Source: Mesorhizobium sp. WSM4904 (lineage in GTDB: Bacteria; Pseudomonadota; Alphaproteobacteria; Rhizobiales; Rhizobiaceae). Taken from it: a DNA stretch of 64,000 nt. The DNA is taken from the NCBI RefSeq assembly GCF_029674545.1, contig NZ_CP121354.1, forward strand, positions 5,713,001 to 5,777,000, read 5' to 3'. Below the pieces are notes generated by a model. That model was not told the origin of the DNA and ran no database searches. It was given only the letters and a program-made list of their open reading frames with translations. This document shows positions 1 to 64,000 of the stretch, in pieces (positions within the stretch are counted from its first letter, which is position 1; every line of letters starts with the position of its first letter). Both the position numbers and the translations under genes were made by a program.

Positions 1-1792
1 GGGCGCGCTCCTCGCTCCACTCGCGGCGCTGGGCGAATTCCTGTCCCATGAACAAGAGCTTCTTGCCGGGGTAGCCCCACATGAAGGCGTAGTAGGCGCG
101 CAGCGTGGCGAATTTCTGCCAGTCGTCGCCGGCCATCTTGTGGAGCAGCGTACCCTTGCCGTGAACGACCTCGTCATGGGAGAGCGGCAGCACGAAATTT
201 TCCGAGAAGGCGTAGACGAGGCCGAAGGTGATGTCGTTGTGGTGGTGCTTGCGAAAGATCGGCTCCTTGGAGAGATATTCCAGCGTGTCGTGCATGAAGC
301 CCATGTTCCACTTGAAGCCGAAGCCGAGCCCGCCTTCATGCACCGGGCGAGAGACCTTCGGCCATGAGGTGGATTCCTCGGCGATTGTCATCACGCCGGG
401 ATGGTGGCCGTAGAGCTCCTTGTTCATCTTCTGCAAGAAGCTGACGGCCTGCAGGTTCTCGCGCCCGCCCTTCTCGTTGGGGATCCACTCGCCTGCCTTG
501 CGCGAATAGTCGAGGTAGAGCATCGAGGCGACCGCGTCGACGCGCAGGCCGTCGACATGGTATTTTTCGGCCCAGAACAGCGCGTTGTTGACGAGGAACG
601 ACACAACCTCGCGGCGACCGAAATTGTAGATCGCGGTGTTCCAGTCGGGATGAAAACCCTGGCGCGGATCGGCATGCTCGTAGAGCGCGGTACCGTCGAA
701 CTGCACCAGCCCATGCTCGTCGACCGGGAAATGCGCCGGCACCCAGTCGAGGATGACGCCGACGCCGGCGCGATGCGCGCCGTCGACGAAGCGGGCGAAG
801 CCGTCAGGATCGCCGAAACGGGCGGTCGGCGCATAGAGACCGGTCGTCTGGTAGCCCCAGGACGGGTCGTAGGGGTGCTCGGAGATCGGCAGGAATTCGA
901 TATGGGTGAAGCCGGTGTCGACCACGTAAGGGATCAGCCGCGCGGCAAGCTCGTCCCAGGTGAGGAACGTGCCGTCGTCGCGGCGCTGCCACGAGCCGGC
1001 ATGGACCTCGTAGATCGAGATCGCCTCGCGCCGCGGGTCGGCCTTCTGCCAGAAGCCGCGATGCGCCTCGTCGCCCCATTGATGCGCCATCGGCGGCGCC
1101 GTCACCGAAGCGGTCGCCGGGCGCAGCTCGGATTCGAAGGCGAAGGGATCGGCTTTGAGCGGCAGCCGCACGCCGTCGGGGCCGATGATCTCGAACTTGT
1201 AGGGCCGGCCGGCGCCGAGGTCGGGAATGAACAGCTCCCAGATGCCGGTGTCCTTGCGGTCGCGCATGGTGTGCCGGCGGCCGTCCCAGTCGTTGAAGGC
1301 GCCAACCACCGAGACGCGCCGGGCATTGGGCGCCCATACCGCGAAATGCACGCCGGTCGCGCCTTCATGGTCGATGATATGGGCGCCGAGCTTGTCGAAG
1401 AGCCTGAGGTGCGAGCCCTCGGCCATGTAGTAGTCGTCCATCGGCCCCAGCACCGGCCCGAACGAATAAGGATCGGTCAGCCACCAGTCGCCACCGGCAT
1501 TCCTCGCGTGATAGCGCAGCGGCTGGCGCTTGCGGATCGAAAGCCTGCCCTCGAAGAAGCCGGCATCGTTGCTGCGGACGAGTTCCCCGACCTCCTTGCC
1601 GGTCAGCGTGTAGGCAGTGACGAACTCGGCATTGGGGACGAAGCAGCGGGCGACGAAGCCCTTGCCGGCCTCATGCACGCCCAGAACGGAAAAGGGATCG
1701 CCATGCGTTCCGGCGACAATCGCCGCGACATCTCCGGCTGGCGCCAGTCCGTCCGGCCCGCTTGTCGCAGCGGTCGCGCGCGGTTTCCTCAT
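1..1792 (-). CDS. glgB: 1,4-alpha-glucan branching enzyme GlgB (partial, C-terminus beyond left edge)
   Basis: Glycogen branching enzyme of the GH13 family, which makes alpha-1,6 branches in glycogen in the cytoplasm. The reverse strand reads an N-terminal carbohydrate-binding module, then the (beta/alpha)8 catalytic barrel with [13 protein letters not shown] (nucleophile Asp region) and the [11 protein letters not shown] motif. The frame is open through base 1, so the C-terminal all-beta domain is missing from the window. The ATG at 1792 is preceded by a GGGGAGGG ribosome site; an upstream in-frame GTG at 1816 lacks one. glgP lies upstream in the same direction, separated by a block of tandem palindromic repeats, as in a glycogen cluster. 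Confidence 0.95.
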
Positions 1793-1827
1793 CAGGCGGT
1801 CGCCCTCCCCGGGCACCTTTTTGTTTG

Positions 1828-2064
1828 GGTGCATGCCGTAGTCCCAAAACCGCTTCGCACTTTTGGGCGGCATGCACCTTTCTAGTCTTGGTGCATGCCG
1901 TAGTCCCAAAACCGCTTCGCACGTTTGGGCGGCATGCACCGTTCTAGTCTTGGTGCATGCCGTGATCCCAAAACCGCTTCGCACTTTTGGGCGGCATGCA
2001 CCGTTCTAGTTTTGGTGCATGCCGTGATCCCAAAACCGCTTCGCACTTTTGAGCGGCATGCACC
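1828..2064. repeat. Four tandem 62-bp palindromic repeat units
   Basis: Four near-identical units start at about 1828, 1890, 1952 and 2014, an exact 62-bp period. Each unit is a long hairpin: GGTGCATGCCG, then CCCAAAACCGC, a short loop, then the complements CTTTTGGGCGGCATGCACC. Only a few bases differ between units (for example GTAGTCCC versus GTGATCCC). Single copies of the same palindrome occur near 34600 and 48340. The array fills the glgP-glgB gap and could act as a transcription attenuator or mRNA-processing site; that role is inferred. Confidence 0.9.
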
Positions 2065-2098
2065 GGGGCCACATCGTTCGTGACCTCATGCAATCACA

Positions 2099-4561
2099 TC
2101 AGACAGGCACGTTCCAGATTTCTTTCGCGTATTGGCGGATGGTGCGATCGGACGAGAACCAGCCGACGCGGGCGACGTTGCGGATGGCGCGCGCGTACCA
2201 GTCGGGACTGTTGCGCCAGACGTCGTCGACTTCGCGCTGGCAGGCGGCGTAGGAGTCGAAGTCGGCCGCCACCATGAACCAGTCGCTCTGATAGAGGCCA
2301 TTCATGAGGTCGCGGTAGCGGTTGGGATCGTCGGGCGAGAAGACGCCGGACGAGATCGCCGACACCGCCTGCGACAGCTCCGGCGAGGACTCGATCACGC
2401 CGCGCGGGTTGTAGCCGTTGCTGCGCCGCTCGGCGACCTCGGCGGTGGTGAGGCCGAAGATGAAGATGTTGTTGTCGCCGACACGCTCCTTGATCTCGAC
2501 ATTGGCGCCGTCGAGCGTGCCGATGGTCAAGGCGCCGTTCAGCGCGAACTTCATGTTGCCGGTGCCCGACGCTTCCATGCCGGCGGTCGAAATCTGCTCG
2601 GAGAGGTCGGCGGCCGGCATCATCACCTCGGCCAGGCTGACATTGTAGTTCGGCACAAACACCATTTTCAGCAGGCCGCGCACCGACGGATCGCCGTTGA
2701 TGACCCTGGCGACGTCATTGGCCAGTTTGATGATCAGCTTGGCATTGTGGTAGCTGGGCGCCGCCTTGCCGCCGAAGAATTTCACCCGCGGCATCCAGTC
2801 CCGCTCGGGGTGCGAGCGGATCTGGTCGTAAAGCGCGATCGCCTCCAGGATGTTGAGGAGCTGGCGCTTGTATTCGTGGATGCGCTTGACCTGGATGTCG
2901 AACAGCGCCGACGGATCGAGCCTGATGCCGAGCCGATCGGCGACAAGGCTTGCAAGCCTTGCCTTGTTCTGCCGCTTCACGGCGGCGAACTTCTCGCGGA
3001 AGGCGGCATCGTCGGCAAGAGGATCGAGATCCTTGATCGCCTCGATGTCCTCCATGAAGCGGTCGCCGATCGCCTCGCGCGCCAGCGCGGTGAGGCCCGG
3101 ATTGCACTGGATCAGCCAGCGCCGCGGCGTGATGCCGTTGGTCTTGTTGTTGATGCGGTCCGGATAGAGCCTGTGGAGATCGGCGAACACCGTCTCCTTC
3201 ATCAGCTCGGTGTGCAGCGCCGAGACGCCGTTGATCGAATGCGAGCCGACGAAGGCAAGATTGCCCATGCGCACGCGGCGATCGCCATTTTCCTGGATCA
3301 GCGAAATGCGGGCGATCTGCTCGCCCGAGAATTTTCCGGTGGCGCGCGCTTCCAACAGCACCTGGGCGTTGATGGCGTAGACGATCTGCATGTGGCGCGG
3401 CAGCAGGCGCTCGAACAGCGGCACCGGCCAGCTTTCCAGCGCCTCGGGAAGAAGCGTGTGATTGGTGTAAGCGAAGGTGCGCCTGGTGGTGTCCCAGGCG
3501 AGGTCGAAATCCATGCCGTGGACGTCCATCAACAGCCGCATCAGCTCAGCTACGGCGACGGCGGGATGGGTGTCGTTCAGATGGATCGCAGCCTTGTCGG
3601 GCAGCGACTTCAGGTCACCATATTGGCTCAGATGGCGCTGGACGATGTCCTGCAGCGAGGCGGTGGAGAAAAAATACTCCTGCCTTAGCCTGAGTTCCTG
3701 CCCGGCCATGTGGGAATCGGCGGGATAGAGCACGCGCGACAGCGCGTCGGCCTTGTTGCTCTCGGCGAGCGCGCCGATGTGGTCGCCGGCGTTGAACTTG
3801 TCGAGCAGGATCGGGTCGATCGGCATGCCGGACCAGAGCCGCAGCGTGTTGACGCGCCTGGCGCGCCAGCCGGCCACCGGCGTGTCATAGGCAACGGCCA
3901 GCACATGCTCGGTCGGCTTCCAGACATGGCGCTCCAGCCGGCCGTCCTTGGAGGTGATCGATTCCACCGAGCCGCCGAAGCCGACCTCGAACGAACGCTC
4001 GCGCCGCTCGAATTCCCATGGATTGCCATGATCGAGCCAGGTCTCCGGCAGTTCAACTTGCCAGCCGTCATGGATCTCCTGGCGGAACATGCCGTTGGCA
4101 TAGCGGATGCCGTAACCATGAGCGGGAATATCGACTGTCGCCATGCTCTCCATGAAGCAGGCGGCGAGCCGGCCGAGGCCGCCATTGCCGAGGGCTGCGT
4201 CCGGCTCGAGGCCGGCGATGAGATCGAGGTCCACGCCGAGCGAGGCCAGCGCTTCGCGCATGTTCTCCATCAGGCCGAGATTGGAGAAGGCGTCACGCAT
4301 CAGGCGCCCGATCAGGAATTCGAGCGACAGGTAATAGACGCGCTTTTCCTGCTGGTCATAGGCTTCCTTGGTCGCCTGGATCCAGTGGTCGACGATGCGG
4401 TCGCGCACGACCTTTATCGATGCGGTCAGCCAGTCATACGGCGTGGCGACGGTGATGTCCTTGCCGAGCCTGTACTTGAGCGACATCAAGACTTCTTCGG
4501 CGAGCGTCTTGGGGTCTGGGTTGTCAAGAGCGGGAGCTTCGATGGTCATGGCGGATGTCAT
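2099..4561 (-). CDS. glgP: Glycogen phosphorylase GlgP
   Basis: PLP-dependent glycogen/maltodextrin phosphorylase (GT35), 820 aa, releasing glucose-1-phosphate from glycogen in the cytoplasm. The full length matches the family. The pyridoxal-phosphate site EASGTGNMKFALNGA is present with the Schiff-base lysine at about residue 671, followed by TIGTLDGANVEI; the N-terminal YYLSLEFLIGR and the NGGLGRLAACFMES motif are also intact. The ATG at 4561 has GAGAGG five bases upstream, favouring it over the internal ATG four codons later. It reads in the same direction as glgB, which follows after the repeat array. Confidence 0.97.
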   Translation of the reverse strand: MTSAMTIEAPALDNPDPKTLAEEVLMSLKYRLGKDITVATPYDWLTASIKVVRDRIVDHWIQATKEAYDQQEKRVYYLSLEFLIGRLMRDAFSNLGLMENMREALASLGVDLDLIAGLEPDAALGNGGLGRLAACFMESMATVDIPAHGYGIRYANGMFRQEIHDGWQVELPETWLDHGNPWEFERRERSFEVGFGGSVESITSKDGRLERHVWKPTEHVLAVAYDTPVAGWRARRVNTLRLWSGMPIDPILLDKFNAGDHIGALAESNKADALSRVLYPADSHMAGQELRLRQEYFFSTASLQDIVQRHLSQYGDLKSLPDKAAIHLNDTHPAVAVAELMRLLMDVHGMDFDLAWDTTRRTFAYTNHTLLPEALESWPVPLFERLLPRHMQIVYAINAQVLLEARATGKFSGEQIARISLIQENGDRRVRMGNLAFVGSHSINGVSALHTELMKETVFADLHRLYPDRINNKTNGITPRRWLIQCNPGLTALAREAIGDRFMEDIEAIKDLDPLADDAAFREKFAAVKRQNKARLASLVADRLGIRLDPSALFDIQVKRIHEYKRQLLNILEAIALYDQIRSHPERDWMPRVKFFGGKAAPSYHNAKLIIKLANDVARVINGDPSVRGLLKMVFVPNYNVSLAEVMMPAADLSEQISTAGMEASGTGNMKFALNGALTIGTLDGANVEIKERVGDNNIFIFGLTTAEVAERRSNGYNPRGVIESSPELSQAVSAISSGVFSPDDPNRYRDLMNGLYQSDWFMVAADFDSYAACQREVDDVWRNSPDWYARAIRNVARVGWFSSDRTIRQYAKEIWNVPV

Positions 4562-4706
4562 ATCGCCTCTCGTTCGGTTGGCCTGATCATAGCGGCTTTC
4601 ACCGTTTCTCCTACCCCGCTTTGCCGCGCTGCAGCATATGTTAAATCGATTTAGGCTGCGATGTCCATTCGATACTCCTGCGGCTATTCATCGTGGCGAG
4701 TAGGGA

Positions 4707-5489
4707 TCAGGCCGCCAGCGCGTCCTCAGGCGGCTTCTTGGCGCCGGTCATGAGCGCGACGGCATCCGACATCGAGATCTGCTTCGGGTCGACGACGCAC
4801 AGACGCCGTCCAAGCCGATGGATGTGGATGCGGTCAGCCACCTCGAAAACGTGCGGCATGTTGTGCGAGATGAGCACGATCGGCAGGCCGCGCTTCTTGA
4901 CGTCGAGGATCAACTCCAGGACGCGCCGGCTTTCCTTGACGCCGAGCGCCGCCGTCGGCTCGTCCATGATCACCACCTTCGATCCGAAGGCGGCGGCGCG
5001 CGCCACGGCGACGCCCTGACGCTGACCGCCCGAGAGCGTCTCCACCGCCTGGCTGATGTTCTGGATGGTCATCAGGCCGAGTTCGGTTAGCTTGTCGCGG
5101 GCGCGCTTCTCCATCGCCGGCCGGTCGAGCATGCGGAACCAGCTGCCGAGCGGGCCGGGCTTTCGGATCTCGCGGCCGAGGAACATGTTGTCGGCGATCG
5201 ACAGCGCCGGCGACAATGCGAGGTTCTGGTAGACGGTTTCGATGCCCGCTTCGCGGGCCTCGATGGGGGATTTGAACTGGACCTGCTTGCCGTCCAGCTC
5301 GATCACCCCTTCGTCGGGATGCACGGCGCCGGAGATCGCCTTGATGAGCGTCGACTTGCCGGCGCCGTTGTCGCCGATCACCGCCAGGATTTCGCCCGGA
5401 TAGAGATCGAAGTCGCAATTGTTGAGCGCGGTCACGCGGCCATAGCGCTTGGTAAGACCGCGCGCGGTGAGGACAGGTTGCTGGGTCAT
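4707..5489 (-). CDS. frcA: Sugar ABC transporter ATP-binding protein (FrcA-like, fructose import)
   Basis: ATPase subunit of a CUT2-class sugar importer, 260 aa. It has Walker A GDNGAGKST at residues 39-47, signature LSGGQRQG near 145, Walker B VVIMDEPTAALG and the H-loop SHNM. It is a single-ATPase-domain protein, unlike RbsA/XylG with two, and this matches rhizobial FrcA. The ATG at 5489 lies 2 bp after the permease stop, so translation is probably coupled. It is the last gene of frcB-frcC-frcA. The assignment to fructose rests on family resemblance and the neighbouring PfkB kinase; substrate is inferred. Confidence 0.9.
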   Translation of the reverse strand: MTQQPVLTARGLTKRYGRVTALNNCDFDLYPGEILAVIGDNGAGKSTLIKAISGAVHPDEGVIELDGKQVQFKSPIEAREAGIETVYQNLALSPALSIADNMFLGREIRKPGPLGSWFRMLDRPAMEKRARDKLTELGLMTIQNISQAVETLSGGQRQGVAVARAAAFGSKVVIMDEPTAALGVKESRRVLELILDVKKRGLPIVLISHNMPHVFEVADRIHIHRLGRRLCVVDPKQISMSDAVALMTGAKKPPEDALAA

Positions 5490-5491
5490 GG

Positions 5492-6556
5492 TTATACCGA
5501 AACCTTTCTGATCCACTGGTCGATCGCCACGGCGCCGATAATCAGGACGCCGGTGAGCAGCACTTTCCATTGCGGATCGGCGCCCAGCATGTTGAGGCCC
5601 ATCGAGACGACACCGACGATCATGGCGCCGAACAGCGTGCCGAGGATCGAGCCGCGGCCGCCGAAGAGCGAGATGCCGCCGATCACCGTCGCGGTGATCG
5701 CCTGCAGATTGTAGTCGGTGACGGCGGCAGACGGTGAAATCGAGCCGTTGCGGCCGATCGAGACCCAGGCCGCGAAGGCGGCGATCAGGCCGGCTAGCGT
5801 ATAGACAGCCATCAGCACCGTCTTGGTCTGGATGCCTGAGAGCTTGGCCGCTTCCGGGTCGTCGCCGACGGCATAGACATGGCGGCCCCAGGCCGTGTGG
5901 TTGAGCACATACCACAAGAGCAGCACCAACAGGACCATGGCGATGACGCCGGCCGTGAGCACGGCGGAGCCGACCCTGAAGCTCAGCGCGAAGAGATGCA
6001 GCAGCGGCGCCTGGGCGTCGACGTCGGCGTCGCGGATCGTCTCATTGGCCGAGTAGATGAAATTGGTGGCCATGACGATATTCCAGGTGCCCAGCGTGAC
6101 GATGAAGGGCGGCAATTTCATGTAGGCGACCAGCAAGCCGTTGAGCAGGCCGCAAACCGCGCCGGCGGCAAGCCCTATCGCCACTGCGAGAATGGTCGGC
6201 ACGCCGTAGGTGATCGCGCAGTTGCCCATGATCACGGCCGAAATCACCATGATCACGCCGATCGATAGATCGATGCCGGCGGTCAGGATGACCAGTGTCT
6301 GGGCAGCGCCGAGAATACCGACGATGGCGATCTGCTGCAGGATCAGCGTCAGCGTGTAGGACGAAAAGAAGCGCCCGCCGAGGGCAATGCCGAAGATGAT
6401 GATCGACAGCACCAGCACGATCAACGGCACCGCAGCAGGCGTGGAATGCAGAAAATGCTGGGCGCGCTTGACGAACGACTTGCCGTGCTCCTCGAAGGCG
6501 GCGACGCTGGTGTCGCTGCCGGTGAGCACCTTCTCGAATTCCTGCATCTGAGACAT
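5492..6556 (-). CDS. frcC: Sugar ABC transporter permease (FrcC-like)
   Basis: Inner-membrane permease of a CUT2 sugar importer (RbsC/FrcC family), 354 aa. After a soluble N-terminus of about 40 residues it shows roughly ten hydrophobic segments, with the family signature ILTAGIDLSIGVIM and the cytoplasmic EAA-like loop AVGDDPEAAKLSGI that contacts the ATPase. The long hydrophilic N-terminal extension is typical of FrcC-type rather than RbsC-type permeases. It is separated from frcB by 163 bp containing stable hairpins and from frcA by 2 bp. Confidence 0.92.
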   Translation of the reverse strand: MSQMQEFEKVLTGSDTSVAAFEEHGKSFVKRAQHFLHSTPAAVPLIVLVLSIIIFGIALGGRFFSSYTLTLILQQIAIVGILGAAQTLVILTAGIDLSIGVIMVISAVIMGNCAITYGVPTILAVAIGLAAGAVCGLLNGLLVAYMKLPPFIVTLGTWNIVMATNFIYSANETIRDADVDAQAPLLHLFALSFRVGSAVLTAGVIAMVLLVLLLWYVLNHTAWGRHVYAVGDDPEAAKLSGIQTKTVLMAVYTLAGLIAAFAAWVSIGRNGSISPSAAVTDYNLQAITATVIGGISLFGGRGSILGTLFGAMIVGVVSMGLNMLGADPQWKVLLTGVLIIGAVAIDQWIRKVSV

Positions 6557-6635
6557 GTATCCTCCCGTCTGCGCGGAGCTTGCTCATTGCCCCACGCGCC
6601 GTTCACGCATTCCGGTCTGTTGCCGGGATTTATCA

Positions 6636-6692
6636 GCGCTTACGAAAGCGCATCGTCCACCCGATGCGGCCGGGGATCAAGCCCCCAGCCGC
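6636..6692 (-). promoter_or_regulatory. Hairpins in the frcB-frcC intergenic mRNA
   Basis: On the transcribed strand a GC-rich hairpin (positions 6692-6666, stem GCGGC-GGGG paired with CCCC-GCCGC) precedes a second one with stem GCGCTT, loop TCGT, stem AAGCGC (6651-6636). Such structures after a binding-protein gene commonly protect its mRNA or partly terminate transcription so that the periplasmic protein outnumbers the permease. Structure is seen; function is inferred. Confidence 0.5.
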
Positions 6693-6719
6693 AAGGTTTA
6701 TGCGCCCGTCAGTCCGGCA

Positions 6720-7754
6720 TCAGCCCCAGCATTTGGCGAGGCCTTCCTTGGTGTCGATGGACTTGACGCCGTTCGCGGGCTTGTCGGTGACGAGATTGAC
6801 GCCGGTGTCGAAGAAGTTCTTGCCTTCGGTCGGCTTCGGCTTGGTGCCGTCCTTGGCGTATTTGGCGATCGCCTCGATGCCGAGCGCCGCCATCTGCAGC
6901 GGGTATTGCTGCGAGGTGGCGCCGATCACGCCTTCGGTCACCGACTTCACACCGGGGCAGCCGCCGTCGACGGAGACGATCAGCACCTGCTTTTCGAGGC
7001 CGACGGCCTTGAGCGCCTGGTAGGCGCCGACGGCGGCGGGCTCGTTGATGGTGTGGATGACGTTGATGGTGTTGTCCTTCTGAAGAAGGTTCTCCATCGC
7101 CTTGCGGCCGCCCTCCTCGTTGCCGTTGGTCACATCATGACCGACGATGCGCGGATCGTTCTCGTCGCCGATCTTGTTCGGATCCTTCACGTCGATGCCA
7201 TAGCCCATCATGAAGCCCTGGTCGCGCAGAACGTCGACGGTCGGCTGCGAGGGGGTGAGATCGAGGAAGCCGATCTTGGCGTCCTTGGCCTTGTCGCCGA
7301 GCGTGGCGGCGGCCCAGGCGCCGATCAGCTTGCCGGCCTCCAGATTGTCGGTGGCGAAGGTCGCATCGGCGGCGTCGATCGGATCGAGCGGCGTGTCGAG
7401 CGCGATCACCAGCAGGCCGGCGTCACGCGCCTTCTTCACCGACGGCACGATGCCTTTGGTGTCGGAGGCGGTGATCAGGATGCCCTTGGCGCCGTCGGCG
7501 ATGCAGCTCTCGATCGCCGCGACCTGGCTCTCGCTGTCGCCGTCGATCTTGCCGGCATAGGTCTTGAGGTCGACGCCGAGTTCCTTGGCCTTGGCGGTCG
7601 CGCCCTCCTTCATCTTGACGAAGAAGGGATTGGTGTCGGTCTTGGTGATCAGGCAGGCGCCGACTCCGGCGGCCGACGCGGACGAAGCGAATGCGAGCAG
7701 GCCCAGCCCGGCCGCCGCGAACACTGTGGACTTCAGCAGCGATTTCTTGGTCAC
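6720..7754 (-). CDS. frcB: Periplasmic sugar-binding protein (FrcB-like, fructose)
   Basis: Substrate-binding protein of the CUT2 importer (periplasmic binding protein family 4 / LacI-like fold), 344 aa. The N-terminus is a Sec signal peptide: KKSLLKS, a hydrophobic [13 protein letters not shown] stretch, then cleavage near SASA-AG. Mature protein shows family blocks such as [33 protein letters not shown] and ALDTPLDP. The start is a GTG at 7754 with GGGAGG upstream; a longer reading frame would lack a ribosome site and put 19 charged residues before the signal. First gene of the importer operon, divergent from the ROK regulator. Confidence 0.93.
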
Positions 7755-7843
7755 GATTTCCTCCCAATGGAACCATTCCGGACGCCGGCCAACCCGGCGT
7801 CTCAAGCGCATCCAACCATTTCTCCCAGCGTGGACGCCACCTC

Positions 7844-7925
7844 AAAAGACACCAGTCCGAGACATCTGTCAATAATTAAATCACTCTTATTTATTATTGA
7901 CAGACTTGCGCCGTTCACTCATTCT
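7844..7925. promoter_or_regulatory. Divergent operator/promoter between frcB and the ROK regulator
   Basis: An AT-rich island in GC-rich DNA carries a perfect 12-bp inverted repeat, TCTGTCAATAAT at 7865-7876 and ATTATTGACAGA at 7893-7904, with 16 bp between arms. Each arm contains an outward-facing TTGACA: minus strand 7872-7867 with a 17-bp spacer to TCTTTT, and plus strand 7897-7902 with a 17-bp spacer to CATTCT. The arms therefore coincide with the putative -35 elements of both divergent units, the expected geometry for a repressor controlling the importer and itself. ROK-family repressors often bind similar TTATTGACA-like sites. Confidence 0.75.
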
Positions 7926-7965
7926 GAACGAAAAGCAGCGTGGGGAAACCAACGGGAGGAACAGG

Positions 7966-9192
7966 GTGGAAACCGGCATTGCGAGGCACGGTTCGCCCGA
8001 AGCTCGGGAGAGCCGCTTGCATCGCGGCACGAACCAGAGCGGCATGCGCGACCACAACGAGCGGCTCGTGCTGTCCTTGGTGCGCCAGCATGGCAGCCTG
8101 GCCAAATCCGACATCGCCCGCATGACCGGGCTGTCGGCGCAGACGGTATCGGTCATCATGCGCGAGCTCGAAGAGGACAAGCTGCTCGTCCGCCAGGCGC
8201 CGCAGCGCGGCAAGATCGGCCAGCCCTCGATCCCGATGGCGCTCAACCCGGAAGGCGCCTTCTTCATCGGTCTCAAGATCGGCCGCCGCAGCGCGGAGCT
8301 GGTGCTGATCGACTTCCTCGGCAACGTGCGCGCGATGCTGCGGAACTCCTATCGCTATCCGGCGCCGCGCGAGACGGTGGAGTTCGTCAGCGCAGGCATC
8401 AAGAAGATGCGCGGCGAACTGACGCCGGCGCAGGACAAGCGCATCGCCGGCCTCGGCATCGCCATGCCGTTCGAACTGTGGAGCTGGGCCGACACGGCGG
8501 GCGCGCCGCGCGAGATCATGGACGAGTGGCGCCACCGCGACATCCGGGCCGACATCCAGGCGCAGTGCGACTTTCCGGTCTATCTGCAGAACGACGCCAC
8601 TTCCGCCTGCGGGGCGGAGCTCGTCTTCGGCCAGTCGGGGGGCGCGCGCGACTTCGTCTATTTCTATATCGGCGCCTTTGCCGGCGGCGGCATCGTGCTC
8701 AACGGCCGCCTGTTCGGCGGGCCGACCGGCAATGCCGGCGCGCTGGGCTCCATGCCGGTGCCGGGGCCTGACGGCAAGCCGACGCAGCTCATCGACATCG
8801 CCTCGATCGCCACGCTGGAAAAGGCGCTCAGCGCCAAGGGCATCGACGGCTCCTATCTTTGGACCTCGCCGCAGGAATGGGGCGACATCGGCGCCGAGCT
8901 CGACGAGTGGATCGCCAACGCATCGCAGGCACTGGCCTATGCCATCGTCGCTGCCTCCTCTGTCATCGATTTCGAGGCGGCGGTGATCGACGGCTGGATG
9001 CCGCTCGAGGTGCGGCGGCGGCTTGTCGATGCGGTCACGGACGCGATCGCCGGCATCGACGCCGAGGGCCTGAAGCTGCCTATCGTGCGCGAGGGAACCG
9101 TGGGCATCCATGCGCGGGCGCTCGGCGGCGCAAGCCTGCCGTTGTCCGAGCGGTTCCTGATCGGACCGACCACGATTTCCAGGAGCGCCTGA
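7966..9192 (+). CDS. ROK-family transcriptional repressor (FrcR-like)
   Basis: Sugar-responsive regulator of the NagC/XylR (ROK) family, 408 aa. An N-terminal winged helix-turn-helix (about residues 45-75, SDIARMTGLSAQTVSVIMREL) precedes the ROK sugar-kinase-like domain with YLQNDATSACGAE and GGGIVLNGRLFGG. The usual ROK zinc motif with clustered cysteines (CGCxGC) is absent, so metal binding is unlikely. The GTG at 7966 has GGGAGG just upstream; an earlier TTG at 7897 lies inside the inverted repeat and lacks a site. It is divergent from frcBCA and 2 bp from the mutarotase gene, so it probably represses the locus until sugar binds. Confidence 0.9.
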   Translation: METGIARHGSPEARESRLHRGTNQSGMRDHNERLVLSLVRQHGSLAKSDIARMTGLSAQTVSVIMRELEEDKLLVRQAPQRGKIGQPSIPMALNPEGAFFIGLKIGRRSAELVLIDFLGNVRAMLRNSYRYPAPRETVEFVSAGIKKMRGELTPAQDKRIAGLGIAMPFELWSWADTAGAPREIMDEWRHRDIRADIQAQCDFPVYLQNDATSACGAELVFGQSGGARDFVYFYIGAFAGGGIVLNGRLFGGPTGNAGALGSMPVPGPDGKPTQLIDIASIATLEKALSAKGIDGSYLWTSPQEWGDIGAELDEWIANASQALAYAIVAASSVIDFEAAVIDGWMPLEVRRRLVDAVTDAIAGIDAEGLKLPIVREGTVGIHARALGGASLPLSERFLIGPTTISRSA

Positions 9193-9194
9193 CC

Positions 9195-9641
9195 ATGCTG
9201 ATCGGCATCCCGCCGTTGCTCGGCCCGCAGCTTCTGGCGACGTTGAGAGCCATGGGCCATGGCGACGAGATCGCCATCGTCGATGGCAATTATCCCGCTG
9301 AGGAGCAGGCGCGCAGGCTGATCCGCGCCGATGGCCACCCCATTATTCCGGTGCTCGATGCCGTTTTGAGCGTGCTGCCCGTGGACGAGGCGGTGCCGGA
9401 GGCTTTGTTCCGCGCCTCGGTCAAAGGCGATCCGGCGCTTACCGATCCCGTGCATCACGAGATGGAAGCGGTCTGCGCCAAGCGCGCGCCGGGCCATAAG
9501 GTGATTGCGCTGGCCGGCGCCGACTTCTATGCACGCGTCAAGGCCGCGCATGCGATCGTCGCGACCAGCGAGCCCAGGCTTTACGCCAACATCATCATCC
9601 GCAAGGGCGTGATTTATCCGCCGGAGACCAAGACACAATGA
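9195..9641 (+). CDS. RbsD/FucU-family sugar mutarotase
   Basis: Small cytoplasmic protein (148 aa) of the RbsD/FucU family, which interconverts anomers of monosaccharides such as fucose or ribose. Family signatures are visible: the N-terminal IPPLLGPQLLATLRAMGHGDEI, AIVDGNYPAE, and the C-terminal EPRLYANIIIRKGVI. An AGGAG ribosome site precedes the ATG at 9195. It sits between the ROK regulator (2-bp gap) and the sugar kinase (4-bp ATGA overlap), so it likely prepares the imported sugar anomer for phosphorylation. Exact sugar is unknown. Confidence 0.9.
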   Translation: MLIGIPPLLGPQLLATLRAMGHGDEIAIVDGNYPAEEQARRLIRADGHPIIPVLDAVLSVLPVDEAVPEALFRASVKGDPALTDPVHHEMEAVCAKRAPGHKVIALAGADFYARVKAAHAIVATSEPRLYANIIIRKGVIYPPETKTQ

Positions 9642-10561
9642 TCCTTTGCTGTGGCGAAGCCCTGATCGACATGCTGCCGCGCACCACGACGGAAGGCGAA
9701 GCTGCATTTGCGCCTTACGTCGGCGGCGCGGTGTTCAACACGGCGATCGCGCTCGGCCGGCTGGGCGCCCCGGCAGGCTTCTTCTCCGGCCTCTCCTCCG
9801 ACCTGTTCGGCGGCCAGCTCCGCGAGTCGCTCGGGGCGAGCAAGGTGAGCTCCACCTACGCGCACACCTCGCCAAGGCCGACGACGCTCGCCTTCGTGCG
9901 GCTAAACAACGGCCAGGCGACCTACACTTTCTACGACGAGAACACCGCCGGGCGCATGCTCACCATCGAGGATTTGCCGAAGCTCGGCGCAGAGATCGAG
10001 GCGATGCTGTTCGGCGCCATCAGCCTGATCTCGGAACCTGCGGGATCCGCCTATGAAGAGTTCATGCGGCGCGAGCACGAGAGCCGGGTGATGATGCTCG
10101 ACCCCAACATCAGGCCGAACTTCATTCCTGACAAGGCCAAGCACCTCAGACGCATCCGCGAGATGATGGCGATGGCCGACATCGTCAAGCTGTCGGACGA
10201 GGACCTCAACTGGTTCGACGAGGCGGGCTCGCATGAGGACGTCGTACGCAACTGGCTGGACCGCGGGCCGAAGTTGATCGTCGTCACCCATGGCAGCGAA
10301 GGTGCCGTCGGTTACAGCAAGGAGCACAAGGTGACGGTGGTGCCGCAAAAGGTGAAGGTGGTCGACACGGTGGGCGCCGGCGACACCTTCAATGCCGGCA
10401 TCCTCGCCTCGCTGCACGAGCAGGGCCTGCTCACCAAGGCGGCGATCGGCGGCCTCTCGGAGGAGGCCATCCGCAAGGCGCTGGAGCTTGGCGCCAGGGC
10501 GGCCGCGGTGACGGTATCGCGGGCCGGCGCCAACCCGCCCTGGCGGCACGAAATCGCCTGA
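9638..10561 (+). CDS. PfkB-family sugar kinase (fructokinase-like, FrcK-like)
   Basis: Carbohydrate kinase of the ribokinase/PfkB family, 307 aa, probably ATP:fructose phosphotransferase. Motif 1 is YVGGAVFNTAIALGRLG near the N-terminus. The C-terminal motif DTVGAGDTFNAGI contains the anion hole and catalytic Asp. The start overlaps the mutarotase stop (ATGA), indicating translational coupling. In Sinorhizobium meliloti the frc kinase follows frcA; here the kinase is instead on the regulator strand, a rearranged version of the same functional set. Confidence 0.9.
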   Translation: MILCCGEALIDMLPRTTTEGEAAFAPYVGGAVFNTAIALGRLGAPAGFFSGLSSDLFGGQLRESLGASKVSSTYAHTSPRPTTLAFVRLNNGQATYTFYDENTAGRMLTIEDLPKLGAEIEAMLFGAISLISEPAGSAYEEFMRREHESRVMMLDPNIRPNFIPDKAKHLRRIREMMAMADIVKLSDEDLNWFDEAGSHEDVVRNWLDRGPKLIVVTHGSEGAVGYSKEHKVTVVPQKVKVVDTVGAGDTFNAGILASLHEQGLLTKAAIGGLSEEAIRKALELGARAAAVTVSRAGANPPWRHEIA

Positions 10562-10857
10562 TTGACCGTCCGGCAGGCGCTGCCGACCGATCACTTTATG
10601 TTTCCAAGGGCCAAAACAGCGCGATAAAGGGTGCCGACAATACGCCTGGAACCCCGGATTCCGGGCTTCCTCGGGCAATACGCCGGCAAAAGACGGTAAC
10701 AGGCTGCGACACTTGCGCAATTTGCCCTGCCCACGGTCGACTTTCTCAGCCGCGCCAAGTCTGGTACCAGCGGGCCGGTTTACCGATTGGAGCGACGTGC
10801 GTCCATCCGGACGCACAAAGTACGCTCCAACACTTTCTGAAGCCATTTGAGGCCAAC

Positions 10858-12027
10858 ATGCAGTTCATCGATCTTGGCGCGCAGCGCGAACGAATCCGCG
10901 ACCGGCTGAAGGCCGCGATCGACAAGGTGGTCGAAGACGGCCGTTACATCCTTGGCCCCCAGGTCACCGAGTTCGAGAACAAGCTCGCAGCTTATGTCGG
11001 CGTCAAGCATGTGGTGGCCTGCGCCAACGGCACCGATGCGCTGCTCCTGCCGCTGTTTGCCGCCGGTATCGGCCCTGGCGACGCGGTGTTCGTGCCGAGC
11101 TTCACCTTCGCCGCGACGGCCGAAGTGGTGGCGCTCGCCAAGGCGGAGCCTGTCTTCGTCGACGTCGATCCCGACACCTACAACATCGACATCGCCAGCC
11201 TCGAGGCGGCGATCGACATGATCAAGAAGGAAGGAAGGCTGAAGCCGAAGGCGATCATCCCGGTCGACCTGTTCGGGCTCTCCGCCGACTATGGGGCGAT
11301 CATGGCGATCGCCAAGCGCGAGAACCTGCTGGTGATCGAGGACGCTGCCCAGTCGATGGGCGGTTCGGCCGACGTCCAGGCGATCGGCGGCTCCGCCGAC
11401 GCCAAGATGTGCGGCGCCTTCGGCCATGTCGGCTCGACCAGCTTCTATCCGGCAAAGCCGCTCGGCTGCTACGGCGACGGCGGCGCGATGTTCACCAATG
11501 ACGCTGCACTGGCCGACAAGCTCAGATCCTTCGCCTTCCACGGCAAGGGCGAAACGCAATACGACAACGTCCGCGTCGGCATCAATTCGCGCCTCGACAC
11601 GCTGCAGGCGGCGATCCTGATCGAAAAGCTCGCCATCCTCGAAGAGGAGATGGTGGCCCGCCAGGTAGTGGCGCAGCGCTATGCGGAAGGCCTCGGCGAC
11701 ATCGTCAAGGCGTCGCGCAACCTGGGCCACGGCCGCTCGGCCTGGGCGCAGTATGCCATCGAGACGACGAAGCGCGACGGGCTGAAAGCCCATCTTGGCG
11801 AGAAGGGCATCCCGTCGGTCATCTATTATGTGAAGCCGCTGCACGAGCAGGTCGCCTACAAGGATTATCCGCGCACGCCGACCGGCCTCGCCGTCTCGGA
11901 GGATCTGCCGAAGCGAATCCTCTGCCTGCCGATGCACGCTTATCTCAGTGAAGCCGACCAGGACCGCATCATCGAGACGATCCGCAACTACATCGGCTCG
12001 AACTCGGCGCATGTAGCGGCGGCTTAA
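10858..12027 (+). CDS. DegT/DnrJ/EryC1/StrS-family sugar aminotransferase
   Basis: PLP-dependent aminotransferase of nucleotide-sugar biosynthesis, 389 aa, transferring an amino group to a keto-sugar nucleotide for a polysaccharide. Catalytic lysine is K200 in STSFYPAKPLGCYGDGG; CANGTDALLL and VIEDAAQS are the cofactor motifs. A short tandem duplication, GGSAD-VQAI-GGSAD at residues 169-181, sits just after the EDAAQS motif where relatives have a shorter linker. The ATG at 10858 is preceded by TTGAGGCC. The keto substrate could come from the 4,6-dehydratase at 20083-22131; that link is inferred. Confidence 0.9.
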   Translation: MQFIDLGAQRERIRDRLKAAIDKVVEDGRYILGPQVTEFENKLAAYVGVKHVVACANGTDALLLPLFAAGIGPGDAVFVPSFTFAATAEVVALAKAEPVFVDVDPDTYNIDIASLEAAIDMIKKEGRLKPKAIIPVDLFGLSADYGAIMAIAKRENLLVIEDAAQSMGGSADVQAIGGSADAKMCGAFGHVGSTSFYPAKPLGCYGDGGAMFTNDAALADKLRSFAFHGKGETQYDNVRVGINSRLDTLQAAILIEKLAILEEEMVARQVVAQRYAEGLGDIVKASRNLGHGRSAWAQYAIETTKRDGLKAHLGEKGIPSVIYYVKPLHEQVAYKDYPRTPTGLAVSEDLPKRILCLPMHAYLSEADQDRIIETIRNYIGSNSAHVAAA

Positions 12028-12037
12028 ACAGCACCTT

Positions 12038-12211
12038 CGTCATCCTCGGGCGGAGCGACGCGAAGCGGAGCGCAGACCCTAGGATCCTGTGACCTTCGAC
12101 GTCGAGCGCAACGGTGCAGATTCTGTAACCGCTGCAACGCTTTAGCGTAACGGCATGGATTCTAGGGTCTGCGCGCGTCGCTGCGCTCCTTGCTCCGCCC
12201 TAGGATGACGA
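12038..12211. repeat. Long imperfect inverted repeat in the DegT-cysQ gap
   Basis: Arms of about 50 bp face each other: the left arm begins CGTCATCCTCGGGCGGAGC and continues through GCAGACCCTAGGATCC, and the right arm reads ATTCTAGGGTCTGCGC through GCTCCGCCCTAGGATGACG. The ends of the two genes converge here, so the RNA could form a large stem-loop that terminates both. It resembles the dispersed intergenic palindromes common in Rhizobiales genomes; no second copy is visible in this window. Confidence 0.75.
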
Positions 12212-12250
12212 CGTGATGGATTGGCGGCTGCCAATCGCCAACCCATCATG

Positions 12251-13066
12251 TTATGCCGCGCCCTTCCCCATTGCAATAAAATGCGGGTTGGCGAAATCGG
12301 CATCGCTCACCTGATTGCGCTTGCCGTAGACGAGCGGCTGACCGTCCAGCGTGCGGGTCATGCCGCCGGCGGCGCGAAGCACGGCGTCGCCAGCCGCCGT
12401 GTCCCATTCCATGGTGCGGCCGAAGCGCGGATAGACGTCTGCCTCGGCGGCGGCGAGCAGGCAGAATTTCAGCGACGAGCCGATCGAGACGATCTCGGCG
12501 GCGCCGAGATCGCGGATGAAGGCATCCGTTTCCGGCGTGTTGTGCGAGCGGCTGGCGACGACGGCGAGCGGGGAGCCCCCTGCCCGAACCGTGATCTGCC
12601 GGCGGCCGGTGATGCGATAGTCGCTGTCGATTTCGAGCGCTTCCGCCCTGCCCGGCCGTCCACTGAAGAAACGCCCGGTGCAAGGCGCGAAGACGATTCC
12701 AACCTCCGGCACGCCGTGGCGCACCAGCGCGATGTTGACGGTGAAATCGGTGCGGCGGTTGACGAATTCCTTGGTGCCGTCGAGAGGATCGATCAGGAAG
12801 AAGGCGCCGTCGAGCTCGGGCGTGGCGACGCCCGCCGCGACCTCTTCCTCGGCCACGCAAGGGATATCCGGATAGGCGGCGCGCAATCCGGCCAGGATGA
12901 TCTTCTCGCTTTCGCGATCGGCTTCGGTCACCGGCGAAGAGTCGGACTTGCTGTCGACGGCGCAGCCCTCGTGGAACACCCGCATGACCTCGCGCCCGGC
13001 ATCGAGCGCCAAGCGCTCGAAGACGCCGAGCATCGCCTCGTCGTCAGATACCGCCGCCATTGTCAT
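12251..13066 (-). CDS. cysQ: 3'(2'),5'-bisphosphate nucleotidase CysQ
   Basis: Inositol-monophosphatase-fold phosphatase that hydrolyses 3'-phosphoadenosine 5'-phosphate (PAP), the by-product of sulfotransferases and PAPS reductase; 271 aa. Metal-site motifs are [15 protein letters not shown] and [16 protein letters not shown]. The ATG at 13066 has GAAGAG upstream and lies inside the last codons of cysNC, a 23-bp overlap; an in-frame TTG at 13081 is a weaker alternative. It follows cysD-cysNC on the same strand, so PAPS synthesis and PAP disposal are produced together. Confidence 0.92.
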
Positions 13067-14981
13067 ACTGCTCTTCGGCAATGTCTCGCTCGGTCAGCCA
13101 GTGTTCCAGGGCTTCCGCCATCTCCTGAGGACTCTTGCCGAGCGTCTTCAGGTGGATTTCGGGATTTTCCGGCGCCTCGTAGGGTGAATCGACGCCGGTG
13201 AAGTTCTTTATCTCGCCGCTCAACGCGCGTGCGTAAAGGCCCTTCGGGTCGCGGCGGGCGCATTCCTCGAACGGCGTGTCGACAAAGACCTCGACGAATT
13301 CACCCTCAGCCATCAGCTCGCGAGCCATGCGCCGCTCGGCGCTGAAGGGCGAGATGAAGGAGACGATGACGATCAGGCCGGCATCGGCCATCAGCTTCGC
13401 CACCTCGGCGACGCGGCGGATGTTTTCCACGCGGTCGGCATCTGTGAAGCCGAGATCGCGGTTGAGGCCGTGGCGGACATTGTCGCCGTCGAGGATATAG
13501 GTGTGGCGGCCCGATGCGAACAGCTTCTTCTCGAACAGGTTGGCAATGGTCGACTTGCCCGAGCCGGAGAGGCCGGTGAACCAGAACACCGCCGGGCGCT
13601 GGTTCTTCAGGTCGGAGCGGCCGCGCTTGCCGACGTCGAGCGACTGCCAGTGGATGTTTTCGGCGCGGCGCAGCGAGTGCAGGATCATGCCGGCGCCAAC
13701 GGTGGCGTTTGTAATGCGGTCGATGAGGATGAAGGCGCCGGTCGCGCGGTTCTCGGCAAAGGGATCGAAGGCGATCGGCGCTCGCGTCGAGAGGTTGCAG
13801 ACGCCGACCTCGTTGAGGTCGAGCGACTTCGCCGCCTCGTGCGCGAAATCGTTGACATTGATCCGATATTTGAGGTCGGTGACGGTCGCGCTCACCTGAT
13901 CGGTCTCCGTGCGCAAAATGTAGGACCGGCCGGGCAGCAGCGCCTGCTCATCGAACCAAACGATGTTGGCGGTGAACTGATCGGCGACCTGCGGACGCGC
14001 GGCCGGCGACACCAACATGTTGCCGCGCGACACTTCGACCTCGTCCTCGAGCACGAGCGTGACGGCCTGGCCGGCGACGGCCTGCTCGAGGTCGCCGCCA
14101 TGCGCGACGATGCGCTTGACATGCGAGGCCCTGCCGGACTTGGCGACCACGACCTCGTCGCCCTGCGAAACCGTGCCCGAGGCGATGGTGCCGGCAAAGC
14201 CGCGGAAATCGAGGTTCGGGCGGTTCACATACTGGACGGGAAAGCGGAACGGCAGCTCGACGGCGGCCTCGTCGACCGACACGTTCTCCAGATGCTCGAT
14301 CAGCGACGGCCCGGAATACCAGGGCGTGCGCTCGGAACGGCTGGTGACATTGTCGCCAAAACGCGCCGACATCGGGATCGGCACGACGCTGGCGAAGCCG
14401 AGTCCCCGCGCAAACTCGCCGTAGTCGGCGACGATCCGGTCGAAGACAGTCTCGTCGAAGCCGACGAGGTCGATCTTGTTGACGGCAAGCACGATGTGGC
14501 GGATGCCGAGCAGCGAGGCGATGATGGAATGACGCCGCGTCTGGCGCAGCACACCCTGGCGCGCATCGATGAGCACGATGGCGAGGTCGGCGGTCGACGC
14601 GCCGGTCGCCATGTTGCGCGTATACTGCTCGTGGCCGGGCGTGTCGGCGACGATGAACTTGCGCTTCGGGGTGGCGAAGAAGCGGTAGGCGACGTCGATG
14701 GTGATGCCCTGCTCGCGCTCGGCTTCAAGCCCGTCGACGAGAAGCGCGAAGTCAACGTCGTCGCCGGTGGTGCCGTGCTTGCGCGAATCGCGCTCGAGCG
14801 CCGCGAGCTGGTCCTCGAATATCTGCTTGGTGTCGGAAAGCAGCCGGCCGATCAGCGTCGACTTGCCGTCGTCGACCGAGCCGCAGGTGAGGAAACGCAA
14901 CAGCGACTTCTTTTCCTGCGCGGCCATGTAGTCGCGGATCGAGTCGGTCTGGGCGAGGCTCTTGGCCATGATGTGGCGCAT
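13044..14981 (-). CDS. cysN: Bifunctional sulfate adenylyltransferase subunit 1 / adenylylsulfate kinase (CysNC)
   Basis: Fusion of the GTPase subunit of ATP sulfurylase (CysN) with APS kinase (CysC), 645 aa, like rhizobial NodQ. It makes APS and then PAPS. The N-terminal GTPase has P-loop GSVDDGKST at residues 34-42, [11 protein letters not shown] and NKIDLV. The C-terminal kinase has [12 protein letters not shown] near residue 470 and [15 protein letters not shown]. The gap from cysD is 2 bp. Such fusions often support sulfation of Nod factors or surface polysaccharides as well as cysteine synthesis; a sulfotransferase-domain protein lies about 12 kb away. Confidence 0.96.
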
Positions 14982-14983
14982 GC

Positions 14984-15889
14984 TCAGAAGTACCCCTCGC
15001 GCTTCTTTTTTTCCATGGAGCCTGCCTCGTCGCGATCGATGAGCCGGCCCTGGCGCTCGGAGGTGCGGGCGGTCAGCATCTCGCCGACGATTGCTTCGAG
15101 CGTGTCGGCATCCGATTCGATGGCGCCAGTCAGCGGGTAGCAGCCCAGCGTGCGGAAGCGCACGAGACGGTTCTCCACCGTCTCGCCGGGACGCAGTTGC
15201 ATGCGGTCGTCGTCCTTGAGGATGAGCATGCCGTCGCGCTCGACCACCGGCCGCGCTTTAGCGAAATAGAGCGGCACGATCGGGATATTCTCCTGCAAAA
15301 TGTACTGCCAGATGTCGAGTTCGGTCCAGTTCGACAGCGGGAAGACGCGGATCGACTCGCCCGGCGCGATGCGGGTGTTGAAGATCTTCCACATTTCCGG
15401 CCGCTGGTTCTTCGGATCCCAGGCGTGCTGGGCGTTGCGGAAGGAGAAGATGCGCTCCTTGGCGCGCGACTTCTCCTCGTCGCGACGGGCACCGCCAAAG
15501 GCAGCGTCGAAGCCGTATTTGTCGAGCGCCTGGCGCAGCGCCACCGTCTTCATCACATGGGTGTGCGTATTGGAGCCGTGGTCGAAGGGATTGATGTTGT
15601 CGCGCACGCCGTCCTCGTTGACATGGACGAGCAGGTCGAAGCCAAGCTTCTGCGCCATCTGGTCACGAAAGGCGATCATCTCGCGGAACTTCCAGGTCGT
15701 GTCGACATGGAGGAACGGAAATGGTGGCTTGGCCGGATAGAAGGCCTTCATCGCCAGATGCATCAGCACCGAGGAATCCTTGCCGACCGAATAGAGCATC
15801 ACCGGCTTGGAGAAAGAGGCCGCGACCTCACGGAAGATGTGGATGGATTCGGCCTCGAGCCGCTGCAGATGGGTGAGCGCGATGTTCAT
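14984..15889 (-). CDS. cysD: Sulfate adenylyltransferase subunit 2 CysD
   Basis: Catalytic ATP sulfurylase subunit (PAPS-reductase-like adenine nucleotide alpha hydrolase fold), 301 aa. The PP-loop [13 protein letters not shown] is at residues 34-46, with [27 protein letters not shown] and the C-terminal [23 protein letters not shown] features of CysD/NodP. I take the ATG at 15889, where homology begins; upstream in-frame sequence to 16096 is low-complexity and unlike the family. First gene of cysD-cysNC-cysQ. Confidence 0.95.
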
Positions 15890-16320
15890 GGGCTGTTGTG
15901 CGTTCTTTCGTGCCGGCCAGAACCTTGCAGCAGGCGATTGGCGCGGTTCCCTCGAACAGCCCGTCAAGTCCTGGACACTTCTCGCCGGCGTTCTAGCAGA
16001 TCGCCATCGTCGATAACAATGCAAGACACGCGCAGCGCGGCGCGGTTCGCGAATGAATTTTCCAAGAGAACCCAATAAAGCAAAAAATCCTCCCACGCAT
16101 ATAGGCCAATTGAAAGGCGATGAAAAAGCTATTGCCTCGACCAGACAGGCTGACCTTCAAGGGCTTCATCCGCGCCGACGATTTTTGGCTGAACATCCTT
16201 CGGCCGCCCTATCGGAGATGAAGGCCAACCGCTATACCGGCGCGGGAGACGGGGCGAGGCGCGACAAAACGGGGTCGAGGGCAACTGCCACCGCCCTGAA
16301 TCCGCGCACAACCTGGAAGA
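15890..16320. other. 431-bp intergenic region between cysD and the O-antigen ligase gene
   Basis: Divergent promoter region. The only coding candidate I see is a 33-codon ORF at 16120-16221. The stretch around 16000-16110 is AT-richer than its surroundings and is the likeliest place for the cysD promoter, but I could not pick out a convincing -35/-10 pair. Confidence 0.4.
16120..16221 (+). CDS. Possible 33-aa small protein
   Basis: ATG at 16120 with GAAAGG just upstream opens 33 codons ending in TGA. The peptide is basic at its ends and has an aromatic middle ([16 protein letters not shown]). It lies in the same direction as the O-antigen ligase gene, 100 bp ahead of it. Composition is more protein-like than a random frame, but I know no relative; it may be a leader peptide or chance. 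Confidence 0.25.
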
Positions 16321-17628
16321 TTGCGAAGCAAGGCATTGAACCCGTTTACATCGCTCAGGCGCCACCTCACGCCGACACAGATCAACATCTACTTCTCGAT
16401 CGTCTGCTTCTTCTCGCCGCCCGTGCTGGGATCGGTGGTGAGCTTCGTCTTCAATGGCGGCGCGCTATGGTCGGTGTTTCTGCTCGCCACCGGACGGCGG
16501 CGGTTCAACATCGACCGGCCTATGCTTGCCATGACGATTGCGATCTGTGCCTATTGCGCGGCCGTGGTGCTGGCTTCGATCGTCAACGGCGCGCTCGGAG
16601 CGGATCTGAAATACTTCCTGCCGCTGATCACCTTTCTGTTCTTCCCGATCTCCTATTCGACCTGGAGCATCACGCAGAAGATCACCCTTGCTCGCATAGC
16701 CGTGCTGGCAAGTGCCGCGGCATGTTGCGGCGCGCTGGCCATTGCCATCGTCCAGTACCACTGGATCGGCACCAGAGCCGAAGGCGGCGCCGGGAATGCG
16801 ATCGTGTTCGCGACGGTGACCTGCCTTGCCGCCATGATGTGCCTTGCCGGCGCGCTCTCGGGGATCGTGAAGGGCTGGAAGCCGCTGGCAGGCTCGGCGC
16901 TCGCCGGAGTGGTGGCGATCCTTCTTTCGGGGTCGCGCATCATCTGGCTTGCCCTGCCGATCGCCGCCATCGCCGTCGTCCTGATCAACCGGCGCAGGTT
17001 CGCCGACGCCAATCTGATGCGTCTGGCGCTGATCGCGGGCGCGGCCTGCCTGCTGGTTGCGGCCATCGGCTTCCCCGTCATCATGGAACGCACCGACTTC
17101 CTATTCAGCGACTGGGACGCGCTCGCCACCAAGGGCGATCACTCGACGGCGATCGGCCTGCGCGTTGCAATGTGGGAGATCGGCGTCGGCGCATTTCGCG
17201 AGATGCCGATTTTCGGCCACGGCATCTCGGGCAGCCGGGTGCTGATGAAACAGGGTTTCCACGATCAATTCGGCATGACCGCAGGTTACAACCACTATCA
17301 CGACGGCTTTCTGACCGCGGCGGTGCAGGCCGGTTTGTTGGGGGCGCTGTCCCTCGCGGCCATATTCGTGGTCGCAGCCCGGAATGCGGCAAAAACGCTG
17401 CGCCTCAGTGCCGACCCGGCGGAACGGTTCGGCGCAACGATGATCGTCGTCACGGTCATCACCTATCTCATCGGTGGACTGACCGGCATCCTGGTCGGCC
17501 AGGACCTTCTCGATTCGACGCTGATGGTGTTCCTGGTTTCCGGAACCTACCTTGCTTGCGGACGAACGGTGTCGCCGATCGGCGAGAGCGCCGCCGCTAT
17601 TCCATCGGCCGCCGGCCAGCGATCATGA
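16321..17628 (+). CDS. O-antigen ligase/polymerase-family membrane protein (Wzy/WaaL-like)
   Basis: Polytopic inner-membrane protein (up to 435 aa) of the O-antigen ligase family, joining polysaccharide to lipid A core or polymerising repeat units. It has about ten hydrophobic segments, the conserved SGSRIIWLAL block (arginine in a short motif after a helix), and a large periplasmic loop with GHGISGSR and NHYHDGFLTAAVQAGLLG, the H-rich signature of this family. Start is uncertain: TTG at 16321 has GGAAGA immediately upstream, while TTG at 16336 has AAGG. Its stop overlaps the epimerase start by four bases (ATGA). Confidence 0.8.
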   Translation: MRSKALNPFTSLRRHLTPTQINIYFSIVCFFSPPVLGSVVSFVFNGGALWSVFLLATGRRRFNIDRPMLAMTIAICAYCAAVVLASIVNGALGADLKYFLPLITFLFFPISYSTWSITQKITLARIAVLASAAACCGALAIAIVQYHWIGTRAEGGAGNAIVFATVTCLAAMMCLAGALSGIVKGWKPLAGSALAGVVAILLSGSRIIWLALPIAAIAVVLINRRRFADANLMRLALIAGAACLLVAAIGFPVIMERTDFLFSDWDALATKGDHSTAIGLRVAMWEIGVGAFREMPIFGHGISGSRVLMKQGFHDQFGMTAGYNHYHDGFLTAAVQAGLLGALSLAAIFVVAARNAAKTLRLSADPAERFGATMIVVTVITYLIGGLTGILVGQDLLDSTLMVFLVSGTYLACGRTVSPIGESAAAIPSAAGQRS

Positions 17629-18557
17629 AGGTGCTGGTCACCGGCGCGACCGGGCTGATCGGACGCCAAGTGATCGACCGGCTGCGCCAGGCCAGATTCG
17701 ACATACGCATCGTTTCCCGCCAGCCAGCAAGACTGCCGGTTGCCGGCGATGCGCTTCCGCTGCCCGGAACGGACGCACCGGGCGCGGCCTTCCTGGCGCT
17801 GATGCGCGATGTGAGCCACGTCGTCCACTGCGCGGCGCTGAACAGCGACCGGGACGCCAGCGAAGCCGACTACCGTGCCGCCAATGCGACGCTGACCGGG
17901 CGGCTGGCCAAGGCAGCGGCCGCATCAACCGGCGTGCGCTTCATCTATCTTTCCTCGATCAGGGCCGCAGCCGGTCCCGGCTTCAGCGGCACGATCGATG
18001 AGGCGACGCCTCCTGCCCCGCAATGCGCCTATGGCCGCTCCAAGCGCGAAGGCGAGATCAGGATGCTCGAGGCCTACGCCGGACGCCCCGATGCCACGGC
18101 GCTGCGCCTGCCGCCCGTCTACGGCGAAGGCATGAGAGGCAACATGTCGGCGCTGATGCGGCTTGCGGACACGGGCCTGCCGCTGCCGGCCGGCGCGCTT
18201 GCGGGTGTGCGTTCGCTGATCGCGTCCGAAACGGCCGCGGGCGCGGTGCTGCATCTTCTGAACCATCGGGGACCGCTGCGCCCTGCCTATGTCGCGGGCA
18301 ACGCTGCCCCTCTGGCGATGGCTGAGATCATCACCGCGTTCCGGCAGGGTTTCGGCCGCCCAAGGCGCCTTGTTCCGGTGCCGGCGCTGCCGCTGCGGCT
18401 GGCTGCAACGCTGCTTGGCAGGCGGGCGTCGTGGCAGGCCTTGACTGCGACCCAGATCTGCGATCCGTCGCTGTTGATGTCGGAAGGCTGGGCGCCGGAG
18501 ACCGACACGCCGGCCCGGCTTCGCGACCTAGCGCGTCAGACCTCTCGAGCACGGTAG
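17625..18557 (+). CDS. NAD-dependent epimerase/dehydratase family protein
   Basis: Extended short-chain dehydrogenase, 310 aa, acting on a nucleotide sugar. Rossmann motif TGATGLIGRQV is at residues 6-16; the catalytic YGRSKREGE (YxxxK) follows IYLSSIRA. The overall pattern resembles WbpV/WcaG-like UDP-hexose 4-reductases/epimerases that supply the sugar for initiating transferases of the PglC/WecP class, and such a transferase is the convergent neighbour (22-bp 3' overlap). It is translationally coupled to the ligase gene (ATGA). The exact reaction cannot be told from sequence alone. Confidence 0.88.
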   Translation: MKVLVTGATGLIGRQVIDRLRQARFDIRIVSRQPARLPVAGDALPLPGTDAPGAAFLALMRDVSHVVHCAALNSDRDASEADYRAANATLTGRLAKAAAASTGVRFIYLSSIRAAAGPGFSGTIDEATPPAPQCAYGRSKREGEIRMLEAYAGRPDATALRLPPVYGEGMRGNMSALMRLADTGLPLPAGALAGVRSLIASETAAGAVLHLLNHRGPLRPAYVAGNAAPLAMAEIITAFRQGFGRPRRLVPVPALPLRLAATLLGRRASWQALTATQICDPSLLMSEGWAPETDTPARLRDLARQTSRAR

Positions 18558-19081
18558 AACGTCCCCGCCAGTATGCGCAGATCGAGGCCGATCGAAGCGG
18601 CCTTCAGATAGGCCGCGTCGGTTTCGGCGCAGAGTTTTGGGTCGGACATGTCGATGCCCTTGATCTGCGCCAGCCCGGTGATGCCCGGAGGTGCCGCCAG
18701 CACGCCCAGCCGCTGCCGGTGTCCGATCAGCTCCGCCTGCGTCGGCAGGCATGGCCGGGGGCCGACAAGGCTCATCTCGCCCTTGAGCACGTTCCAGAGC
18801 TGCGGCAGTTCGTCGATCTTGGTCCGGCGCAGCAGCTTGCCGACCGCGGTGACCGAACTGGCCGGCGCCTCATGCGTGGGCAAGGACGGGGTATCGCGAT
18901 GCATGGTGCGCAGCTTGTGGCAGGCAAAGACGGCGCCCGCCCGCCCCACGCGCGGCTGCGAGAAGATGGCCGGCCCCGGCGAAGTCGCCTTGATCGCCAG
19001 CATGGCGATGAGCACGATTGGCGACGTCGCCGCCAGCATCACGGCAGCGATCGTCACGTCGAAGGCCCGCTTCGCCGTCAC
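18536..19081 (-). CDS. Initiating sugar transferase (PglC/WcaJ C-terminal type)
   Basis: Monotopic phosphoglycosyl transferase, 181 aa, that transfers a sugar-1-phosphate to undecaprenyl phosphate, the first step of repeat-unit assembly. An N-terminal membrane helix (KRAFDVTIAAVMLAATSPIV) is followed by HKLRTM, RRTKIDELPQLWNVLKGEMSLVGPRP (catalytic DE pair and PRP motif) and GITGLAQIKG. The length fits the minimal PglC class lacking the extra WbaP/WcaJ membrane domain. It lies 3 bp after the GT2 gene and overlaps the epimerase 3' end on the other strand. Confidence 0.93.
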   Translation of the reverse strand: MTAKRAFDVTIAAVMLAATSPIVLIAMLAIKATSPGPAIFSQPRVGRAGAVFACHKLRTMHRDTPSLPTHEAPASSVTAVGKLLRRTKIDELPQLWNVLKGEMSLVGPRPCLPTQAELIGHRQRLGVLAAPPGITGLAQIKGIDMSDPKLCAETDAAYLKAASIGLDLRILAGTFYRAREV

Positions 19082-19084
19082 GGC

Positions 19085-20017
19085 TCAGATCCGGCGCCAA
19101 AGGAAGGCGAGGTATAGCCCGAGCGTTCCCATGAGGGTCTGCCGGTAGACACCGCTTTTGCCGAGCAGGCTGAAGCGCCTGAAAGTGCTGCCCTTGCGCG
19201 CCCTGATGAACAGGCGAAGGCAAAGCGCCGCATCGCGCGCGATGAGGTCGCGGTTGACGGCAAGGCCCCTGAGATTGCTGTCGGTCCAGGTGGCGAACTG
19301 GCCCTTGAACAGACGTCCGAGCCTTGAAAGCCTCGCCTTCCACGAGACATTGGCGCCGACCAGGTTTGTTGCGTGCTGGCGGTATCTGACCAGAGGCCGC
19401 GGCTCGTAGCGGACCTTGCCGGCGGCGGCGGTGACGATGAGATAGGCCCACCAGTCGTGGCTGACGAATTCGGTTCTTGCCGACGCCTTGGCCAGAAGGT
19501 CGCGTGCCGCGCGGTTGAACAGCATGGTGTTGCCGCCGGCGATGCTTTGCACCAAAGCATTGGGGAAAGACGGCGGGCGGCGGAACAGCGGCGAATGGCC
19601 GACCGCGACGCCGGCCTCCGAAATGGTCACCGTCCGCGAGCAGAACAGGAGCGGCGTCCTCATGTCCTGCGCCTCCATCCAGCGGATGGCGCACTCCAGC
19701 CGGTCCGGCTCCCAGACGTCGTCCTGATCGCAAAAGGCGTAATAGTCGGCATCGATGCGCGGATCGATGATCATCGAGCGGAAATTGGCGGCGAAGCCCT
19801 TTCGCGGGCCCTCCACCACGGTGAGGGAACCCTTGTTCCAGCGGGATCGCCACGCCTCGATGATCGCGGTCGTGCCGTCCGTCGAGCCGTCGTCGGAAAT
19901 CCAGAGATCGACGCGAGGCCAGGATTGCGCGAGCAAGGAATCCAACTGCTCTCCGATATATGCCGCGCCATCCCTCGTGCCCATGAGAACGGCCACGCGC
20001 TGATTTTTTCCGGTCAC
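19085..20017 (-). CDS. Family 2 glycosyltransferase
   Basis: Inverting GT-A glycosyltransferase, 310 aa, cytoplasmic face of the inner membrane. N-terminal VAVLMGTRDGAAYIGEQLDSLLAQSW and ISDDGSTDGT bind the nucleotide; the metal-binding acidic motif is YYAFCDQDDVWEPDRLE, as in rhamnosyl/galactosyl transferases of the RfbF/WbbL type. A weakly hydrophobic C-terminus may contact the membrane. It lies between the dehydratase and the initiating transferase in one leftward unit, so it probably adds the second or a later sugar. Donor and linkage are unknown. Confidence 0.9.
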   Translation of the reverse strand: MTGKNQRVAVLMGTRDGAAYIGEQLDSLLAQSWPRVDLWISDDGSTDGTTAIIEAWRSRWNKGSLTVVEGPRKGFAANFRSMIIDPRIDADYYAFCDQDDVWEPDRLECAIRWMEAQDMRTPLLFCSRTVTISEAGVAVGHSPLFRRPPSFPNALVQSIAGGNTMLFNRAARDLLAKASARTEFVSHDWWAYLIVTAAAGKVRYEPRPLVRYRQHATNLVGANVSWKARLSRLGRLFKGQFATWTDSNLRGLAVNRDLIARDAALCLRLFIRARKGSTFRRFSLLGKSGVYRQTLMGTLGLYLAFLWRRI

Positions 20018-20082
20018 GGCCTCAAAACCTGCAGGGCATTCGAATGGGCTTCAATAGCCAATCATGAGCGGACAGCACAGGT

Positions 20083-22131
20083 CTAACCGACCTGTCCGGC
20101 CGTCTTCGGCACAGCGTGATCGCGCGGCGCGCCGCCGATGTCTTCCTCCGCCCGGTAGAGCCCGGCCAGGATCGCAAGCGCCGCGGCCTTGTCCCGGTCG
20201 TGCATCGCGGCCACCAGCGCCGGCAGCGCGGCCTCGATCCTTGCCCATTCCACGACGTCGGTCCTGAGGCCGAAGATCTTGGCGGTGTCGAGCTTGACGA
20301 CCTCCTCGTTCTCGCCATGCAGCGTCTCGTGCAGCTTCTCGCCGGGCCTGATGCCGGTGAAGCGGATCGGAATGTCGGTGTAGGGGCTTTTGCCGGCCAT
20401 GCGGATCATGGTCTCGGCGACTTCGAGGATCGGCACGGGCTTGCCCATGTCGAGCATGTAGATGGCGTAGTCGTCCCTGCCCTGGCGCTGCTCGGCATCG
20501 GCGGCCGACATGATGACGAGGTCGACCGCCTCGGCAACGGTCATGAAATAGCGTGTCATGCGCCGGTCGGTGATGGTGACCGGCCCGCCGGCCTCGATCT
20601 GCGCCTGGAAGATGGTCGCCACCGAACCGTTGGAGCCGAAGACATTGCCGAAGCGCACGGCGATGAATTTGGTGCCGGGACGATGCGCGCCGATGTGATG
20701 GGCGTGATGCACGCCGGCCTGGTGGCCGTTCAGCCCGCCGGCATGGAACGGCGCGGCGTGGGTTTCATGCAGCGAGGAAACGATCTGCTCGGCCGCCCGC
20801 TTGGTGACGCCGAGCACCGAGGTCGGGTCGACGGCCTTGTCGCTGGAAATCAGCAGGAATTGCGGCACGCCGCATTCGGCGGCGACCTCGGCACAGGCGA
20901 GCGTGCCGAAGACATTGGTCTCGATCGCCGCTTCCCAGTTCTCCTCCAAGAGCGGCACGTGTTTCAGCGCTGCGGCGTGAAAGATGATCGCGGGTTTGAA
21001 CTCGCTGACGAGGCGCATCATGTGCGGCCTGTCGGTGACGTCGACGATGCGGCTGGTCAGCCGGTCGCGGTCGTTCTCGTCGATCAGCTGATCGAGCTGG
21101 AAAATGCCGAACTCGGAATTGTCGGCCACCAGCACCGCCTCGGCGCCGAGTTCCAGCGCGCGCTTGACCAGGATGCGGCCGATGGAGCCGGCGCCGCCGG
21201 TGACCAGCACGCGCTTGCCGCCGACGAAGGCGCCGATGCGCGCCGTGTCGGTGGCGACCGCCGAGCGGCGCATGATGGTTTCCATCTCGACGGCATCGAG
21301 AACCAGTCTGCCGCCCTGCCCCAGTTCCGAAAGGCCGGAGAACTGGACAACGGCGATGCCGCTGTGGCGGGCGACGCGCACCAGCTCGGCATAGTCCTCG
21401 ATCTCGCGCTCGACCCCGTTGCCGAAGATCAGGAGGTCGAGGTTTTCCGTGCCCTTGACATATTCCTCCAGCACCTCGACCAGGCGCGGCCGCAGCGCCA
21501 CGACCGGAACGCCCTGGATCTGGGTGCCGAGCGGCGCGTCGCTCTCGGTCGCCATGATGCCGGCGATGGCGTATTCGGCAGGCACGGAAGTGCGCGTGAA
21601 GCGCACGATCACGTCGGCCTCGCTCAACCGGCCGATGAACAGCGCCTGCTTGATCGAAGGGTCGCTGGCGGCGCGGCGCAGGATACGCCAGGACGCGCCG
21701 TCGCGCAGGAAGCGATAGTAGAGCCTGGGTGCCGAAATGATGGTGAAGGACACCAGGAAGAAGACGATGAACTGGCGCTCGTTGAGGCCGGAGACCGGCT
21801 GATAGAAGGAACGGAAAGCGACCGCGGCCAGATAGAGGACCACCGTCAGGCTGCCGCAACCCTTCAGGATGTTGAAGAAGTCGGGCGTGGAGGCAAAGCG
21901 CCAGACGGTGCTGTAGAGGCCGCTAGCGCGGAACAACAGATGGGCGGCGAGCACGATGACCGCCCAGCAGACCAGCCCGCCGGTGGAGAACGCATCGAAC
22001 GAAAGCCGCGACTGCGAAAGCGTAAGGCTGAGCGCCACCGCGATCAGGACCATGACGAGGTCCTGAACCATGATGATGGCGCGCCGCATCTTCGGTCGGA
22101 TTCCCGATACGGCTTCTACATAGGCGGTCAT
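20083..22131 (-). CDS. FlaA1/WbpM-type nucleotide-sugar 4,6-dehydratase (membrane-anchored)
   Basis: Polysaccharide biosynthesis protein of the CapD/WbpM family, 682 aa: four N-terminal membrane helices (residues about 17-170), a Rossmann-like domain, then the dehydratase with NAD motif VTGGAGSIGR and SSDKAVDPTSVLGVTKRAAE. It converts UDP-GlcNAc (or similar) to the 4-keto-6-deoxy sugar, a substrate for DegT aminotransferases and WbpV-like reductases, both present nearby. Odd: a histidine-rich insert (about eight His in 27 residues, DNA 20685-20770) interrupts the region just before KFIAVRFGNVFGSNGSV, where relatives are compact. Confidence 0.93.
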   Translation of the reverse strand: MTAYVEAVSGIRPKMRRAIIMVQDLVMVLIAVALSLTLSQSRLSFDAFSTGGLVCWAVIVLAAHLLFRASGLYSTVWRFASTPDFFNILKGCGSLTVVLYLAAVAFRSFYQPVSGLNERQFIVFFLVSFTIISAPRLYYRFLRDGASWRILRRAASDPSIKQALFIGRLSEADVIVRFTRTSVPAEYAIAGIMATESDAPLGTQIQGVPVVALRPRLVEVLEEYVKGTENLDLLIFGNGVEREIEDYAELVRVARHSGIAVVQFSGLSELGQGGRLVLDAVEMETIMRRSAVATDTARIGAFVGGKRVLVTGGAGSIGRILVKRALELGAEAVLVADNSEFGIFQLDQLIDENDRDRLTSRIVDVTDRPHMMRLVSEFKPAIIFHAAALKHVPLLEENWEAAIETNVFGTLACAEVAAECGVPQFLLISSDKAVDPTSVLGVTKRAAEQIVSSLHETHAAPFHAGGLNGHQAGVHHAHHIGAHRPGTKFIAVRFGNVFGSNGSVATIFQAQIEAGGPVTITDRRMTRYFMTVAEAVDLVIMSAADAEQRQGRDDYAIYMLDMGKPVPILEVAETMIRMAGKSPYTDIPIRFTGIRPGEKLHETLHGENEEVVKLDTAKIFGLRTDVVEWARIEAALPALVAAMHDRDKAAALAILAGLYRAEEDIGGAPRDHAVPKTAGQVG

Positions 22132-22418
22132 TGGGTAGTACTGAACTCCAGGCGCAGAGATACTATCAGAACGGCGCAGGACAAGACACCGTCCCCCGCC
22201 ACTCCAGATTGCAAATCCCCAACCCTGTCACCCGGTTATCGCATTAGCGCGGAGCGGGCGAGAGGGATAGGGGTTTTTTGCTCAATGAGTTTCTGACGCC
22301 TAGTTGCTTTGTGAATGCCGTTCTTATGAACACCATCTAATGTGTATTGGCGGACATTGTGGTCTAGCCACGTTCGCGGGGTTAGGACATAAGGGGTCGA
22401 TTCGCAGCGAGACCAACG
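22132..22418. other. Intergenic region at a composition boundary
   Basis: No gene is visible. From about 22250 rightward the DNA becomes clearly AT-richer than the preceding genes, and the change continues through the next gene. Divergent promoters for the dehydratase unit and the fusion gene must lie here, but no clear -35/-10 pair stands out. Confidence 0.4.
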
Positions 22419-24212
22419 ATGCCTCCCAAAATTATCTGGACACTATGGCTGCAAGGCATTGAAGCCGCGCCACCAATCGTCAAAGCCTGCGTTAGCTCTT
22501 GGCAGAGAGTCAATTCAGATTGGACTATTCAAGTTCTGACTAAAGAAAGTCTGGCAGACTTTTTGCCGGAAGTGCGTGATCCAAGTTCCATTCTCTCCAT
22601 GTCGCTTCCGGACGCAACGTACAGTGATATCGTCCGCATCGAATTGCTGTCGAGATACGGTGGAGTTTGGGTAGACGCTACCTGCTATTGCCTCCAGGCA
22701 CTTGACGAATGGCTTGATGACGTCATGTCCGAAGGGTTCTTTGCCTTCGAGCGCCCCGCTCCCACCCGAATGCTATCTTCATGGTTTCTGGCAGCCAACC
22801 AGTCGTCGTATATTGTTCACGAATGGCGGAGGCGAGTTCACCAGCACTGGGACGGGCGAACAGACGATCCAGATTACTTCTGGTTTCACCATCTGTTTGA
22901 CGACGCTTATCAAAAAAGTAAAAAATTTCGCACGTTGTGGGATCGGATCCCGAAGATATCGGCGAACGATCCACATATGTTTGCACCGTATGAGACGCGA
23001 TTGCTTGGTCCAATTTCGAAAGAGGATCGAGAGGCTGTTTCTTTTGCTAAGATTCCGTTGCTAAAGCTCACGCACAAGGTGGATCATATCGCGACTCGCG
23101 ACGGAAGCGCTTACCAATTCCTTTGCGGCTTCGGCGGGCGCAGCTCTCGCCAAGGTGTCAAATATTCGAGCGGTCGATACACTTCGGTTGCCGATCGATT
23201 CAACAAAGCTGCGCCGATCCTTTTGTGCTGGTATGGGTCTCTAAAAGACAACGGAACTGTCGGAGATTTGTACGCCCTGCAGAGTGTTGCAGCTCGTCTC
23301 AAAGCGTTAGGAGTGAATTTCAGGCACCTAACCGCCAGTTCTGAATTCGAAATCTCTGGCGAAAGAGTAGCGCCGGACACGGTCGTCCATAGTGACTATG
23401 CCACGCTAGTCTTCGTTTGCGGACCGGTTATCAAGCATCACCCGATAGTGGAGACGGTAATCCGTCGATTTCCATCCGCAAAGAAAATCGGTATCAGCGT
23501 CAGCCTTTTTCCAGCTAATCACGTAAGCTACACTCAACCATTCGATGTCGTATTGGCACGAGAAGGGGGGCCTCGACGTTTTGAGGATGTGGCTATTCTT
23601 GCTCCTTCGCTGGTCACACAAAAACGGGCACGCGCATCAAACGAACCGCTTGTTGTAGGACTAGTGCTTCGCGGGGAGCAAAGTGAATATGGTCCCGACA
23701 GCTCACTCCATGACCGCACCAGTGCCCTGGTATCGCACGTGCTCAGCACCCTAGGCACAAAGTATCAGGTCAAAACGGTAGAGATCGAACACCACTTGAC
23801 GCGCTCCGGTCAGACCCCGCTCGAGATGGAGAGGCTATATTCATCCTGTGACCTGGTACTCACGTCCCGGTTTCACGGAGCGATTTTGGCGATGCGCAAC
23901 GAAATTCCTTTCATCGCTGTTGATCAAATTCGTAGGGGCGGGAAGCTGACAAGCCTCCTTTCAACCTCTGGGTGGCCCTTTGTTTATCGTGCTGAGCACA
24001 TAGACGGAGACCATGTGGCCCGCGCTGCGCTGGAGCTAGTCGAGGGCGACAAAAGTGATCTGTTGCTGGACGTTGCGGAGTCCACGAGGTTAAAGGCTGC
24101 AGAAACCCTCAATGCCCTAGAGGCTTTGCTGGGGACAAGGCCACCTGAGGCATTGCGTCCAAGTTTGCGTAGCCGATTGCAACAAGGTCTGGCTCGCTGG
24201 CGACGCGGATGA
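22419..24212 (+). CDS. Fusion: capsular-polysaccharide-synthesis glycosyltransferase + polysaccharide pyruvyl transferase domain
   Basis: Two-domain protein, 597 aa. Residues about 1-215 match the Caps_synth/GT32-like fold: PKIIWTLWLQG, then YSDIVRIELLSRYGGVWVDATCYC with the acidic donor site. Residues about 265-570 match the pyruvyl transferase family: LLCWYGSLKDNGTVGDLYALQ near the start and SCDLVLTSRFHGAILAMRNEIPFIAV near the end. It could add a sugar and then a pyruvate ketal to the same glycan. Base composition is lower in GC than flanking genes, suggesting transfer. Its 3' end overlaps the convergent wzt gene by 104 bp. Confidence 0.82.
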   Translation: MPPKIIWTLWLQGIEAAPPIVKACVSSWQRVNSDWTIQVLTKESLADFLPEVRDPSSILSMSLPDATYSDIVRIELLSRYGGVWVDATCYCLQALDEWLDDVMSEGFFAFERPAPTRMLSSWFLAANQSSYIVHEWRRRVHQHWDGRTDDPDYFWFHHLFDDAYQKSKKFRTLWDRIPKISANDPHMFAPYETRLLGPISKEDREAVSFAKIPLLKLTHKVDHIATRDGSAYQFLCGFGGRSSRQGVKYSSGRYTSVADRFNKAAPILLCWYGSLKDNGTVGDLYALQSVAARLKALGVNFRHLTASSEFEISGERVAPDTVVHSDYATLVFVCGPVIKHHPIVETVIRRFPSAKKIGISVSLFPANHVSYTQPFDVVLAREGGPRRFEDVAILAPSLVTQKRARASNEPLVVGLVLRGEQSEYGPDSSLHDRTSALVSHVLSTLGTKYQVKTVEIEHHLTRSGQTPLEMERLYSSCDLVLTSRFHGAILAMRNEIPFIAVDQIRRGGKLTSLLSTSGWPFVYRAEHIDGDHVARAALELVEGDKSDLLLDVAESTRLKAAETLNALEALLGTRPPEALRPSLRSRLQQGLARWRRG

Positions 24213-25662
24213 GAACTCCTTCAACAACCTTGTGAAGCATACGGAAGTCGTCATCGACCATGCCTCGCACGCCCGCACTTGCCAGATAGACTCCCGGCAG
24301 CATTATGCAATTGAAGGTGAAACTTATTCGCAGTGAGGTCCCACTGCTGACGAATTGGGTCCGTTCCCTCCGAGCTCTGTGCGTATCTGAGCCCGCCAGA
24401 ACAAGGCCGGTTACACTTTTGAATAGAAATTCGAATCCGACACCCGTTGCGTCAGCGTTGAAGTCAACCATGTATTCGAAAACATAGCGCCTCCCCATCT
24501 GCAGCACGTTTACTTGCTCGCCACTAAGCGTCGTGATGCGCATATCGCGAATACGGGCGCCGCGTTCTTCAAGGTAAACTGTAGACTTCGACGACAGGTT
24601 GGGATCGTAGTAGTCTGCATACAGCGCACTTGCGTTGATCGGCTCTGACTCGGTCTCGGCAGCCGACACAGTCAAAGCGTCAGGCTCGGCTCCATCTAGG
24701 CTGGAAGAAGCTGACGAAATGTCTGCTGGAGAGTCCGTCGCGAGAGGCGCCAATTTTGGATCTGCTGCGGAATGTCCCTCACTGAAGTCGCCAATCACTG
24801 TTACCTGTGGGGCGGACATAGCTATGTTAAGCTCCGCGATTCCCGCGCGAATTTCTGTCACCGTTTCGGCGCTTGCATTCACTAGCCGCTGATACTGTCC
24901 CACGATCGTTTTCGGCCTACCCTCCAGAATAAGTTCACCAGCGTCGATCAGCATCGCTCGCGTGCACAATTGGACAATGGTTTGCGCGCCGTGGCTGACG
25001 AAAAGAATGGTGCCCCCCCTATCTTTAATGTCTTCGATGCGGGCGAAGCACTTGCGTTGGAAGGCCTCGTCCCCGACGGCAAGCGCTTCGTCCACCACAA
25101 GGATGTCCGGATCGACGTTAATCGCAGTGGCGAAGGCGAGGCGCACATACATGCCTGACGAATAGGTCTTCACGGGCTGATCGATGAAAGGCCCGATATC
25201 GGCGAAGCGAGCTATGTCGTCGAAACGCCACTCCATTTCCTTGCGCGGGATGCCTAAGATCGAAGCATTGAGGAACACATTCTCACGACCAGTGAATTCC
25301 GGGTTGAAGCCGGCACCAAGTTCCAGCAACGCGGCGATACGTCCATTGACCTCGACCGAGCCGCTGGTCGGTTGGAGTGTCCCGCAAATGATTTGCAGCA
25401 ATGTCGACTTGCCGGAACCGTTTCGGCCAATGATACCGACGGTTTCGCCGCGCCCAATCTCGAAAGAAACACCCGACAAAGCGGCAAAATCGCGGAAATA
25501 GCGGCGGGGCTGACGACCAAATAAACGCTCTAGCCGCGGCACCACCATCTGCTTGAAGCGGTCTTCAGGCCGCTCGAACATCACATAGTGCTTTGACACG
25601 TCACGCACACGGATGGCGACATCCGATCCCGTGCGGTTGACCAAGGAGACGCTAGAGGACAT
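24109..25662 (-). CDS. wzt: Polysaccharide ABC exporter ATPase Wzt with C-terminal substrate-recognition domain
   Basis: ATPase of a Wzm/Wzt O-antigen exporter, 517 aa from the ATG at 25662 (AGAGGA upstream; a TTG two codons earlier is possible). Walker A GRNGSGKST, the KTYSSGMYVRLAFA signature and Walker B DILVVDEALAVGD are intact. After a low-complexity Ser/Ala/Glu linker, the C-terminal part (about 360-490) matches the Wzt_C beta-sandwich that recognises the finished glycan terminus. It overlaps the permease stop by 11 bp. A dedicated Wzt_C domain implies export of a chain carrying a specific terminal modification. Confidence 0.93.
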   Translation of the reverse strand: MSSSVSLVNRTGSDVAIRVRDVSKHYVMFERPEDRFKQMVVPRLERLFGRQPRRYFRDFAALSGVSFEIGRGETVGIIGRNGSGKSTLLQIICGTLQPTSGSVEVNGRIAALLELGAGFNPEFTGRENVFLNASILGIPRKEMEWRFDDIARFADIGPFIDQPVKTYSSGMYVRLAFATAINVDPDILVVDEALAVGDEAFQRKCFARIEDIKDRGGTILFVSHGAQTIVQLCTRAMLIDAGELILEGRPKTIVGQYQRLVNASAETVTEIRAGIAELNIAMSAPQVTVIGDFSEGHSAADPKLAPLATDSPADISSASSSLDGAEPDALTVSAAETESEPINASALYADYYDPNLSSKSTVYLEERGARIRDMRITTLSGEQVNVLQMGRRYVFEYMVDFNADATGVGFEFLFKSVTGLVLAGSDTHRARRERTQFVSSGTSLRISFTFNCIMLPGVYLASAGVRGMVDDDFRMLHKVVEGVLIRVASEPDLVAIGYANLDAMPQVALSPAKPLGH

Positions 25663-26452
25663 CGGCAAATCCTCTGCGGGTCTTTTGAAAAAACTGATAT
25701 CCGAGAAATGCTATTCCAAGCGCTATCAACGAATAATAACCAAGCGCTAACCAGTCCGGCTGGACGCCGAAGAGAACCACATTGCGAAAACCCTCGACAG
25801 GAATCGCAAGTGGGTTAAGCGAGAGCCATGGCTGCAGCCATGTAGGCAAAGATGCCCGTTGGAAGAACACCGGCGACAAGAACATCGTCGCGGTCACCAA
25901 CGGCGTCACGATCTGACTGCTGTCCCGAAAGTAGACGCCGATCGAAGCCAACGTCCAGGCGATCCCGACCACGAGCACGATCAATGGCGCGAAAACCACC
26001 GGCGCCAGAACCACCGTAAGTGGTACACCGCCAAACACGACATAGGCAAAGACCAGAAGGACCAACAGGCTGACTGCCGCATGAAACAAGGCAGCACCCG
26101 CTGAAACCACGGGAAGTATTTGAATCGGAAAGACAATCTTCTTGACGTAGTTCGAATTGGCCACGATCAGACCTGGCGACAACGAAACTACCTCGGCAAA
26201 GAATTGAAAGATGATCAATCCGCAGAAGAGGATGACGGCGAACTCACCAGTCGAATGCGTTGCGTTCTGTTGGTCCGGGATCGTCCAACGCGCCTTCATC
26301 ACCACGCCGAAAACGAAGGTGTATACAGCCAACATGAATAGCGGATTGAGGAGTGACCAAAACAACCCAAGTGCAGAGCCGCGATAACGGCCAGCGATCT
26401 CTCGGCGGATGAGAGAGAATATCAATTCCCGCAAGCGCAACTCCAATAGCAT
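25652..26452 (-). CDS. wzm: Polysaccharide ABC exporter permease Wzm
   Basis: ABC-2 type membrane permease, 266 aa, with six hydrophobic segments. N-terminal LIRREIAGRYRGSALGLFWSLLNPLFML is the family hallmark for O-antigen/teichoic acid exporters (RfbA/TagG type). It pairs with wzt downstream (11-bp overlap). It lies 94 bp after the giant glycosyltransferase gene in the same direction, so the export machinery is part of the rhamnose/sulfotransferase operon. Confidence 0.93.
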   Translation of the reverse strand: MLLELRLRELIFSLIRREIAGRYRGSALGLFWSLLNPLFMLAVYTFVFGVVMKARWTIPDQQNATHSTGEFAVILFCGLIIFQFFAEVVSLSPGLIVANSNYVKKIVFPIQILPVVSAGAALFHAAVSLLVLLVFAYVVFGGVPLTVVLAPVVFAPLIVLVVGIAWTLASIGVYFRDSSQIVTPLVTATMFLSPVFFQRASLPTWLQPWLSLNPLAIPVEGFRNVVLFGVQPDWLALGYYSLIALGIAFLGYQFFQKTRRGFADVL

Positions 26453-26546
26453 TCTTCAGTCGATAATACGCAAAATCCAACGAGCGGAGCCCAGTACGAC
26501 TCAACGTAGGGATTTCCAGACATTAGGCGGCCCACATACGCTGCGT

Positions 26547-29500
26547 TCATGTCGTCGAGTGTAACCTGGCCGCAAGCGCGCCAGGATCGTACCTAGTTCC
26601 CACGAATGGAATGTTCCGAATTTCTTTTCGATTCACGAGGCGACCAATATTCTCCTCCGCCAGTTTGATGCTCTCTTCTAAAGCCGCAGCGACTTCATCC
26701 GGTGTTACCCGATCAATCCCAATCAAGTTCTCACTTCTTTCCGAGATGTTCTTTGAATCATAGTTATTGGAAATAGTAATAAGGCCCGCATGAGCCATTT
26801 CCAATGGTGGATAGCTGGGGTGCGGAGAAATCATTAAAGAAATTCCGACACTCGCTCGGCTTAAATATCCCGCGTATTCTTCAAGGCTCACCTTACCAGG
26901 AACGGTACAATTTTGCACAGGCCAAGTTTTTGTCGGATCGAAGTTCTCCCCCAGGAATACCACTTGCCATTTGATGGCATTGACGGGATCTCTCTGCTGC
27001 CACAACGACAGTCCGTCAACGATTATCTCAAAGCAATTCCTGGCGGCGGTAGGTCTCCCGTAACACAGAATAATCCTTTCCTTGGGAACCCTTTCGATTG
27101 CCCGCTCAATTGTCCTGTTAACTTGATAAGGAACTACATGTTGACCAGCAATATCAAATCGGTCTTTCAAGAACGTCGAAAGCTCTTCTGAATTCACGAG
27201 CGGGATTACACCTTGGCCCAGGTCATAAGTTGACTCCGCGATTGCCCATCGCGAGGACCACTGCACGAAATTCGACTCATAATCTTGTATAAAATAGACC
27301 GCGCTCGAACTGCGGCCGAATGCCTTCTCTTGAAAACGGGCGATCGACCTTCGCAGGTACTCCGACCACCAGGCCGTCGAGATGTAGACGTCGTCCTCCC
27401 GTACGTCCAAACCGTGCGTTCGATTAAATGCCTCGAAAACTACAGCATGGCCCGTGTGTGGGTTCAAAACGTATCCAGGAAAGTTCTGCAGGTGGCTGCG
27501 CTCTACGGGAGAATCGAGCACAACAATTCTCTTGTCAAAGTCGGGCAACTCAGCAGCTATTTCGTCGAAGACCTTTATCGCAGTTGATATTCCTCCAAAA
27601 ATCCAAAGCGGGTCTATCGTCGGAAGAAGTAGGTTGATCCTTGGCTTCCTACTGTTCGACCTGGTCATTTTTAGAGGGCGAAGTTCGCCATAGTCTCGAC
27701 TAAGCGAAAGCTCTAAGCGTCCCGGCTCCTCAAAAAGCGGCGCATAAGCCTGCTCCATCAACCTGGCGTCGCTTGGTTGCTCCAAAGCCAGCAACGTTGG
27801 CGATGGAGGCTCGGTACTCTTTTGAATCTTGAGCCAAGAAAACCCGGCACATTCTGCAAAATGCAGATAGCTGCGCTCGATGGCGTGGGCCAAGGTACCG
27901 TCAACCTGGCCGACCTCATCCGGGAAGTCATCGAACGACAATTCCAGGTCGAGCAGAGGCTTCAGCGCAGCCGACCGCCCCCAGAACATCGAGCCGGACG
28001 GGAATTCCAGAACACTGTCTTTGCTGAGATCCCAGTTGGCGCGCCGCAGCAGGCCCTTAGCCATATTGAAATCAAACCCCCAATTCAGCATAGGTTGAAT
28101 GGGGGCGTAGTGCTGCGGATAAATTATACCGATCTTTGGATTCGACATAAAAATCGAAAATACTGATTTAACGATCTCTTTCGATCCAATCAGGTTGTCG
28201 ATCAAATATGACCTCCAACCCTCAAGAGCAGACAAATGAGGAGATTTTTTTGTGTGAAGGTGCAGAAAGAATTCGTGCCTATCGTATATATCACGAAACC
28301 CTACAATCTTCGGCGCGATATCCCGCCCTCTATTCTCGAATATGCGGATATCGATGCGCTCGAAACCGTTCTCCTCGCACATTCTTCTTACAGCAGCAGC
28401 CTTACTATTGTCGACTGTTGAGACGTATAGGCTGAAATCCTTTCCGACGTTCCTAAGCGCTGCAAGTATTTCAGGGAATACTTCCGTGTAGAAAACATGG
28501 ACAATTACCGCAATGTCTCCGGGTAACGCTACCTTTGAGACTCGAGGTAACGGTATACGAACGGCCACGTCATGCTCCGGCGACAGGCGCCTTGCATTCG
28601 TCGCACCGTCGTCACGAACAAGGGAAAACGAGGAAGAATCTGTACGACTATTCAGCACAAGCCCTGGGAGGGCATGCCGTTTTCTGACGGCAAAGCGCTT
28701 CGCTCTTTCGAATGTTACATAAAATCCTTCGCTTCTAATAAGCTTCAATGCGTGGCCTGTGCGATATATAACCCTCTTTGCAGCATATTTTCCTACCGAA
28801 ACACCACGGAAAGCCGAACGGACCAGCGTTCGAGCAAGCCTAAAGGGAGGGAAACTCCGAGCGACCGTCGTCGCGGCGCGTAGAGGGCGTGTAATTTTCC
28901 AAGATCTACTGCTCTTTATGGCAGATAACGTCTCCAAGGCATGAAGAAATCTATTTTTTTCTTCTTCGACAGCGGCGTCTTTTTCATTCAATTGGGCACG
29001 CAACGTGGCGATCGTTGTTTCTTGAATCCCAGCTTCCGCTGCTCGCCTGTCCATATCCGCCTGAAATTTTCGCTTCGTCTTCGCTAGATCACTTGCGAAT
29101 TTGGCGGCGCGCTCGTCACGTTCAGCCGCCTCTGCGCGCATCTTGGCAACCGTGACTTCAAGCTCCTTCAATTCGACGGAACGGCTTTCAGCCACCCTCG
29201 CGGTTTCGGCTTGAACTTCCGACATGGCCCTGATGCGAGCATCCAATTCGGGGAAGCAGGCGTCACCGAAGATTGAACTCGCCCCCTCGAAAGCCAAACT
29301 CACCGCATCAATCTGCTTCAAAGCACGTTCGTCACGAGCGTTTTTTTCAAGCGCCGTCAGGGCCGCATAAGCATCCTTAATCCAGCCGGCGATGCGCGGG
29401 TCCGCGTCGAGCAAATCGGCGCTGGCCGTAAAATGCCGATTGTCGGCAGAAAAATGCGTGGCCAACAAAGACTGCCACTCCATTTTCGGCCGCGGCCAAT

Positions 29501-30194
29501 CGATTCCGAGAGTGTTCGTAATGCCTTCGATACCCTGTCGCCAATCGTCGAGCAGGCCTTCATAGGACAAGAAGATGCGTGACTGGCCCCGCGTCGCATG
29601 CTCGGCATCCAGTTCATGTCTAAGCCAAAGAAGAGAACTGAAGCCTGCCGTAAATCCGTCCCGGTTCTTCAGTGAAGCGATCACTGCCAACGGGTTACGC
29701 GAGACCAGCGTGTAGCGAACATCGATATGCATTCGTTCGAGAATTTCCGCATAAAGCGGCACGAAACGCGAAATACGGGGTTCCTTCAGGACAAAAAGCG
29801 AGGCACTGCCATACTCCTCATCGATCACTTTGGCGATCTCGGCCTTGTAGAATTGCAGACGCGCGGTTCCAAGGTCGTTGAGGTCAAACGAGCGCCAATC
29901 ATCCCAACGGCTGCCGGCCTCGGCAAGCATCTGGTCGTGTAGTTCGATGAGACGCTGTGGTTCCCAATGTCCGGTCGGATTTGAAGGATTGGCCCCCAGC
30001 AAATTCTTCGGCAGCTCCGCGCCAAGCAGGCTGATTGCCCTCGTCAGTGCGCTGGTTCCCGAGCGATGCATGCCGAGCACCATGATACAGGTACGCTTCG
30101 CGGGCTTGGCCTTGGCGCGTCTCTTCGGCGCCGCTTGATCGGCCGGCTGCGGCGTCGCGTCGTGCAATTGCTCAGGGGACGGATGCTTGTTCAT
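26547..30194 (-). CDS. 1215-aa multidomain protein: sulfotransferase + coiled coil + RgpF-like domain + WsaF-like glycosyltransferase
   Basis: Predicted cytoplasmic polysaccharide-assembly enzyme. Residues 35-265 are sulfotransferase-like: the PAPS 5'-phosphosulfate loop GMHRSGTS is at 41-48 and the 3'-phosphate motif SRNPLAVIAS at 165-174. Residues about 325-425 form a charged coiled coil. Residues about 558-800 match the rhamnan-synthesis RgpF family (VIVHVFYTEVFPEI, ENRGRDIAPKI). Residues about 880-1205 resemble WsaF-type rhamnosyltransferases (LPTIDPLWIFGGISTAIKVF, CYGRPTAARNCFEI). The start overlaps the rfbD stop (ATGA), coupling it to dTDP-rhamnose synthesis. GC content falls from the N-terminal to the C-terminal half, suggesting a mosaic gene. 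Confidence 0.85.
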   Translation of the reverse strand: MNKHPSPEQLHDATPQPADQAAPKRRAKAKPAKRTCIMVLGMHRSGTSALTRAISLLGAELPKNLLGANPSNPTGHWEPQRLIELHDQMLAEAGSRWDDWRSFDLNDLGTARLQFYKAEIAKVIDEEYGSASLFVLKEPRISRFVPLYAEILERMHIDVRYTLVSRNPLAVIASLKNRDGFTAGFSSLLWLRHELDAEHATRGQSRIFLSYEGLLDDWRQGIEGITNTLGIDWPRPKMEWQSLLATHFSADNRHFTASADLLDADPRIAGWIKDAYAALTALEKNARDERALKQIDAVSLAFEGASSIFGDACFPELDARIRAMSEVQAETARVAESRSVELKELEVTVAKMRAEAAERDERAAKFASDLAKTKRKFQADMDRRAAEAGIQETTIATLRAQLNEKDAAVEEEKNRFLHALETLSAIKSSRSWKITRPLRAATTVARSFPPFRLARTLVRSAFRGVSVGKYAAKRVIYRTGHALKLIRSEGFYVTFERAKRFAVRKRHALPGLVLNSRTDSSSFSLVRDDGATNARRLSPEHDVAVRIPLPRVSKVALPGDIAVIVHVFYTEVFPEILAALRNVGKDFSLYVSTVDNSKAAAVRRMCEENGFERIDIRIFENRGRDIAPKIVGFRDIYDRHEFFLHLHTKKSPHLSALEGWRSYLIDNLIGSKEIVKSVFSIFMSNPKIGIIYPQHYAPIQPMLNWGFDFNMAKGLLRRANWDLSKDSVLEFPSGSMFWGRSAALKPLLDLELSFDDFPDEVGQVDGTLAHAIERSYLHFAECAGFSWLKIQKSTEPPSPTLLALEQPSDARLMEQAYAPLFEEPGRLELSLSRDYGELRPLKMTRSNSRKPRINLLLPTIDPLWIFGGISTAIKVFDEIAAELPDFDKRIVVLDSPVERSHLQNFPGYVLNPHTGHAVVFEAFNRTHGLDVREDDVYISTAWWSEYLRRSIARFQEKAFGRSSSAVYFIQDYESNFVQWSSRWAIAESTYDLGQGVIPLVNSEELSTFLKDRFDIAGQHVVPYQVNRTIERAIERVPKERIILCYGRPTAARNCFEIIVDGLSLWQQRDPVNAIKWQVVFLGENFDPTKTWPVQNCTVPGKVSLEEYAGYLSRASVGISLMISPHPSYPPLEMAHAGLITISNNYDSKNISERSENLIGIDRVTPDEVAAALEESIKLAEENIGRLVNRKEIRNIPFVGTRYDPGALAARLHSTT

Positions 30195-31099
30195 GCACTC
30201 AATGCCTGTTTCGCCTCTTCACCCCCCAGCCGGCGCACAACTGCCTCCGCCGACTCCCGCCACTCCGGCGCCGTCCACCCGAACACGCCTGCAAACCTCG
30301 CACTCGACAGCCGCGAATTGGCCGGCCGCCGCGCCTTGGTCGGATAATCCGCGGTCGCGATATCGCGCACGCTCGCGTGCGGGCCACCAGACGCCCGGCT
30401 TGTGTCGAGGATGTGACGGGCAAAGCCGCTCCAGTTGGTCTCGCCCTCGCCCGCCAAGTGATAGATGCCAAACGCGGCAAAATTCTTGTCGTCCCTCAGC
30501 CTTGCCGCCACGTGCAGGATGGCGTCGGCGATGTCGAGCGCGGACGTCGGGTTGCCCCATTGATCGGCAACGACCGAAATCTCGCCGCGGTCGCCAGCCA
30601 GCCTCAGCATCGTCTTGACGAAGTTCTTGCCGAAGGGGCTGTAGACCCAGGCGGTGCGCAGGATGAGGTGGCGCGGGTTGGCGGCGGCCACAGCCTGCTC
30701 GCCGGCAAGCTTGGAGGCGCCGTAGACGCCGAGCGGCGCTGTCGCGTCGGTTTCGACATAGGCGCCGTCCTTGGTGCCGTCGAAGACATAGTCGGTCGAC
30801 AGATGGATCACGGGAACGCCGAGCCTTGCTGCCGCCTCGGCCACCTTGCCGGCGCCGGTTGCGTTCACCGCGAAGGCCAGGTCCTTCTCGTCCTCGGCCT
30901 GGTCGACGGCGGTGTAGGCGGCCGCCGAAACGACGATGTCCGGCCTTGCCGCTTCCAGCGCTGCAAACACCGTGTCGGGCCGCGCCAGGTCGAGCGCCGG
31001 CCGGCCGACGGCGACGACTTCCACGTCGTCGCGGCCCCGTGCTGTCTCGATAAGGCTGGCGGCGACCTGGCCCTCGCGTCCGGTGACGGCAAGCCTCAC
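30191..31099 (-). CDS. rfbD: dTDP-4-dehydrorhamnose reductase RfbD (RmlD)
   Basis: Last enzyme of dTDP-L-rhamnose synthesis, NAD(P)H-dependent short-chain reductase, 302 aa. Rossmann motif [11 protein letters not shown], the STDYVFDG block, and catalytic YGASKLAGE (YxxxK) are intact. The start is a GTG at 31099 with GGGAGG upstream; the longer frame upstream is a reading of the rfbB tail. It overlaps rfbB by four bases (GTGA) and the giant glycosyltransferase gene by four (ATGA). Confidence 0.95.
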
Positions 31100-32238
31100 G
31101 TGGCCACCTCCCTGCCCTCGATCGGGCTGCTTCCGACCGGGCCGTTTTCGATCCTGCCGCTTTCGAACTTTCTGCTTTCGATTGAACCTTGGCCCAGGCG
31201 CTCGCCGTTGTAGCGCTGCTCGCGGATCGGCCCCCACCACCATTTGTTGTCGAGATACCAGTCGACCGTCCTTGCCAGGCCGCTGTCGAAATTCTCGCGC
31301 GGCGCCCAGCCGAGGTCGCGGGCGATCTTGGAGGCGTCGATCGCGTAGCGGCGGTCATGGCCGGGGCGGTCGGCGACGAAGGTGATCAGGTCGCGATAGC
31401 TCGCGCCACCGGCGCGCGGCCGCCTCACGTCCAGAAGATCGCAGATCGTCTGGACGACGCCGAGATTGGTGCGCTCGGAATTGCCGCCGACATTGTAGCT
31501 CTCGCCCGGCCGCCCCTTCGTCGCCACCAGCTCCAGCGCGCGCGCGTGGTCCTCGACGAACAGCCAGTCGCGCACATTGGCGCCGGCGCCATAGACCGGC
31601 AGCGGCTTCTCGTCGAGCGCGTTGAGGATGACCAGCGGGATGAGCTTTTCGGGGAAATGATAGGGGCCGTAATTGTTCGAGCAATTGGAAAGCACGACCG
31701 GCAGGCCGTAGGTCTCGTGCCAGGCCCGCACCAGATGGTCCGACGCCGCCTTCGAAGCCGAATAGGGCGAGGACGGGGCATAGGGAGTCTCCTCGACGAA
31801 CATGCCGCCGTCGAAGGGCAGATCGCCGAAGACCTCGTCGGTCGAGACATGGTGGAAGCGGAAGCCGTTCTTGCGCTCGTCGGGCAGGCCGCGCCAGTAG
31901 TCGAGCGCGGCGTTCAGGATGCGGTAGGTGCCGACGATGTTGGTCTCGATGAAGGCGCCGGGGCCATCGATCGAACGATCGACATGGCTCTCGGCGGCGA
32001 GGTTCATGACGATGTCGATGTCGTCGCGGCGCAATATCTCCAGCACCGCACGCTCATCGCAGATGTCGGCCTGCTCGAAACGGTAATTGTGCGCGTTCTC
32101 GATCGGCCTCAGCGATGCGAGGTTGCCCGCATAAGTAAGCTTGTCGAGATTGGTGACGCGATAGGCCGGGTTGGCGCACAGATGCCGGCAGACGGCGGAG
32201 CCGATGAAGCCGGCGCCGCCGGTGACCAGGAAATTCAT
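31096..32238 (-). CDS. rfbB: dTDP-glucose 4,6-dehydratase RfbB (RmlB)
   Basis: Second enzyme of dTDP-L-rhamnose synthesis, 380 aa. NAD motif [10 protein letters not shown], substrate loop [10 protein letters not shown], catalytic STDEVFGDL and [11 protein letters not shown] are all present. The ATG at 32238 has GAGGAGGG upstream. Relatives end soon after the [10 protein letters not shown] block; here about 30 extra residues rich in Ser, Glu, Gly and Arg follow, encoded by short TCGAAAGC-like repeats, and carry the frame into rfbD. Confidence 0.96.
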
Positions 32239-32252
32239 GCCGCCGTCCCTCC

Positions 32253-32807
32253 TCACGCGAACACCTCGGCCATGGCAAGCGATGGCGCCTTGCGATCCTT
32301 GTCCGAAAGCTGGAATCCGCCGGCAATTTCCGGCCATTCTATGCCGATTGCCGGATCGTCGAAACGGATCGACCGGTCATGCTCGGGCGAATAGGTGTCG
32401 GTCACCTTGTACAGCACCTCGGTATCCGGCACGAGCGTGACGAAGCCGTGCGCGAAGCCTTTCGGCACCAGGATCTGGTTGCCCTTTTCCGCCGATATCT
32501 CCAGCGCGACCCATTTGCCGAAGGTCGGCGAGGAACGGCGGATGTCGACCGCGACATCGAGCACGCTGCCCCTGATGACGCGCAGCAGCTTGGCTTGCGC
32601 GCGCGGCGGCAGCTGGTAGTGCAGCCCGCGCAGCACGCCTGCCGCCGCGGAATAGGAATGGTTGTCCTGCACGAAGACGAGATGGATGCCGGCCGCGGCG
32701 AAACGGGCGGCGTTCCAGGTCTCGCTGAAAAAACCGCGCGCGTCGCCATGCCGCTTCGGCACGATCTCCAGCGCGCCTTCGAGGCCGAGTGGCCTGACCT
32801 CAAGCAC
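32253..32807 (-). CDS. rfbC: dTDP-4-dehydrorhamnose 3,5-epimerase RfbC (RmlC)
   Basis: Cupin-fold epimerase, 184 aa. Signature [32 protein letters not shown] (active-site His), [25 protein letters not shown] and [10 protein letters not shown] are intact. Two adjacent GTG codons at 32810 and 32807 follow GGAGGAAC; the second has better spacing. It overlaps the rfbA stop by 8 bp and is 14 bp from rfbB. Confidence 0.95.
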
Positions 32808-33690
32808 CACGTTCCTCCATAAGATCGGCAACGCGCTTGCGCAGATAGGCGGCATACTCATTCTTGCCCAGGCGCGCCGCGCGCTCCAGAACCTTTTCGG
32901 CGCCGAGCCAGCCTTGCTCGAAGGCGATTTCCTCCGGGCAGGCGACCTTGATGCCCTGGCGGTGCTCGATCGTGCGCACGAAGGATGACGCTTCATGCAG
33001 GCTGTCATGCGTGCCGGTGTCGAGCCAGGCATAGCCGCGGCCAAGCTGATGCACCTGCAGCTCGCCGCGTTCGAGATAGACGTTGTTCACAGCCGTGATC
33101 TCGAGCTCGCCGCGCGCCGAAGGGCGGATCGTCGAGGCGATGTCGACGACGTCGTTGTCGTAGAAATAGAGACCCGTGACGGCCCAATTGGACTTCGGCT
33201 TCTGAGGCTTTTCCTCGATCGTCAAAGCCCTGCCGGTAACCTTATCAAAGGAGACGACACCGTACCGCTCGGGATCATCGACATGGTAAGCGAACACCGA
33301 GGCGCCGCTTTCACGTGCCGCCGCTGCGCGGCAGAGAAGCGACAGGCCCTCGCCGAAATAGATGTTGTCGCCGAGAATCATCGACACGTTGTCCTTGCCG
33401 ATGAAGTCGCGGCCGATGACGAAAGCCTCGGCGAGGCCGTTGGGTTGCGGCTGCTCGGCATAGGAGAGCTCGACGCCGAATTCGGAGCCGTCGCCCAGCA
33501 GAGCCTGAAAAGCCGGCAAATCGCGCGGCGTTGAAATAACCAGGATCTCGCGGATCCCCGCAAGCATCAGCACGCTCAGCGGGTAGTAGATCATCGGCTT
33601 GTCGTAGATCGGCAGGATTTGCTTAGATATTGCTAATGTAAGCGGATAAAGACGTGTCCCGCTGCCGCCCGCGAGGATAATTCCTTTCAA
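32800..33690 (-). CDS. rfbA: Glucose-1-phosphate thymidylyltransferase RfbA (RmlA)
   Basis: First enzyme of dTDP-L-rhamnose synthesis, 296 aa. N-terminal [17 protein letters not shown] binds nucleotide; [21 protein letters not shown] and [10 protein letters not shown] are conserved. Two consecutive TTG codons (33693, 33690) follow AAGGAG; I choose 33690 for spacing and because RmlA normally begins with MKGIILAGG. It is the first gene of the operon rfbA-rfbC-rfbB-rfbD-giant transferase-wzm-wzt, so its promoter probably drives the whole rhamnan module. A rare TTG start may tune its level. Confidence 0.95.
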
Positions 33691-33741
33691 CAAGCTCTCC
33701 TTGAACTGCCGAGGCCCCCGCCCAGACGCCAAGTTTGCCCG

Positions 33742-33770
33742 TGCTTAGGTTTCGGGCACCGGCTTGTCAA
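33742..33770 (-). promoter_or_regulatory. Candidate promoter of the rfbA operon
   Basis: On the minus strand TTGACA (33770-33765) is followed by a 17-bp spacer and TAAGCA (33747-33742), about 50 bp upstream of the rfbA start. The -35 is perfect; the -10 is weak. Confidence 0.4.
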
Positions 33771-33908
33771 TTGTCGCCTTAAGTTCTTTGCGATGCTATT
33801 TGCCTTCCTGTCATCTCCATGCCGCAGTCTCGCGGTCATTCCCGTCTGCATCATAAAAAAGGGCCGGCAGGCTAAGCGCATGCCGGCCTATACTAATTTT
33901 TGCCCGGA

Positions 33909-34502
33909 TCACGTCCGCTTCGGCAGCAGCGCCCAGACGGCCGGCACCAGGCTGGCGGCCAGCGCCACCTTGATCAGGTCGCCGGCGATGAACGGGACGA
34001 CGCCGAACTGCCACGACTTTTCCGGACCGATGAGGACCGCCAGCCAGGCAAAACCCATCGCCATCATGACGACCTCGGCCACGAGCATGGCGCCGAAGAG
34101 CCTGAAAGGATGCCGGTCCCAGCCGCGGTCGGCGGCCCAGCCGGCGATCGCCGCCATCACCACGAAGCCGGCGAGGTAGCCGCCGGTGGAGCCCAGCATA
34201 TAGGCGATGCCGAGGCCCTTTTCCGGCGTGCCCTGGAAGACCGGCAGGCCGATCGCGCCTTCGGCGAGATAGAGGATGAGCGTCGCGACTGCGAGGCGCA
34301 TGCCGAAGGCTGAGGCAATCAAGAGGACGGCAAGTGTCTGCAGTGAGATGTCGACGGGGCCAAGCACCACTTTCGTCTTCGCCGACAGGGTAAGCAGGAG
34401 GGTTCCGGCAAGCGCCAGAAAGAACTGCGTCGCCAGCCGTGCCGCGCCCTGGTCGGGCAGAGCGAGAGAAACGAGCGGACGCATCGTGGTTGCAGTTGCC
34501 AT
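33909..34502 (-). CDS. bioY: Biotin transporter BioY
   Basis: S-component of an ECF-type biotin transporter, 197 aa, inner membrane. About six hydrophobic segments with the BioY signatures: VDISLQTLAVLLIASAFG, GLPVFQG, YMLGSTGGYLAGF and AGDLIKVALAASL. The ATG at 34502 is preceded by GGGGAAG; the longer upstream frame runs through a palindromic repeat and is not coding. No energising bioM/bioN genes are adjacent, as is frequent for proteobacterial BioY. Confidence 0.94.
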   Translation of the reverse strand: MATATTMRPLVSLALPDQGAARLATQFFLALAGTLLLTLSAKTKVVLGPVDISLQTLAVLLIASAFGMRLAVATLILYLAEGAIGLPVFQGTPEKGLGIAYMLGSTGGYLAGFVVMAAIAGWAADRGWDRHPFRLFGAMLVAEVVMMAMGFAWLAVLIGPEKSWQFGVVPFIAGDLIKVALAASLVPAVWALLPKRT

Positions 34503-34533
34503 GGTCTTCCCCGTTGTGGCTGATTTGCTGGCT

Positions 34534-34636
34534 TTAAAGCGCATCGCGCAGAAACGGATCAGGCGACGCGCTTTAAAATTCTGTCTTGATGCCTGTCGTT
34601 CTCCCAAAACCGCTGCGCAGTTTTGGGCGACATGCA
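34534..34636. repeat. 103-bp bipartite palindromic repeat, copy 1
   Basis: Two hairpins in series: AAAGCGCATCGCG paired with GCGACGCGCTTTAA, then a palindrome with GTCGTTCTCCCAAAACCGC and GTTTTGGGCGACATGCA. A closely similar copy of equal length lies at 48272-48374, and the second module is the unit amplified at 1828-2064. It sits between bioY and the divergent metallo-hydrolase gene. Confidence 0.85.
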
Positions 34637-34703
34637 CGATTTTCCTATATTGGCTTCCGGGGGAAGCGGCAATCGTTTTGCCGCCTGAGCAGCAGGACCG
34701 GGC

Positions 34704-35609
34704 ATGACGCTAGAATTCGACACACGTTTTGATCCCGTCTACAGCCAGGCGGTCACCGTCGCGCCGGACGTCCAGCGCATCACAGCCCGCAACCCGAGCC
34801 CGTTCACCTTTCATGGCACCAACAGCTATCTCGTCGGCCGCGACACGCTTGCCGTGATCGATCCGGGACCGGATGACGATGAGCATCTGGCGACGCTGCT
34901 CGCGGCGATCGGCGGCAGGCCGGTCAGCCACATCTTCGTCAGCCACACCCACCGCGACCATTCGCCGCTCGCGGCGCGGTTGAAAGAGCGCACGGGCGCG
35001 ATCGTGCTTGCCGAAGGCCCGCATCGGCCGGCGCGACCGTTGCGCATCGGCGAGGTCAACCCGCTCGACGCCAGCGCGGATGTGACTTTCGTGCCCGATG
35101 TCGCGCTGGCCGACGGCAGCCTTACGCATGGCGACGGCTGGACGATGCGGACGGTGCTGACGCCCGGTCACACCGCCAACCACGCGGCCTTCGCGCTCGA
35201 AGGCACCGGCATCTTGTTTTCGGCCGACCACGTCATGGCCTGGGCGACGTCCATCGTGGCGCCGCCGGACGGCGCGATGGCCGATTTTATGCAATCGCTC
35301 GACAGGCTGATCGAGCGCGGCGACCGCCTGCTGCTGCCCGGCCATGGCGGACCGGTGACAGCGCCGCGCAGCTTCATGCGCGGGCTGAAGACGCACCGCA
35401 AGATGCGCGAGCGGGCGATCCTGGAACGCATCCGTGGCGGCGACCGGACGATCAAGGACATGGTCGCGACGATCTATCGCGACACCGATCCGCGGCTCCA
35501 CGGCGCCGCCGGGCTGTCGGTGCTTGCCCATCTCGAGGATCTTGTAGCCCGCGGCCTCGTCGCCACCGACGGCGACCCGGCGATCGACGGTATGTTCAGG
35601 CCGGCGTGA
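34704..35609 (+). CDS. Metallo-beta-lactamase-fold hydrolase (LACTB2/glyoxalase-II-like)
   Basis: Cytoplasmic zinc hydrolase, 301 aa. Metal ligands are in HTHRDH (H81, H83, D85, H86), with further ligands in TPGHTANH, SADHVM and LPGHGGPV. A C-terminal winged-helix-like segment (ATIYRDTDPRLHGAAGLSVLAHLEDL) is shared with LACTB2-type hydrolases. Substrate cannot be inferred; relatives include thioesterases and RNases. The preceding 200 bp contain only a palindromic repeat. Confidence 0.85.
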   Translation: MTLEFDTRFDPVYSQAVTVAPDVQRITARNPSPFTFHGTNSYLVGRDTLAVIDPGPDDDEHLATLLAAIGGRPVSHIFVSHTHRDHSPLAARLKERTGAIVLAEGPHRPARPLRIGEVNPLDASADVTFVPDVALADGSLTHGDGWTMRTVLTPGHTANHAAFALEGTGILFSADHVMAWATSIVAPPDGAMADFMQSLDRLIERGDRLLLPGHGGPVTAPRSFMRGLKTHRKMRERAILERIRGGDRTIKDMVATIYRDTDPRLHGAAGLSVLAHLEDLVARGLVATDGDPAIDGMFRPA

Positions 35610-35665
35610 GCTGGTTTACGCATTCCGGACGGTAAAAACCGCTAGACACTGTTCCTGGAATTGCC

Positions 35666-36463
35666 CTATTCGGCCGGCGCCGAGCCGACCTGGCCGGCTA
35701 CCTCCTGATCGAGCTCGCCTAGGAAATCGGTGACGCGGGCGGCGTTGTCGCCCAAGTCGTAGCGGCCGTAGCGGGAGGCCGAGCGCATGTCGACGATGAC
35801 CGAATCGCCGTCGTCGGTGACGCGGATGGCGACGTCGGCCGGCAGCCCGAGCACGAAGCCCCTGGCGACCGCATTGATCGTCGCCTCGCTCTGCCCGTTG
35901 ATGTCCGGATAGGGCGCGGTCAGCTGCCAGTCACGCCGGTCGAGCACGGTTTCGACCGCGTCGACTACGGTTTCGAAGGGCAGATTGTAGCTACGCCCGG
36001 TGACCAATGGATAGGCCTGCGCCTGCAGGCTCTGCTCGCCCGGTGTGGGCGGCGACAGCGCATTCATGTCGCTTGTCCGGTCGCCGGTGTCGAGCAGCGG
36101 CGGGTCGTCGAGGTCTGTCGAGATGTCGCGCAAGGGCGGGTAGATCGTCGCCCAGTAGACGGCGATGCCGAAAGGGGCAAGCACCAGCAGCGCCAGCAGC
36201 GCGCCGAGGCTGAGATCGCGGCCGCCGCGGTCGCCGAAATTCCACAGCCTCGACAAGGCAAGCCCGGCAAGCAGCAGCGCGAGCGCCGCAAGCAACGCGG
36301 CGATCGCCAGCACCCACAGGAAGGGCGGCGTCTCGACAAGGTCCAGGCGGTAGCCGGCAAGGGCCGTCAGCAAAAGGACGAGCGAGAACGCTCCGATCCG
36401 CCGCGACCAGCCGGCCGCCCTCGACGTCTGCCGTTCAGGAATTGTAACCATCGCCTGCCGCAT
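35666..36463 (-). CDS. DUF1499 family membrane protein
   Basis: 265-aa protein with three N-terminal hydrophobic segments (about residues 23-40, 48-72 and 85-108), followed by a soluble DUF1499 domain: [31 protein letters not shown], and the terminal [27 protein letters not shown]. The function of the family is unknown. It is 68 bp downstream of the acyl-CoA ligase gene on the same strand and could be cotranscribed. Confidence 0.8.
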
Positions 36464-36531
36464 TTACCCCAGCCCGGGCTGAGACTTAGATGTTTTTGGC
36501 GCGGGCTTGAAGCCGAAAGATCGAACAATCC

Positions 36532-38160
36532 TCAATCCGTCGGCAGCCGGTACTCCTTGAATTGCTGGCGCAAGGTGGTCTTCTGGATCTTGCCGGTGGC
36601 GGTGTGGGGGATCTCGCCGACGAAGGCGACATCGTCGGGCATCCACCATTTGGCGACCTTGCCGCTCATGAAGGTCAGGATGTCGCTCTTGCTCGGCTCC
36701 TTGCCCGGCTTGCGCACGACGACCAGCAGAGGCCGCTCGCCCCATTTGGAGTGCGGCACGCCTATGGCCGCAGCCTCCGCGACATCGGGATGGCCGACGG
36801 CAAGGTTCTCGAGGTCGATGGTGGAGATCCACTCGCCGCCCGACTTGATGACATCCTTGGCGCGGTCGGTGATCTGCATATAGCCGCTGGCGTCGATATG
36901 TGCGACGTCGCCGGTGTCGAACCAGCCGTCGGTATCGAACTGCTCGGAGCCGACACCGCCGTAATAGGCGCGCGCGATGGCCGGGCCGCGCACCTTGAGG
37001 CGTCCGAAAGTCTTGCCGTCCCAGGGCAGCGCGTTGTTCTCGTCGTCGGTCACCTTCATTTCGACACCGAAGGGCGGATGGCCCTGCTTGCCCTGGATAT
37101 CGAGCCGGGCATCGCCCGTCAGCCCCTCATATTCCGGCTTCATGGTGCACAGCGTGCCGAGCGGCGACATCTCGGTCATGCCCCAGGCATGCACGACCTG
37201 AACCTCATATTTGTCCTGGAATTTGGCCGTGATGGCGCGCGGACAGGACGAACCGCCGATGACGACCTTGTTCAGATAAGGCAATTTCTTGCCGGTCTCC
37301 TCCAGATATTGCAGCAGCATCATCCACACCGTCGGCACCGCGGCGCTGAACGTGACCTTTTCGGTGTCGAGCAATTCATAGATCGAGGCGCCGTCCATCT
37401 TGCAGCCTGGCATGACCAGCTTGGCGCCGATCATCGGCGCGGTCTGGCCGAGCCCCCAGGCATTGGCATGGAACATCGGCACGACCGGCAGGACGACGTC
37501 ACGCGTCGAAACGCCCATGGCATCGGGCATGGCGGCGATCATGGCGTGCAGGACGTTCGAGCGGTGGCTGTAGAGAACGCCTTTCGGGTCGCCCGTCGTG
37601 CCGGAGGTATAGCACATGCCGGCGGCGGTGTTCTCGTCGAAGGTCTTCCAGGCGAAGGCGCCGTCGGCCTCTGCAAGCCATTCCTCATAGGCAACCGCAT
37701 TCGGCAACGACGTTTGCGGCATATGCGCCCGATCCGTCAGTACAATCACCTGCTTCAGCGAATTGACTTGGCCGGCGATCTTTTCCAGCAGCGGCACGAA
37801 GGTCAGGTCGACGAAGATCGCCCGATCCTCGGCATTGTTCATGATCCAGGCGATCTGCTCGGGAAAGAGGCGCGGATTGAGCGTGTGATAGATCGCGCCA
37901 ATGCCCATGATCCCGTACCAAGCCTCGATGTGGCGGGCGGTGTTCCAGGCAAGCGTGGCGATGCGGTCGCCGAGCCCGAAGCCGTCACGCTCCAGCCGCT
38001 GCGCCACTTTAAGCGCCCGATGACGGATGTCGGCAAAGGTCGTGCGCACGATCGGGCCTTCGATCGAACGCGTCACGATCTCCCGGCCGCCGTGCTGGCG
38101 TTCGGCGTGATCGATCAACTTGTGGCAGAGCAGTGGCCATTCCTGCATCAGTCCGAGCAT
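36532..38160 (-). CDS. Medium/long-chain fatty-acyl-CoA ligase (AlkK-like)
   Basis: AMP-forming acyl-CoA synthetase, 542 aa, cytoplasmic or membrane-associated. The AMP-binding loop [12 protein letters not shown] is near residues 184-195; [12 protein letters not shown] and the C-terminal lysine motif [17 protein letters not shown] are intact. Closest in style to AlkK/fadD3-type ligases. The ATG at 38160 follows GGGAGGAG. Activates fatty acids for beta-oxidation or modification; chain length is not predictable from sequence. Confidence 0.93.
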
Positions 38161-38354
38161 CTCGGCTCCTCCCCTTTTTGCGCTTTCGCGTCATTGTTTC
38201 ACGCATTGTGGAATGATCCGGCGGATTGTCCAGCGGCCATAAGTCCAAGGCGGTGGATGGATCGAACAAGCCGTGAACCCCGCCACAATACGGCCATCGT
38301 CGGCGTTAAGTTTTACTAACGGGCTGGGTGAGATTGGCGAATGGAGAGGTTCGC

Positions 38355-38711
38355 ATGGACGCGCAGCTCGACGAAAAAGCCCTCGAAAGCACCCTTGCCG
38401 AAAGTCTGGACGATCTGACGCCGGACTCCAAAACCGTTTCCGACGACGAGTTTGCCGAAGTCGTCGGCGGCGCGCTGGAGGCTGTCGGCGGAACGCTGCT
38501 GTTCAAGATGTGCGTCGAAAACGACGGCGAAGGCCAGCATGTTGCTGCCGCATGCGTCGGCGACGGCGGCAACCGCCAGTTCCTGCTGCTCACACTGCCG
38601 ACCACGGGCGGAGCGCTGAAGGTCGAGACCGCGGCGAGAAGCACCAATCCGGTCGCCGGCATCGCCGCAGCCTATGCGGGCCTCATGGACGCGTTCAAGG
38701 CAGCCGCCTGA
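38355..38711 (+). CDS. Hypothetical small acidic protein
   Basis: 118-aa protein; ATG at 38355 with GGAGAGG upstream (an in-frame codon at 38328 has none). The N-terminal 35 residues are strongly acidic, followed by an alternating hydrophobic/Gly domain (EVVGGALEAVGGTLLFKMCVEN). No membrane segment or signal peptide. I do not recognise the family. Divergent from the acyl-CoA ligase. Confidence 0.65.
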   Translation: MDAQLDEKALESTLAESLDDLTPDSKTVSDDEFAEVVGGALEAVGGTLLFKMCVENDGEGQHVAAACVGDGGNRQFLLLTLPTTGGALKVETAARSTNPVAGIAAAYAGLMDAFKAAA

Positions 38712-38854
38712 CCGTCGGCATCGGCTGGAACAATATTTCGTTTGGGCGCGATTTCGCGCCATGGCGCGCTCTTGCGCGAGGCGCTTGTCGGACACACCTT
38801 TGAGGGACAACAGCGGCTCAACTTTCGCAGATCCGCCCTGAGCTTCTGTTCACG

Positions 38855-38946
38855 CGATTCCATCCGGAAAGCCACTTTCCTGGAATTGCTCCCTTTGTCT
38901 TGTCGCAATTCCACGCGGAAACCCAACGCATTTTTCCTGGAATTGC
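38855..38946. repeat. Two adjacent palindromic repeats (TTCC-GGAATTGC type)
   Basis: Two hairpins: 38855-38889 (GATTCCATCCGGAAAG to CTTTCCTGGAATTGC) and 38904-38946 (GCAATTCCACGCGGAAA to TTTTCCTGGAATTGC). A related inverted copy is at 53401-53440. They lie just before the DUF427 gene, whose AAGGAG ribosome site follows directly. Confidence 0.75.
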
Positions 38947-38961
38947 TTAAGGAGAACCGTC

Positions 38962-39351
38962 ATGGACAAGCGCGCCAACCCCGCCCCCGGCTTTCAACGC
39001 AATCCAGGCAAGGTGATAACGATCGAACCTTACCGCGGCACCGTCACGGTCAGCGCCGGCAACGCCGTCATTGCCAGGTCGACCCGGGCCAGGCTCTTGT
39101 CGGAACCGCCCTACCCTGCGGTTTTCTACATTCCCTTCGACGACATCGATTTCGGCAAGCTCGCCAGGACCGAGCATTCGACGCATTGCCCCTACAAGGG
39201 CGATGCGAGCTACTGGAGCGTCCTGCCGGCCGGCGAAAGCGGCAAGGACGCGATGTGGGCCTATGAGCAGCCTTTCGACGAAATGACCGAGATCCGCGAT
39301 CACGGCGCGTTCTATACGAGCAAGGTTGCGGTCGAGGCTAAGCCGGACTGA
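38962..39351 (+). CDS. DUF427 family protein
   Basis: 129-aa cytoplasmic protein with the DUF427 core: VSAGNAVIARSTRA, YIPFDDIDF, the highly conserved STHCPYKGDASYWSV, then AMWAYEQPFDEMTEI and HGAFYTSKV. The family is widespread in bacteria and of unknown function. AAGGAG precedes the ATG by eight bases. It follows a pair of palindromic repeats. Confidence 0.88.
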   Translation: MDKRANPAPGFQRNPGKVITIEPYRGTVTVSAGNAVIARSTRARLLSEPPYPAVFYIPFDDIDFGKLARTEHSTHCPYKGDASYWSVLPAGESGKDAMWAYEQPFDEMTEIRDHGAFYTSKVAVEAKPD

Positions 39352-39384
39352 GAGCTTCGAACCGGCGCGCCGAGGTGCGTTGAG

Positions 39385-39502
39385 ATTCAGGTCAGGCCGA
39401 GTCGAGAATGGCGGTTTCCGAGAACCGGAGCGGAGCGTACTTAAGTACGTGAGCACCGGAAGCGCAGGAAACCGCCCTTCGCAGACCGGCATCACCTGAA
39501 TA
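39385..39502. repeat. Long palindromic intergenic repeat with GTACTTAAGTAC centre
   Basis: Nested inverted arms: ATTCAGGT with ACCTGAAT at the ends, GGCGGTTTCC with GGAAACCGCC inside, and a perfect 12-bp palindrome GTACTTAAGTAC in the middle. It lies between the convergent ends of DUF427 and the deacetylase genes and probably forms a bidirectional stem-loop. This form looks like a dispersed rhizobial repeat; no second copy is in the window. Confidence 0.75.
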
Positions 39503-39514
39503 TCAGCGCACCGG

Positions 39515-40249
39515 TCAGTCCGTGGTGCCGTCGTTGCCCACACCCTCGGCATCGTCCAGCCGAACGAAGGTCATGCCTTTCTGCTTCAGGGTCAGCAGAC
39601 CCTGGACAACGCCCTCGCCCGCCGCATGGGTCGGCTGGTTGATGTGAGCGATGATGACGTCGCCGTCCTTGGCGGCGGCGATACGCCGGGCGGTTTGCTT
39701 GGCGCCGAGCAGCGAGCCGCCGTCACCGTTGACGGAGAAGCCGGCGATCTTGAAGCCCAGCTTGCGGATCATCGCGATCGCCGACGGGCTGTATTCGGCG
39801 GTGGCGCCGCGGAACCATTTCGGCGCCGGGCCGCCGGCGCTTGCGAGCGCGGCGGCGCCGGACTCGACTTCGGCCTGAACGGCATCAGGGCTGCCGGCGC
39901 TGCTGATGCCGTAGATCTTGCGCGGCGTATCGACCGCCGGGATGTGACGGCCGCCGTGATTTTCCAGTTCGAACAGGTCCGGATGCGCCCGCATAATCTC
40001 GACAGCGGCGGCGTTGTGCTTCAGCCAGATGCCGGTAACGAAAATGGTCGCGGGGATCCTGTTCTCGACCAGCGCCGAAAGAATGCGCGTATCGGTCTTC
40101 CCGCCACAGGCATCCAGCGTGAGGGCCACACGCCCGCCGCCGCCCCTCAGATGCAACGTCGGCTCGACCAGCGTCGCGGCATTGCCGGCCGAGGCCAGCG
40201 CGACCGACAGAGCGAGCGCGCAAAGCGATTTCCGAAGCAAATCCGTCAT
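39515..40249 (-). CDS. Polysaccharide deacetylase (NodB homology domain), secreted
   Basis: Carbohydrate esterase family 4-like protein, 244 aa, exported by an N-terminal signal peptide (RKSLCALALSVALASAGNAA). The NodB core starts with VALTLDACGG in place of the classical TFDDG, so the second Asp of the motif is replaced, as in a TLDAC subfamily; ELENHGGRHIP may supply the metal histidines, and AHINQP is the late conserved His motif. I prefer the ATG at 40249 because the signal peptide follows directly; 40267 is an alternative. Could deacetylate an envelope glycan; substrate unknown. Confidence 0.82.
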   Translation of the reverse strand: MTDLLRKSLCALALSVALASAGNAATLVEPTLHLRGGGGRVALTLDACGGKTDTRILSALVENRIPATIFVTGIWLKHNAAAVEIMRAHPDLFELENHGGRHIPAVDTPRKIYGISSAGSPDAVQAEVESGAAALASAGGPAPKWFRGATAEYSPSAIAMIRKLGFKIAGFSVNGDGGSLLGAKQTARRIAAAKDGDVIIAHINQPTHAAGEGVVQGLLTLKQKGMTFVRLDDAEGVGNDGTTD

Positions 40250-40371
40250 TCTTTCCAAGCCCAGCATGCCCAGCCGTTCAACCGCAAGATGGCGTCAACA
40301 AGACCCGCATCTAGGCGAAAATCGGGACGGTTCGTATCCGAAAAGCAACCGCGCAACAATTTGCGTGATCG

Positions 40372-41475
40372 TCAGACCGCCTGCTCCAGCGAAACCTCGG
40401 TCCGCGCCAGAAGTTCGCGCACTGCCTCGACGACGGAAGCCACTTCCAGGCGCCAGACACAGCATGCCTTGCTCGGATCGGTCCGGCGGCACAGGTCGCC
40501 GCCGACGCAATCGCAAGGCATCGGCGGCCGCAACGAGATGCTGGGAACGCCGACAGGTCCCCACTGCGCCGGGTTGGTCAGGCCGAACAGGCCGACCACG
40601 GGAGTGCCGGCGGCAGCCGCCATATGCATCGGACCGCTCTCATTGCCGAGGAACAGCCTGGCCTCCTTGAGCAGCGCCAAAAGCGTTTCGAGCGAGAGCG
40701 CGCCGACCAGATTGACGACCGGTGCCTTCGCAGTCGCCACGAGCTTGTCCGTTGCCTCGTTTTCATCGGGACCGCCCACTAGAACGACGTCCAGGCCGGT
40801 TTCGGTCGATATCCGTTCGATCGCGGCGGCAAAGCGCTCGGGCTGCCAGCGGCGCCCGGGGAAGCTCGCTCCGGCATGCACCGCCACGAAGGCATTGGGC
40901 CGCAGGCGATATTTGCCCAGCAAAGCGAGGGCCAGCGTCGTTTCGAAAGGCAGCGGGCGGATCGCCGGCACCCTGACGCGCAGGTCCACACCAAGCGCCT
41001 CGAGCGGCGATAGATAACGGTAGAGATAATGCTGTTCGCCGAAGGCGTAGGGCTTCATCCTGACATTGGCGGGCTGGCGCTCATACCAGCGCATCGGCCG
41101 CTCGGTTGGGTAGTGCCCTATCCGGACCGGAGCGTTGACCACACCGGAAAGGATTCGCGAGGTTTTTGAGTCTGTTATGTCGATGGTCATGTCGAAGCGC
41201 TGTTGCCGCAACTCGCGCATCATCCGGAACAGCTCGCGCCCGCGCTGCAGCGGCGTGCCGCGCATATGGGCGCGGCGGAAGGTGATGACTTCGGACGCGA
41301 TGCCATGCGCGGTGAGGAAGCCGCCGAAACGAGCGTCGCAAAGAAAGACGATCCTGGCGCCCGGATATTCCAGTTGCAGATTCTTCGCCAATGCCGAGGC
41401 AAGCACGACGTCGCCGACAAACTTGGTCTGCAGGACCAGGATCGACCGGAAGGAGGTGGGCGAAATCTGCAACAT
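40372..41475 (-). CDS. Family 9 glycosyltransferase (heptosyltransferase-like)
   Basis: GT-B glycosyltransferase of the LPS-core heptosyltransferase family, 367 aa, cytoplasmic face. ILVLQTKFVGDVVLASALAKNL at the N-terminus and AVHAGASFPGRRWQPERFAAAI, VLVGGPDE, FLGNESGPMHMAAAAGTPVVGLFG at the C-terminus are the hallmark blocks. A C-terminal extension with five cysteines (PCDCVGGDLCRRTDPSKACCVW) resembles the zinc-like tail seen in some GT9 proteins. Likely acts on LPS core or a related glycolipid. Confidence 0.88.
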   Translation of the reverse strand: MLQISPTSFRSILVLQTKFVGDVVLASALAKNLQLEYPGARIVFLCDARFGGFLTAHGIASEVITFRRAHMRGTPLQRGRELFRMMRELRQQRFDMTIDITDSKTSRILSGVVNAPVRIGHYPTERPMRWYERQPANVRMKPYAFGEQHYLYRYLSPLEALGVDLRVRVPAIRPLPFETTLALALLGKYRLRPNAFVAVHAGASFPGRRWQPERFAAAIERISTETGLDVVLVGGPDENEATDKLVATAKAPVVNLVGALSLETLLALLKEARLFLGNESGPMHMAAAAGTPVVGLFGLTNPAQWGPVGVPSISLRPPMPCDCVGGDLCRRTDPSKACCVWRLEVASVVEAVRELLARTEVSLEQAV

Positions 41476-41588
41476 CTGTTTCTCGCACCGAGGAATTCGG
41501 AATCAGAAACTGCTCTGAGACGATGTCGAGATTCGGAACCATAACACGCACGTTCGCGTGAGTTTCCATACAAAATCGTAAGGTGCCG

Positions 41589-41607
41589 GCGCGCCTGTCA
41601 GGCGCGC
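41589..41607 (-). terminator. Hairpin at the ppdK stop codon
   Basis: GCGCGCC / GGCGCGC stem with a five-base loop spans the ppdK stop on the minus strand, followed some bases later by a T-rich stretch. Probable intrinsic terminator or 3'-end stabiliser. Confidence 0.45.
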
Positions 41608-44282
41608 TTTGCCTTGCTCTTCGCGGCTTCCACGGCGGCCTGCGCGGCGGCCAGCCGCGCGATCGGCACGCGGTAGGGGGAGCACGACACGTAGTCGAGG
41701 CCGACCTCTTCGCAAAAGCGGATGGAGGCTGGATCGCCGCCATGCTCGCCGCAGATGCCGAGCTTGATCTTTGGCCGCGTCGCCTTGCCCTTTTCCGCCG
41801 CGATCCGAACCAGCTCGCCGACACCGTCGACGTCGAGCGATACGAACGGATCCTGCTCGATGATGCCCTTCTGCCGGTAAGTCTCGAGGAAGGAGGCCGC
41901 GTCGTCGCGCGAGATGCCGAAAGTCGTCTGCGTCAGGTCGTTGGTGCCGAAGGAGAAGAATTCGGCCGCTTCGGCTATCACATGGGCGCGGATCGCCGCG
42001 CGCGGCAATTCGATCATGGTGCCGGTGAGATAATCGATCTTCGTGCCTGTCTCCTGCATGACGCTCTTGGCCACCGCATCGATGCGTGCCTTGACGTATT
42101 CCAGCTCCTTCACCAGGCCGACCAGCGGCACCATGATTTCGGGCACCACCAGAGCGCCGGCCTTGCGGCCTGCCTCGACCGCCGCCTCGAAGATGGCGCG
42201 CGCCTGCATCTCGGCGATCTCCGGATAGGAGACGGCGAGCCGGCAGCCGCGATGCCCGAGCATCGGATTGAACTCATGCAGCGCCTCGGTGCGCTGCCTG
42301 AGCTTGTCTGCCGATACGTTCATCGCTGCCGCGACCTCGGCGAGCTCGGTTTCGGTCTTGGGCAGGAATTCGTGCAGCGGCGGGTCGAGCAGGCGGATCG
42401 TCACCGGCAGGCCGGCCATGATCTCGAACAGCTCGAGGAAGTCCGAACGCTGCATCGGCAGGAGCTTGTCGAGCGCCGAGCGCCTGTCCTTCTCGGTGTC
42501 GGCGAGGATCATCTCGCGCATGGCGACGATGCGGTCGCCGTCGAAGAACATGTGCTCCGTGCGGCAAAGGCCGATGCCTTCGGCGCCGAAGGAGCGCGCC
42601 ATGCGCGCATCGAGCGGCGTTTCGGCATTGGTGCGCACCTTCATGCGGCGCGCGGCATCCGCCCACTCCATGATGGCGGCGAAATCGCCGGAAAGCTCGG
42701 GCTGCAGCATGGCGGCCGCGCCCTTCAGCACCTGGCCGTTACCGCCGTCGATGGTGATGATATCGCCCTTGCGGAAGGTCTGGCCCATCGAGATCAGCGT
42801 GCCGGCCTTGTAGTCGACGCGCAGCGAGCCGGCGCCCGACACGCAGGGCTTGCCCATGCCGCGCGCCACCACCGCGGCATGGCTGGTCATGCCGCCGCGC
42901 GTGGTGAGGATGCCTTCGGCGGCATGCATGCCGTGGATGTCCTCGGGGCTGGTTTCGATGCGCACGAGGATCGCCTTGCGACCTTGTGCCTTGGCGTCCT
43001 CGGCATCGCCGGACGAAAAGACGATCTCGCCGGTGGCGGCGCCCGGCGAGGCCGGCAGGCCCATGCCTATCACATCACGCGCGGCCTTCGGATCGATGGT
43101 CGGGTGCAGAAGCTGGTCGAGCGAGGCGGGATCGATGCGGGCGACCGCCTCCTCCTTCGTGATCAGCCCGTCCCTCGCCATCTCGACGGCAATCTTGAGC
43201 GCCGCCCTGGCGGTGCGCTTGCCGGAGCGGGTCTGCAGCATCCACAATTTGCCGCGCTCGATGGTGAATTCGAGGTCCTGCATATCGCGGTAGTGCTTCT
43301 CCAGCCGGTCGGAGATGTCGACGAAGGCCTGGAAGGCGTCCGGCATCAGCTTCTGCAGGGAAGGCTTGTCGGAGCCCGCGGCGATGCGCGCCGCCTCGGT
43401 GATGTTCTGCGGCGTGCGGATGCCGGCCACCACGTCCTCGCCCTGAGCATTGACCAGGAATTCGCCGTAGAGCTGCTTTTCGCCGGTCGAGGGATTGCGG
43501 GTGAAGGCGACGCCGGTGGCGGAGGTTTCGCCCATATTGCCGAACACCATGGCCTGGACGTTGACCGCTGTGCCCCAGCTTTCCGGGATGTCGTGCAGGC
43601 GCCGGTAGGTGATGGCGCGGTTGTTCATCCAGCTCGAAAACACCGCGCCGATGGCGCCCCAGAGCTGCTCGCGGGGGTCCTGCGGGAACGGCTTGCCGAG
43701 CTCCTCCTCGACCTTGGCCTTGTAGAGCGCGATCACGCCTTGCCATTCGATGGCCGAAAGCTCGGTGTCGAGTTCATGGCCGAGGCTCGCCTTCTGGTCC
43801 TCGAGGATTTCCTCGAAAACCTCGTGGTCGAGGCCCATGACGACGTCGGAATACATCTGGATGAAGCGGCGATAGCTGTCATAAGCAAAGCGCGCATCGC
43901 CGGAATCGGCGGCTAGAGCCTCAACCGTCTCGTCGTTGAGGCCGAGATTGAGCACGGTATCCATCATTCCGGGCATCGAGGCGCGGGCGCCGGAGCGGAC
44001 CGAGACCAGGAGCAGCTTCGACGGGTCGCCGAAACGGCGGCCGGTGAGCCTGCCGATATGGTCGAGCGCCGCAAGGACATCCGCTTCGAGCGCCGCCGGA
44101 TAGGTGCGGCCGTTGGCGTAGTAGGCGTTGCAGACATCGGTGGTGATGGTGAAGCCCGGCGGCACCGGCAGGCCGAGGCTGCACATCTCGGCCAGATTGG
44201 CGCCTTTGCCGCCGAGAAGATTGCGGTCGCCGGCACGGCCTTCCGCGGCGCCATCGCCGAAGGTGTAAACCCACTTGGTCAT
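41598..44282 (-). CDS. ppdK: Pyruvate, phosphate dikinase PpdK
   Basis: Interconverts pyruvate + ATP + Pi and PEP + AMP + PPi; 894 aa, cytoplasmic. N-terminal ATP-grasp domain begins KWVYTFGDG and has LLGGKGANLAEM. The phosphohistidine domain has TTRGGMTSHAAVVARGMGKP with His468. The C-terminal TIM-barrel PEP site has GIGLCRTEHMFF, FSFGTNDLTQTTFG and CGEHGGDP. The ATG at 44282 is preceded by TGGAGGG; upstream in-frame residues do not match the family. Monocistronic. Confidence 0.97.
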   Translation of the reverse strand: MTKWVYTFGDGAAEGRAGDRNLLGGKGANLAEMCSLGLPVPPGFTITTDVCNAYYANGRTYPAALEADVLAALDHIGRLTGRRFGDPSKLLLVSVRSGARASMPGMMDTVLNLGLNDETVEALAADSGDARFAYDSYRRFIQMYSDVVMGLDHEVFEEILEDQKASLGHELDTELSAIEWQGVIALYKAKVEEELGKPFPQDPREQLWGAIGAVFSSWMNNRAITYRRLHDIPESWGTAVNVQAMVFGNMGETSATGVAFTRNPSTGEKQLYGEFLVNAQGEDVVAGIRTPQNITEAARIAAGSDKPSLQKLMPDAFQAFVDISDRLEKHYRDMQDLEFTIERGKLWMLQTRSGKRTARAALKIAVEMARDGLITKEEAVARIDPASLDQLLHPTIDPKAARDVIGMGLPASPGAATGEIVFSSGDAEDAKAQGRKAILVRIETSPEDIHGMHAAEGILTTRGGMTSHAAVVARGMGKPCVSGAGSLRVDYKAGTLISMGQTFRKGDIITIDGGNGQVLKGAAAMLQPELSGDFAAIMEWADAARRMKVRTNAETPLDARMARSFGAEGIGLCRTEHMFFDGDRIVAMREMILADTEKDRRSALDKLLPMQRSDFLELFEIMAGLPVTIRLLDPPLHEFLPKTETELAEVAAAMNVSADKLRQRTEALHEFNPMLGHRGCRLAVSYPEIAEMQARAIFEAAVEAGRKAGALVVPEIMVPLVGLVKELEYVKARIDAVAKSVMQETGTKIDYLTGTMIELPRAAIRAHVIAEAAEFFSFGTNDLTQTTFGISRDDAASFLETYRQKGIIEQDPFVSLDVDGVGELVRIAAEKGKATRPKIKLGICGEHGGDPASIRFCEEVGLDYVSCSPYRVPIARLAAAQAAVEAAKSKAKRA

Positions 44283-44499
44283 GCATGCCCTCCAGGTCCT
44301 TGGAAGATGGACAACACCCGGACCAAGGCCCGGTTCCCCGCCCTTCCGATCCGAGCGATAGGATGCTGCAGTGCGAAAGGCAAGCGTCGGCAAAGCGAGC
44401 GCCGCCACTACAATCGATTAAGCAAAAGCTGCGTCAAAAAGACTTGCCGATATCGGCCACGCGATATAGAACATAACAAGAACGAAGTGGAGTAGCGTG

Positions 44500-44844
44500 A
44501 TGAAACTCAACGGAAAACTCGACTATCTGGAACTGCCGGCCACCGGCGGCACGCTGGACAGCGTCAAATCCTTCTACAGCGCGGCGTTTTCCTGGTCGTT
44601 CACCGACTACGGGCCAACCTACTCCGCTTTTGCCGAAGGGCTCGACGGCGGTTTCCAGGCCGATGCCGGCGAGGCGCCCGCCAGACCGCTGCCCGTGCTC
44701 TATTCCGAAAACCTTGAGGGCACACTCGAAGCGATCGAGAATGCCGGCGGCAGCATCGTCAAGCCGATCTTTTCCTTCCCCAGCGGCAGGCGGTTCCATT
44801 TCACCGACCCAGCCGGCAACGAACTGGCCGTGTGGGGCGAATAG
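44500..44844 (+). CDS. VOC (glyoxalase/bleomycin resistance) family protein
   Basis: 114-aa protein with the beta-alpha-beta-beta-beta VOC fold: LDYLELPATGG, VKSFYSAAFSWSFTDYGP, and the final GRRFHFTDPAGNELAVWGE. The start ATG at 44500 has GTGGAG upstream. A putative metalloenzyme or ligand-binding protein; substrate unknown. Confidence 0.88.
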   Translation: MKLNGKLDYLELPATGGTLDSVKSFYSAAFSWSFTDYGPTYSAFAEGLDGGFQADAGEAPARPLPVLYSENLEGTLEAIENAGGSIVKPIFSFPSGRRFHFTDPAGNELAVWGE

Positions 44845-45019
44845 CCCGCAGCTCCCGTCGTCGGATTTGATCTTTCCCCTTGGATTCCGCGGAAAAACGC
44901 GGCGGCAATCCGCCGACGCAAGCATGCGGCAAGATTACCTTGGATGTCGGCGGTCCAAGCATTGAGCTTTCCACCGGCTCGTCCTATAAGGCCGCGCGCA
45001 GCGGGCACCGCCCGGCTGC

Positions 45020-45094
45020 TGGGGCGTCGCCAAGTGGTAAGGCATCGGTTTTTGGTACCGACATTCCCAGGTTCGAATCCTGGCGCCCCAGCCA
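45020..45094 (+). tRNA. tRNA-Gln (anticodon TTG)
   Basis: 75-nt cloverleaf: acceptor TGGGGCG pairs with CGCCCCA, D arm GCCAAGTGGTAAGGC, anticodon arm TCGGT-TTTTGGT-ACCGA with anticodon TTG, T arm CCCAGGTTCGAATCCTGG, and an encoded CCA 3' end. The region to its right differs in content from that to its left (stress and low-oxygen genes), so its 3' end is a candidate integration site, though no direct repeat of it is visible downstream. Confidence 0.97.
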
Positions 45095-45244
45095 TCCCCC
45101 ACCGCGGCTTCGGCCGCGAGCCACTCGTCGCGCCGTGTAGCCACCGTCCACCAAGCGATAGCTACCGGTTGTGAAGCTCGCTTCGCCGCAAAGCAGAAAG
45201 CAAGCCGGAGCCGACACAATCGCCGGAGCGCCGCGTGCTGAGCC

Positions 45245-45258
45245 TTGACCCTGCTCAA
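45245..45258. promoter_or_regulatory. FNR/FixK-like box 1 (upstream of hsp20, distal)
   Basis: TTGACCCTGCTCAA matches the TTGA-N6-TCAA core of FNR/FixK sites. It lies 43 bp before a second, better site. Confidence 0.45.
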
Positions 45259-45287
45259 ATCCACAACCGGTTCTTCTTCGAGCTCGT

Positions 45288-45301
45288 TTGACACGGATCA
45301 A
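45288..45301. promoter_or_regulatory. FNR/FixK-like box 2 (upstream of hsp20)
   Basis: TTGACACGGATCAA differs by one base from TTGAT-N4-ATCAA. It is 235 bp from the hsp20 start, farther than the other boxes in the window, so a long leader RNA would be needed. Confidence 0.55.
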
Positions 45302-45536
45302 CGATGGCTGCTCGGACCAGTGCTTTGATGCCAAGCCTCGATAGGTCGTGCATGAACTGGCGATGCGGGCGCGACGATCCGCGCCAAACGCGGAAATCGC
45401 GAAGCAACGAACCGGTTCGGCGGGGACGCCTGTCGGGCGGGTCCGCTGGCCTCCAGCTCTGGCGCCTTTGGGGAAGCCTGAGGTGGAGAGCGGAGGCAGC
45501 GGCACTTGTCGATCAACTTGTCCGATGGAGAGAACC

Positions 45537-46076
45537 ATGGCTGAAGCCGCCACCAAACTGCCTGTGAAAACCGAGAAGAACGCGCCCGCCGCCAGGTCGG
45601 ATCACTGGACGGGGTCGTTCGAAAACCTGCGTCGCGAAATCGACCGGCTCTTCGATGATTTCCATCCTTTCGATTTTCGCCTGCCTTCCACCCGTTCGTT
45701 TTTCGGCCGCGAACTGCCCGCGCTGCAAAGCGTTGGGTGGACCGTCGCGCCGGCGATGGACCTGATCGAAAAGGCCCACGATTATGAAATCACGGCCGAA
45801 CTGCCGGGCATCGACGAAAAGAACGTCGAGATCAAGCTCGCCAACAACGTGCTGACGATCAAGGGCGAGAAGAAGGAAGAGAAGGAGGAAAAGGAGAAGG
45901 ACTACTACCTCTCGGAGCGCCGCTACGGCTCCTTCCAGCGGTCGTTCCAGTTGCCTGAGGGGGTCGACGCCGACAAGATAGACGCCAGCTTCGCCAAGGG
46001 TGTTCTGACCGTGAAGCTGCCCAAGACGGCCGAAGCCCAGAAGGCCGAGAAGAAGATCACCGTCAAGGCCGCATAG
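45537..46076 (+). CDS. Small heat-shock protein Hsp20 (alpha-crystallin family)
   Basis: ATP-independent holdase chaperone, 179 aa. The alpha-crystallin domain runs from about residue 72 (APAMDLIEKAHDYEITAELPGIDEKNVEI) through LTIKGEKKEE and RRYGSFQRSFQLPEGVD to the closing GVLTVKLPK. A Lys/Glu-rich segment (EKKEEKEEKEKDYY) lengthens the L57-type loop. Start ATG at 45537 with GGAGAG upstream. Two FNR-like boxes lie upstream, which suggests low-oxygen control as well as or instead of heat control. Confidence 0.95.
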   Translation: MAEAATKLPVKTEKNAPAARSDHWTGSFENLRREIDRLFDDFHPFDFRLPSTRSFFGRELPALQSVGWTVAPAMDLIEKAHDYEITAELPGIDEKNVEIKLANNVLTIKGEKKEEKEEKEKDYYLSERRYGSFQRSFQLPEGVDADKIDASFAKGVLTVKLPKTAEAQKAEKKITVKAA

Positions 46077-46152
46077 CGGCACAAATGACCGCTTCCTCAG
46101 TGCGCCGAGGCGGTGCACTGAGGAAGAAACCTTCCTGAGGGCACTGGCTCGC

Positions 46153-46346
46153 TTACACCGCTGGATCGTCTGCCTTGGAAGAAGCAGCCGGCTTCTGGGC
46201 TGTCTCCGCCTGGCGTTCCGCGATCTCGAGCTTCTGCTTCTCGCCCGCAAGCAAATCCTGAATCATGCGCCGCTTTTCCGGGTCGGTTTCCCGGCGAGCA
46301 AGTCTTCAAAATAGGCGATGTTGGCCCGCGCAATGAACCGGTCCAC
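46153..46346 (-). pseudogene. Frameshifted small rhizobial gene remnant
   Basis: From GTG at 46346 (GAGGG upstream) the frame reads VDRFIARANIAYFEDLLA; the adjacent frame then continues as RETDPEKRRMIQDLLAGEKQ and runs to a stop at 46153. The two halves join into one amphipathic small protein of a type I associate with rhizobia if one base is added near 46290, so this looks like a single-base deletion (or a sequencing error) in a gene of about 64 codons. Function unknown. It is downstream of hsp20 on the opposite strand. Confidence 0.5.
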
Positions 46347-46508
46347 GACAGTCCCTCGATTGTCGACAAGACGCATTGCTTGGAGACTATCCCTAATGAC
46401 CTAGGTATCCCACCCATGCTTGTTCACATCTGCGGTAACCGGCACCAAACCGAGTTCGGGTGCCGGCGCCCCCGAAGCACCTCCCTCGCAACGCCAGTCG
46501 GCGTCAAA

Positions 46509-46522
46509 TTGACCTAACGCAA
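46509..46522. promoter_or_regulatory. FNR/FixK-like box 3 (upstream of DUF2267 gene)
   Basis: TTGACCTAACGCAA has one mismatch in the TTGA-N6-TCAA core. It ends 51 bp before the DUF2267 start, the same spacing as the strong boxes in this region. Confidence 0.45.
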
Positions 46523-46573
46523 TGCGCGCGGGTCTGAATGGCGGAGAAAGGAACAGGTTGGAGGATCACGACG

Positions 46574-47002
46574 ATGACACACTCCGTCTCGCACACGTCC
46601 ATCACACATGCTGCCGAGCAGGCACAGCAATGGGTGAACGAACTCGCCAAGGATTTGGACTGGAACGAGCAGAGCGCGTTCCGCCTGTTGAAGTCGGTGC
46701 TGCACGCTTTGCGCGATTGGCTCTCGCCGGAGGAAATGGCCGACCTGTCGGCCCAGTTGCCAACGCTGATCAGAGGTATCTACTTCGAAGGGTGGAATCC
46801 GGCCGAGCCGACATGGGAAAGGAAGAAGCGCGACTTCGTGATCTGCGTACGCGACAGTTTCGGCTACGAGCCGATGATCGACGTCGACAACGCAATCAGA
46901 GCGGTGTTCAGGCTCCTCGATCGTCACATCTCGCATGGCGAGATCGTCCAAGTCCGCAATTCGATGAAGAAATCGCTCCGTGAATTGTGGCCGGAGGGAT
47001 GA
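46574..47002 (+). CDS. DUF2267 family protein
   Basis: 142-aa protein with the DUF2267 core: AQQWVNELAKDLDWNEQSAFRLLKSVLHALRDWLSPEEMADLSAQLPTLIRGIYFEGW. The family is alpha-helical and of unknown function, often found beside phosphoribosyltransferases, Usp and Hsp20 genes in low-oxygen islands, as here. The ATG at 46574 has GGAGGATC upstream. A 3-bp gap separates it from the next gene. Confidence 0.88.
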   Translation: MTHSVSHTSITHAAEQAQQWVNELAKDLDWNEQSAFRLLKSVLHALRDWLSPEEMADLSAQLPTLIRGIYFEGWNPAEPTWERKKRDFVICVRDSFGYEPMIDVDNAIRAVFRLLDRHISHGEIVQVRNSMKKSLRELWPEG

Positions 47003-47005
47003 TCG

Positions 47006-47731
47006 ATGTTTCGCGATCGCCATGAGGCTGGACAGAGACTCGCGCTCGAGCTCGCCAAACTGACCCTGCAGGATCCGGTCGTCCTGGCATTGCCGCGAGG
47101 CGGCGTTCCCGTCGCCGCGGAAGTGGCCAAGGCTCTCAAGGCGCCGCTGGATTTGATCCTCGTCCGCAAGGTCGGGGCCCCAGGCAATCCGGAACTGGCC
47201 GTTGCCGCCATCGTGGACGGAGATCCTCCGGACGTCGTTCTCAACCGGGAAATCGTGGAAACCTATGGCCTGCGCGACGACGCGCTGCGTGTCCTGATCG
47301 CAGGGGAGCGTCCGGAGCTGGAGCGCCGTCGCACGACATATCGCGGCGAGCTCGCGCCCTTGTCGGTTGCCGGCAAAACGGTGATTATCGTCGACGACGG
47401 GGCTGCCACCGGGACGACGATGAAGGTCGCCATCCGTGCGATGAAGCGACGCTCGCCGCGTAAGATCGTTGTCGCGCTTCCGGTCGCGCCGGCGGAAACT
47501 GTGACCGATCTTGCCCAAGAAGCCGATTTGGTCATCTGTCTCAGCCAGCCGGCCCGCTTCCCTGCACTCAGCTATTACTACGTCAACTTCCCGCAGCTCT
47601 CCGATGGCGAGGTTCTCGACATCATGGATGAGGTTGCCCGGGCACGGGCCGGCAGCCGCGGCAACGCCAGAAGACGGCCGGCCGCGCATGCCGCAAACAA
47701 ATCACGGCAGAAAGCTCGCGCCAAAGAATAG
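47006..47731 (+). CDS. Phosphoribosyltransferase family protein
   Basis: 241-aa protein with a type I PRTase fold. The PRPP-binding motif VIIVDDGAATGTTM is near residue 126; N-terminal VVLALPRGGVPVAAEVAKAL and LILVRKVGAPGNPELAVAAI are typical of the COG1926 group. The C-terminus is a basic, Arg/Lys/Ala-rich tail (from about residue 218) suggestive of RNA or polyanion contact. The base substrate is unknown. In an apparent operon with DUF2267 and the FMN-binding protein (9-bp gap). Confidence 0.88.
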   Translation: MFRDRHEAGQRLALELAKLTLQDPVVLALPRGGVPVAAEVAKALKAPLDLILVRKVGAPGNPELAVAAIVDGDPPDVVLNREIVETYGLRDDALRVLIAGERPELERRRTTYRGELAPLSVAGKTVIIVDDGAATGTTMKVAIRAMKRRSPRKIVVALPVAPAETVTDLAQEADLVICLSQPARFPALSYYYVNFPQLSDGEVLDIMDEVARARAGSRGNARRRPAAHAANKSRQKARAKE

Positions 47732-47740
47732 GAGTTCCAG

Positions 47741-48193
47741 ATGCACATCCGCACGCTTTCCGTCCTGGAATGCACAAAGATCCTAACGGCCAGTCGCGTC
47801 GGCCGCCTGGCCTGCGCCAAGGATGGGCAACCCTATATCGTTCCGTTCTACTTCGCCCATGCGGACAATCACCTTTATGCCTTTTCCATGCCGGGCAAGA
47901 AGATCGACTGGATGCGCACCAATCCTCTCGTGTCCGTCCAGGTCGACGAACGCGGCACGGGACGAGGTTGGAAAAGCGTGATCGTCAACGGTCACTATGA
48001 GGAGCTCCCCGATCGGATTGGACACAAGGTCCAGCGTGATCACGCCTGGTCCGTCTTGAGCAACAAGCATGCCGACTGGTGGGAGCCAGGCGCGCTCAAG
48101 CCGGCGACGTCCTCGGAGGCGGAGCATATTCCCCACGTGTTCTTCAGGATCTTCATCGCGGAAGTTTCGGGCCGCGAGGCGATGGAAATCTGA
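47741..48193 (+). CDS. Pyridoxamine 5'-phosphate oxidase-like FMN-binding protein
   Basis: 150-aa split-barrel flavoprotein: VGRLACAKDGQPYIVPFYFAHADNHLYAFSMPGKKIDWMRTNPLVSVQVDE is the family N-terminal half, ending with HVFFRIFIAEVSGREAM. Members often act as stress-related reductases or nitroimidazole-resistance proteins. Follows the phosphoribosyltransferase gene closely, so it probably shares the FNR-box promoter at 46509. Confidence 0.87.
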   Translation: MHIRTLSVLECTKILTASRVGRLACAKDGQPYIVPFYFAHADNHLYAFSMPGKKIDWMRTNPLVSVQVDERGTGRGWKSVIVNGHYEELPDRIGHKVQRDHAWSVLSNKHADWWEPGALKPATSSEAEHIPHVFFRIFIAEVSGREAMEI

Positions 48194-48271
48194 TCCCTAT
48201 GGCGAGCCCCGGCGGAAGCCGCGCCGGGCCGACCGTTGGTCGAAGCGGTTGACGACACACGCCGTCCATCC

Positions 48272-48374
48272 AAAGCGCATCGCGACGAAACGCATTCCGG
48301 CGACGCGCTTTAAGTCTTTGTTTTGATGCATGTCGTCTTCCCAAAACCGCTGCGCACTTTTGGGCGACATGCAT
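48272..48374. repeat. 103-bp bipartite palindromic repeat, copy 2
   Basis: Same two-hairpin structure as 34534-34636, with AAAGCGCATCGCG/GCGACGCGCTTTAA and GTCTTCCCAAAACCGC/CTTTTGGGCGACATGCA. It ends at the 5' edge of the DUF4010-like remnant, as if insertion of the repeat or a linked deletion removed the front of that gene. Confidence 0.85.
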
Positions 48375-48660
48375 TAAGGTGGCTCTGGCCTCCCGGTTTC
48401 AGGAACAGGGCCTGCTGGCGAGTTCCGCGATCGCGGGCGCGTTCGATGTCGATGCTTCAGTGCTCAGCGCCCTACGCCTGGTCAAGAATTCAATCCCGAT
48501 CGAAACGGTCGGACATGCGGTGCTGACGGCGCTGATGGCCAACGCGGTCGGACGCCTTTCGCTGGCGGCATTCGCAGGTCCGGTGAGATTCTGGCTGCCC
48601 CTGGCCGGCATGACTTTGATCGCCGCGGCGGCGGGCTACGGCGCCATGCTACTCCTGTAG
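48375..48660 (+). pseudogene. C-terminal remnant of a DUF4010/MgtC-like membrane protein
   Basis: An open frame of about 93 codons reads ALASRFQEQGLLASSAIAGAFDVDASVLSALRL, then LTALMANAVGRLSLAAFAGPVRFW and a hydrophobic end, which resembles only the last transmembrane part of DUF4010 proteins (normally about 400 aa). There is no ribosome site at its GTG, and the palindromic repeat abuts it. Most simply a truncated, inactive gene. Confidence 0.6.
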
Positions 48661-48712
48661 CGATCCGCACCGGCTTCGTCTCCGCGCGGCGGCTCCCGCA
48701 GGGAAACCGGAT

Positions 48713-48726
48713 TTGACCCGCGTCAA
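48713..48726. promoter_or_regulatory. FNR/FixK-like box 4 (arcDABC promoter)
   Basis: TTGACCCGCGTCAA, a perfect palindrome with the TTGA-N6-TCAA core, ends 59 bp before the arcD ATG. A site about 41 bp upstream of a transcription start is the usual activating position for FNR-type proteins, and this spacing allows it. Confidence 0.75.
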
Positions 48727-48785
48727 GGCTGCCGCTCTCTCTTTCCTGTTGGATCCTCCCACTGTTTGCAATTCGGGAGCGCATC

Positions 48786-50252
48786 ATGTCCACGACGGAA
48801 ATCAATGTCCCAATCCGGGAAGCCGCGGCCACGGCATCGACGAAGCTACGACTGGGATCTCTGACAGCCCTCGTCATCGGCTCGATGGTGGGTTCGGGCG
48901 TGTTCAGCCTGCCGCAGAACATGGCGGCCGGCGCTGGCCCTCTGGCCATCCTGATCGGCTGGGCGATCACCGCCGTCGGCATGCTCGCGCTGGTGTTCGT
49001 CTACCAGTCGCTGGCGGTACGTCGACCCGAACTCGACGCAGGTCCGTACGCCTATGCCAAGGCAGGCTTCGGTCCCTTCGTCGGGTTCAACAGCGCCTGG
49101 GGCTACTGGATCAGCGCGTGGGTCGGCAACGTCTCCTACGCCGTGATCGTCTTCAGCGCCTTGTCCTATTTCTTCCCTGCCTTCGGTGACGGGAATACAT
49201 GGCAGGCGGTGCTCGGCGCGTCGATCCTGTTGTGGATCATCCACTTCCTCATTCTTGCAGGCATTCGCCAGGCTGCGATCGTCAACACCATCGTGACCGT
49301 GGCCAAGATTGCGCCAGTCGTCCTTTTCGTCGGGATCGTCGCCGTCGCCTTCAAGCTCAATGTCTGGACACTCGACTTCACCGGGCTCGGCAACGCCTCG
49401 CTCGGCACCATCGCCGCCCAGGTCAAGAGCACCATGCTGGTAACGCTATGGGTCTTCATCGGCATCGAAGGCGCCAGTGTCTTCTCCGCTCGGGCGGAAC
49501 GCCGCAAGGACATCGCGACCGCGACCGTGCTCGGCTTCTTCACCTGCCTCGCGCTCTATGCGCTGGTCTCGCTCCTTTCGCTCGGCATCCTCAGCCAACC
49601 TGAACTTGCCGCCCTGAAGAACCCGTCGATGGCGGGCTTGCTGGAGGCGGTCGTCGGGCCCTGGGGCGCCGTGCTCATCAATCTCGCGCTCGTGGTCTCG
49701 GTCGTCGGCGCCTTCTTGAGTTGGACGCTGCTCGCCGCGGAAGTTCCCCATGTCGCAGGCAAGGACGGGACGATGCCGAAGTTCTTCGGCCGGGAAAGCG
49801 AACGCGGCGTTCCCTCGACGTCGCTGCTGATCACCAACCTGCTCGTCCAAGCCTTCCTGGTGATCACGCTCTTTGCGCAGAGCACCTACCAGGCGCTCTT
49901 CTACATCGCCTCGGCCGCCATCCTCGTGCCCTACATCTTCTCCGGAGCTTTCGCCGCCAAGCTGGCTTGGACCGGGGAAAGCTATGAGAGCGGCGAGCGG
50001 CGCACCGGAGCTCTCTTTGCCGGCGTGCTGGCGACGATCTACGGGCTGTGGCTGGTCTACGCAGCCGGGCCCGCGTATCTCTTCATGTGCGCGATCCTCT
50101 ATGCACCGGGCATCATCTTCTATGTCTGGGCCCGTCGCGAAGGCAATCAGCGCATCTTCCATCCGGTGGAGGCCGTCATGGCAGTCGCGCTCGTCGCCGT
50201 AGCTCTCCTTGCCGTCTACGAGATGTGGACCGGCGCCGTCAGCGCGCTTTGA
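48786..50252 (+). CDS. arcD: Arginine/ornithine antiporter ArcD (APA family)
   Basis: Amino acid/polyamine/organocation (APA) family permease, 488 aa, with about twelve hydrophobic segments. Family blocks are [20 protein letters not shown] and [22 protein letters not shown]. It exchanges external arginine for ornithine without energy cost in the arginine deiminase pathway. This assignment is supported by position: it heads arcD-arcA-arcB-arcC. The FNR-like box lies 59 bp upstream. Confidence 0.92.
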
Positions 50253-50263
50253 GAGGTGATCCC

Positions 50264-51478
50264 ATGGCAAATCTGGGGGTCCACTCGGAAGTCGGTCGCC
50301 TGCGCGAGGTGATGGTGCACAGGCCGGATCTCAGCCTGCGCAGGCTGACGCCGGAGAACTGCAAGGCGCTGCTGTTCGACGACGTGCTGTGGGTCAAGCG
50401 AGCGCGCCAGGAACACGACATTTTCGTCGATGCCTTGCGCGAACGCGGCGTGGTGGTTCATTCGTTCGGCGAGCTCCTTGCCGAGACCATGGCCATCGGC
50501 AAGGCGCGCGACTGGCTTCTCGATCGCCGCGTGCATGCCGGCTTCGTCGGCCTGGACATGGTCGACGAGATGCGGGGATGGCTGAACGAGATGCCGGCCG
50601 ATCAGCTGGCGAGCTGTCTCGTCGGCGGCATTGCCCGCGCCGAGCTGCCGTTCGAACCCAAGGGACTGACCGGGAGAACGCTCGCGCCGCAAGACTTCGT
50701 GCTGCCGCCGCTGCCGAACCAGCTCTTCACCCGCGACAGTTCCTGCTGGATTTATCGCTCGGTCTCAGTCAACGCCATGCATTGGCCCGCCAGGCGGCCC
50801 GAAGCGGCCAATGTCGAGGCTGTCTATCGCTTCCATCCGCGGTTTCGCGACGGCGGCATCCCGTTCGTATCGCCCGCAGGGGGATCGGGCGTCAGCCTGG
50901 AGGGCGGAGACGTCATGCCGGTCGGCGGCGGCATCGTGCTCGTAGGCATGGGCGAACGCACCACGCCGCAGGCGGTGGGTGACCTTGCCCGCAGCCTGTT
51001 TGCCGCCGGAGAGGCCACGCGCGTCATCGCGGCGCTGATGCCGCGCGACCGTTCCTTCATGCATCTCGACACCGTCTTCACCTTCTGCGACCGGGACCTC
51101 GCCACCATGTATCCGCCCGTGGTCGAACGGCTGCGCAGCTTCTCGATCCGGCCTGGAGACGGCGATGCGGCGGTCGAGGTCAGGGAAGAAAATGCCCCCT
51201 TCACCACGGTCGTCGCGGAGGCGCTTGGGCTGAAATCACTGCGGATCATCGCCACCGGCGGCGACCGCTACGAGGCCGAGCGCGAGCAATGGGACGACGG
51301 CAACAACGTCGTCGCGGTCGAGCCGGGCGTCGTCATCGGCTACGACCGCAACGTCTACACCAACACGCTTCTGCGCCGCGCGGGAATCGAGGTGATCACC
51401 GTCGAGGGCGCCGAGCTCAGCCGCGGCCGCGGCGGTGGCCACTGCATGACCTGCCCCATCGCACGCGACCCGCTCTGA
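50264..51478 (+). CDS. arcA: Arginine deiminase ArcA
   Basis: Hydrolyses L-arginine to citrulline and ammonia; 404 aa, cytoplasmic. The guanidino-modifying fold shows the substrate blocks [27 protein letters not shown] and the nucleophile Cys394 in [12 protein letters not shown]. Start ATG at 50264 with GAGAGG upstream; the longer upstream frame overlaps arcD and is not coding. First enzyme of arginine fermentation, 11 bp after arcD. Confidence 0.97.
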
Positions 51479-51490
51479 AAGGACCCCAGA

Positions 51491-52492
51491 ATGTCGATCA
51501 ACCTGCATGGCCGCTCGGTGCTTTCGCTGGACGATCTTTCGGCCGAGGAGATCCGCTTTCTCCTGAAGCTGGCCGCCGACCTCAAGGCCGCCAAGCAGGC
51601 CGGGCACGAGACGCCGCGTCTCGTCCGCAAAAACATCGCGCTGATCTTCGAAAAGGACTCCACCCGCACGCGGACGGGGTTCGAGGTCGCCGCCTACGAT
51701 CAGGGTGCCCACGTCACCTATTTCGGCCCCACCGGCAGTCATATCGGGCACAAGGAGTCCATGAAGGATACCGCGCGCGTGCTCGGCCGGATGTATGACG
51801 CAATCGAGTATCGCGGCTTTGCGCAGCATCAGGCCGAGTTGCTTGCCGCGCATGCCGGCGTGCCTGTGTACAACGGCCTGACGGACGAGGCGCATCCGAC
51901 GCAGATCCTCGCCGATTTCATGACCATGCGCGAGTTCACGCACAAGCATCTTTCGGACATGACCGTCGCTTTCGTCGGCGAGGGTCGGGACAATGTCGCC
52001 CAGTCCCTGGCGGTAGGCGCCGCCAAGGTCGGCATCGACATACGCATTGCTTCACCGAGGGAGCTTTGGCCGGACGAGGAATTCTGCGCCCATGTCAGAA
52101 ACCTGGCGGAACGCAGCGGCGGCCGCTTCAGACTGGACGAGGACGTCAAGAGCTGCGTCGAAGGTGCCGACTTCATATACACGGATGTCTGGCTCTCGAT
52201 GGGCGAGGACAAGTCCGGCTGGCCTGAGCGCATTCGTCAGCTGACTCCCTATCGGGTGACGAGCGAAGTGATGTCGGCCAGCGGCAATCCGCACGTGAAA
52301 TTCATGCATTGCCTGCCGGCATTCCACGACACCGAGACCGAAGTCGGCGCCCACGTCGCGCGCGAATATGGGATCGACTGCATGGAGGTTTCCGACGAGG
52401 TGTTCGAGTCCGGCGCGTCGGTCGTCTTCGACCAGGCGGAAAACCGCATGCACACGATCAAGGCGCTGCTCGTCGCCACGATCGGCAACTGA
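51491..52492 (+). CDS. arcB: Ornithine carbamoyltransferase, catabolic (ArcB)
   Basis: Converts citrulline + phosphate to ornithine + carbamoyl phosphate in the deiminase pathway; 333 aa. Carbamoyl-phosphate loop STRTR at residues 57-61, the HPTQ-type loop [10 protein letters not shown], and HCLPAFHD (His273, Cys274) are intact. Placement between arcA and arcC indicates the catabolic rather than the biosynthetic enzyme. 12-bp gap from arcA and 1 bp from arcC. Confidence 0.96.
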
Positions 52493-52493
52493 C

Positions 52494-53399
52494 ATGCTGA
52501 TCGTCGCCGCGCTCGGCGGGAACGCGCTGCTGCGGCGCGGTGAGCCGATGACCGCCGAGAACCAACGCAGCAACGTCAAGCGCGCCGCGTCCGTTCTGGC
52601 GGCGCTCATCGGCGAAGGCCATTCGCTCGTCATCACGCACGGCAACGGCCCGCAGGTCGGCCTGCTCGCGCTCCAATCGGCCGCCGCTTCGAAGGAAGGG
52701 GCGTTCCCGCTCGATGTTCTCGGCGCCGAGAGCGCCGGCATGATCGGTTACATGATCGAACAGGAGCTCGCCAACCTCGCCAGCCAGAGGCTGTTCGCGA
52801 CGCTGCTGACGCAGGTGAAAGTCGACCCGCAGGATCCGGCCTTTGCGCATCCGACGAAACCGATTGGCCCCGTCTATGACGAGGCGACCGCGCGACGGCT
52901 CGCAAGCGAGCGTGGCTGGGCAGTTGCGCCCGACGGCGACAAATGGCGCCGCGTCGTGCCCTCGCCGCGACCTGTCGAGATCCTGGAAGTGTCCGTGATC
53001 TCCTATCTGGTCGAGCACGACGTCGTCGTCATCTGCACGGGCGGCGGCGGTGTCCCCGTCATCGCTCGCGATGACGGCAGCATGATCGGCGTCGAAGCCG
53101 TCATCGACAAGGATCTGGCGAGCTCTCTCCTGGCGCGTCAGTTGAAGGCCGACATGCTGCTCATGCTGACCGATGTCGATGCGGTCTATGTCGACTACGG
53201 CACGCCGGACGCTCGCGCGCTTCGCAAAGTCGGGGCAACGGAATTGTCCGGGCGCGATTTCCCGGCCGGCTCGATGGGACCCAAGATCAGCGCCGCGATC
53301 GAATTCGCCCAAGCCACCGGCAAGCCGTCGGCGATCGGGAGGCTCCAGGACGCAGTGGAGATCGTCAAAGGCCAGCGAGGCACTCGGTTCGAAGCCTAA
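52494..53399 (+). CDS. arcC: Carbamate kinase ArcC
   Basis: Makes ATP from carbamoyl phosphate and ADP, the energy-yielding step of arginine fermentation; 301 aa. Signature [49 protein letters not shown] and the [16 protein letters not shown] block are complete. ATG at 52494, 1 bp after the arcB stop. Last gene of arcDABC; a palindromic repeat follows. Confidence 0.96.
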
Positions 53400-53400
53400 A

Positions 53401-53502
53401 GCGATTCCAGGAAAGGCGTGCGCGGCTTTCCGCCCGGAATTGTGTAAAAACAAAGAGATAGAGCGGTTCATCGTTTCCGTGAAATGGTGAAACGCTCTAG
53501 CC
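53401..53502. repeat. Composite palindromic repeat downstream of arcC
   Basis: Hairpin 1 (53404-53441): GATTCCAGGAAAGGCG with the complement CTTTCCGCCCGGAATTG. Hairpin 2 (53459-53500): AGAGCG...CGTTTC with GAAACGCTCT. The first module is related to the pair at 38855-38946. It probably serves as a 3'-end structure for both the arc operon and the convergent SHOCT gene. Confidence 0.7.
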
Positions 53503-53569
53503 TCGTTTCGGGCACTTATCCGACGCGCGCCTTCAAGAGGCGATCGATTGCCTTGGGCGCTGGCGCCGG

Positions 53570-53932
53570 CTATTCGCCGAGCACACGGCGCCTTTCTTCG
53601 AACTCTTCCTTGTCGATCTCGCCGCGCGCAAATCGCTCCCGAAGAATGTCGAGCGGTGCGCGGCCGGCGACCGAGTGGTGCGGTGACACTGGCCCCGACC
53701 ACGGTCCACCCAGTCCGCGGACGAGAAGGATCGCGGCAACCACCAATATCGCGAGGAAGAGGATCATGAACAGCGGGCCGAAAATCATGGCATACCAACC
53801 TCCGCCCCACATCATGTGAGGTCCCCAATCGTACCTTCCGATGTCGGACGGCGCCTGCGCCCATGCCGCACCGGGGACAAGGGTCATAGCAGCGCTCGCT
53901 GCCGCGACGGACTTCATCAAAGCCTTCTGCAT
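53570..53932 (-). CDS. SHOCT-domain membrane protein
   Basis: 120-aa protein: cleavable signal peptide or N-terminal helix (SVAAASAAMTLVPGAAWA-QA), one central membrane segment (MIFGPLFMILFLAILVVAAILLV), then a C-terminal SHOCT motif (PLDILRERFARGEIDKEEFEERRRVL). Function unknown; SHOCT domains occur at the ends of stress and membrane proteins. An FNR-like site is 54 bp upstream. Confidence 0.85.
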   Translation of the reverse strand: MQKALMKSVAAASAAMTLVPGAAWAQAPSDIGRYDWGPHMMWGGGWYAMIFGPLFMILFLAILVVAAILLVRGLGGPWSGPVSPHHSVAGRAPLDILRERFARGEIDKEEFEERRRVLGE

Positions 53933-53986
53933 TGGCTTGCTCCATCTTGAATGGGCAGCATTCTAGGCCGTCGATCGGGTTCCACT

Positions 53987-54000
53987 TTGCGCGAGATCAA
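53987..54000. promoter_or_regulatory. FNR/FixK-like box 5 (upstream of SHOCT gene)
   Basis: TTGCGCGAGATCAA keeps the right half-site ATCAA and TTG on the left, with two mismatches to the consensus. It lies 54 bp before the SHOCT start and 125 bp before the divergent MFS gene. Confidence 0.4.
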
Positions 54001-54125
54001 CCGCGTTCGCGGCGTGCTCGCATAGCGGAGCAACGGCCTTCCCATTGCGCGGTCGATCTCGATGGACAGCGCCACCGCCGGTTCGCTACGCTGAGCATGA
54101 TCGGGTACCGACAGGGCGAAGGGGC

Positions 54126-55376
54126 ATGGAACAGTTCAAGGAAACCACCTCCGTCCGCCTGAGGACCATTCCCGCGGGGATTTGGGCGCTGGGCTTGGTC
54201 TCGCTGCTGATGGACGTCTCGTCGGAGATGATTCACGCCTTGCTGCCGATCTATCTGGTCACCGTCATGGGAGCATCGATGGTGACGGTCGGCACCATCG
54301 AGGGCATTGCCGAAGCGACGGCCGCCATCACCAAGGTCTTTTCGGGCGCGCTGTCGGATTGGCTGGGAAAACGCAAGCTGCTGGCGGTCATCGGTTACGG
54401 CCTCGCCGCCCTCACCAAACCGGTATTCCCGCTGGCTTCGTCGGTCGGCTGGCTTGTGGCGGCCCGCTTTGTCGACCGTGTCGGCAAGGGCATTCGCGGC
54501 GCTCCGCGCGATGCCCTGGTCGCCGACATCGCCCCCGCCCATGCGCGCGGCGCCAGTTTCGGACTTCGCCAGGCGCTCGACACGGTCGGCGCGTTTGTCG
54601 GACCGCTGCTCGCGATCGGCCTCATGTGGCTGGCCGCCAATCAGTTCCGGACCGTGTTCTGGGCCGCGGTCGTTCCCGGCCTCCTGGCGGTCGCGCTGCT
54701 GGTCGCAGCCGTCCATGAGCCGGCCCGGCCCGCCGGCCTGCGTGAAGTGCGTGCTCCCTTGAGCTTGGCCGAGCTGAGGCGGCTGGGGTCGCCCTTCTGG
54801 CTGGTCGTCTGCGTCGCCACCGTGTTCACATTGGCGAGGTTCAGCGAGGCATTCCTCATTCTGCGCGCACAGGCCATGGATTTGCCGATCGTGCTCGCTC
54901 CGCTGGTGCTCGTGGTCATGAACGTGGTCTACTCGCTTGCAGCCTACCCGGCCGGCGTGCTCTCGGATCGGGTCAATCGCCTGACGATGCTCATTCTCGG
55001 CTTCCTGATCCTGATCGCCGCGGACATCGTGCTGGCGTTTCCCGGAAACCTGGCCGGCGTTGCGCTCGGCGTGGCTCTCTGGGGCCTGCATCTGGGGTTC
55101 ACGCAAGGGCTTCTGGCAACGCTCGTCGCCGATACCGCCCCGGCGGAACTGAGAGGCACCGCCTTCGGAATGTTCAATCTGTCGGGCGGCCTCGCGCTGC
55201 TGGCCGCCAGCCTGCTGGCCGGCATGCTCTGGGATCTTTTCGGACCGCGCATGACCTTCCTGGCGGGCGCCGGCTTCACGGCGCTGGCGCTCCTTGGCCT
55301 AGGCCTGGTCCGTTGGCGAATGCCGACCCTTGGACGTAACGGGAAGGCCGAGGAACGCGCGGCGTCCGGCTCCTGA
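54126..55376 (+). CDS. Major facilitator superfamily permease
   Basis: Inner-membrane transporter, 416 aa, with about twelve hydrophobic segments. MFS loop motifs DWLGKRKLLAVIGYG (loop 2-3) and DRVNRLTMLILG (loop 8-9) are visible. SSEMIHALLPIYL near the N-terminus and RFVDRVGKGIRGAPRDALVAD are characteristic of a drug/metabolite-efflux-like subfamily in rhizobia. Substrate unknown. The ATG at 54126 has AAGGGG upstream; the longer frame upstream lacks homology. Confidence 0.87.
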   Translation: MEQFKETTSVRLRTIPAGIWALGLVSLLMDVSSEMIHALLPIYLVTVMGASMVTVGTIEGIAEATAAITKVFSGALSDWLGKRKLLAVIGYGLAALTKPVFPLASSVGWLVAARFVDRVGKGIRGAPRDALVADIAPAHARGASFGLRQALDTVGAFVGPLLAIGLMWLAANQFRTVFWAAVVPGLLAVALLVAAVHEPARPAGLREVRAPLSLAELRRLGSPFWLVVCVATVFTLARFSEAFLILRAQAMDLPIVLAPLVLVVMNVVYSLAAYPAGVLSDRVNRLTMLILGFLILIAADIVLAFPGNLAGVALGVALWGLHLGFTQGLLATLVADTAPAELRGTAFGMFNLSGGLALLAASLLAGMLWDLFGPRMTFLAGAGFTALALLGLGLVRWRMPTLGRNGKAEERAASGS

Positions 55377-55416
55377 CGCCAAAACTGAGCGGCGTGTCGC
55401 CGTCCGAACTATCGGA

Positions 55417-56379
55417 TCACGGGATCACGCCCGCTCCCTCTAGGAACGCGCGGACTGCTTTGCGAACCTCCTGCTCCCGTCCGACCAAAAGATGTCCGCC
55501 AGTGTCGTAGACGACCAGTTTGGCATCGGGGATCCTGGCGGCTGCGAATTCGGCTGACGGCAGCGTGTTGAACAGGTCGTCACGCGCGGAGACGACTATT
55601 GTCGGTGCGGTGATTTCTGCCAACGGCAGCTCATGCAGCTCAGGGGCGCTGTCGATATTGATTCCGGGGAAGCGCAGCGACAGGGGTTCGACGCTCCTGA
55701 CGAAGCTCATGACGCGGGCTCTCTCGGCCTCGGGCGCGGCCGCCACCAGCGCCGGTCGAACGCCGAGAAAGCGAATGAGTATCGACGGTGCGATGGTCTC
55801 GGCGGCCCACCAGGCGAAATTGCCGCCGGCACTGACGGCCCAGAATGCGAACCTGTTGCCGAAGCTCACATTGACCGCGACGGGACTGGTGGGTGAGTAA
55901 AGGGCCGGGACGATCAGAATGAGAGCGGCGACCTTGTCAGGGTGCCGCAGTGCCAGCTCGACCGCTGAACGGGCGCCGGCCGAAACACCGACGACCACCA
56001 CTTTGGGAACGTTCAGCTTGGAAAGCAACGCCGCATGCGCGTCGCCCTGCGCGGCTGGAGAGGGGTCTCGCGGCACGGGTGTGCGCAGATAGCCGAAGCG
56101 CGACGGCGCGATGACCCGAAAGCCCTCACCCACGAGATCGGCAGCGAGAGCAAGGCCTTGGTCAAAGCCGCCGCCGGCGCCGTGGATCGACAGCAGCGGA
56201 ATGCCCGCACCGCTGTCGGCGTATTCGATCGGGCCGATGTCGAGGGTGGCGACCAGACTGCCTCGGCCGACGGCGTCGCGCAACCGACCAAGCTCGTTCC
56301 CGTAAAGCAAGAAGGTCACACCGGCCGCGGCCGCCAGGGCGATGAGCGTGACCAGCAGGAAACCGCCAATTCGACCCAT
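55417..56379 (-). CDS. Alpha/beta-hydrolase with N-terminal membrane anchor
   Basis: 320-aa serine hydrolase. One N-terminal membrane segment (GFLLVTLIALAAAAGVTFLLYG) places the domain on the periplasmic side. The nucleophile is Ser133 in VGVSAGARSA, with oxyanion HGAGGG, the acid in SARDDLFNT near 267 and His in YDTGGHLLVG. Similar to haloperoxidase/esterase-type enzymes; substrate unknown. Convergent with the MFS gene. Confidence 0.88.
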   Translation of the reverse strand: MGRIGGFLLVTLIALAAAAGVTFLLYGNELGRLRDAVGRGSLVATLDIGPIEYADSGAGIPLLSIHGAGGGFDQGLALAADLVGEGFRVIAPSRFGYLRTPVPRDPSPAAQGDAHAALLSKLNVPKVVVVGVSAGARSAVELALRHPDKVAALILIVPALYSPTSPVAVNVSFGNRFAFWAVSAGGNFAWWAAETIAPSILIRFLGVRPALVAAAPEAERARVMSFVRSVEPLSLRFPGINIDSAPELHELPLAEITAPTIVVSARDDLFNTLPSAEFAAARIPDAKLVVYDTGGHLLVGREQEVRKAVRAFLEGAGVIP

Positions 56380-56458
56380 CGCGAAAGCTCCTGCAAGGGA
56401 CGAGCGAAAACTGACCCGCGTCTCCCGGACGCGACGGCAACGCGACGACGTGCGGGTG

Positions 56459-56968
56459 CTAAGCTACGGCCGTGACGCCAACGACATAGTTCTTTCCATA
56501 GGCCTTGGCGCATTTCGGGCACGTCGTATAGAAGAAATAAACGTCGCCCGGCTCCGATTCTCGATTGCGCGCGATCTGCCGCATCTCCTCGTGCCACTGC
56601 CTTGCCTGACTGTAGGGACCCTCGAACACTTTCGTCAGAAAGTCGCCGCTCAGCGTCGTCATTTCTTCCCCGGGAACCGACTTCGCAACCGAAAACAGAT
56701 GCTCGCTGCTCCAGGGCGAAATATCCCGGCTGAGCACGATGAATTGATCCGTGTCCGAGGCTCCCGCGTCGTCGATATGCTTGCTGACGCGCGAGAACAC
56801 GTTGCCCATGTTCAGCGGGATATGCATGACGCCGCGGGTGGTCGCTCTCAGAAATCGCTTGTCCTTGAAATGCAGTTCTTGCCCGTCCCAGCCTTCAGGA
56901 TTGAACCTGGGGCAGCAGCCGGTGGTGTTTACGCTGGAATCGTATCGAGGCGTTTCATTCGTCTGCAT
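56459..56968 (-). CDS. Conserved hypothetical protein with CxxC motif
   Basis: 169-aa soluble protein that I do not recognise. It has a cysteine pair near the N-terminus (TGCCPRFNPEGWDG) and a terminal zinc-ribbon-like FFYTTCPKCAKAYG, so it may bind metal or respond to redox state. I choose the ATG at 56968 (GGGAAACG upstream) because the longer frame starts inside a regulatory palindrome. An FNR-like box lies 53 bp upstream and groEL is divergent. Confidence 0.7.
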   Translation of the reverse strand: MQTNETPRYDSSVNTTGCCPRFNPEGWDGQELHFKDKRFLRATTRGVMHIPLNMGNVFSRVSKHIDDAGASDTDQFIVLSRDISPWSSEHLFSVAKSVPGEEMTTLSGDFLTKVFEGPYSQARQWHEEMRQIARNRESEPGDVYFFYTTCPKCAKAYGKNYVVGVTAVA

Positions 56969-57021
56969 GTTCGTTTCCCGGATCGGATCGGCACCATCCA
57001 ACGGATGACGCGCCACCGTCA

Positions 57022-57035
57022 TTGATCCTCGTCAA
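57022..57035. promoter_or_regulatory. FNR/FixK-like box 6 (for the CxxC protein gene)
   Basis: TTGATCCTCGTCAA has the full TTGA-N6-TCAA core and lies 53 bp before the leftward gene, with box 7 only 18 bp to its right. Confidence 0.65.
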
Positions 57036-57053
57036 CAAGGAACGGAAACGCAT

Positions 57054-57067
57054 TTGATGCGCATCAA
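57054..57067. promoter_or_regulatory. FNR/FixK-like box 7 (groEL promoter)
   Basis: TTGATGCGCATCAA, a perfect palindrome matching the FNR/FixK consensus, ends 58 bp before the groEL ATG. Confidence 0.8.
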
Positions 57068-57125
57068 GGCCGATCGAAGGAATGGCTGTTAGCGGGAAAG
57101 AGCTGGCAGACTTCGGGAGATGGTC

Positions 57126-58748
57126 ATGGCTCACAAACAGGTGTTGTTCCGCTCAGCGGCACGCGAAAAGATTCTTCGCGGCGCCACCCAACTTGCCGAC
57201 GCTGTGCGGGTGACGCTCGGTCCGCGCTCGAAGTCGGTGCTGATCGAGAAGAAATGGGGCGCGCCTATCGTCTGCAACGACGGCGTGACGATCGCCAAGG
57301 AGTTCGACCTGAAGGACGCGGAGGAAAATCTCGGCGCGCGGATGCTGAGGCAGGCGGCCGAGAAGACCGGCGACATGGTCGGCGACGGAACCAGCACGTC
57401 GACTATCCTCGCCCATGCGATGTTCGCCGATGGCGTTCGCAACGTCGTCGCGGGCGCGAGCGCTATCGACATCAAGCGCGGTCTCGACCGTGCGACAAAG
57501 CGTGCGATCGAGACGCTCAAGCAGATATCGCGGCCGGTCTCGACCAGGCGCGAGAAGGAACAGGTGGCGACGATTTCCGCGCACAATGATCCGCTCATCG
57601 GCGAACTGATCGGCGAGGCGATGGAGAAAGTCGGTGGTGAAGGCGTCATCACTGTAGAGGAATCGAAGACCACCGAGACGGTGCTCGACGTGGTCGAAGG
57701 CATGCAATTCGACCGCGGCTTCCTGTCCCCCTACTTCGTCACCGACACCGACAAGATGGAAGCAGTGCTGGAAGACGCACTCGTGCTCATCGTCGAAAAG
57801 AAAATCTCCTCGCTCAACGACCTCATCAAGCTGCTCGAGGCCGTGGCGAAATCAGGTTCGCCTTTGCTTGTGATCGCGGAGGACGTCGAGGGCGAGGCAC
57901 TGGCCACGCTGATCGTCAATCAGATTCGCGGTACGTTCAAGAATTGCGCCGTGAAGGCGCCGGGCTTCGGCGACCGCCGCAAGGCCATGCTGCAGGACAT
58001 CGCCATCCTGACCGGCGGGCAGGTCATTTCAGAGGACATCGGCCTCAAGCTCGAGAACGTCACGATGGCTCAGCTGGGGCGCGCGAAGCGTGTGGTCGTC
58101 GACAAGGACAACACCACGATCATCGGCGGCAGCGGCGACCAGAAGACCATCAAAGGGCGCGTCGAGCAAATTCGGCGAGAGATCAGCGATACGACCAGCG
58201 ACTATGATCGCGAGAAGCTTCAGGAGCGACTTGCCAAGCTTGCCGGCGGCGTGGCCGTGATCAAGGTTGGCGCGCCGACCGAGGCCGAGATGAAGTCGAA
58301 GAAGGAGGCTCTCGACGATGCAATCAGCGCCACCAAGGCGGCTGTCGCCGAGGGTATAGTACCTGGCGGCGGACTGGCTTTGCTGCGCTGCATCGGTGCG
58401 GTCACGGAGGAAGAGGCGCGTTGCGAAGGCGACGAGCGAACCGGTGTCCAGATCCTCAAGCGCGCGCTCGAAATGCCTGTGCGCCAGATCGCCGAGAATT
58501 CGGCAGTCGACGGCGGCGTCGTCGTCGCCAGGATGACCGAAGGCAAGGGAAATTTCGGCTTCGACGCCGGCCGCAAGGAATATGTCGACCTGGTCGAGGC
58601 CGGCATCATCGACCCGACGAAGGTCGTGCGGATCGCGCTGGAGAATGCGGTCTCAGTCGCCAGCGTGCTGCTCCTGACGGAAGCGACCATGACCGAGATT
58701 GCGGAGCCGGCGAAGGAGCGCGCGCTCGAACCGGAAATGTCGATGTAA
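57126..58748 (+). CDS. groL: Chaperonin GroEL (unpaired copy)
   Basis: 60-kDa chaperonin, 540 aa. It has the ATPase blocks [31 protein letters not shown] and [11 protein letters not shown], apical-domain [13 protein letters not shown] and the equatorial [13 protein letters not shown]. The C-terminus ends in ALEPEMSM and lacks the Gly-Gly-Met repeats of housekeeping GroEL. No groES is upstream, so it uses GroES from elsewhere. ATG at 57126 fits the GGGAG ribosome site better than the ATG two codons earlier. The promoter carries a perfect FNR-like box, unlike heat-controlled copies. Confidence 0.96.
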
Positions 58749-58774
58749 GGCCCCGACACTCCGGGACTACACAC

Positions 58775-59611
58775 TTAGTGCGACATCAACACCGGCAAGC
58801 GCAAATCCGACAGAATGCCTTCCGTCGCCCCGCCGAGCACAAAGTCTCTCAGGCGAGAATGGCCCCATCCGCCCATGACGAGCAGACTGCCGCCGATCTT
58901 CAGGGCATGTTCCTGGAGGGCAATCCCGATTTCAGCCTTGCCGGTTTGGATAGACACTGCTTTCGCCCGAAAGCCGCGCGCCCCAAGCCCCTGTGCAAGC
59001 CGTTCACCGATATCCTGGCTCGGCAGCGTCTTCTCATCCGTCACGGTAACGATCGATATCGCCGACGCCCGCTCAAGGAACGGCCTGGCGTCGGCGACCG
59101 CACGAGCGGCTACGCGGCTGCCATCCCAGGCTATCACGACATGGCCAAGCACCCCGATGTCCTTCGCATCCGGAAGGATCAAAGCCGGCCGGCCGGAGCT
59201 GAACACGATCGCCTCGGCCGTCATCCGAGCCGCGTCATTGTCCGGCGACCAGTCTACCATGCAAAGATCGAAGTAGCGTGCTTCAGCGGCGGCGGCCTCT
59301 CCCATCAGCGCCGGCTGTGCTTTCAACTGCTGCCTGGTCAAGGTCACGTTGCATCGCGAAGCCTCGGCCGCCGCCGCCTCCAGCAATGCCTTGCCGCGAT
59401 TCCGGCTGGCAGCCTCGATCTCTCGGATCTTGGCCGGGAGGTCGAGCAGAAAGCCGGACAACGCGTTCGAAACATCCGGAATGTCGACGTTGATGACTGC
59501 CGCATCCAGCGTGGCGTCGAGCTGCCTGGCGACCGCCACCGCGTTGGACGCTGCCTTGGGTCCGGGCGGGTCCGGATAAGTCGGTAAGAACAAAGACGCC
59601 AAGAGCTGCAT
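58775..59611 (-). CDS. Universal stress protein (two-domain) A
   Basis: 278-aa UspA-family protein with two tandem Usp domains. The second ends in the ATP-type motif VMGGWGHSRLRDFVLGGATEGIL; the first is degenerate and lacks it, with CMVDWSPDNDAAR. The ATG at 59611 follows AAGGAG; homology begins here rather than at the longer upstream frame. It is 53 bp downstream of a second Usp gene on the same strand and may share its FNR-box promoter. Confidence 0.9.
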   Translation of the reverse strand: MQLLASLFLPTYPDPPGPKAASNAVAVARQLDATLDAAVINVDIPDVSNALSGFLLDLPAKIREIEAASRNRGKALLEAAAAEASRCNVTLTRQQLKAQPALMGEAAAAEARYFDLCMVDWSPDNDAARMTAEAIVFSSGRPALILPDAKDIGVLGHVVIAWDGSRVAARAVADARPFLERASAISIVTVTDEKTLPSQDIGERLAQGLGARGFRAKAVSIQTGKAEIGIALQEHALKIGGSLLVMGGWGHSRLRDFVLGGATEGILSDLRLPVLMSH

Positions 59612-59664
59612 TGGCCTCGTCTCCTTCCATGATATACCGGCGGGCACATCGGTGCCATTGCCGT

Positions 59665-60492
59665 TCAGTTCGACAGCAGCCTGTGGAATGAGCCAGATCT
59701 GAGCAGGGACCGCGTTGCGCCTCCGAATGCCCATTCCCGGAACCGGCTATGGCCATAGCCACCGGCCACGATGAGATCAGCTCCGATTTGATCGGCCGCA
59801 GCGATAATGGAGTCGCCGGCCGATGATCCGTCGCTTTCCAGAAACTCGGAGCGGGCCTGTACACCGTGCTTCATCAGGAAGCGCACCACATCGGCCGTGC
59901 CATCTCGCGCGACGAGCGCCCCCTCCTCCGCAGCGCTGAAAACCGTCACCTCCTTTGCATTGCGCAGGAAAGGCATCGCATCGACCAATGCCCGCCGCGA
60001 TTCGCGGCAATCCTTCCAGGCGACCATCACCTTGTCACCCTTAAGGAGGCTGAGATCGTCGGCGGCAAACAGAACCGGCCTGCCCGTGGAGACAATCAAT
60101 GCGCCCGGATCGATCGTCCTTTGGAAGTCGCCCGCGGCGGCGGCAGGCGGCGCGCCGGTGATCACCAGATCGGCCGCTCGCGCATGCAGGGCGACGGCGC
60201 GCGTGGGATCGTCGAGTTCGGCACGCCATGATGCGCGCTCGTTGTTGCCGACGACGGCGAGGAACTCCTCCTTGAGCTTCTTGATACGCTCCTCGAGTTC
60301 AAGGGTCCGACGACGCAAAACCTCCGCCACCTCCGGCGAGGACTCGCTCGGCGACACCAGCGTGGAGGGCTCGCCCGCCGTCATGGCGATAAGATCGGCC
60401 TCGAATTTCCTCGCTATCTCCTGCGCGAAAACGAGACGTGGCGTCGCCGGTGCATCGATGTCGAGCTGGACCAGTATTGTCGTATAGATCAT
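59665..60492 (-). CDS. Universal stress protein (two-domain) B
   Basis: 275-aa tandem Usp protein. N-terminal YTTILVQLDIDAPATPRLVFA starts the first domain; the second has KVMVAWKDCRESRRALVDAMPFL and ends with VAGGYGHSRFREWAFGGATRSLL, the nucleotide-binding motif. Tandem-Usp proteins with this C-terminus commonly appear in low-oxygen islands. A perfect FNR-like box lies 52 bp upstream. Paralogous to the following Usp gene. Confidence 0.9.
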   Translation of the reverse strand: MIYTTILVQLDIDAPATPRLVFAQEIARKFEADLIAMTAGEPSTLVSPSESSPEVAEVLRRRTLELEERIKKLKEEFLAVVGNNERASWRAELDDPTRAVALHARAADLVITGAPPAAAAGDFQRTIDPGALIVSTGRPVLFAADDLSLLKGDKVMVAWKDCRESRRALVDAMPFLRNAKEVTVFSAAEEGALVARDGTADVVRFLMKHGVQARSEFLESDGSSAGDSIIAAADQIGADLIVAGGYGHSRFREWAFGGATRSLLRSGSFHRLLSN

Positions 60493-60544
60493 GTCCGGAC
60501 TCCATGACAGGCCGGTAGATCAGCACGGCCGAAATCGTCTTGCT

Positions 60545-60558
60545 TTGATGCGCATCAA
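60545..60558. promoter_or_regulatory. FNR/FixK-like box 8 (usp promoter)
   Basis: TTGATGCGCATCAA, identical to the groEL box, 52 bp before the Usp B start and 8 bp beyond the stop of the upstream DUF3775 gene. Confidence 0.8.
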
Positions 60559-60565
60559 GTTCGGC

Positions 60566-60991
60566 TCAGCCGGAGCAAGACAGGCCGAGGGCATCCAGCC
60601 CGGCCTCAAGGTGATCGCCCAGGAGCGGATTGCCGCACAGATAGCGGGCCGTGCGTTTGTTGTGAGCGTAGGCGGCCTGCTGGCGGACCTCTTCCCAATC
60701 AGTCGCCTGCCCATCATCCCTGCCGAGCCACGTCAATGCCACGAGGTCGACCTGCTCGTCGATGGAAAGCTCCGAGATCAGCGAGCCAAGCTCTTCACGC
60801 ACAGGATCGTCATCATGGTCCTGAAGCACCGCAACCTCGTTGTCGTCCGTGGGATTGGATCCCGTGTCAGGCTCGGTAACGGCAACCTTGACGTCGAACT
60901 CATGTGCCTTGGCGATTATGAAGCAGACTTTCCGGACGGGAATTGCCAACTCGGGCGTCTCGGCGTCCTCACTTCCGATCCCGCGTTTCAT
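60566..60991 (-). CDS. DUF3775 family protein
   Basis: 141-aa acidic soluble protein matching DUF3775: PVRKVCFIIAKAHEFDVKVAV near the start, then DDDPVREELGSLISELSIDEQVDLVALTWLGRDD and the C-terminal AAYAHNKRTARYLCGNPLLGDHLEAGLDALG. Function unknown. The ATG at 60991 has AAGGAG seven bases upstream. It lies 87 bp after the cytochrome gene and may be cotranscribed with it. Confidence 0.85.
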   Translation of the reverse strand: MKRGIGSEDAETPELAIPVRKVCFIIAKAHEFDVKVAVTEPDTGSNPTDDNEVAVLQDHDDDPVREELGSLISELSIDEQVDLVALTWLGRDDGQATDWEEVRQQAAYAHNKRTARYLCGNPLLGDHLEAGLDALGLSCSG

Positions 60992-61078
60992 CCGACATCT
61001 CCTTTTCGTCTTAAGCGCTTTCTCTTCCACCGATCGCGGGTCGCCCAAGCCCTGGAATGCCGGTCTGAATGGCCCCGA

Positions 61079-61405
61079 TCATCGATCGAGGCTGCCGATA
61101 TAGGCGATGATCGCCTCGATCTGATCAGGGCTGGCCACGAACTCGGGCATGTCCGGGTGACCAGTGGAAATTCCCTCCGCCAGGGCTTCCTGCAGGTCTT
61201 CGATCGGATAGCGCAGGTGCAATGAACGAAAAGGCGGAGCATCAGGGTGGGTGCTCGCGCCGGCCGGGCCAATTGCATGGCAGCGCGCGCAGTTCGTTTC
61301 GACCAGCCTCTTGCCATAGGCAATCTGCGAACTATCGCCCGCCCAGGCAGGCAATGCGAAGGCGATTGCCAGCGGCAGGATCTCGAACGCTGTTCGACGT
61401 TTCAT
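61079..61405 (-). CDS. Periplasmic c-type cytochrome (small, class I-like)
   Basis: 108-aa protein with a signal peptide (KRRTAFEILPLAIAFALPAWA), one haem-attachment site CARCH at residues 39-43, and the probable Met ligand in HPDMPEF near residue 80. The pattern GKRLVETNCARCHAIG...PDQIEAIIAYIGSL is that of small electron-transfer cytochromes. The ATG at 61405 gives a clean signal peptide; a TTG or ATG farther upstream would not. An FNR-like box is 34 bp upstream. Confidence 0.9.
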   Translation of the reverse strand: MKRRTAFEILPLAIAFALPAWAGDSSQIAYGKRLVETNCARCHAIGPAGASTHPDAPPFRSLHLRYPIEDLQEALAEGISTGHPDMPEFVASPDQIEAIIAYIGSLDR

Positions 61406-61439
61406 GGCATACCAATACGCGACGAATGGACGCCGCGCC

Positions 61440-61453
61440 TTGACCTGGCTCAA
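61440..61453. promoter_or_regulatory. FNR/FixK-like box 9 (cytochrome promoter)
   Basis: TTGACCTGGCTCAA has the TTGA-N6-TCAA core and lies 34 bp before the cytochrome start, closer than at the other genes. Confidence 0.55.
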
Positions 61454-61468
61454 ACTGTCGAAAAAGCT

Positions 61469-63352
61469 CTATCGCTCAAGGACATACGTACCGGGTGCCG
61501 CGCAAATCGCCTTCAAGCCAGCTGCGGCGTCGAACCGGTCGGCCGCGACCTCACGGCTGGAGTAGCGCGTCAACCATTCGACCCAGGCCGGCCACCAGGA
61601 GCCATGTGTCACGGTCGCGTTCTTCGCCCATTCATCCGCGTCCGGACGGATATCCGCGTGGCGGCAACTGAGCCGCCGGTAGGAGCGACCGGGGTGGCCA
61701 GGCTCGGAAACGATGCCCGCATTGTGCCCACTGCTGGTCAGGACGAAGTCGATGTCGGTGTCGAGGAGATAAGTCAGCTTGAATACCGAGCGCCACGGCG
61801 CGACGTGATCCGTCTCGGTACCGACCGCGAACACCGGCGATCCAATGTCTTCCAGATGAACAGGTCTGCCGCCGACGCGAAAGCGCCCCTCGACAAGATC
61901 GTTGTCCAGGTAAAGCTGCCGCAAATATTGCGACTGCATGCGGAACGGCATCCGGGTCGAGTCGGCATTCCAGGCCATCAGGTCGGTCATCGGAGCGCGC
62001 TCGCCGAGCAGATATTCGCGCACGATGCGTGACCAGATAAGGTCCTGCGAGCGAAGCATCTGGAAAGCGCCAGCCATGCGGCGCTGATCGAGGGTGCCCT
62101 CGACCCACATCATGTCCTCGAGCAGGGCGATCTGGCTTTCGTCTATGAAGAGGCCGAGTTCGCCTGGTTCTTCGAAATCGACCTGCGCCGCGAAAAGCGA
62201 CAGGCTGGCGAACCGATGATCGCCATCGCGCGCCATTGCCGACGCGGCAATCGACAGCAGCGTCCCGCCAAGGCAGTAGCCCGCCCCGTGGATCCGGCTG
62301 CTCCCGGTCGCCTTCCCGACTGCATCCATGGCCGCCATCACGCCGAGACGCCGGTAGTCGTCCAATGAGAGTCCGCTCTGATCGGTGCCCGGATTGCGCC
62401 AGGATATGCAGAAGACGGTGAAGCCGCTCTGGACGAGATAGCGAACCAGCGAATTGCGCGGCGAAAGATCGAGAATATAGTATTTCATGATCCAGGCCGG
62501 GACGATGAGGATCGGCTCCTCCTTCACCGCGCCCGTCATGGGAGCAAAGCGAATGAGCTCGATCAGCTCATTGCGGAAGACGACCTCACCGGGCGTGACG
62601 GCGACCTCCATGCCGGGCCGAAAGCTCTCCGCGCCGGTCGGCGGCCTACCGTCGATCAGGCGAAGCAGGTCGTCGACCAGGTTATTGGCACCGCTGACGA
62701 AATTGGTGCCGTTTTCCCGAACGGTCCTGTCGATGATCTCGGGATTGAGCGCGGGGAAGTTCGAGGGTGAAACCGTGTCCAGGATTTGCCGGCTGTAGAA
62801 CTCGACCAACCGCTCATGCTTCCTGGTGACGCCGGGGAGACCGGTGGTCGCATTGTGCCACCATTGCTGGGAAAGCAGGAAGGCTTGCTGCATGGCGTTG
62901 AAGGGGAAGGCCTGCCACGACTGGTGCTGGAACCTCCTGTCTTGCGGCAGGGGCATGATCGTCGGCGCGGCGGCTCCCATTCCGAGCCCGCAGCGGAAAA
63001 GAAAGTCACTCAGCCGCGCAACCTTTTCGACCGCTTTGGCGCAGACCTCCCCTTGCTTGCCTGGTGATGCGGACATGTGCAGCAGCCAGTCTTGCCAGGC
63101 TTGCAGGAGGCTGATCGGCGAAATGCCTGCGGTGAAGGCCGCCAGCAAGGCATGCGAGAGCCGATCGACATCGCGATAGATGCTCCCGGCTTCATCGTCC
63201 GGCAGTGGCAGCGCGGGGTCGCCGACCGCGGTCACGGCCTCATCATGCCCGGATTTCCGCAGCGTCCGCCGCTTCTCCGCCTTGGCGTGAGCGTTCAAGA
63301 CGAAGGACCGATCAGCGGTCGGGCTCCGCTTGCTCTTCCCTGATCGCAACAT
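61469..63352 (-). CDS. phaC: Poly(3-hydroxyalkanoate) synthase PhaC
   Basis: PHA polymerase, about 627 aa. An N-terminal PHBC_N-like block (LSHALLAAFTAGISPISLLQAWQDWLLHMSASPGKQ) is followed by the alpha/beta-hydrolase core with the lipase-like box GAGYCLGGTL; the catalytic Cys is at about residue 360, and the His is in TSSGHNAGIV. WRNPGTDQSGLSLDDYRR is diagnostic. The exact start is uncertain: ATG at 63352 abuts the phasin stop. The gene has a long basic N-terminus. It forms one unit with phasin and a small membrane protein. Confidence 0.93.
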   Translation of the reverse strand: MLRSGKSKRSPTADRSFVLNAHAKAEKRRTLRKSGHDEAVTAVGDPALPLPDDEAGSIYRDVDRLSHALLAAFTAGISPISLLQAWQDWLLHMSASPGKQGEVCAKAVEKVARLSDFLFRCGLGMGAAAPTIMPLPQDRRFQHQSWQAFPFNAMQQAFLLSQQWWHNATTGLPGVTRKHERLVEFYSRQILDTVSPSNFPALNPEIIDRTVRENGTNFVSGANNLVDDLLRLIDGRPPTGAESFRPGMEVAVTPGEVVFRNELIELIRFAPMTGAVKEEPILIVPAWIMKYYILDLSPRNSLVRYLVQSGFTVFCISWRNPGTDQSGLSLDDYRRLGVMAAMDAVGKATGSSRIHGAGYCLGGTLLSIAASAMARDGDHRFASLSLFAAQVDFEEPGELGLFIDESQIALLEDMMWVEGTLDQRRMAGAFQMLRSQDLIWSRIVREYLLGERAPMTDLMAWNADSTRMPFRMQSQYLRQLYLDNDLVEGRFRVGGRPVHLEDIGSPVFAVGTETDHVAPWRSVFKLTYLLDTDIDFVLTSSGHNAGIVSEPGHPGRSYRRLSCRHADIRPDADEWAKNATVTHGSWWPAWVEWLTRYSSREVAADRFDAAAGLKAICAAPGTYVLER

Positions 63353-63353
63353 C

Positions 63354-63737
63354 TCAGGTCGCAAGGGTTGCCGCCGCCATGTCGTCGACGGTCGTTTCCG
63401 CCTCCTTCCGAACTCGCCCGGCTGTTTCCGAGGCAAACTTGGCGCCGATGGAAGCGAACTTGCCGACCTCGTTCGCATAGTCGGAAGTGGCGTTCTGGAC
63501 AAAGTTCGCGAACACGTCGAAGGCATCGACGAATTCGTCGCCGCCGGTCAGTTTATCGAGGAGTTTCAGGTCATCCTCGAACCGCCGCTTGAGGAAGGAT
63601 GCGCCTTCGATCTGGCAGCGCAGGAGGGCACGGACAGAATGCGCCTGCAGAGCGGCGGTGGCTCGCATGAATTTCTGTCCGGTTTTGGCGAAGGGGAGCA
63701 ACTCCGGCGCGCGAAATTCTTCTGCATTCCAGATCAT
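63354..63737 (-). CDS. Phasin-family protein
   Basis: 127-aa alpha-helical protein of the phasin type, coating PHA granules: FMRATAALQAHSVRALLRCQIEGASFLKRRFEDDLKLLDKL and AFDVFANFVQNATSDYANEVGKFASIGAKFASETAGRVRKEAE. The ATG at 63737 has AAAGGA upstream and overlaps the small membrane gene stop (ATGA). It is followed directly by phaC, which fits a granule-assembly pair. Confidence 0.85.
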   Translation of the reverse strand: MIWNAEEFRAPELLPFAKTGQKFMRATAALQAHSVRALLRCQIEGASFLKRRFEDDLKLLDKLTGGDEFVDAFDVFANFVQNATSDYANEVGKFASIGAKFASETAGRVRKEAETTVDDMAAATLAT

Positions 63738-63931
63738 GACGTTTTTCCTTTCGCTCTTGGATTCAATGTCTTGTTTTCGGCTGGCGAAGACCGCGAGCGG
63801 CGTTCGAAGCGATAGCCGAACGACGGGCGCCCGCCTCTCTTGGACGAAGGCGGCTCGAAATAGATCGCGGCTCCGGCGAGAAAGGCGAAGCAGAGCACGG
63901 CGCCCCAAAGGAGAACGTCTTCCGCTGACAC
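63734..63931 (-). CDS. Small membrane protein upstream of the phasin
   Basis: 65-aa protein starting with GTG at 63931. One N-terminal membrane segment (VLLWGAVLCFAFLAGAAIYF) is followed by a basic, Ser/Arg-rich tail. Its stop overlaps the phasin start by four bases, indicating translational coupling and supporting a real gene. I do not recognise the family. A perfect FNR-like box is 54 bp upstream, making this the first gene of the PHA operon. Confidence 0.7.
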   Translation of the reverse strand: MSAEDVLLWGAVLCFAFLAGAAIYFEPPSSKRGGRPSFGYRFERRSRSSPAENKTLNPRAKGKTS

Positions 63932-63985
63932 TATGAGCCCCTTGTTGGTCCTGTTCGAAAATCGCAGGACCGGTTCAAACCGGCA

Positions 63986-63999
63986 TTGATCGTGATCAA
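63986..63999. promoter_or_regulatory. FNR/FixK-like box 10 (PHA operon promoter)
   Basis: TTGATCGTGATCAA matches TTGAT-N4-ATCAA exactly, 54 bp before the first gene of the PHA operon and adjacent to the window end. Confidence 0.8.
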
Positions 64000-64000
64000 T

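Follow-up and report, generated by a model that had tools for sequence, protein, structure and literature searches.

The nodule interior exposes rhizobia to very low oxygen, and the way in which proteins and energy are maintained there is an unsettled matter. The stretch of DNA analysed here (64 kb, termed the window) carries a run of FNR/FixK-like boxes in positions 45245..63999. This raises the question of whether chaperone, stress and energy genes are placed there under one low-oxygen switch, and of what lies between the boxes and hsp20. The locus is quite probably a low-oxygen regulon of the FNR/FixK type, physically clustered in a Mesorhizobium-like chromosome and including a structured leader at hsp20. 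If so, the island provides a compact, testable gene list under one switch. Its features are as follows.

45245..45258, +: second, upstream TTGA-N6-TCAA box at hsp20; no fixed place in relatives
45288..45301, +: hsp20 FNR/FixK box (TTGACACGGATCAA); centre 45294.5, 242 bp from the ATG
45324..45329, +: −10-like hexamer TTTGAT of hsp20, +29.5 to +34.5 from the box centre; predicted transcript start 45336
45338..45436, +: leader RNA domain P1, closing helix and inner hairpins (structure prediction, covariation)
45437..45509, +: leader RNA hairpin P2 (structure prediction, covariation)
45537..46076, +: hsp20, small heat shock protein (PF00011)
46509..46522, +: DUF2267 gene box, one mismatch
46574..48193, +: DUF2267, phosphoribosyltransferase and pyridoxamine-oxidase-like genes
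48713..48726, +: arcD box
48786..53399, +: amino acid permease (arcD of the first-pass annotation), arginine deiminase, ornithine carbamoyltransferase, amino acid kinase family protein (arcC by position)
53570..53932, −: SHOCT-domain protein
53987..54000, −: SHOCT gene box, imperfect
56459..56968, −: CxxC protein (PF20603)
57022..57035, −: CxxC protein gene box
57054..57067, +: groEL box, perfect palindrome
57120..58748, +: groEL
58775..60492, −: two universal stress protein (Usp) genes
60545..60558, −: universal stress protein gene box, perfect palindrome
61079..61405, −: cytochrome c; N-terminus read by the analyst as signal-peptide-like
61440..61453, −: cytochrome c gene box
61469..63931, −: 65-aa ORF, phasin-like gene (Phasin_2 at 20.5 bits, below the 24.9 cut-off), PHA synthase gene
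63986..63999, no strand assigned: box between the PHA genes (−) and a flavin reductase gene (+, beyond the window)

Distribution and conservation of the boxes

All ten TTGA-N6-TCAA-like sites claimed in the first-pass annotation were located. Eight are exact (45245, 45288, 48713, 57022, 57054, 60545, 61440 and 63986) and two have one mismatch (46509 and 53987). Four had been described as perfect palindromes, which is correct over 14 bp for 57054 and 60545 only; 48713 and 63986 are palindromic solely across the outer five bases of each half. The exact motif is found nine times in the window vs 0.60 expected, a number reached in none of 100 shuffles, and the excess is smaller when up to one mismatch is allowed (23 vs 13.75 expected).

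At the genome level, the strict motif TTGAY-N4-RTCAA is present at 44 sites in 6.65 Mb, compared with five for the reversed control, and a looser motif at 95 compared with 22. Twelve of the 44 strict sites are found within one 24-kb block, from window position 45,288 to 69,374, past the window end, vs 32 across the remaining genome. The largest cluster in 20,000 randomly placed sets was five. The density comparison proposed in the first-pass annotation thus bears out the clustering. Eight further strict sites form a second cluster at 2.30–2.34 Mb, near genes for a COX1-family oxidase, a fixG-like protein and an FNR-type protein, and the motif is also found at these three genes.

Conservation was assessed in orthologues of at least 50% identity that align from the first ten residues, with 170 bp searched. 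The exact box is present at arcD (8/8), groEL (10/10), cytochrome c (5/5), flavin reductase (4/4), DUF2267 (3/3) and the universal stress protein genes usp2 (3/3) and usp275, the gene of the 60545 box (5/6). For the CxxC gene it is found in 19 of 30 orthologues, 15/15 in Mesorhizobium and 4/15 elsewhere. Boxes 5′ of orthologues keep a near-fixed distance while their inner bases drift. No exact box was found within 170 bp for orthologues of the phasin-like gene (0/5), the SHOCT gene (0/1) or hsp20 (0/2). The hsp20 box is located farther upstream, a small ORF intervenes at phasin, and the sole SHOCT orthologue examined has the identical imperfect box. Altogether, the box is conserved at orthologues for 8 of the 12 genes examined, one of which has no orthologue.

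No FNR/FixK-type regulator was found in the 64-kb window, in agreement with the first-pass annotation. Three FNR-type proteins and one FixK-like protein are encoded elsewhere in the genome. The three have both CxxCx7C and ETVSR motifs; the FixK-like protein has ETVSR and lacks CxxCx7C across its whole open frame. We take these motifs to be the FNR cysteines and a FixK-type recognition helix, respectively. The cysteines mark FnrN (PMC4999443). FNR and FixK sites are indistinguishable by sequence.

It is highly improbable that the boxes are chance occurrences clustered by base composition, or sites for unrelated CRP-family proteins. The genome does have 14 matches to the cNMP-binding domain, and Dnr-like members of the family are described as able to read similar boxes (PMC2908626). 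Against this stand the shuffles and reversed-pattern controls, the random-placement scan and the orthologue footprints, as well as the boxes at the COX1-family oxidase, fixG-like and FNR-type genes. The proposal of one oxygen-responsive regulon is accordingly upheld in so far as a shared FNR/FixK-type regulon, as read from the DNA, is well supported by the genome-wide counts and the footprints.

Box spacing and promoter anatomy

A recheck of the arithmetic reproduced the box-to-start gaps of the first-pass annotation: 51 bp for DUF2267, 59 for arcD, 54 for SHOCT, 53 for CxxC, 52 for groEL, 52 for usp and 34 for the cytochrome gene, with two boxes farther from hsp20 (centres 285 and 242 bp from its ATG). 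The box at 63986 is 54 bp from the GTG start, at 63931, of the 65-aa ORF that precedes the phasin-like gene and phaC. The cytochrome c box is centred 41 bp from the ATG, here and in 5/5 orthologues, and the mRNA is therefore predicted to be leaderless. Near-constant spacing is thus present, yet it is not peculiar to the cluster: 12 of the 20 promoters outside the block in the alignment set below, which is limited to starts at 54–91 bp, have their chosen start 54–68 bp from the box centre. The spacing belongs to the regulon as a whole rather than to this cluster.

For promoter alignment, 29 of the 44 strict sites were retained (9/12 from the block, 20/32 from outside), with starts 54–91 bp from the box that were picked by the analyst among several candidates. 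The other 15 were dropped, either for want of a plausible start at 54–91 bp on the chosen side or because another box served the gene. The hsp20 promoter entered this set via an upstream ATG later judged not to be a start, which leaves box-anchored columns unaffected. G is found at −33 in 23 of the 29 promoters, and in 60 of 61 rows when seven island genes are aligned with their relatives. Over the 29 promoters, the summed counts of the three fixed bases of TAnnnT are highest at −12 to −7 (0/5000 shuffles). A and T of this −10 pattern are both present in 6/29, a count that shuffles equal at some offset in 12% of cases. Within the island, A at −11 is found in 2/9 promoters; hexamers 29.5–34.5 bp 3′ of the box centre are good in the hsp20, groEL and cytochrome rows and out of register in those of arcD and CxxC. 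The first-pass annotation had proposed activation from about −41. The aligned features of the 29 promoters support this, whereas the island promoters alone do so more weakly, and the anatomy read from these alignments is consistent with class II FNR activation centred near −41.5, with the same weakening in the island. The hsp20 boxes had been listed as spacing exceptions; they are indeed far from the ATG, but the nearer one has the usual promoter geometry and precedes a long structured leader RNA.

The predicted hsp20 leader RNA

Between the far-upstream box and hsp20 there is a conserved sequence of ∼180–200 nt that is predicted to form a two-domain 5′ structured RNA. Among 40 genomes, the match covers 120 or more of 221 bases in 33, is shorter in two (81 bases in one; 34 and 43 bases in the other) and extends over 44–47 bases only in the remaining five. 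The leader was collected as 30 loci from 30 of the 40 genomes, this one and one of the same species included. Two loci without a full hsp20 (L101 and L111) were excluded from a 28-row alignment and, together with L085, from a 33-row alignment consisting of 27 of these loci and six from other genera. No second copy was found in this genome at E 0.001, and no match in the plasmid collection. Leader identity is 0.67–0.73, vs 0.25–0.32 in the flanks.

All 28 loci with an hsp20 match, those of this genome and the same-species genome among them, have the box 235–248 bp upstream. In all 33 sequences (seven genera), the first base of helix P1 is 42.5 or 43.5 bp away from the box centre, no more than two bases from the predicted transcript start at 45336; this constant distance suggests that the RNA begins at that start. 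TTTGAT is identical in 21/33.

Pairing was analysed in the Mesorhizobium rows, from which the structure itself was drawn. Paired cells amount to 97.0%, and there are 39 double changes vs 13.6 in shuffled rows. Two of five pair measures are weak or moderate, namely pairs with a double change (7 vs 4.5; 6/500) and further pair types (43/500). Covariation exceeds a tree-aware null (66 double changes vs 15.0, null maximum 53; 0/300). A renewed structure prediction gave a consensus with the outer P1 helix and P2 retained, not all inner hairpins. In the six other genera, 26–34 of 36–39 pairs form, compared with 9–21 when the structure is slid; these leaders were found with a model containing the structure, and pairing in them is therefore favoured.

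The leader most likely acts in cis, as a folded 5′ end that would protect the hsp20 mRNA and set its translation in non-growing, low-oxygen life. In a less probable alternative, it would give rise to a small RNA in its own right, induced at low oxygen and directed at other mRNAs, and hsp20 would be carried along downstream as a passenger. E. coli FnrS has a comparable logic. The RNA does begin at the predicted transcript start. One leader from another genus (L120) has the box and leader before a different gene, that of an APH/AAA-type protein, and two copies precede a truncated hsp20, so the link to hsp20 is not absolute. However, a T run after P2 is absent in the aligned sequences, and in 28 loci the leader leads on, over a conserved distance, to the ribosome site and start codon of hsp20. 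A broader proposal is tentative: a new family of structured RNA in Rhizobiaceae, switched by oxygen, whose first nucleotides are joined directly to an FNR/FixK promoter and whose led gene can change (mostly hsp20, once APH/AAA-type). Such an RNA may either control its own mRNA as an element dedicated to low oxygen or carry the oxygen signal further as a small RNA.

ROSE RNA thermometers are likewise 5′ leader elements of small heat shock genes in rhizobia. M. loti is reported to have them at class A sHSP genes (PMC3989490). The type of gene thus fits a thermometer, yet this reading is unlikely. The hsp20 leader has a low-oxygen box in front and a ribosome site predicted to lie outside the main conserved helices. 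Rfam 15, ROSE models included, gave nothing over the gathering cut-off for the window in this genome (the best score in the leader region is SECIS_3, 19.5 bits vs a cut-off of 63) or for six other loci, where no family matched even at E ≤1. Between 20 and 45 °C, the mean predicted accessibility of the ribosome site goes from 0.44 to 0.48 over 28 sequences, which does not point to a switch. That the region extends Hsp20 at its N-terminus or encodes a leader peptide is highly improbable: there is an in-frame upstream GTG/ATG in this genome, but frames are broken by single-base gaps across relatives, starts common to at least 20 of 28 rows have no common stop, and base changes follow pairing.

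Proposed mechanism and likeness to known systems

Under falling oxygen, a dimer of the FNR type (FnrN) or the FixK type, whose gene is outside the window, would bind the boxes and, centred about 41.5 bp 5′ of transcription starts, activate transcription; the box anatomy is observed, binding and the oxygen response presumed. Arginine fermentation, chaperones, universal stress proteins, the cytochrome and PHA storage would be switched on. At hsp20, a promoter of the same geometry would yield a 5′ leader of ∼200 nt with two conserved domains, a structure supported by covariation, and this folded leader may protect the mRNA and set translation. The putative leader RNA is absent from the Rfam library searched, and its start and fold are predicted precisely, so that a possible RNA layer atop FNR control in these bacteria is directly testable.

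The island resembles clustered hypoxia loci known from other bacteria, of which it would be a rhizobial relative. The mycobacterial DosR dormancy regulon has a regulator type and site unrelated to FNR/FixK. It is likewise a Usp-rich hypoxia regulon, a likeness drawn in PMC6127331. The lxa locus of Burkholderia cenocepacia, associated with low oxygen, has universal stress proteins, a heat shock protein, a cytochrome c, a flavin/nitro reductase and a PHB gene (PMC6127331). A comparable kit of Usp, chaperone, redox and PHB genes is found in the island, with boxes, which makes it a candidate lxa-type hypoxia locus. The lxa host is from a different bacterial class, and arcABC does not appear in the lxa account drawn on here (PMC6127331).

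The Rhizobiales FnrN/FixK regulon has the same TTGA-N6-TCAA box, and its targets include phbC (PMC4999443) and Hsp20 (PMC2908626). In R. leguminosarum 3841, activating boxes (anaeroboxes) are found at −32 to −34 from mapped starts (PMC7888657). What differs here is the presence of a dozen boxes in 24 kb, together with groEL, arc genes, Usp and PHA genes. RLV_1399 of R. leguminosarum is an FnrN-dependent sHSP whose box is centred 87.5 bp from the start (PMC11784457), compared with 242 bp and a structured leader here.

A genomic island at tRNA-Gln (45020–45094) was considered and is not supported: a second copy of at least 14 bases of the tRNA 3′ end was not found in the joined 103 kb, and ARAGORN gave no tRNA-Gln in 16 Mesorhizobium neighbour loci (∼12–20 kb each). 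The cluster of boxes continues beyond position 64,000, with six further strict boxes within the next 5.4 kb.

Density of FNR/FixK-type boxes

The window spans positions 5,713,001-5,777,000 of a single-contig genome of 6.65 Mb. Palindromes of the form TTGA-N6-TCAA occur 9 times in the window, where 0.60 are expected, and 8 of the 9 lie from position 45,245 on. Two more sites listed in the first-pass annotation have one mismatch each, and of the four it described as perfect palindromes, two are so and two are not. Genome-wide, this loose motif is found 95 times (22 in a reversed control) and the strict motif TTGAY-N4-RTCAA 44 times (5 in the control). Twelve of the 44 strict sites fall within 24.1 kb, window 45,288 to 69,374, six of them past the window end. 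Random placement of 44 sites gave at most five per 24.2-kb stretch in 20,000 runs, and the proposed comparison with the rest of the genome thus bears out an unusual local density. Among named organisms, the nearest relatives of the island's CxxC gene belong to Mesorhizobium, at up to 94% amino-acid identity, and the genome is accordingly treated as Mesorhizobium-like.

Eight further strict sites form a second cluster at 2.30-2.34 Mb. Ten proteins chosen there include a COX1-family oxidase subunit, a fixG-like protein, phosphoketolase, acetate kinase, a universal stress protein, three P-type ATPases and a sensor kinase; one of the ten has no Pfam match. The cluster also contains an FNR-type gene, L035, with a box 65 bp ahead of it. 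Published FnrN/FixK targets keep the same company (PMC4999443, PMC2908626), which links the motif in this genome to FNR/FixK control.

The island itself is a new representative of a known type, to judge from published cases. FnrN/FixK control has been predicted for phbC in some Rhizobiales (PMC4999443) and FixK control for Hsp20 (PMC2908626), and FnrN-dependent sHSP induction was shown by reporter assay (PMC11784457). A Burkholderia low-oxygen locus similarly has Usp, heat shock protein, cytochrome c and PHB genes (PMC6127331).

Box retention and promoter geometry

Twelve island genes were examined in 31 named loci, with a search span of 170 bp. For eight of these genes, orthologues retain an exact upstream box.

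Exact boxes upstream of orthologues of eight island genes, with distance from box centre to ATG where given
arcD: 8/8, 65-73 bp
groEL: 10/10, 56-59 bp
cytochrome c: 5/5, 41 bp each
flavin reductase: 4/4, 71-80 bp
usp2: 3/3
DUF2267: 3/3
usp275: 5/6
CxxC: 19/30, 58-64 bp

The CxxC orthologues without a box are 11 of the 15 non-Mesorhizobium rows. No exact box lies within 170 bp of orthologues of hsp20 (0/2), phasin (0/5) or SHOCT (0/1), and for one gene no orthologue was found in the 31 loci. Across relatives the half-sites are constant and the inner bases vary. The divergent groEL and CxxC genes each retain a box of their own. The centres of these two boxes are separated by 31-33 bp, or by 41-42 bp, about one helical turn more, in two relatives' loci (L040 and L041). 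In our reading, gene order changes between loci and the boxes would remain with their genes.

When the promoters of 29 of the 44 strict sites are aligned on the box, 23 have a G 8.5 bp beyond the centre. Summing the T, A and T of TAnnnT gives a maximum of 40 letters exactly at +29.5 to +34.5, a value that none of 5000 shuffles equals at any offset. With the centre at -41.5, these positions become a G at -33 and TAnnnT at -12 to -7. The A and T together in one sequence also peak there, but in only 6/29, a count matched by 12% of shuffles. Of this genome's nine island promoters, all have the G and two the A at -11; rows of seven island genes including relatives have G at -33 in 60/61. TA at -12/-11 is found in 10/11 groEL rows and 6/6 cytochrome rows, and arcD and CxxC are out of register. 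Activation from about -41, as first suggested, fits the G and the summed letters; the fit is weaker in the paired letters and in the island promoters alone. Mapped starts in Rhizobium leguminosarum 3841 put activating anaeroboxes at -32 to -34 (PMC7888657).

At the cytochrome c gene (window 61405-61453), a constant 41 bp separates box and ATG in the six genomes compared, and a ribosome site is not evident. Because the box is so close to the ATG, the mRNA is predicted to be leaderless.

A predicted structured leader upstream of hsp20

The box nearest to hsp20 has its centre 242 bp from the ATG, and the DNA in between has the following features.

45294.5: box centre
45338..45436: P1, predicted RNA domain
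45437..45509: P2, predicted RNA domain
45537: hsp20 ATG

A search with the intervening DNA in 146 genomes of the genus gave matches in 40 at E 0.001; in 33 of these, by our count, the match covers 120 or more of the 221 bases. In 28 of 30 loci retrieved hsp20 follows, and in all 28 a box is 235-248 bp from its ATG; in the other two (L101, with a box, and L111, without one) the leader precedes a truncated hsp20. Some genomes have two to four matches, part of them short. A family-wide model search matched 7/247 genomes, namely this one and six of other genera. In one of the latter (L120:1501-3176), leader (43.8 bits) and box precede a gene for an APH/AAA-type protein, not hsp20.

Across 27 loci, average identity between pairs of sequences is 0.67 in P1 and 0.73 in P2; the flanks have 0.25-0.32 and the gene 0.78. 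Single-base gaps across aligned relatives speak against a coding extension. The leader has no match over cut-off in Rfam 15, and a literature search, with most subscription journals outside its scope, found no paper on it.

RNAalifold folds the leader into P1 and P2, which are adjacent domains. The alignment folding energy is -27.3 kcal/mol, compared with -6.5 ± 2.5 for 100 column shuffles. In 28 sequences, the fraction of cells that pair is 97.0% (94.2 shuffled), and there are 39 double changes, where shuffling gives 13.6 ± 2.9 and sliding no more than 11. Weaker signals come from pairs with a double change (7 vs 4.5; 6/500) and further pair types (33 vs 30.9; 43/500). A null that places each column's observed number of changes on the tree (33 sequences, 300 runs) yields 15.0 ± 7.5 double changes (maximum 53) where 66 are observed, and 7.2 pairs (maximum 13) where 18 are observed, each 0/300. 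In the six other-genus leaders, 26-34 of 36-39 Mesorhizobium-derived pairs form, compared with 9-21 when slid, a test not wholly independent since a structure-containing model found these leaders.

The first P1 base is 42.5 bp from the box centre in 31/33 leaders and 43.5 bp in 2/33, and TTTGAT occupies the hexamer position -12 to -7 in 21/33. The transcript start predicted at +41.5 thus lies one or two bases 5′ of P1, and the promoter rule and the RNA structure, which are separate evidence, converge on one place.

We favour a cis-acting role, stabilising or standby, because the RNA would fold from its first bases and runs on into hsp20 over a near-fixed distance. The main rival is an FNR-induced small RNA, consistent with L120, which keeps box and leader ahead of a different gene. 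ROSE elements are reported at class A small heat shock genes of M. loti (PMC3989490), yet a simple RNA thermometer is not favoured here, since the ribosome site is outside the main conserved helices, touched by a weak two-pair element, and its accessibility is predicted to stay almost constant between 20 and 45 C.

Candidate regulators and neighbouring genes

The regulator was first placed outside the window, and indeed none of the genome's 14 cNMP-binding-domain matches is inside. Three proteins (L032, L034 and L035) have both CxxCx7C and ETVSR; L033 has ETVSR without CxxCx7C, and L024 and L030 have other recognition helices. On the basis of these motifs, we take L033 to be FixK-like and L024 and L030 to be Dnr-like in appearance. 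L030 (G000:C1:5811293), about 34 kb beyond the window and with 31 bp between a box and its first ATG, is possibly a second-tier regulator.

The PHA synthase (window 61469-63526), class I in type, scores 521.6 bits, below the NCBIfam class I cut-off of 622.65, and for this reason is, judged by sequence, a divergent paralogue. In the region past the window end, L016:4122-5812 encodes a lone P-type ATPase N-terminal domain and then an ABC transmembrane domain, with a box at 4164; an ATPase domain for the latter was not detected there. These are either broken genes or unusual short proteins. Small open reading frames at window 63737-63931 (65 aa, with a membrane-like N-terminus) and L016:2985-3200 (71 aa) begin roughly 60-70 bp downstream of boxes and might escape gene callers. 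A DUF4010 fragment (window 48379-48660, profile 145-210 of 210) is found near arcD in several Mesorhizobium loci.
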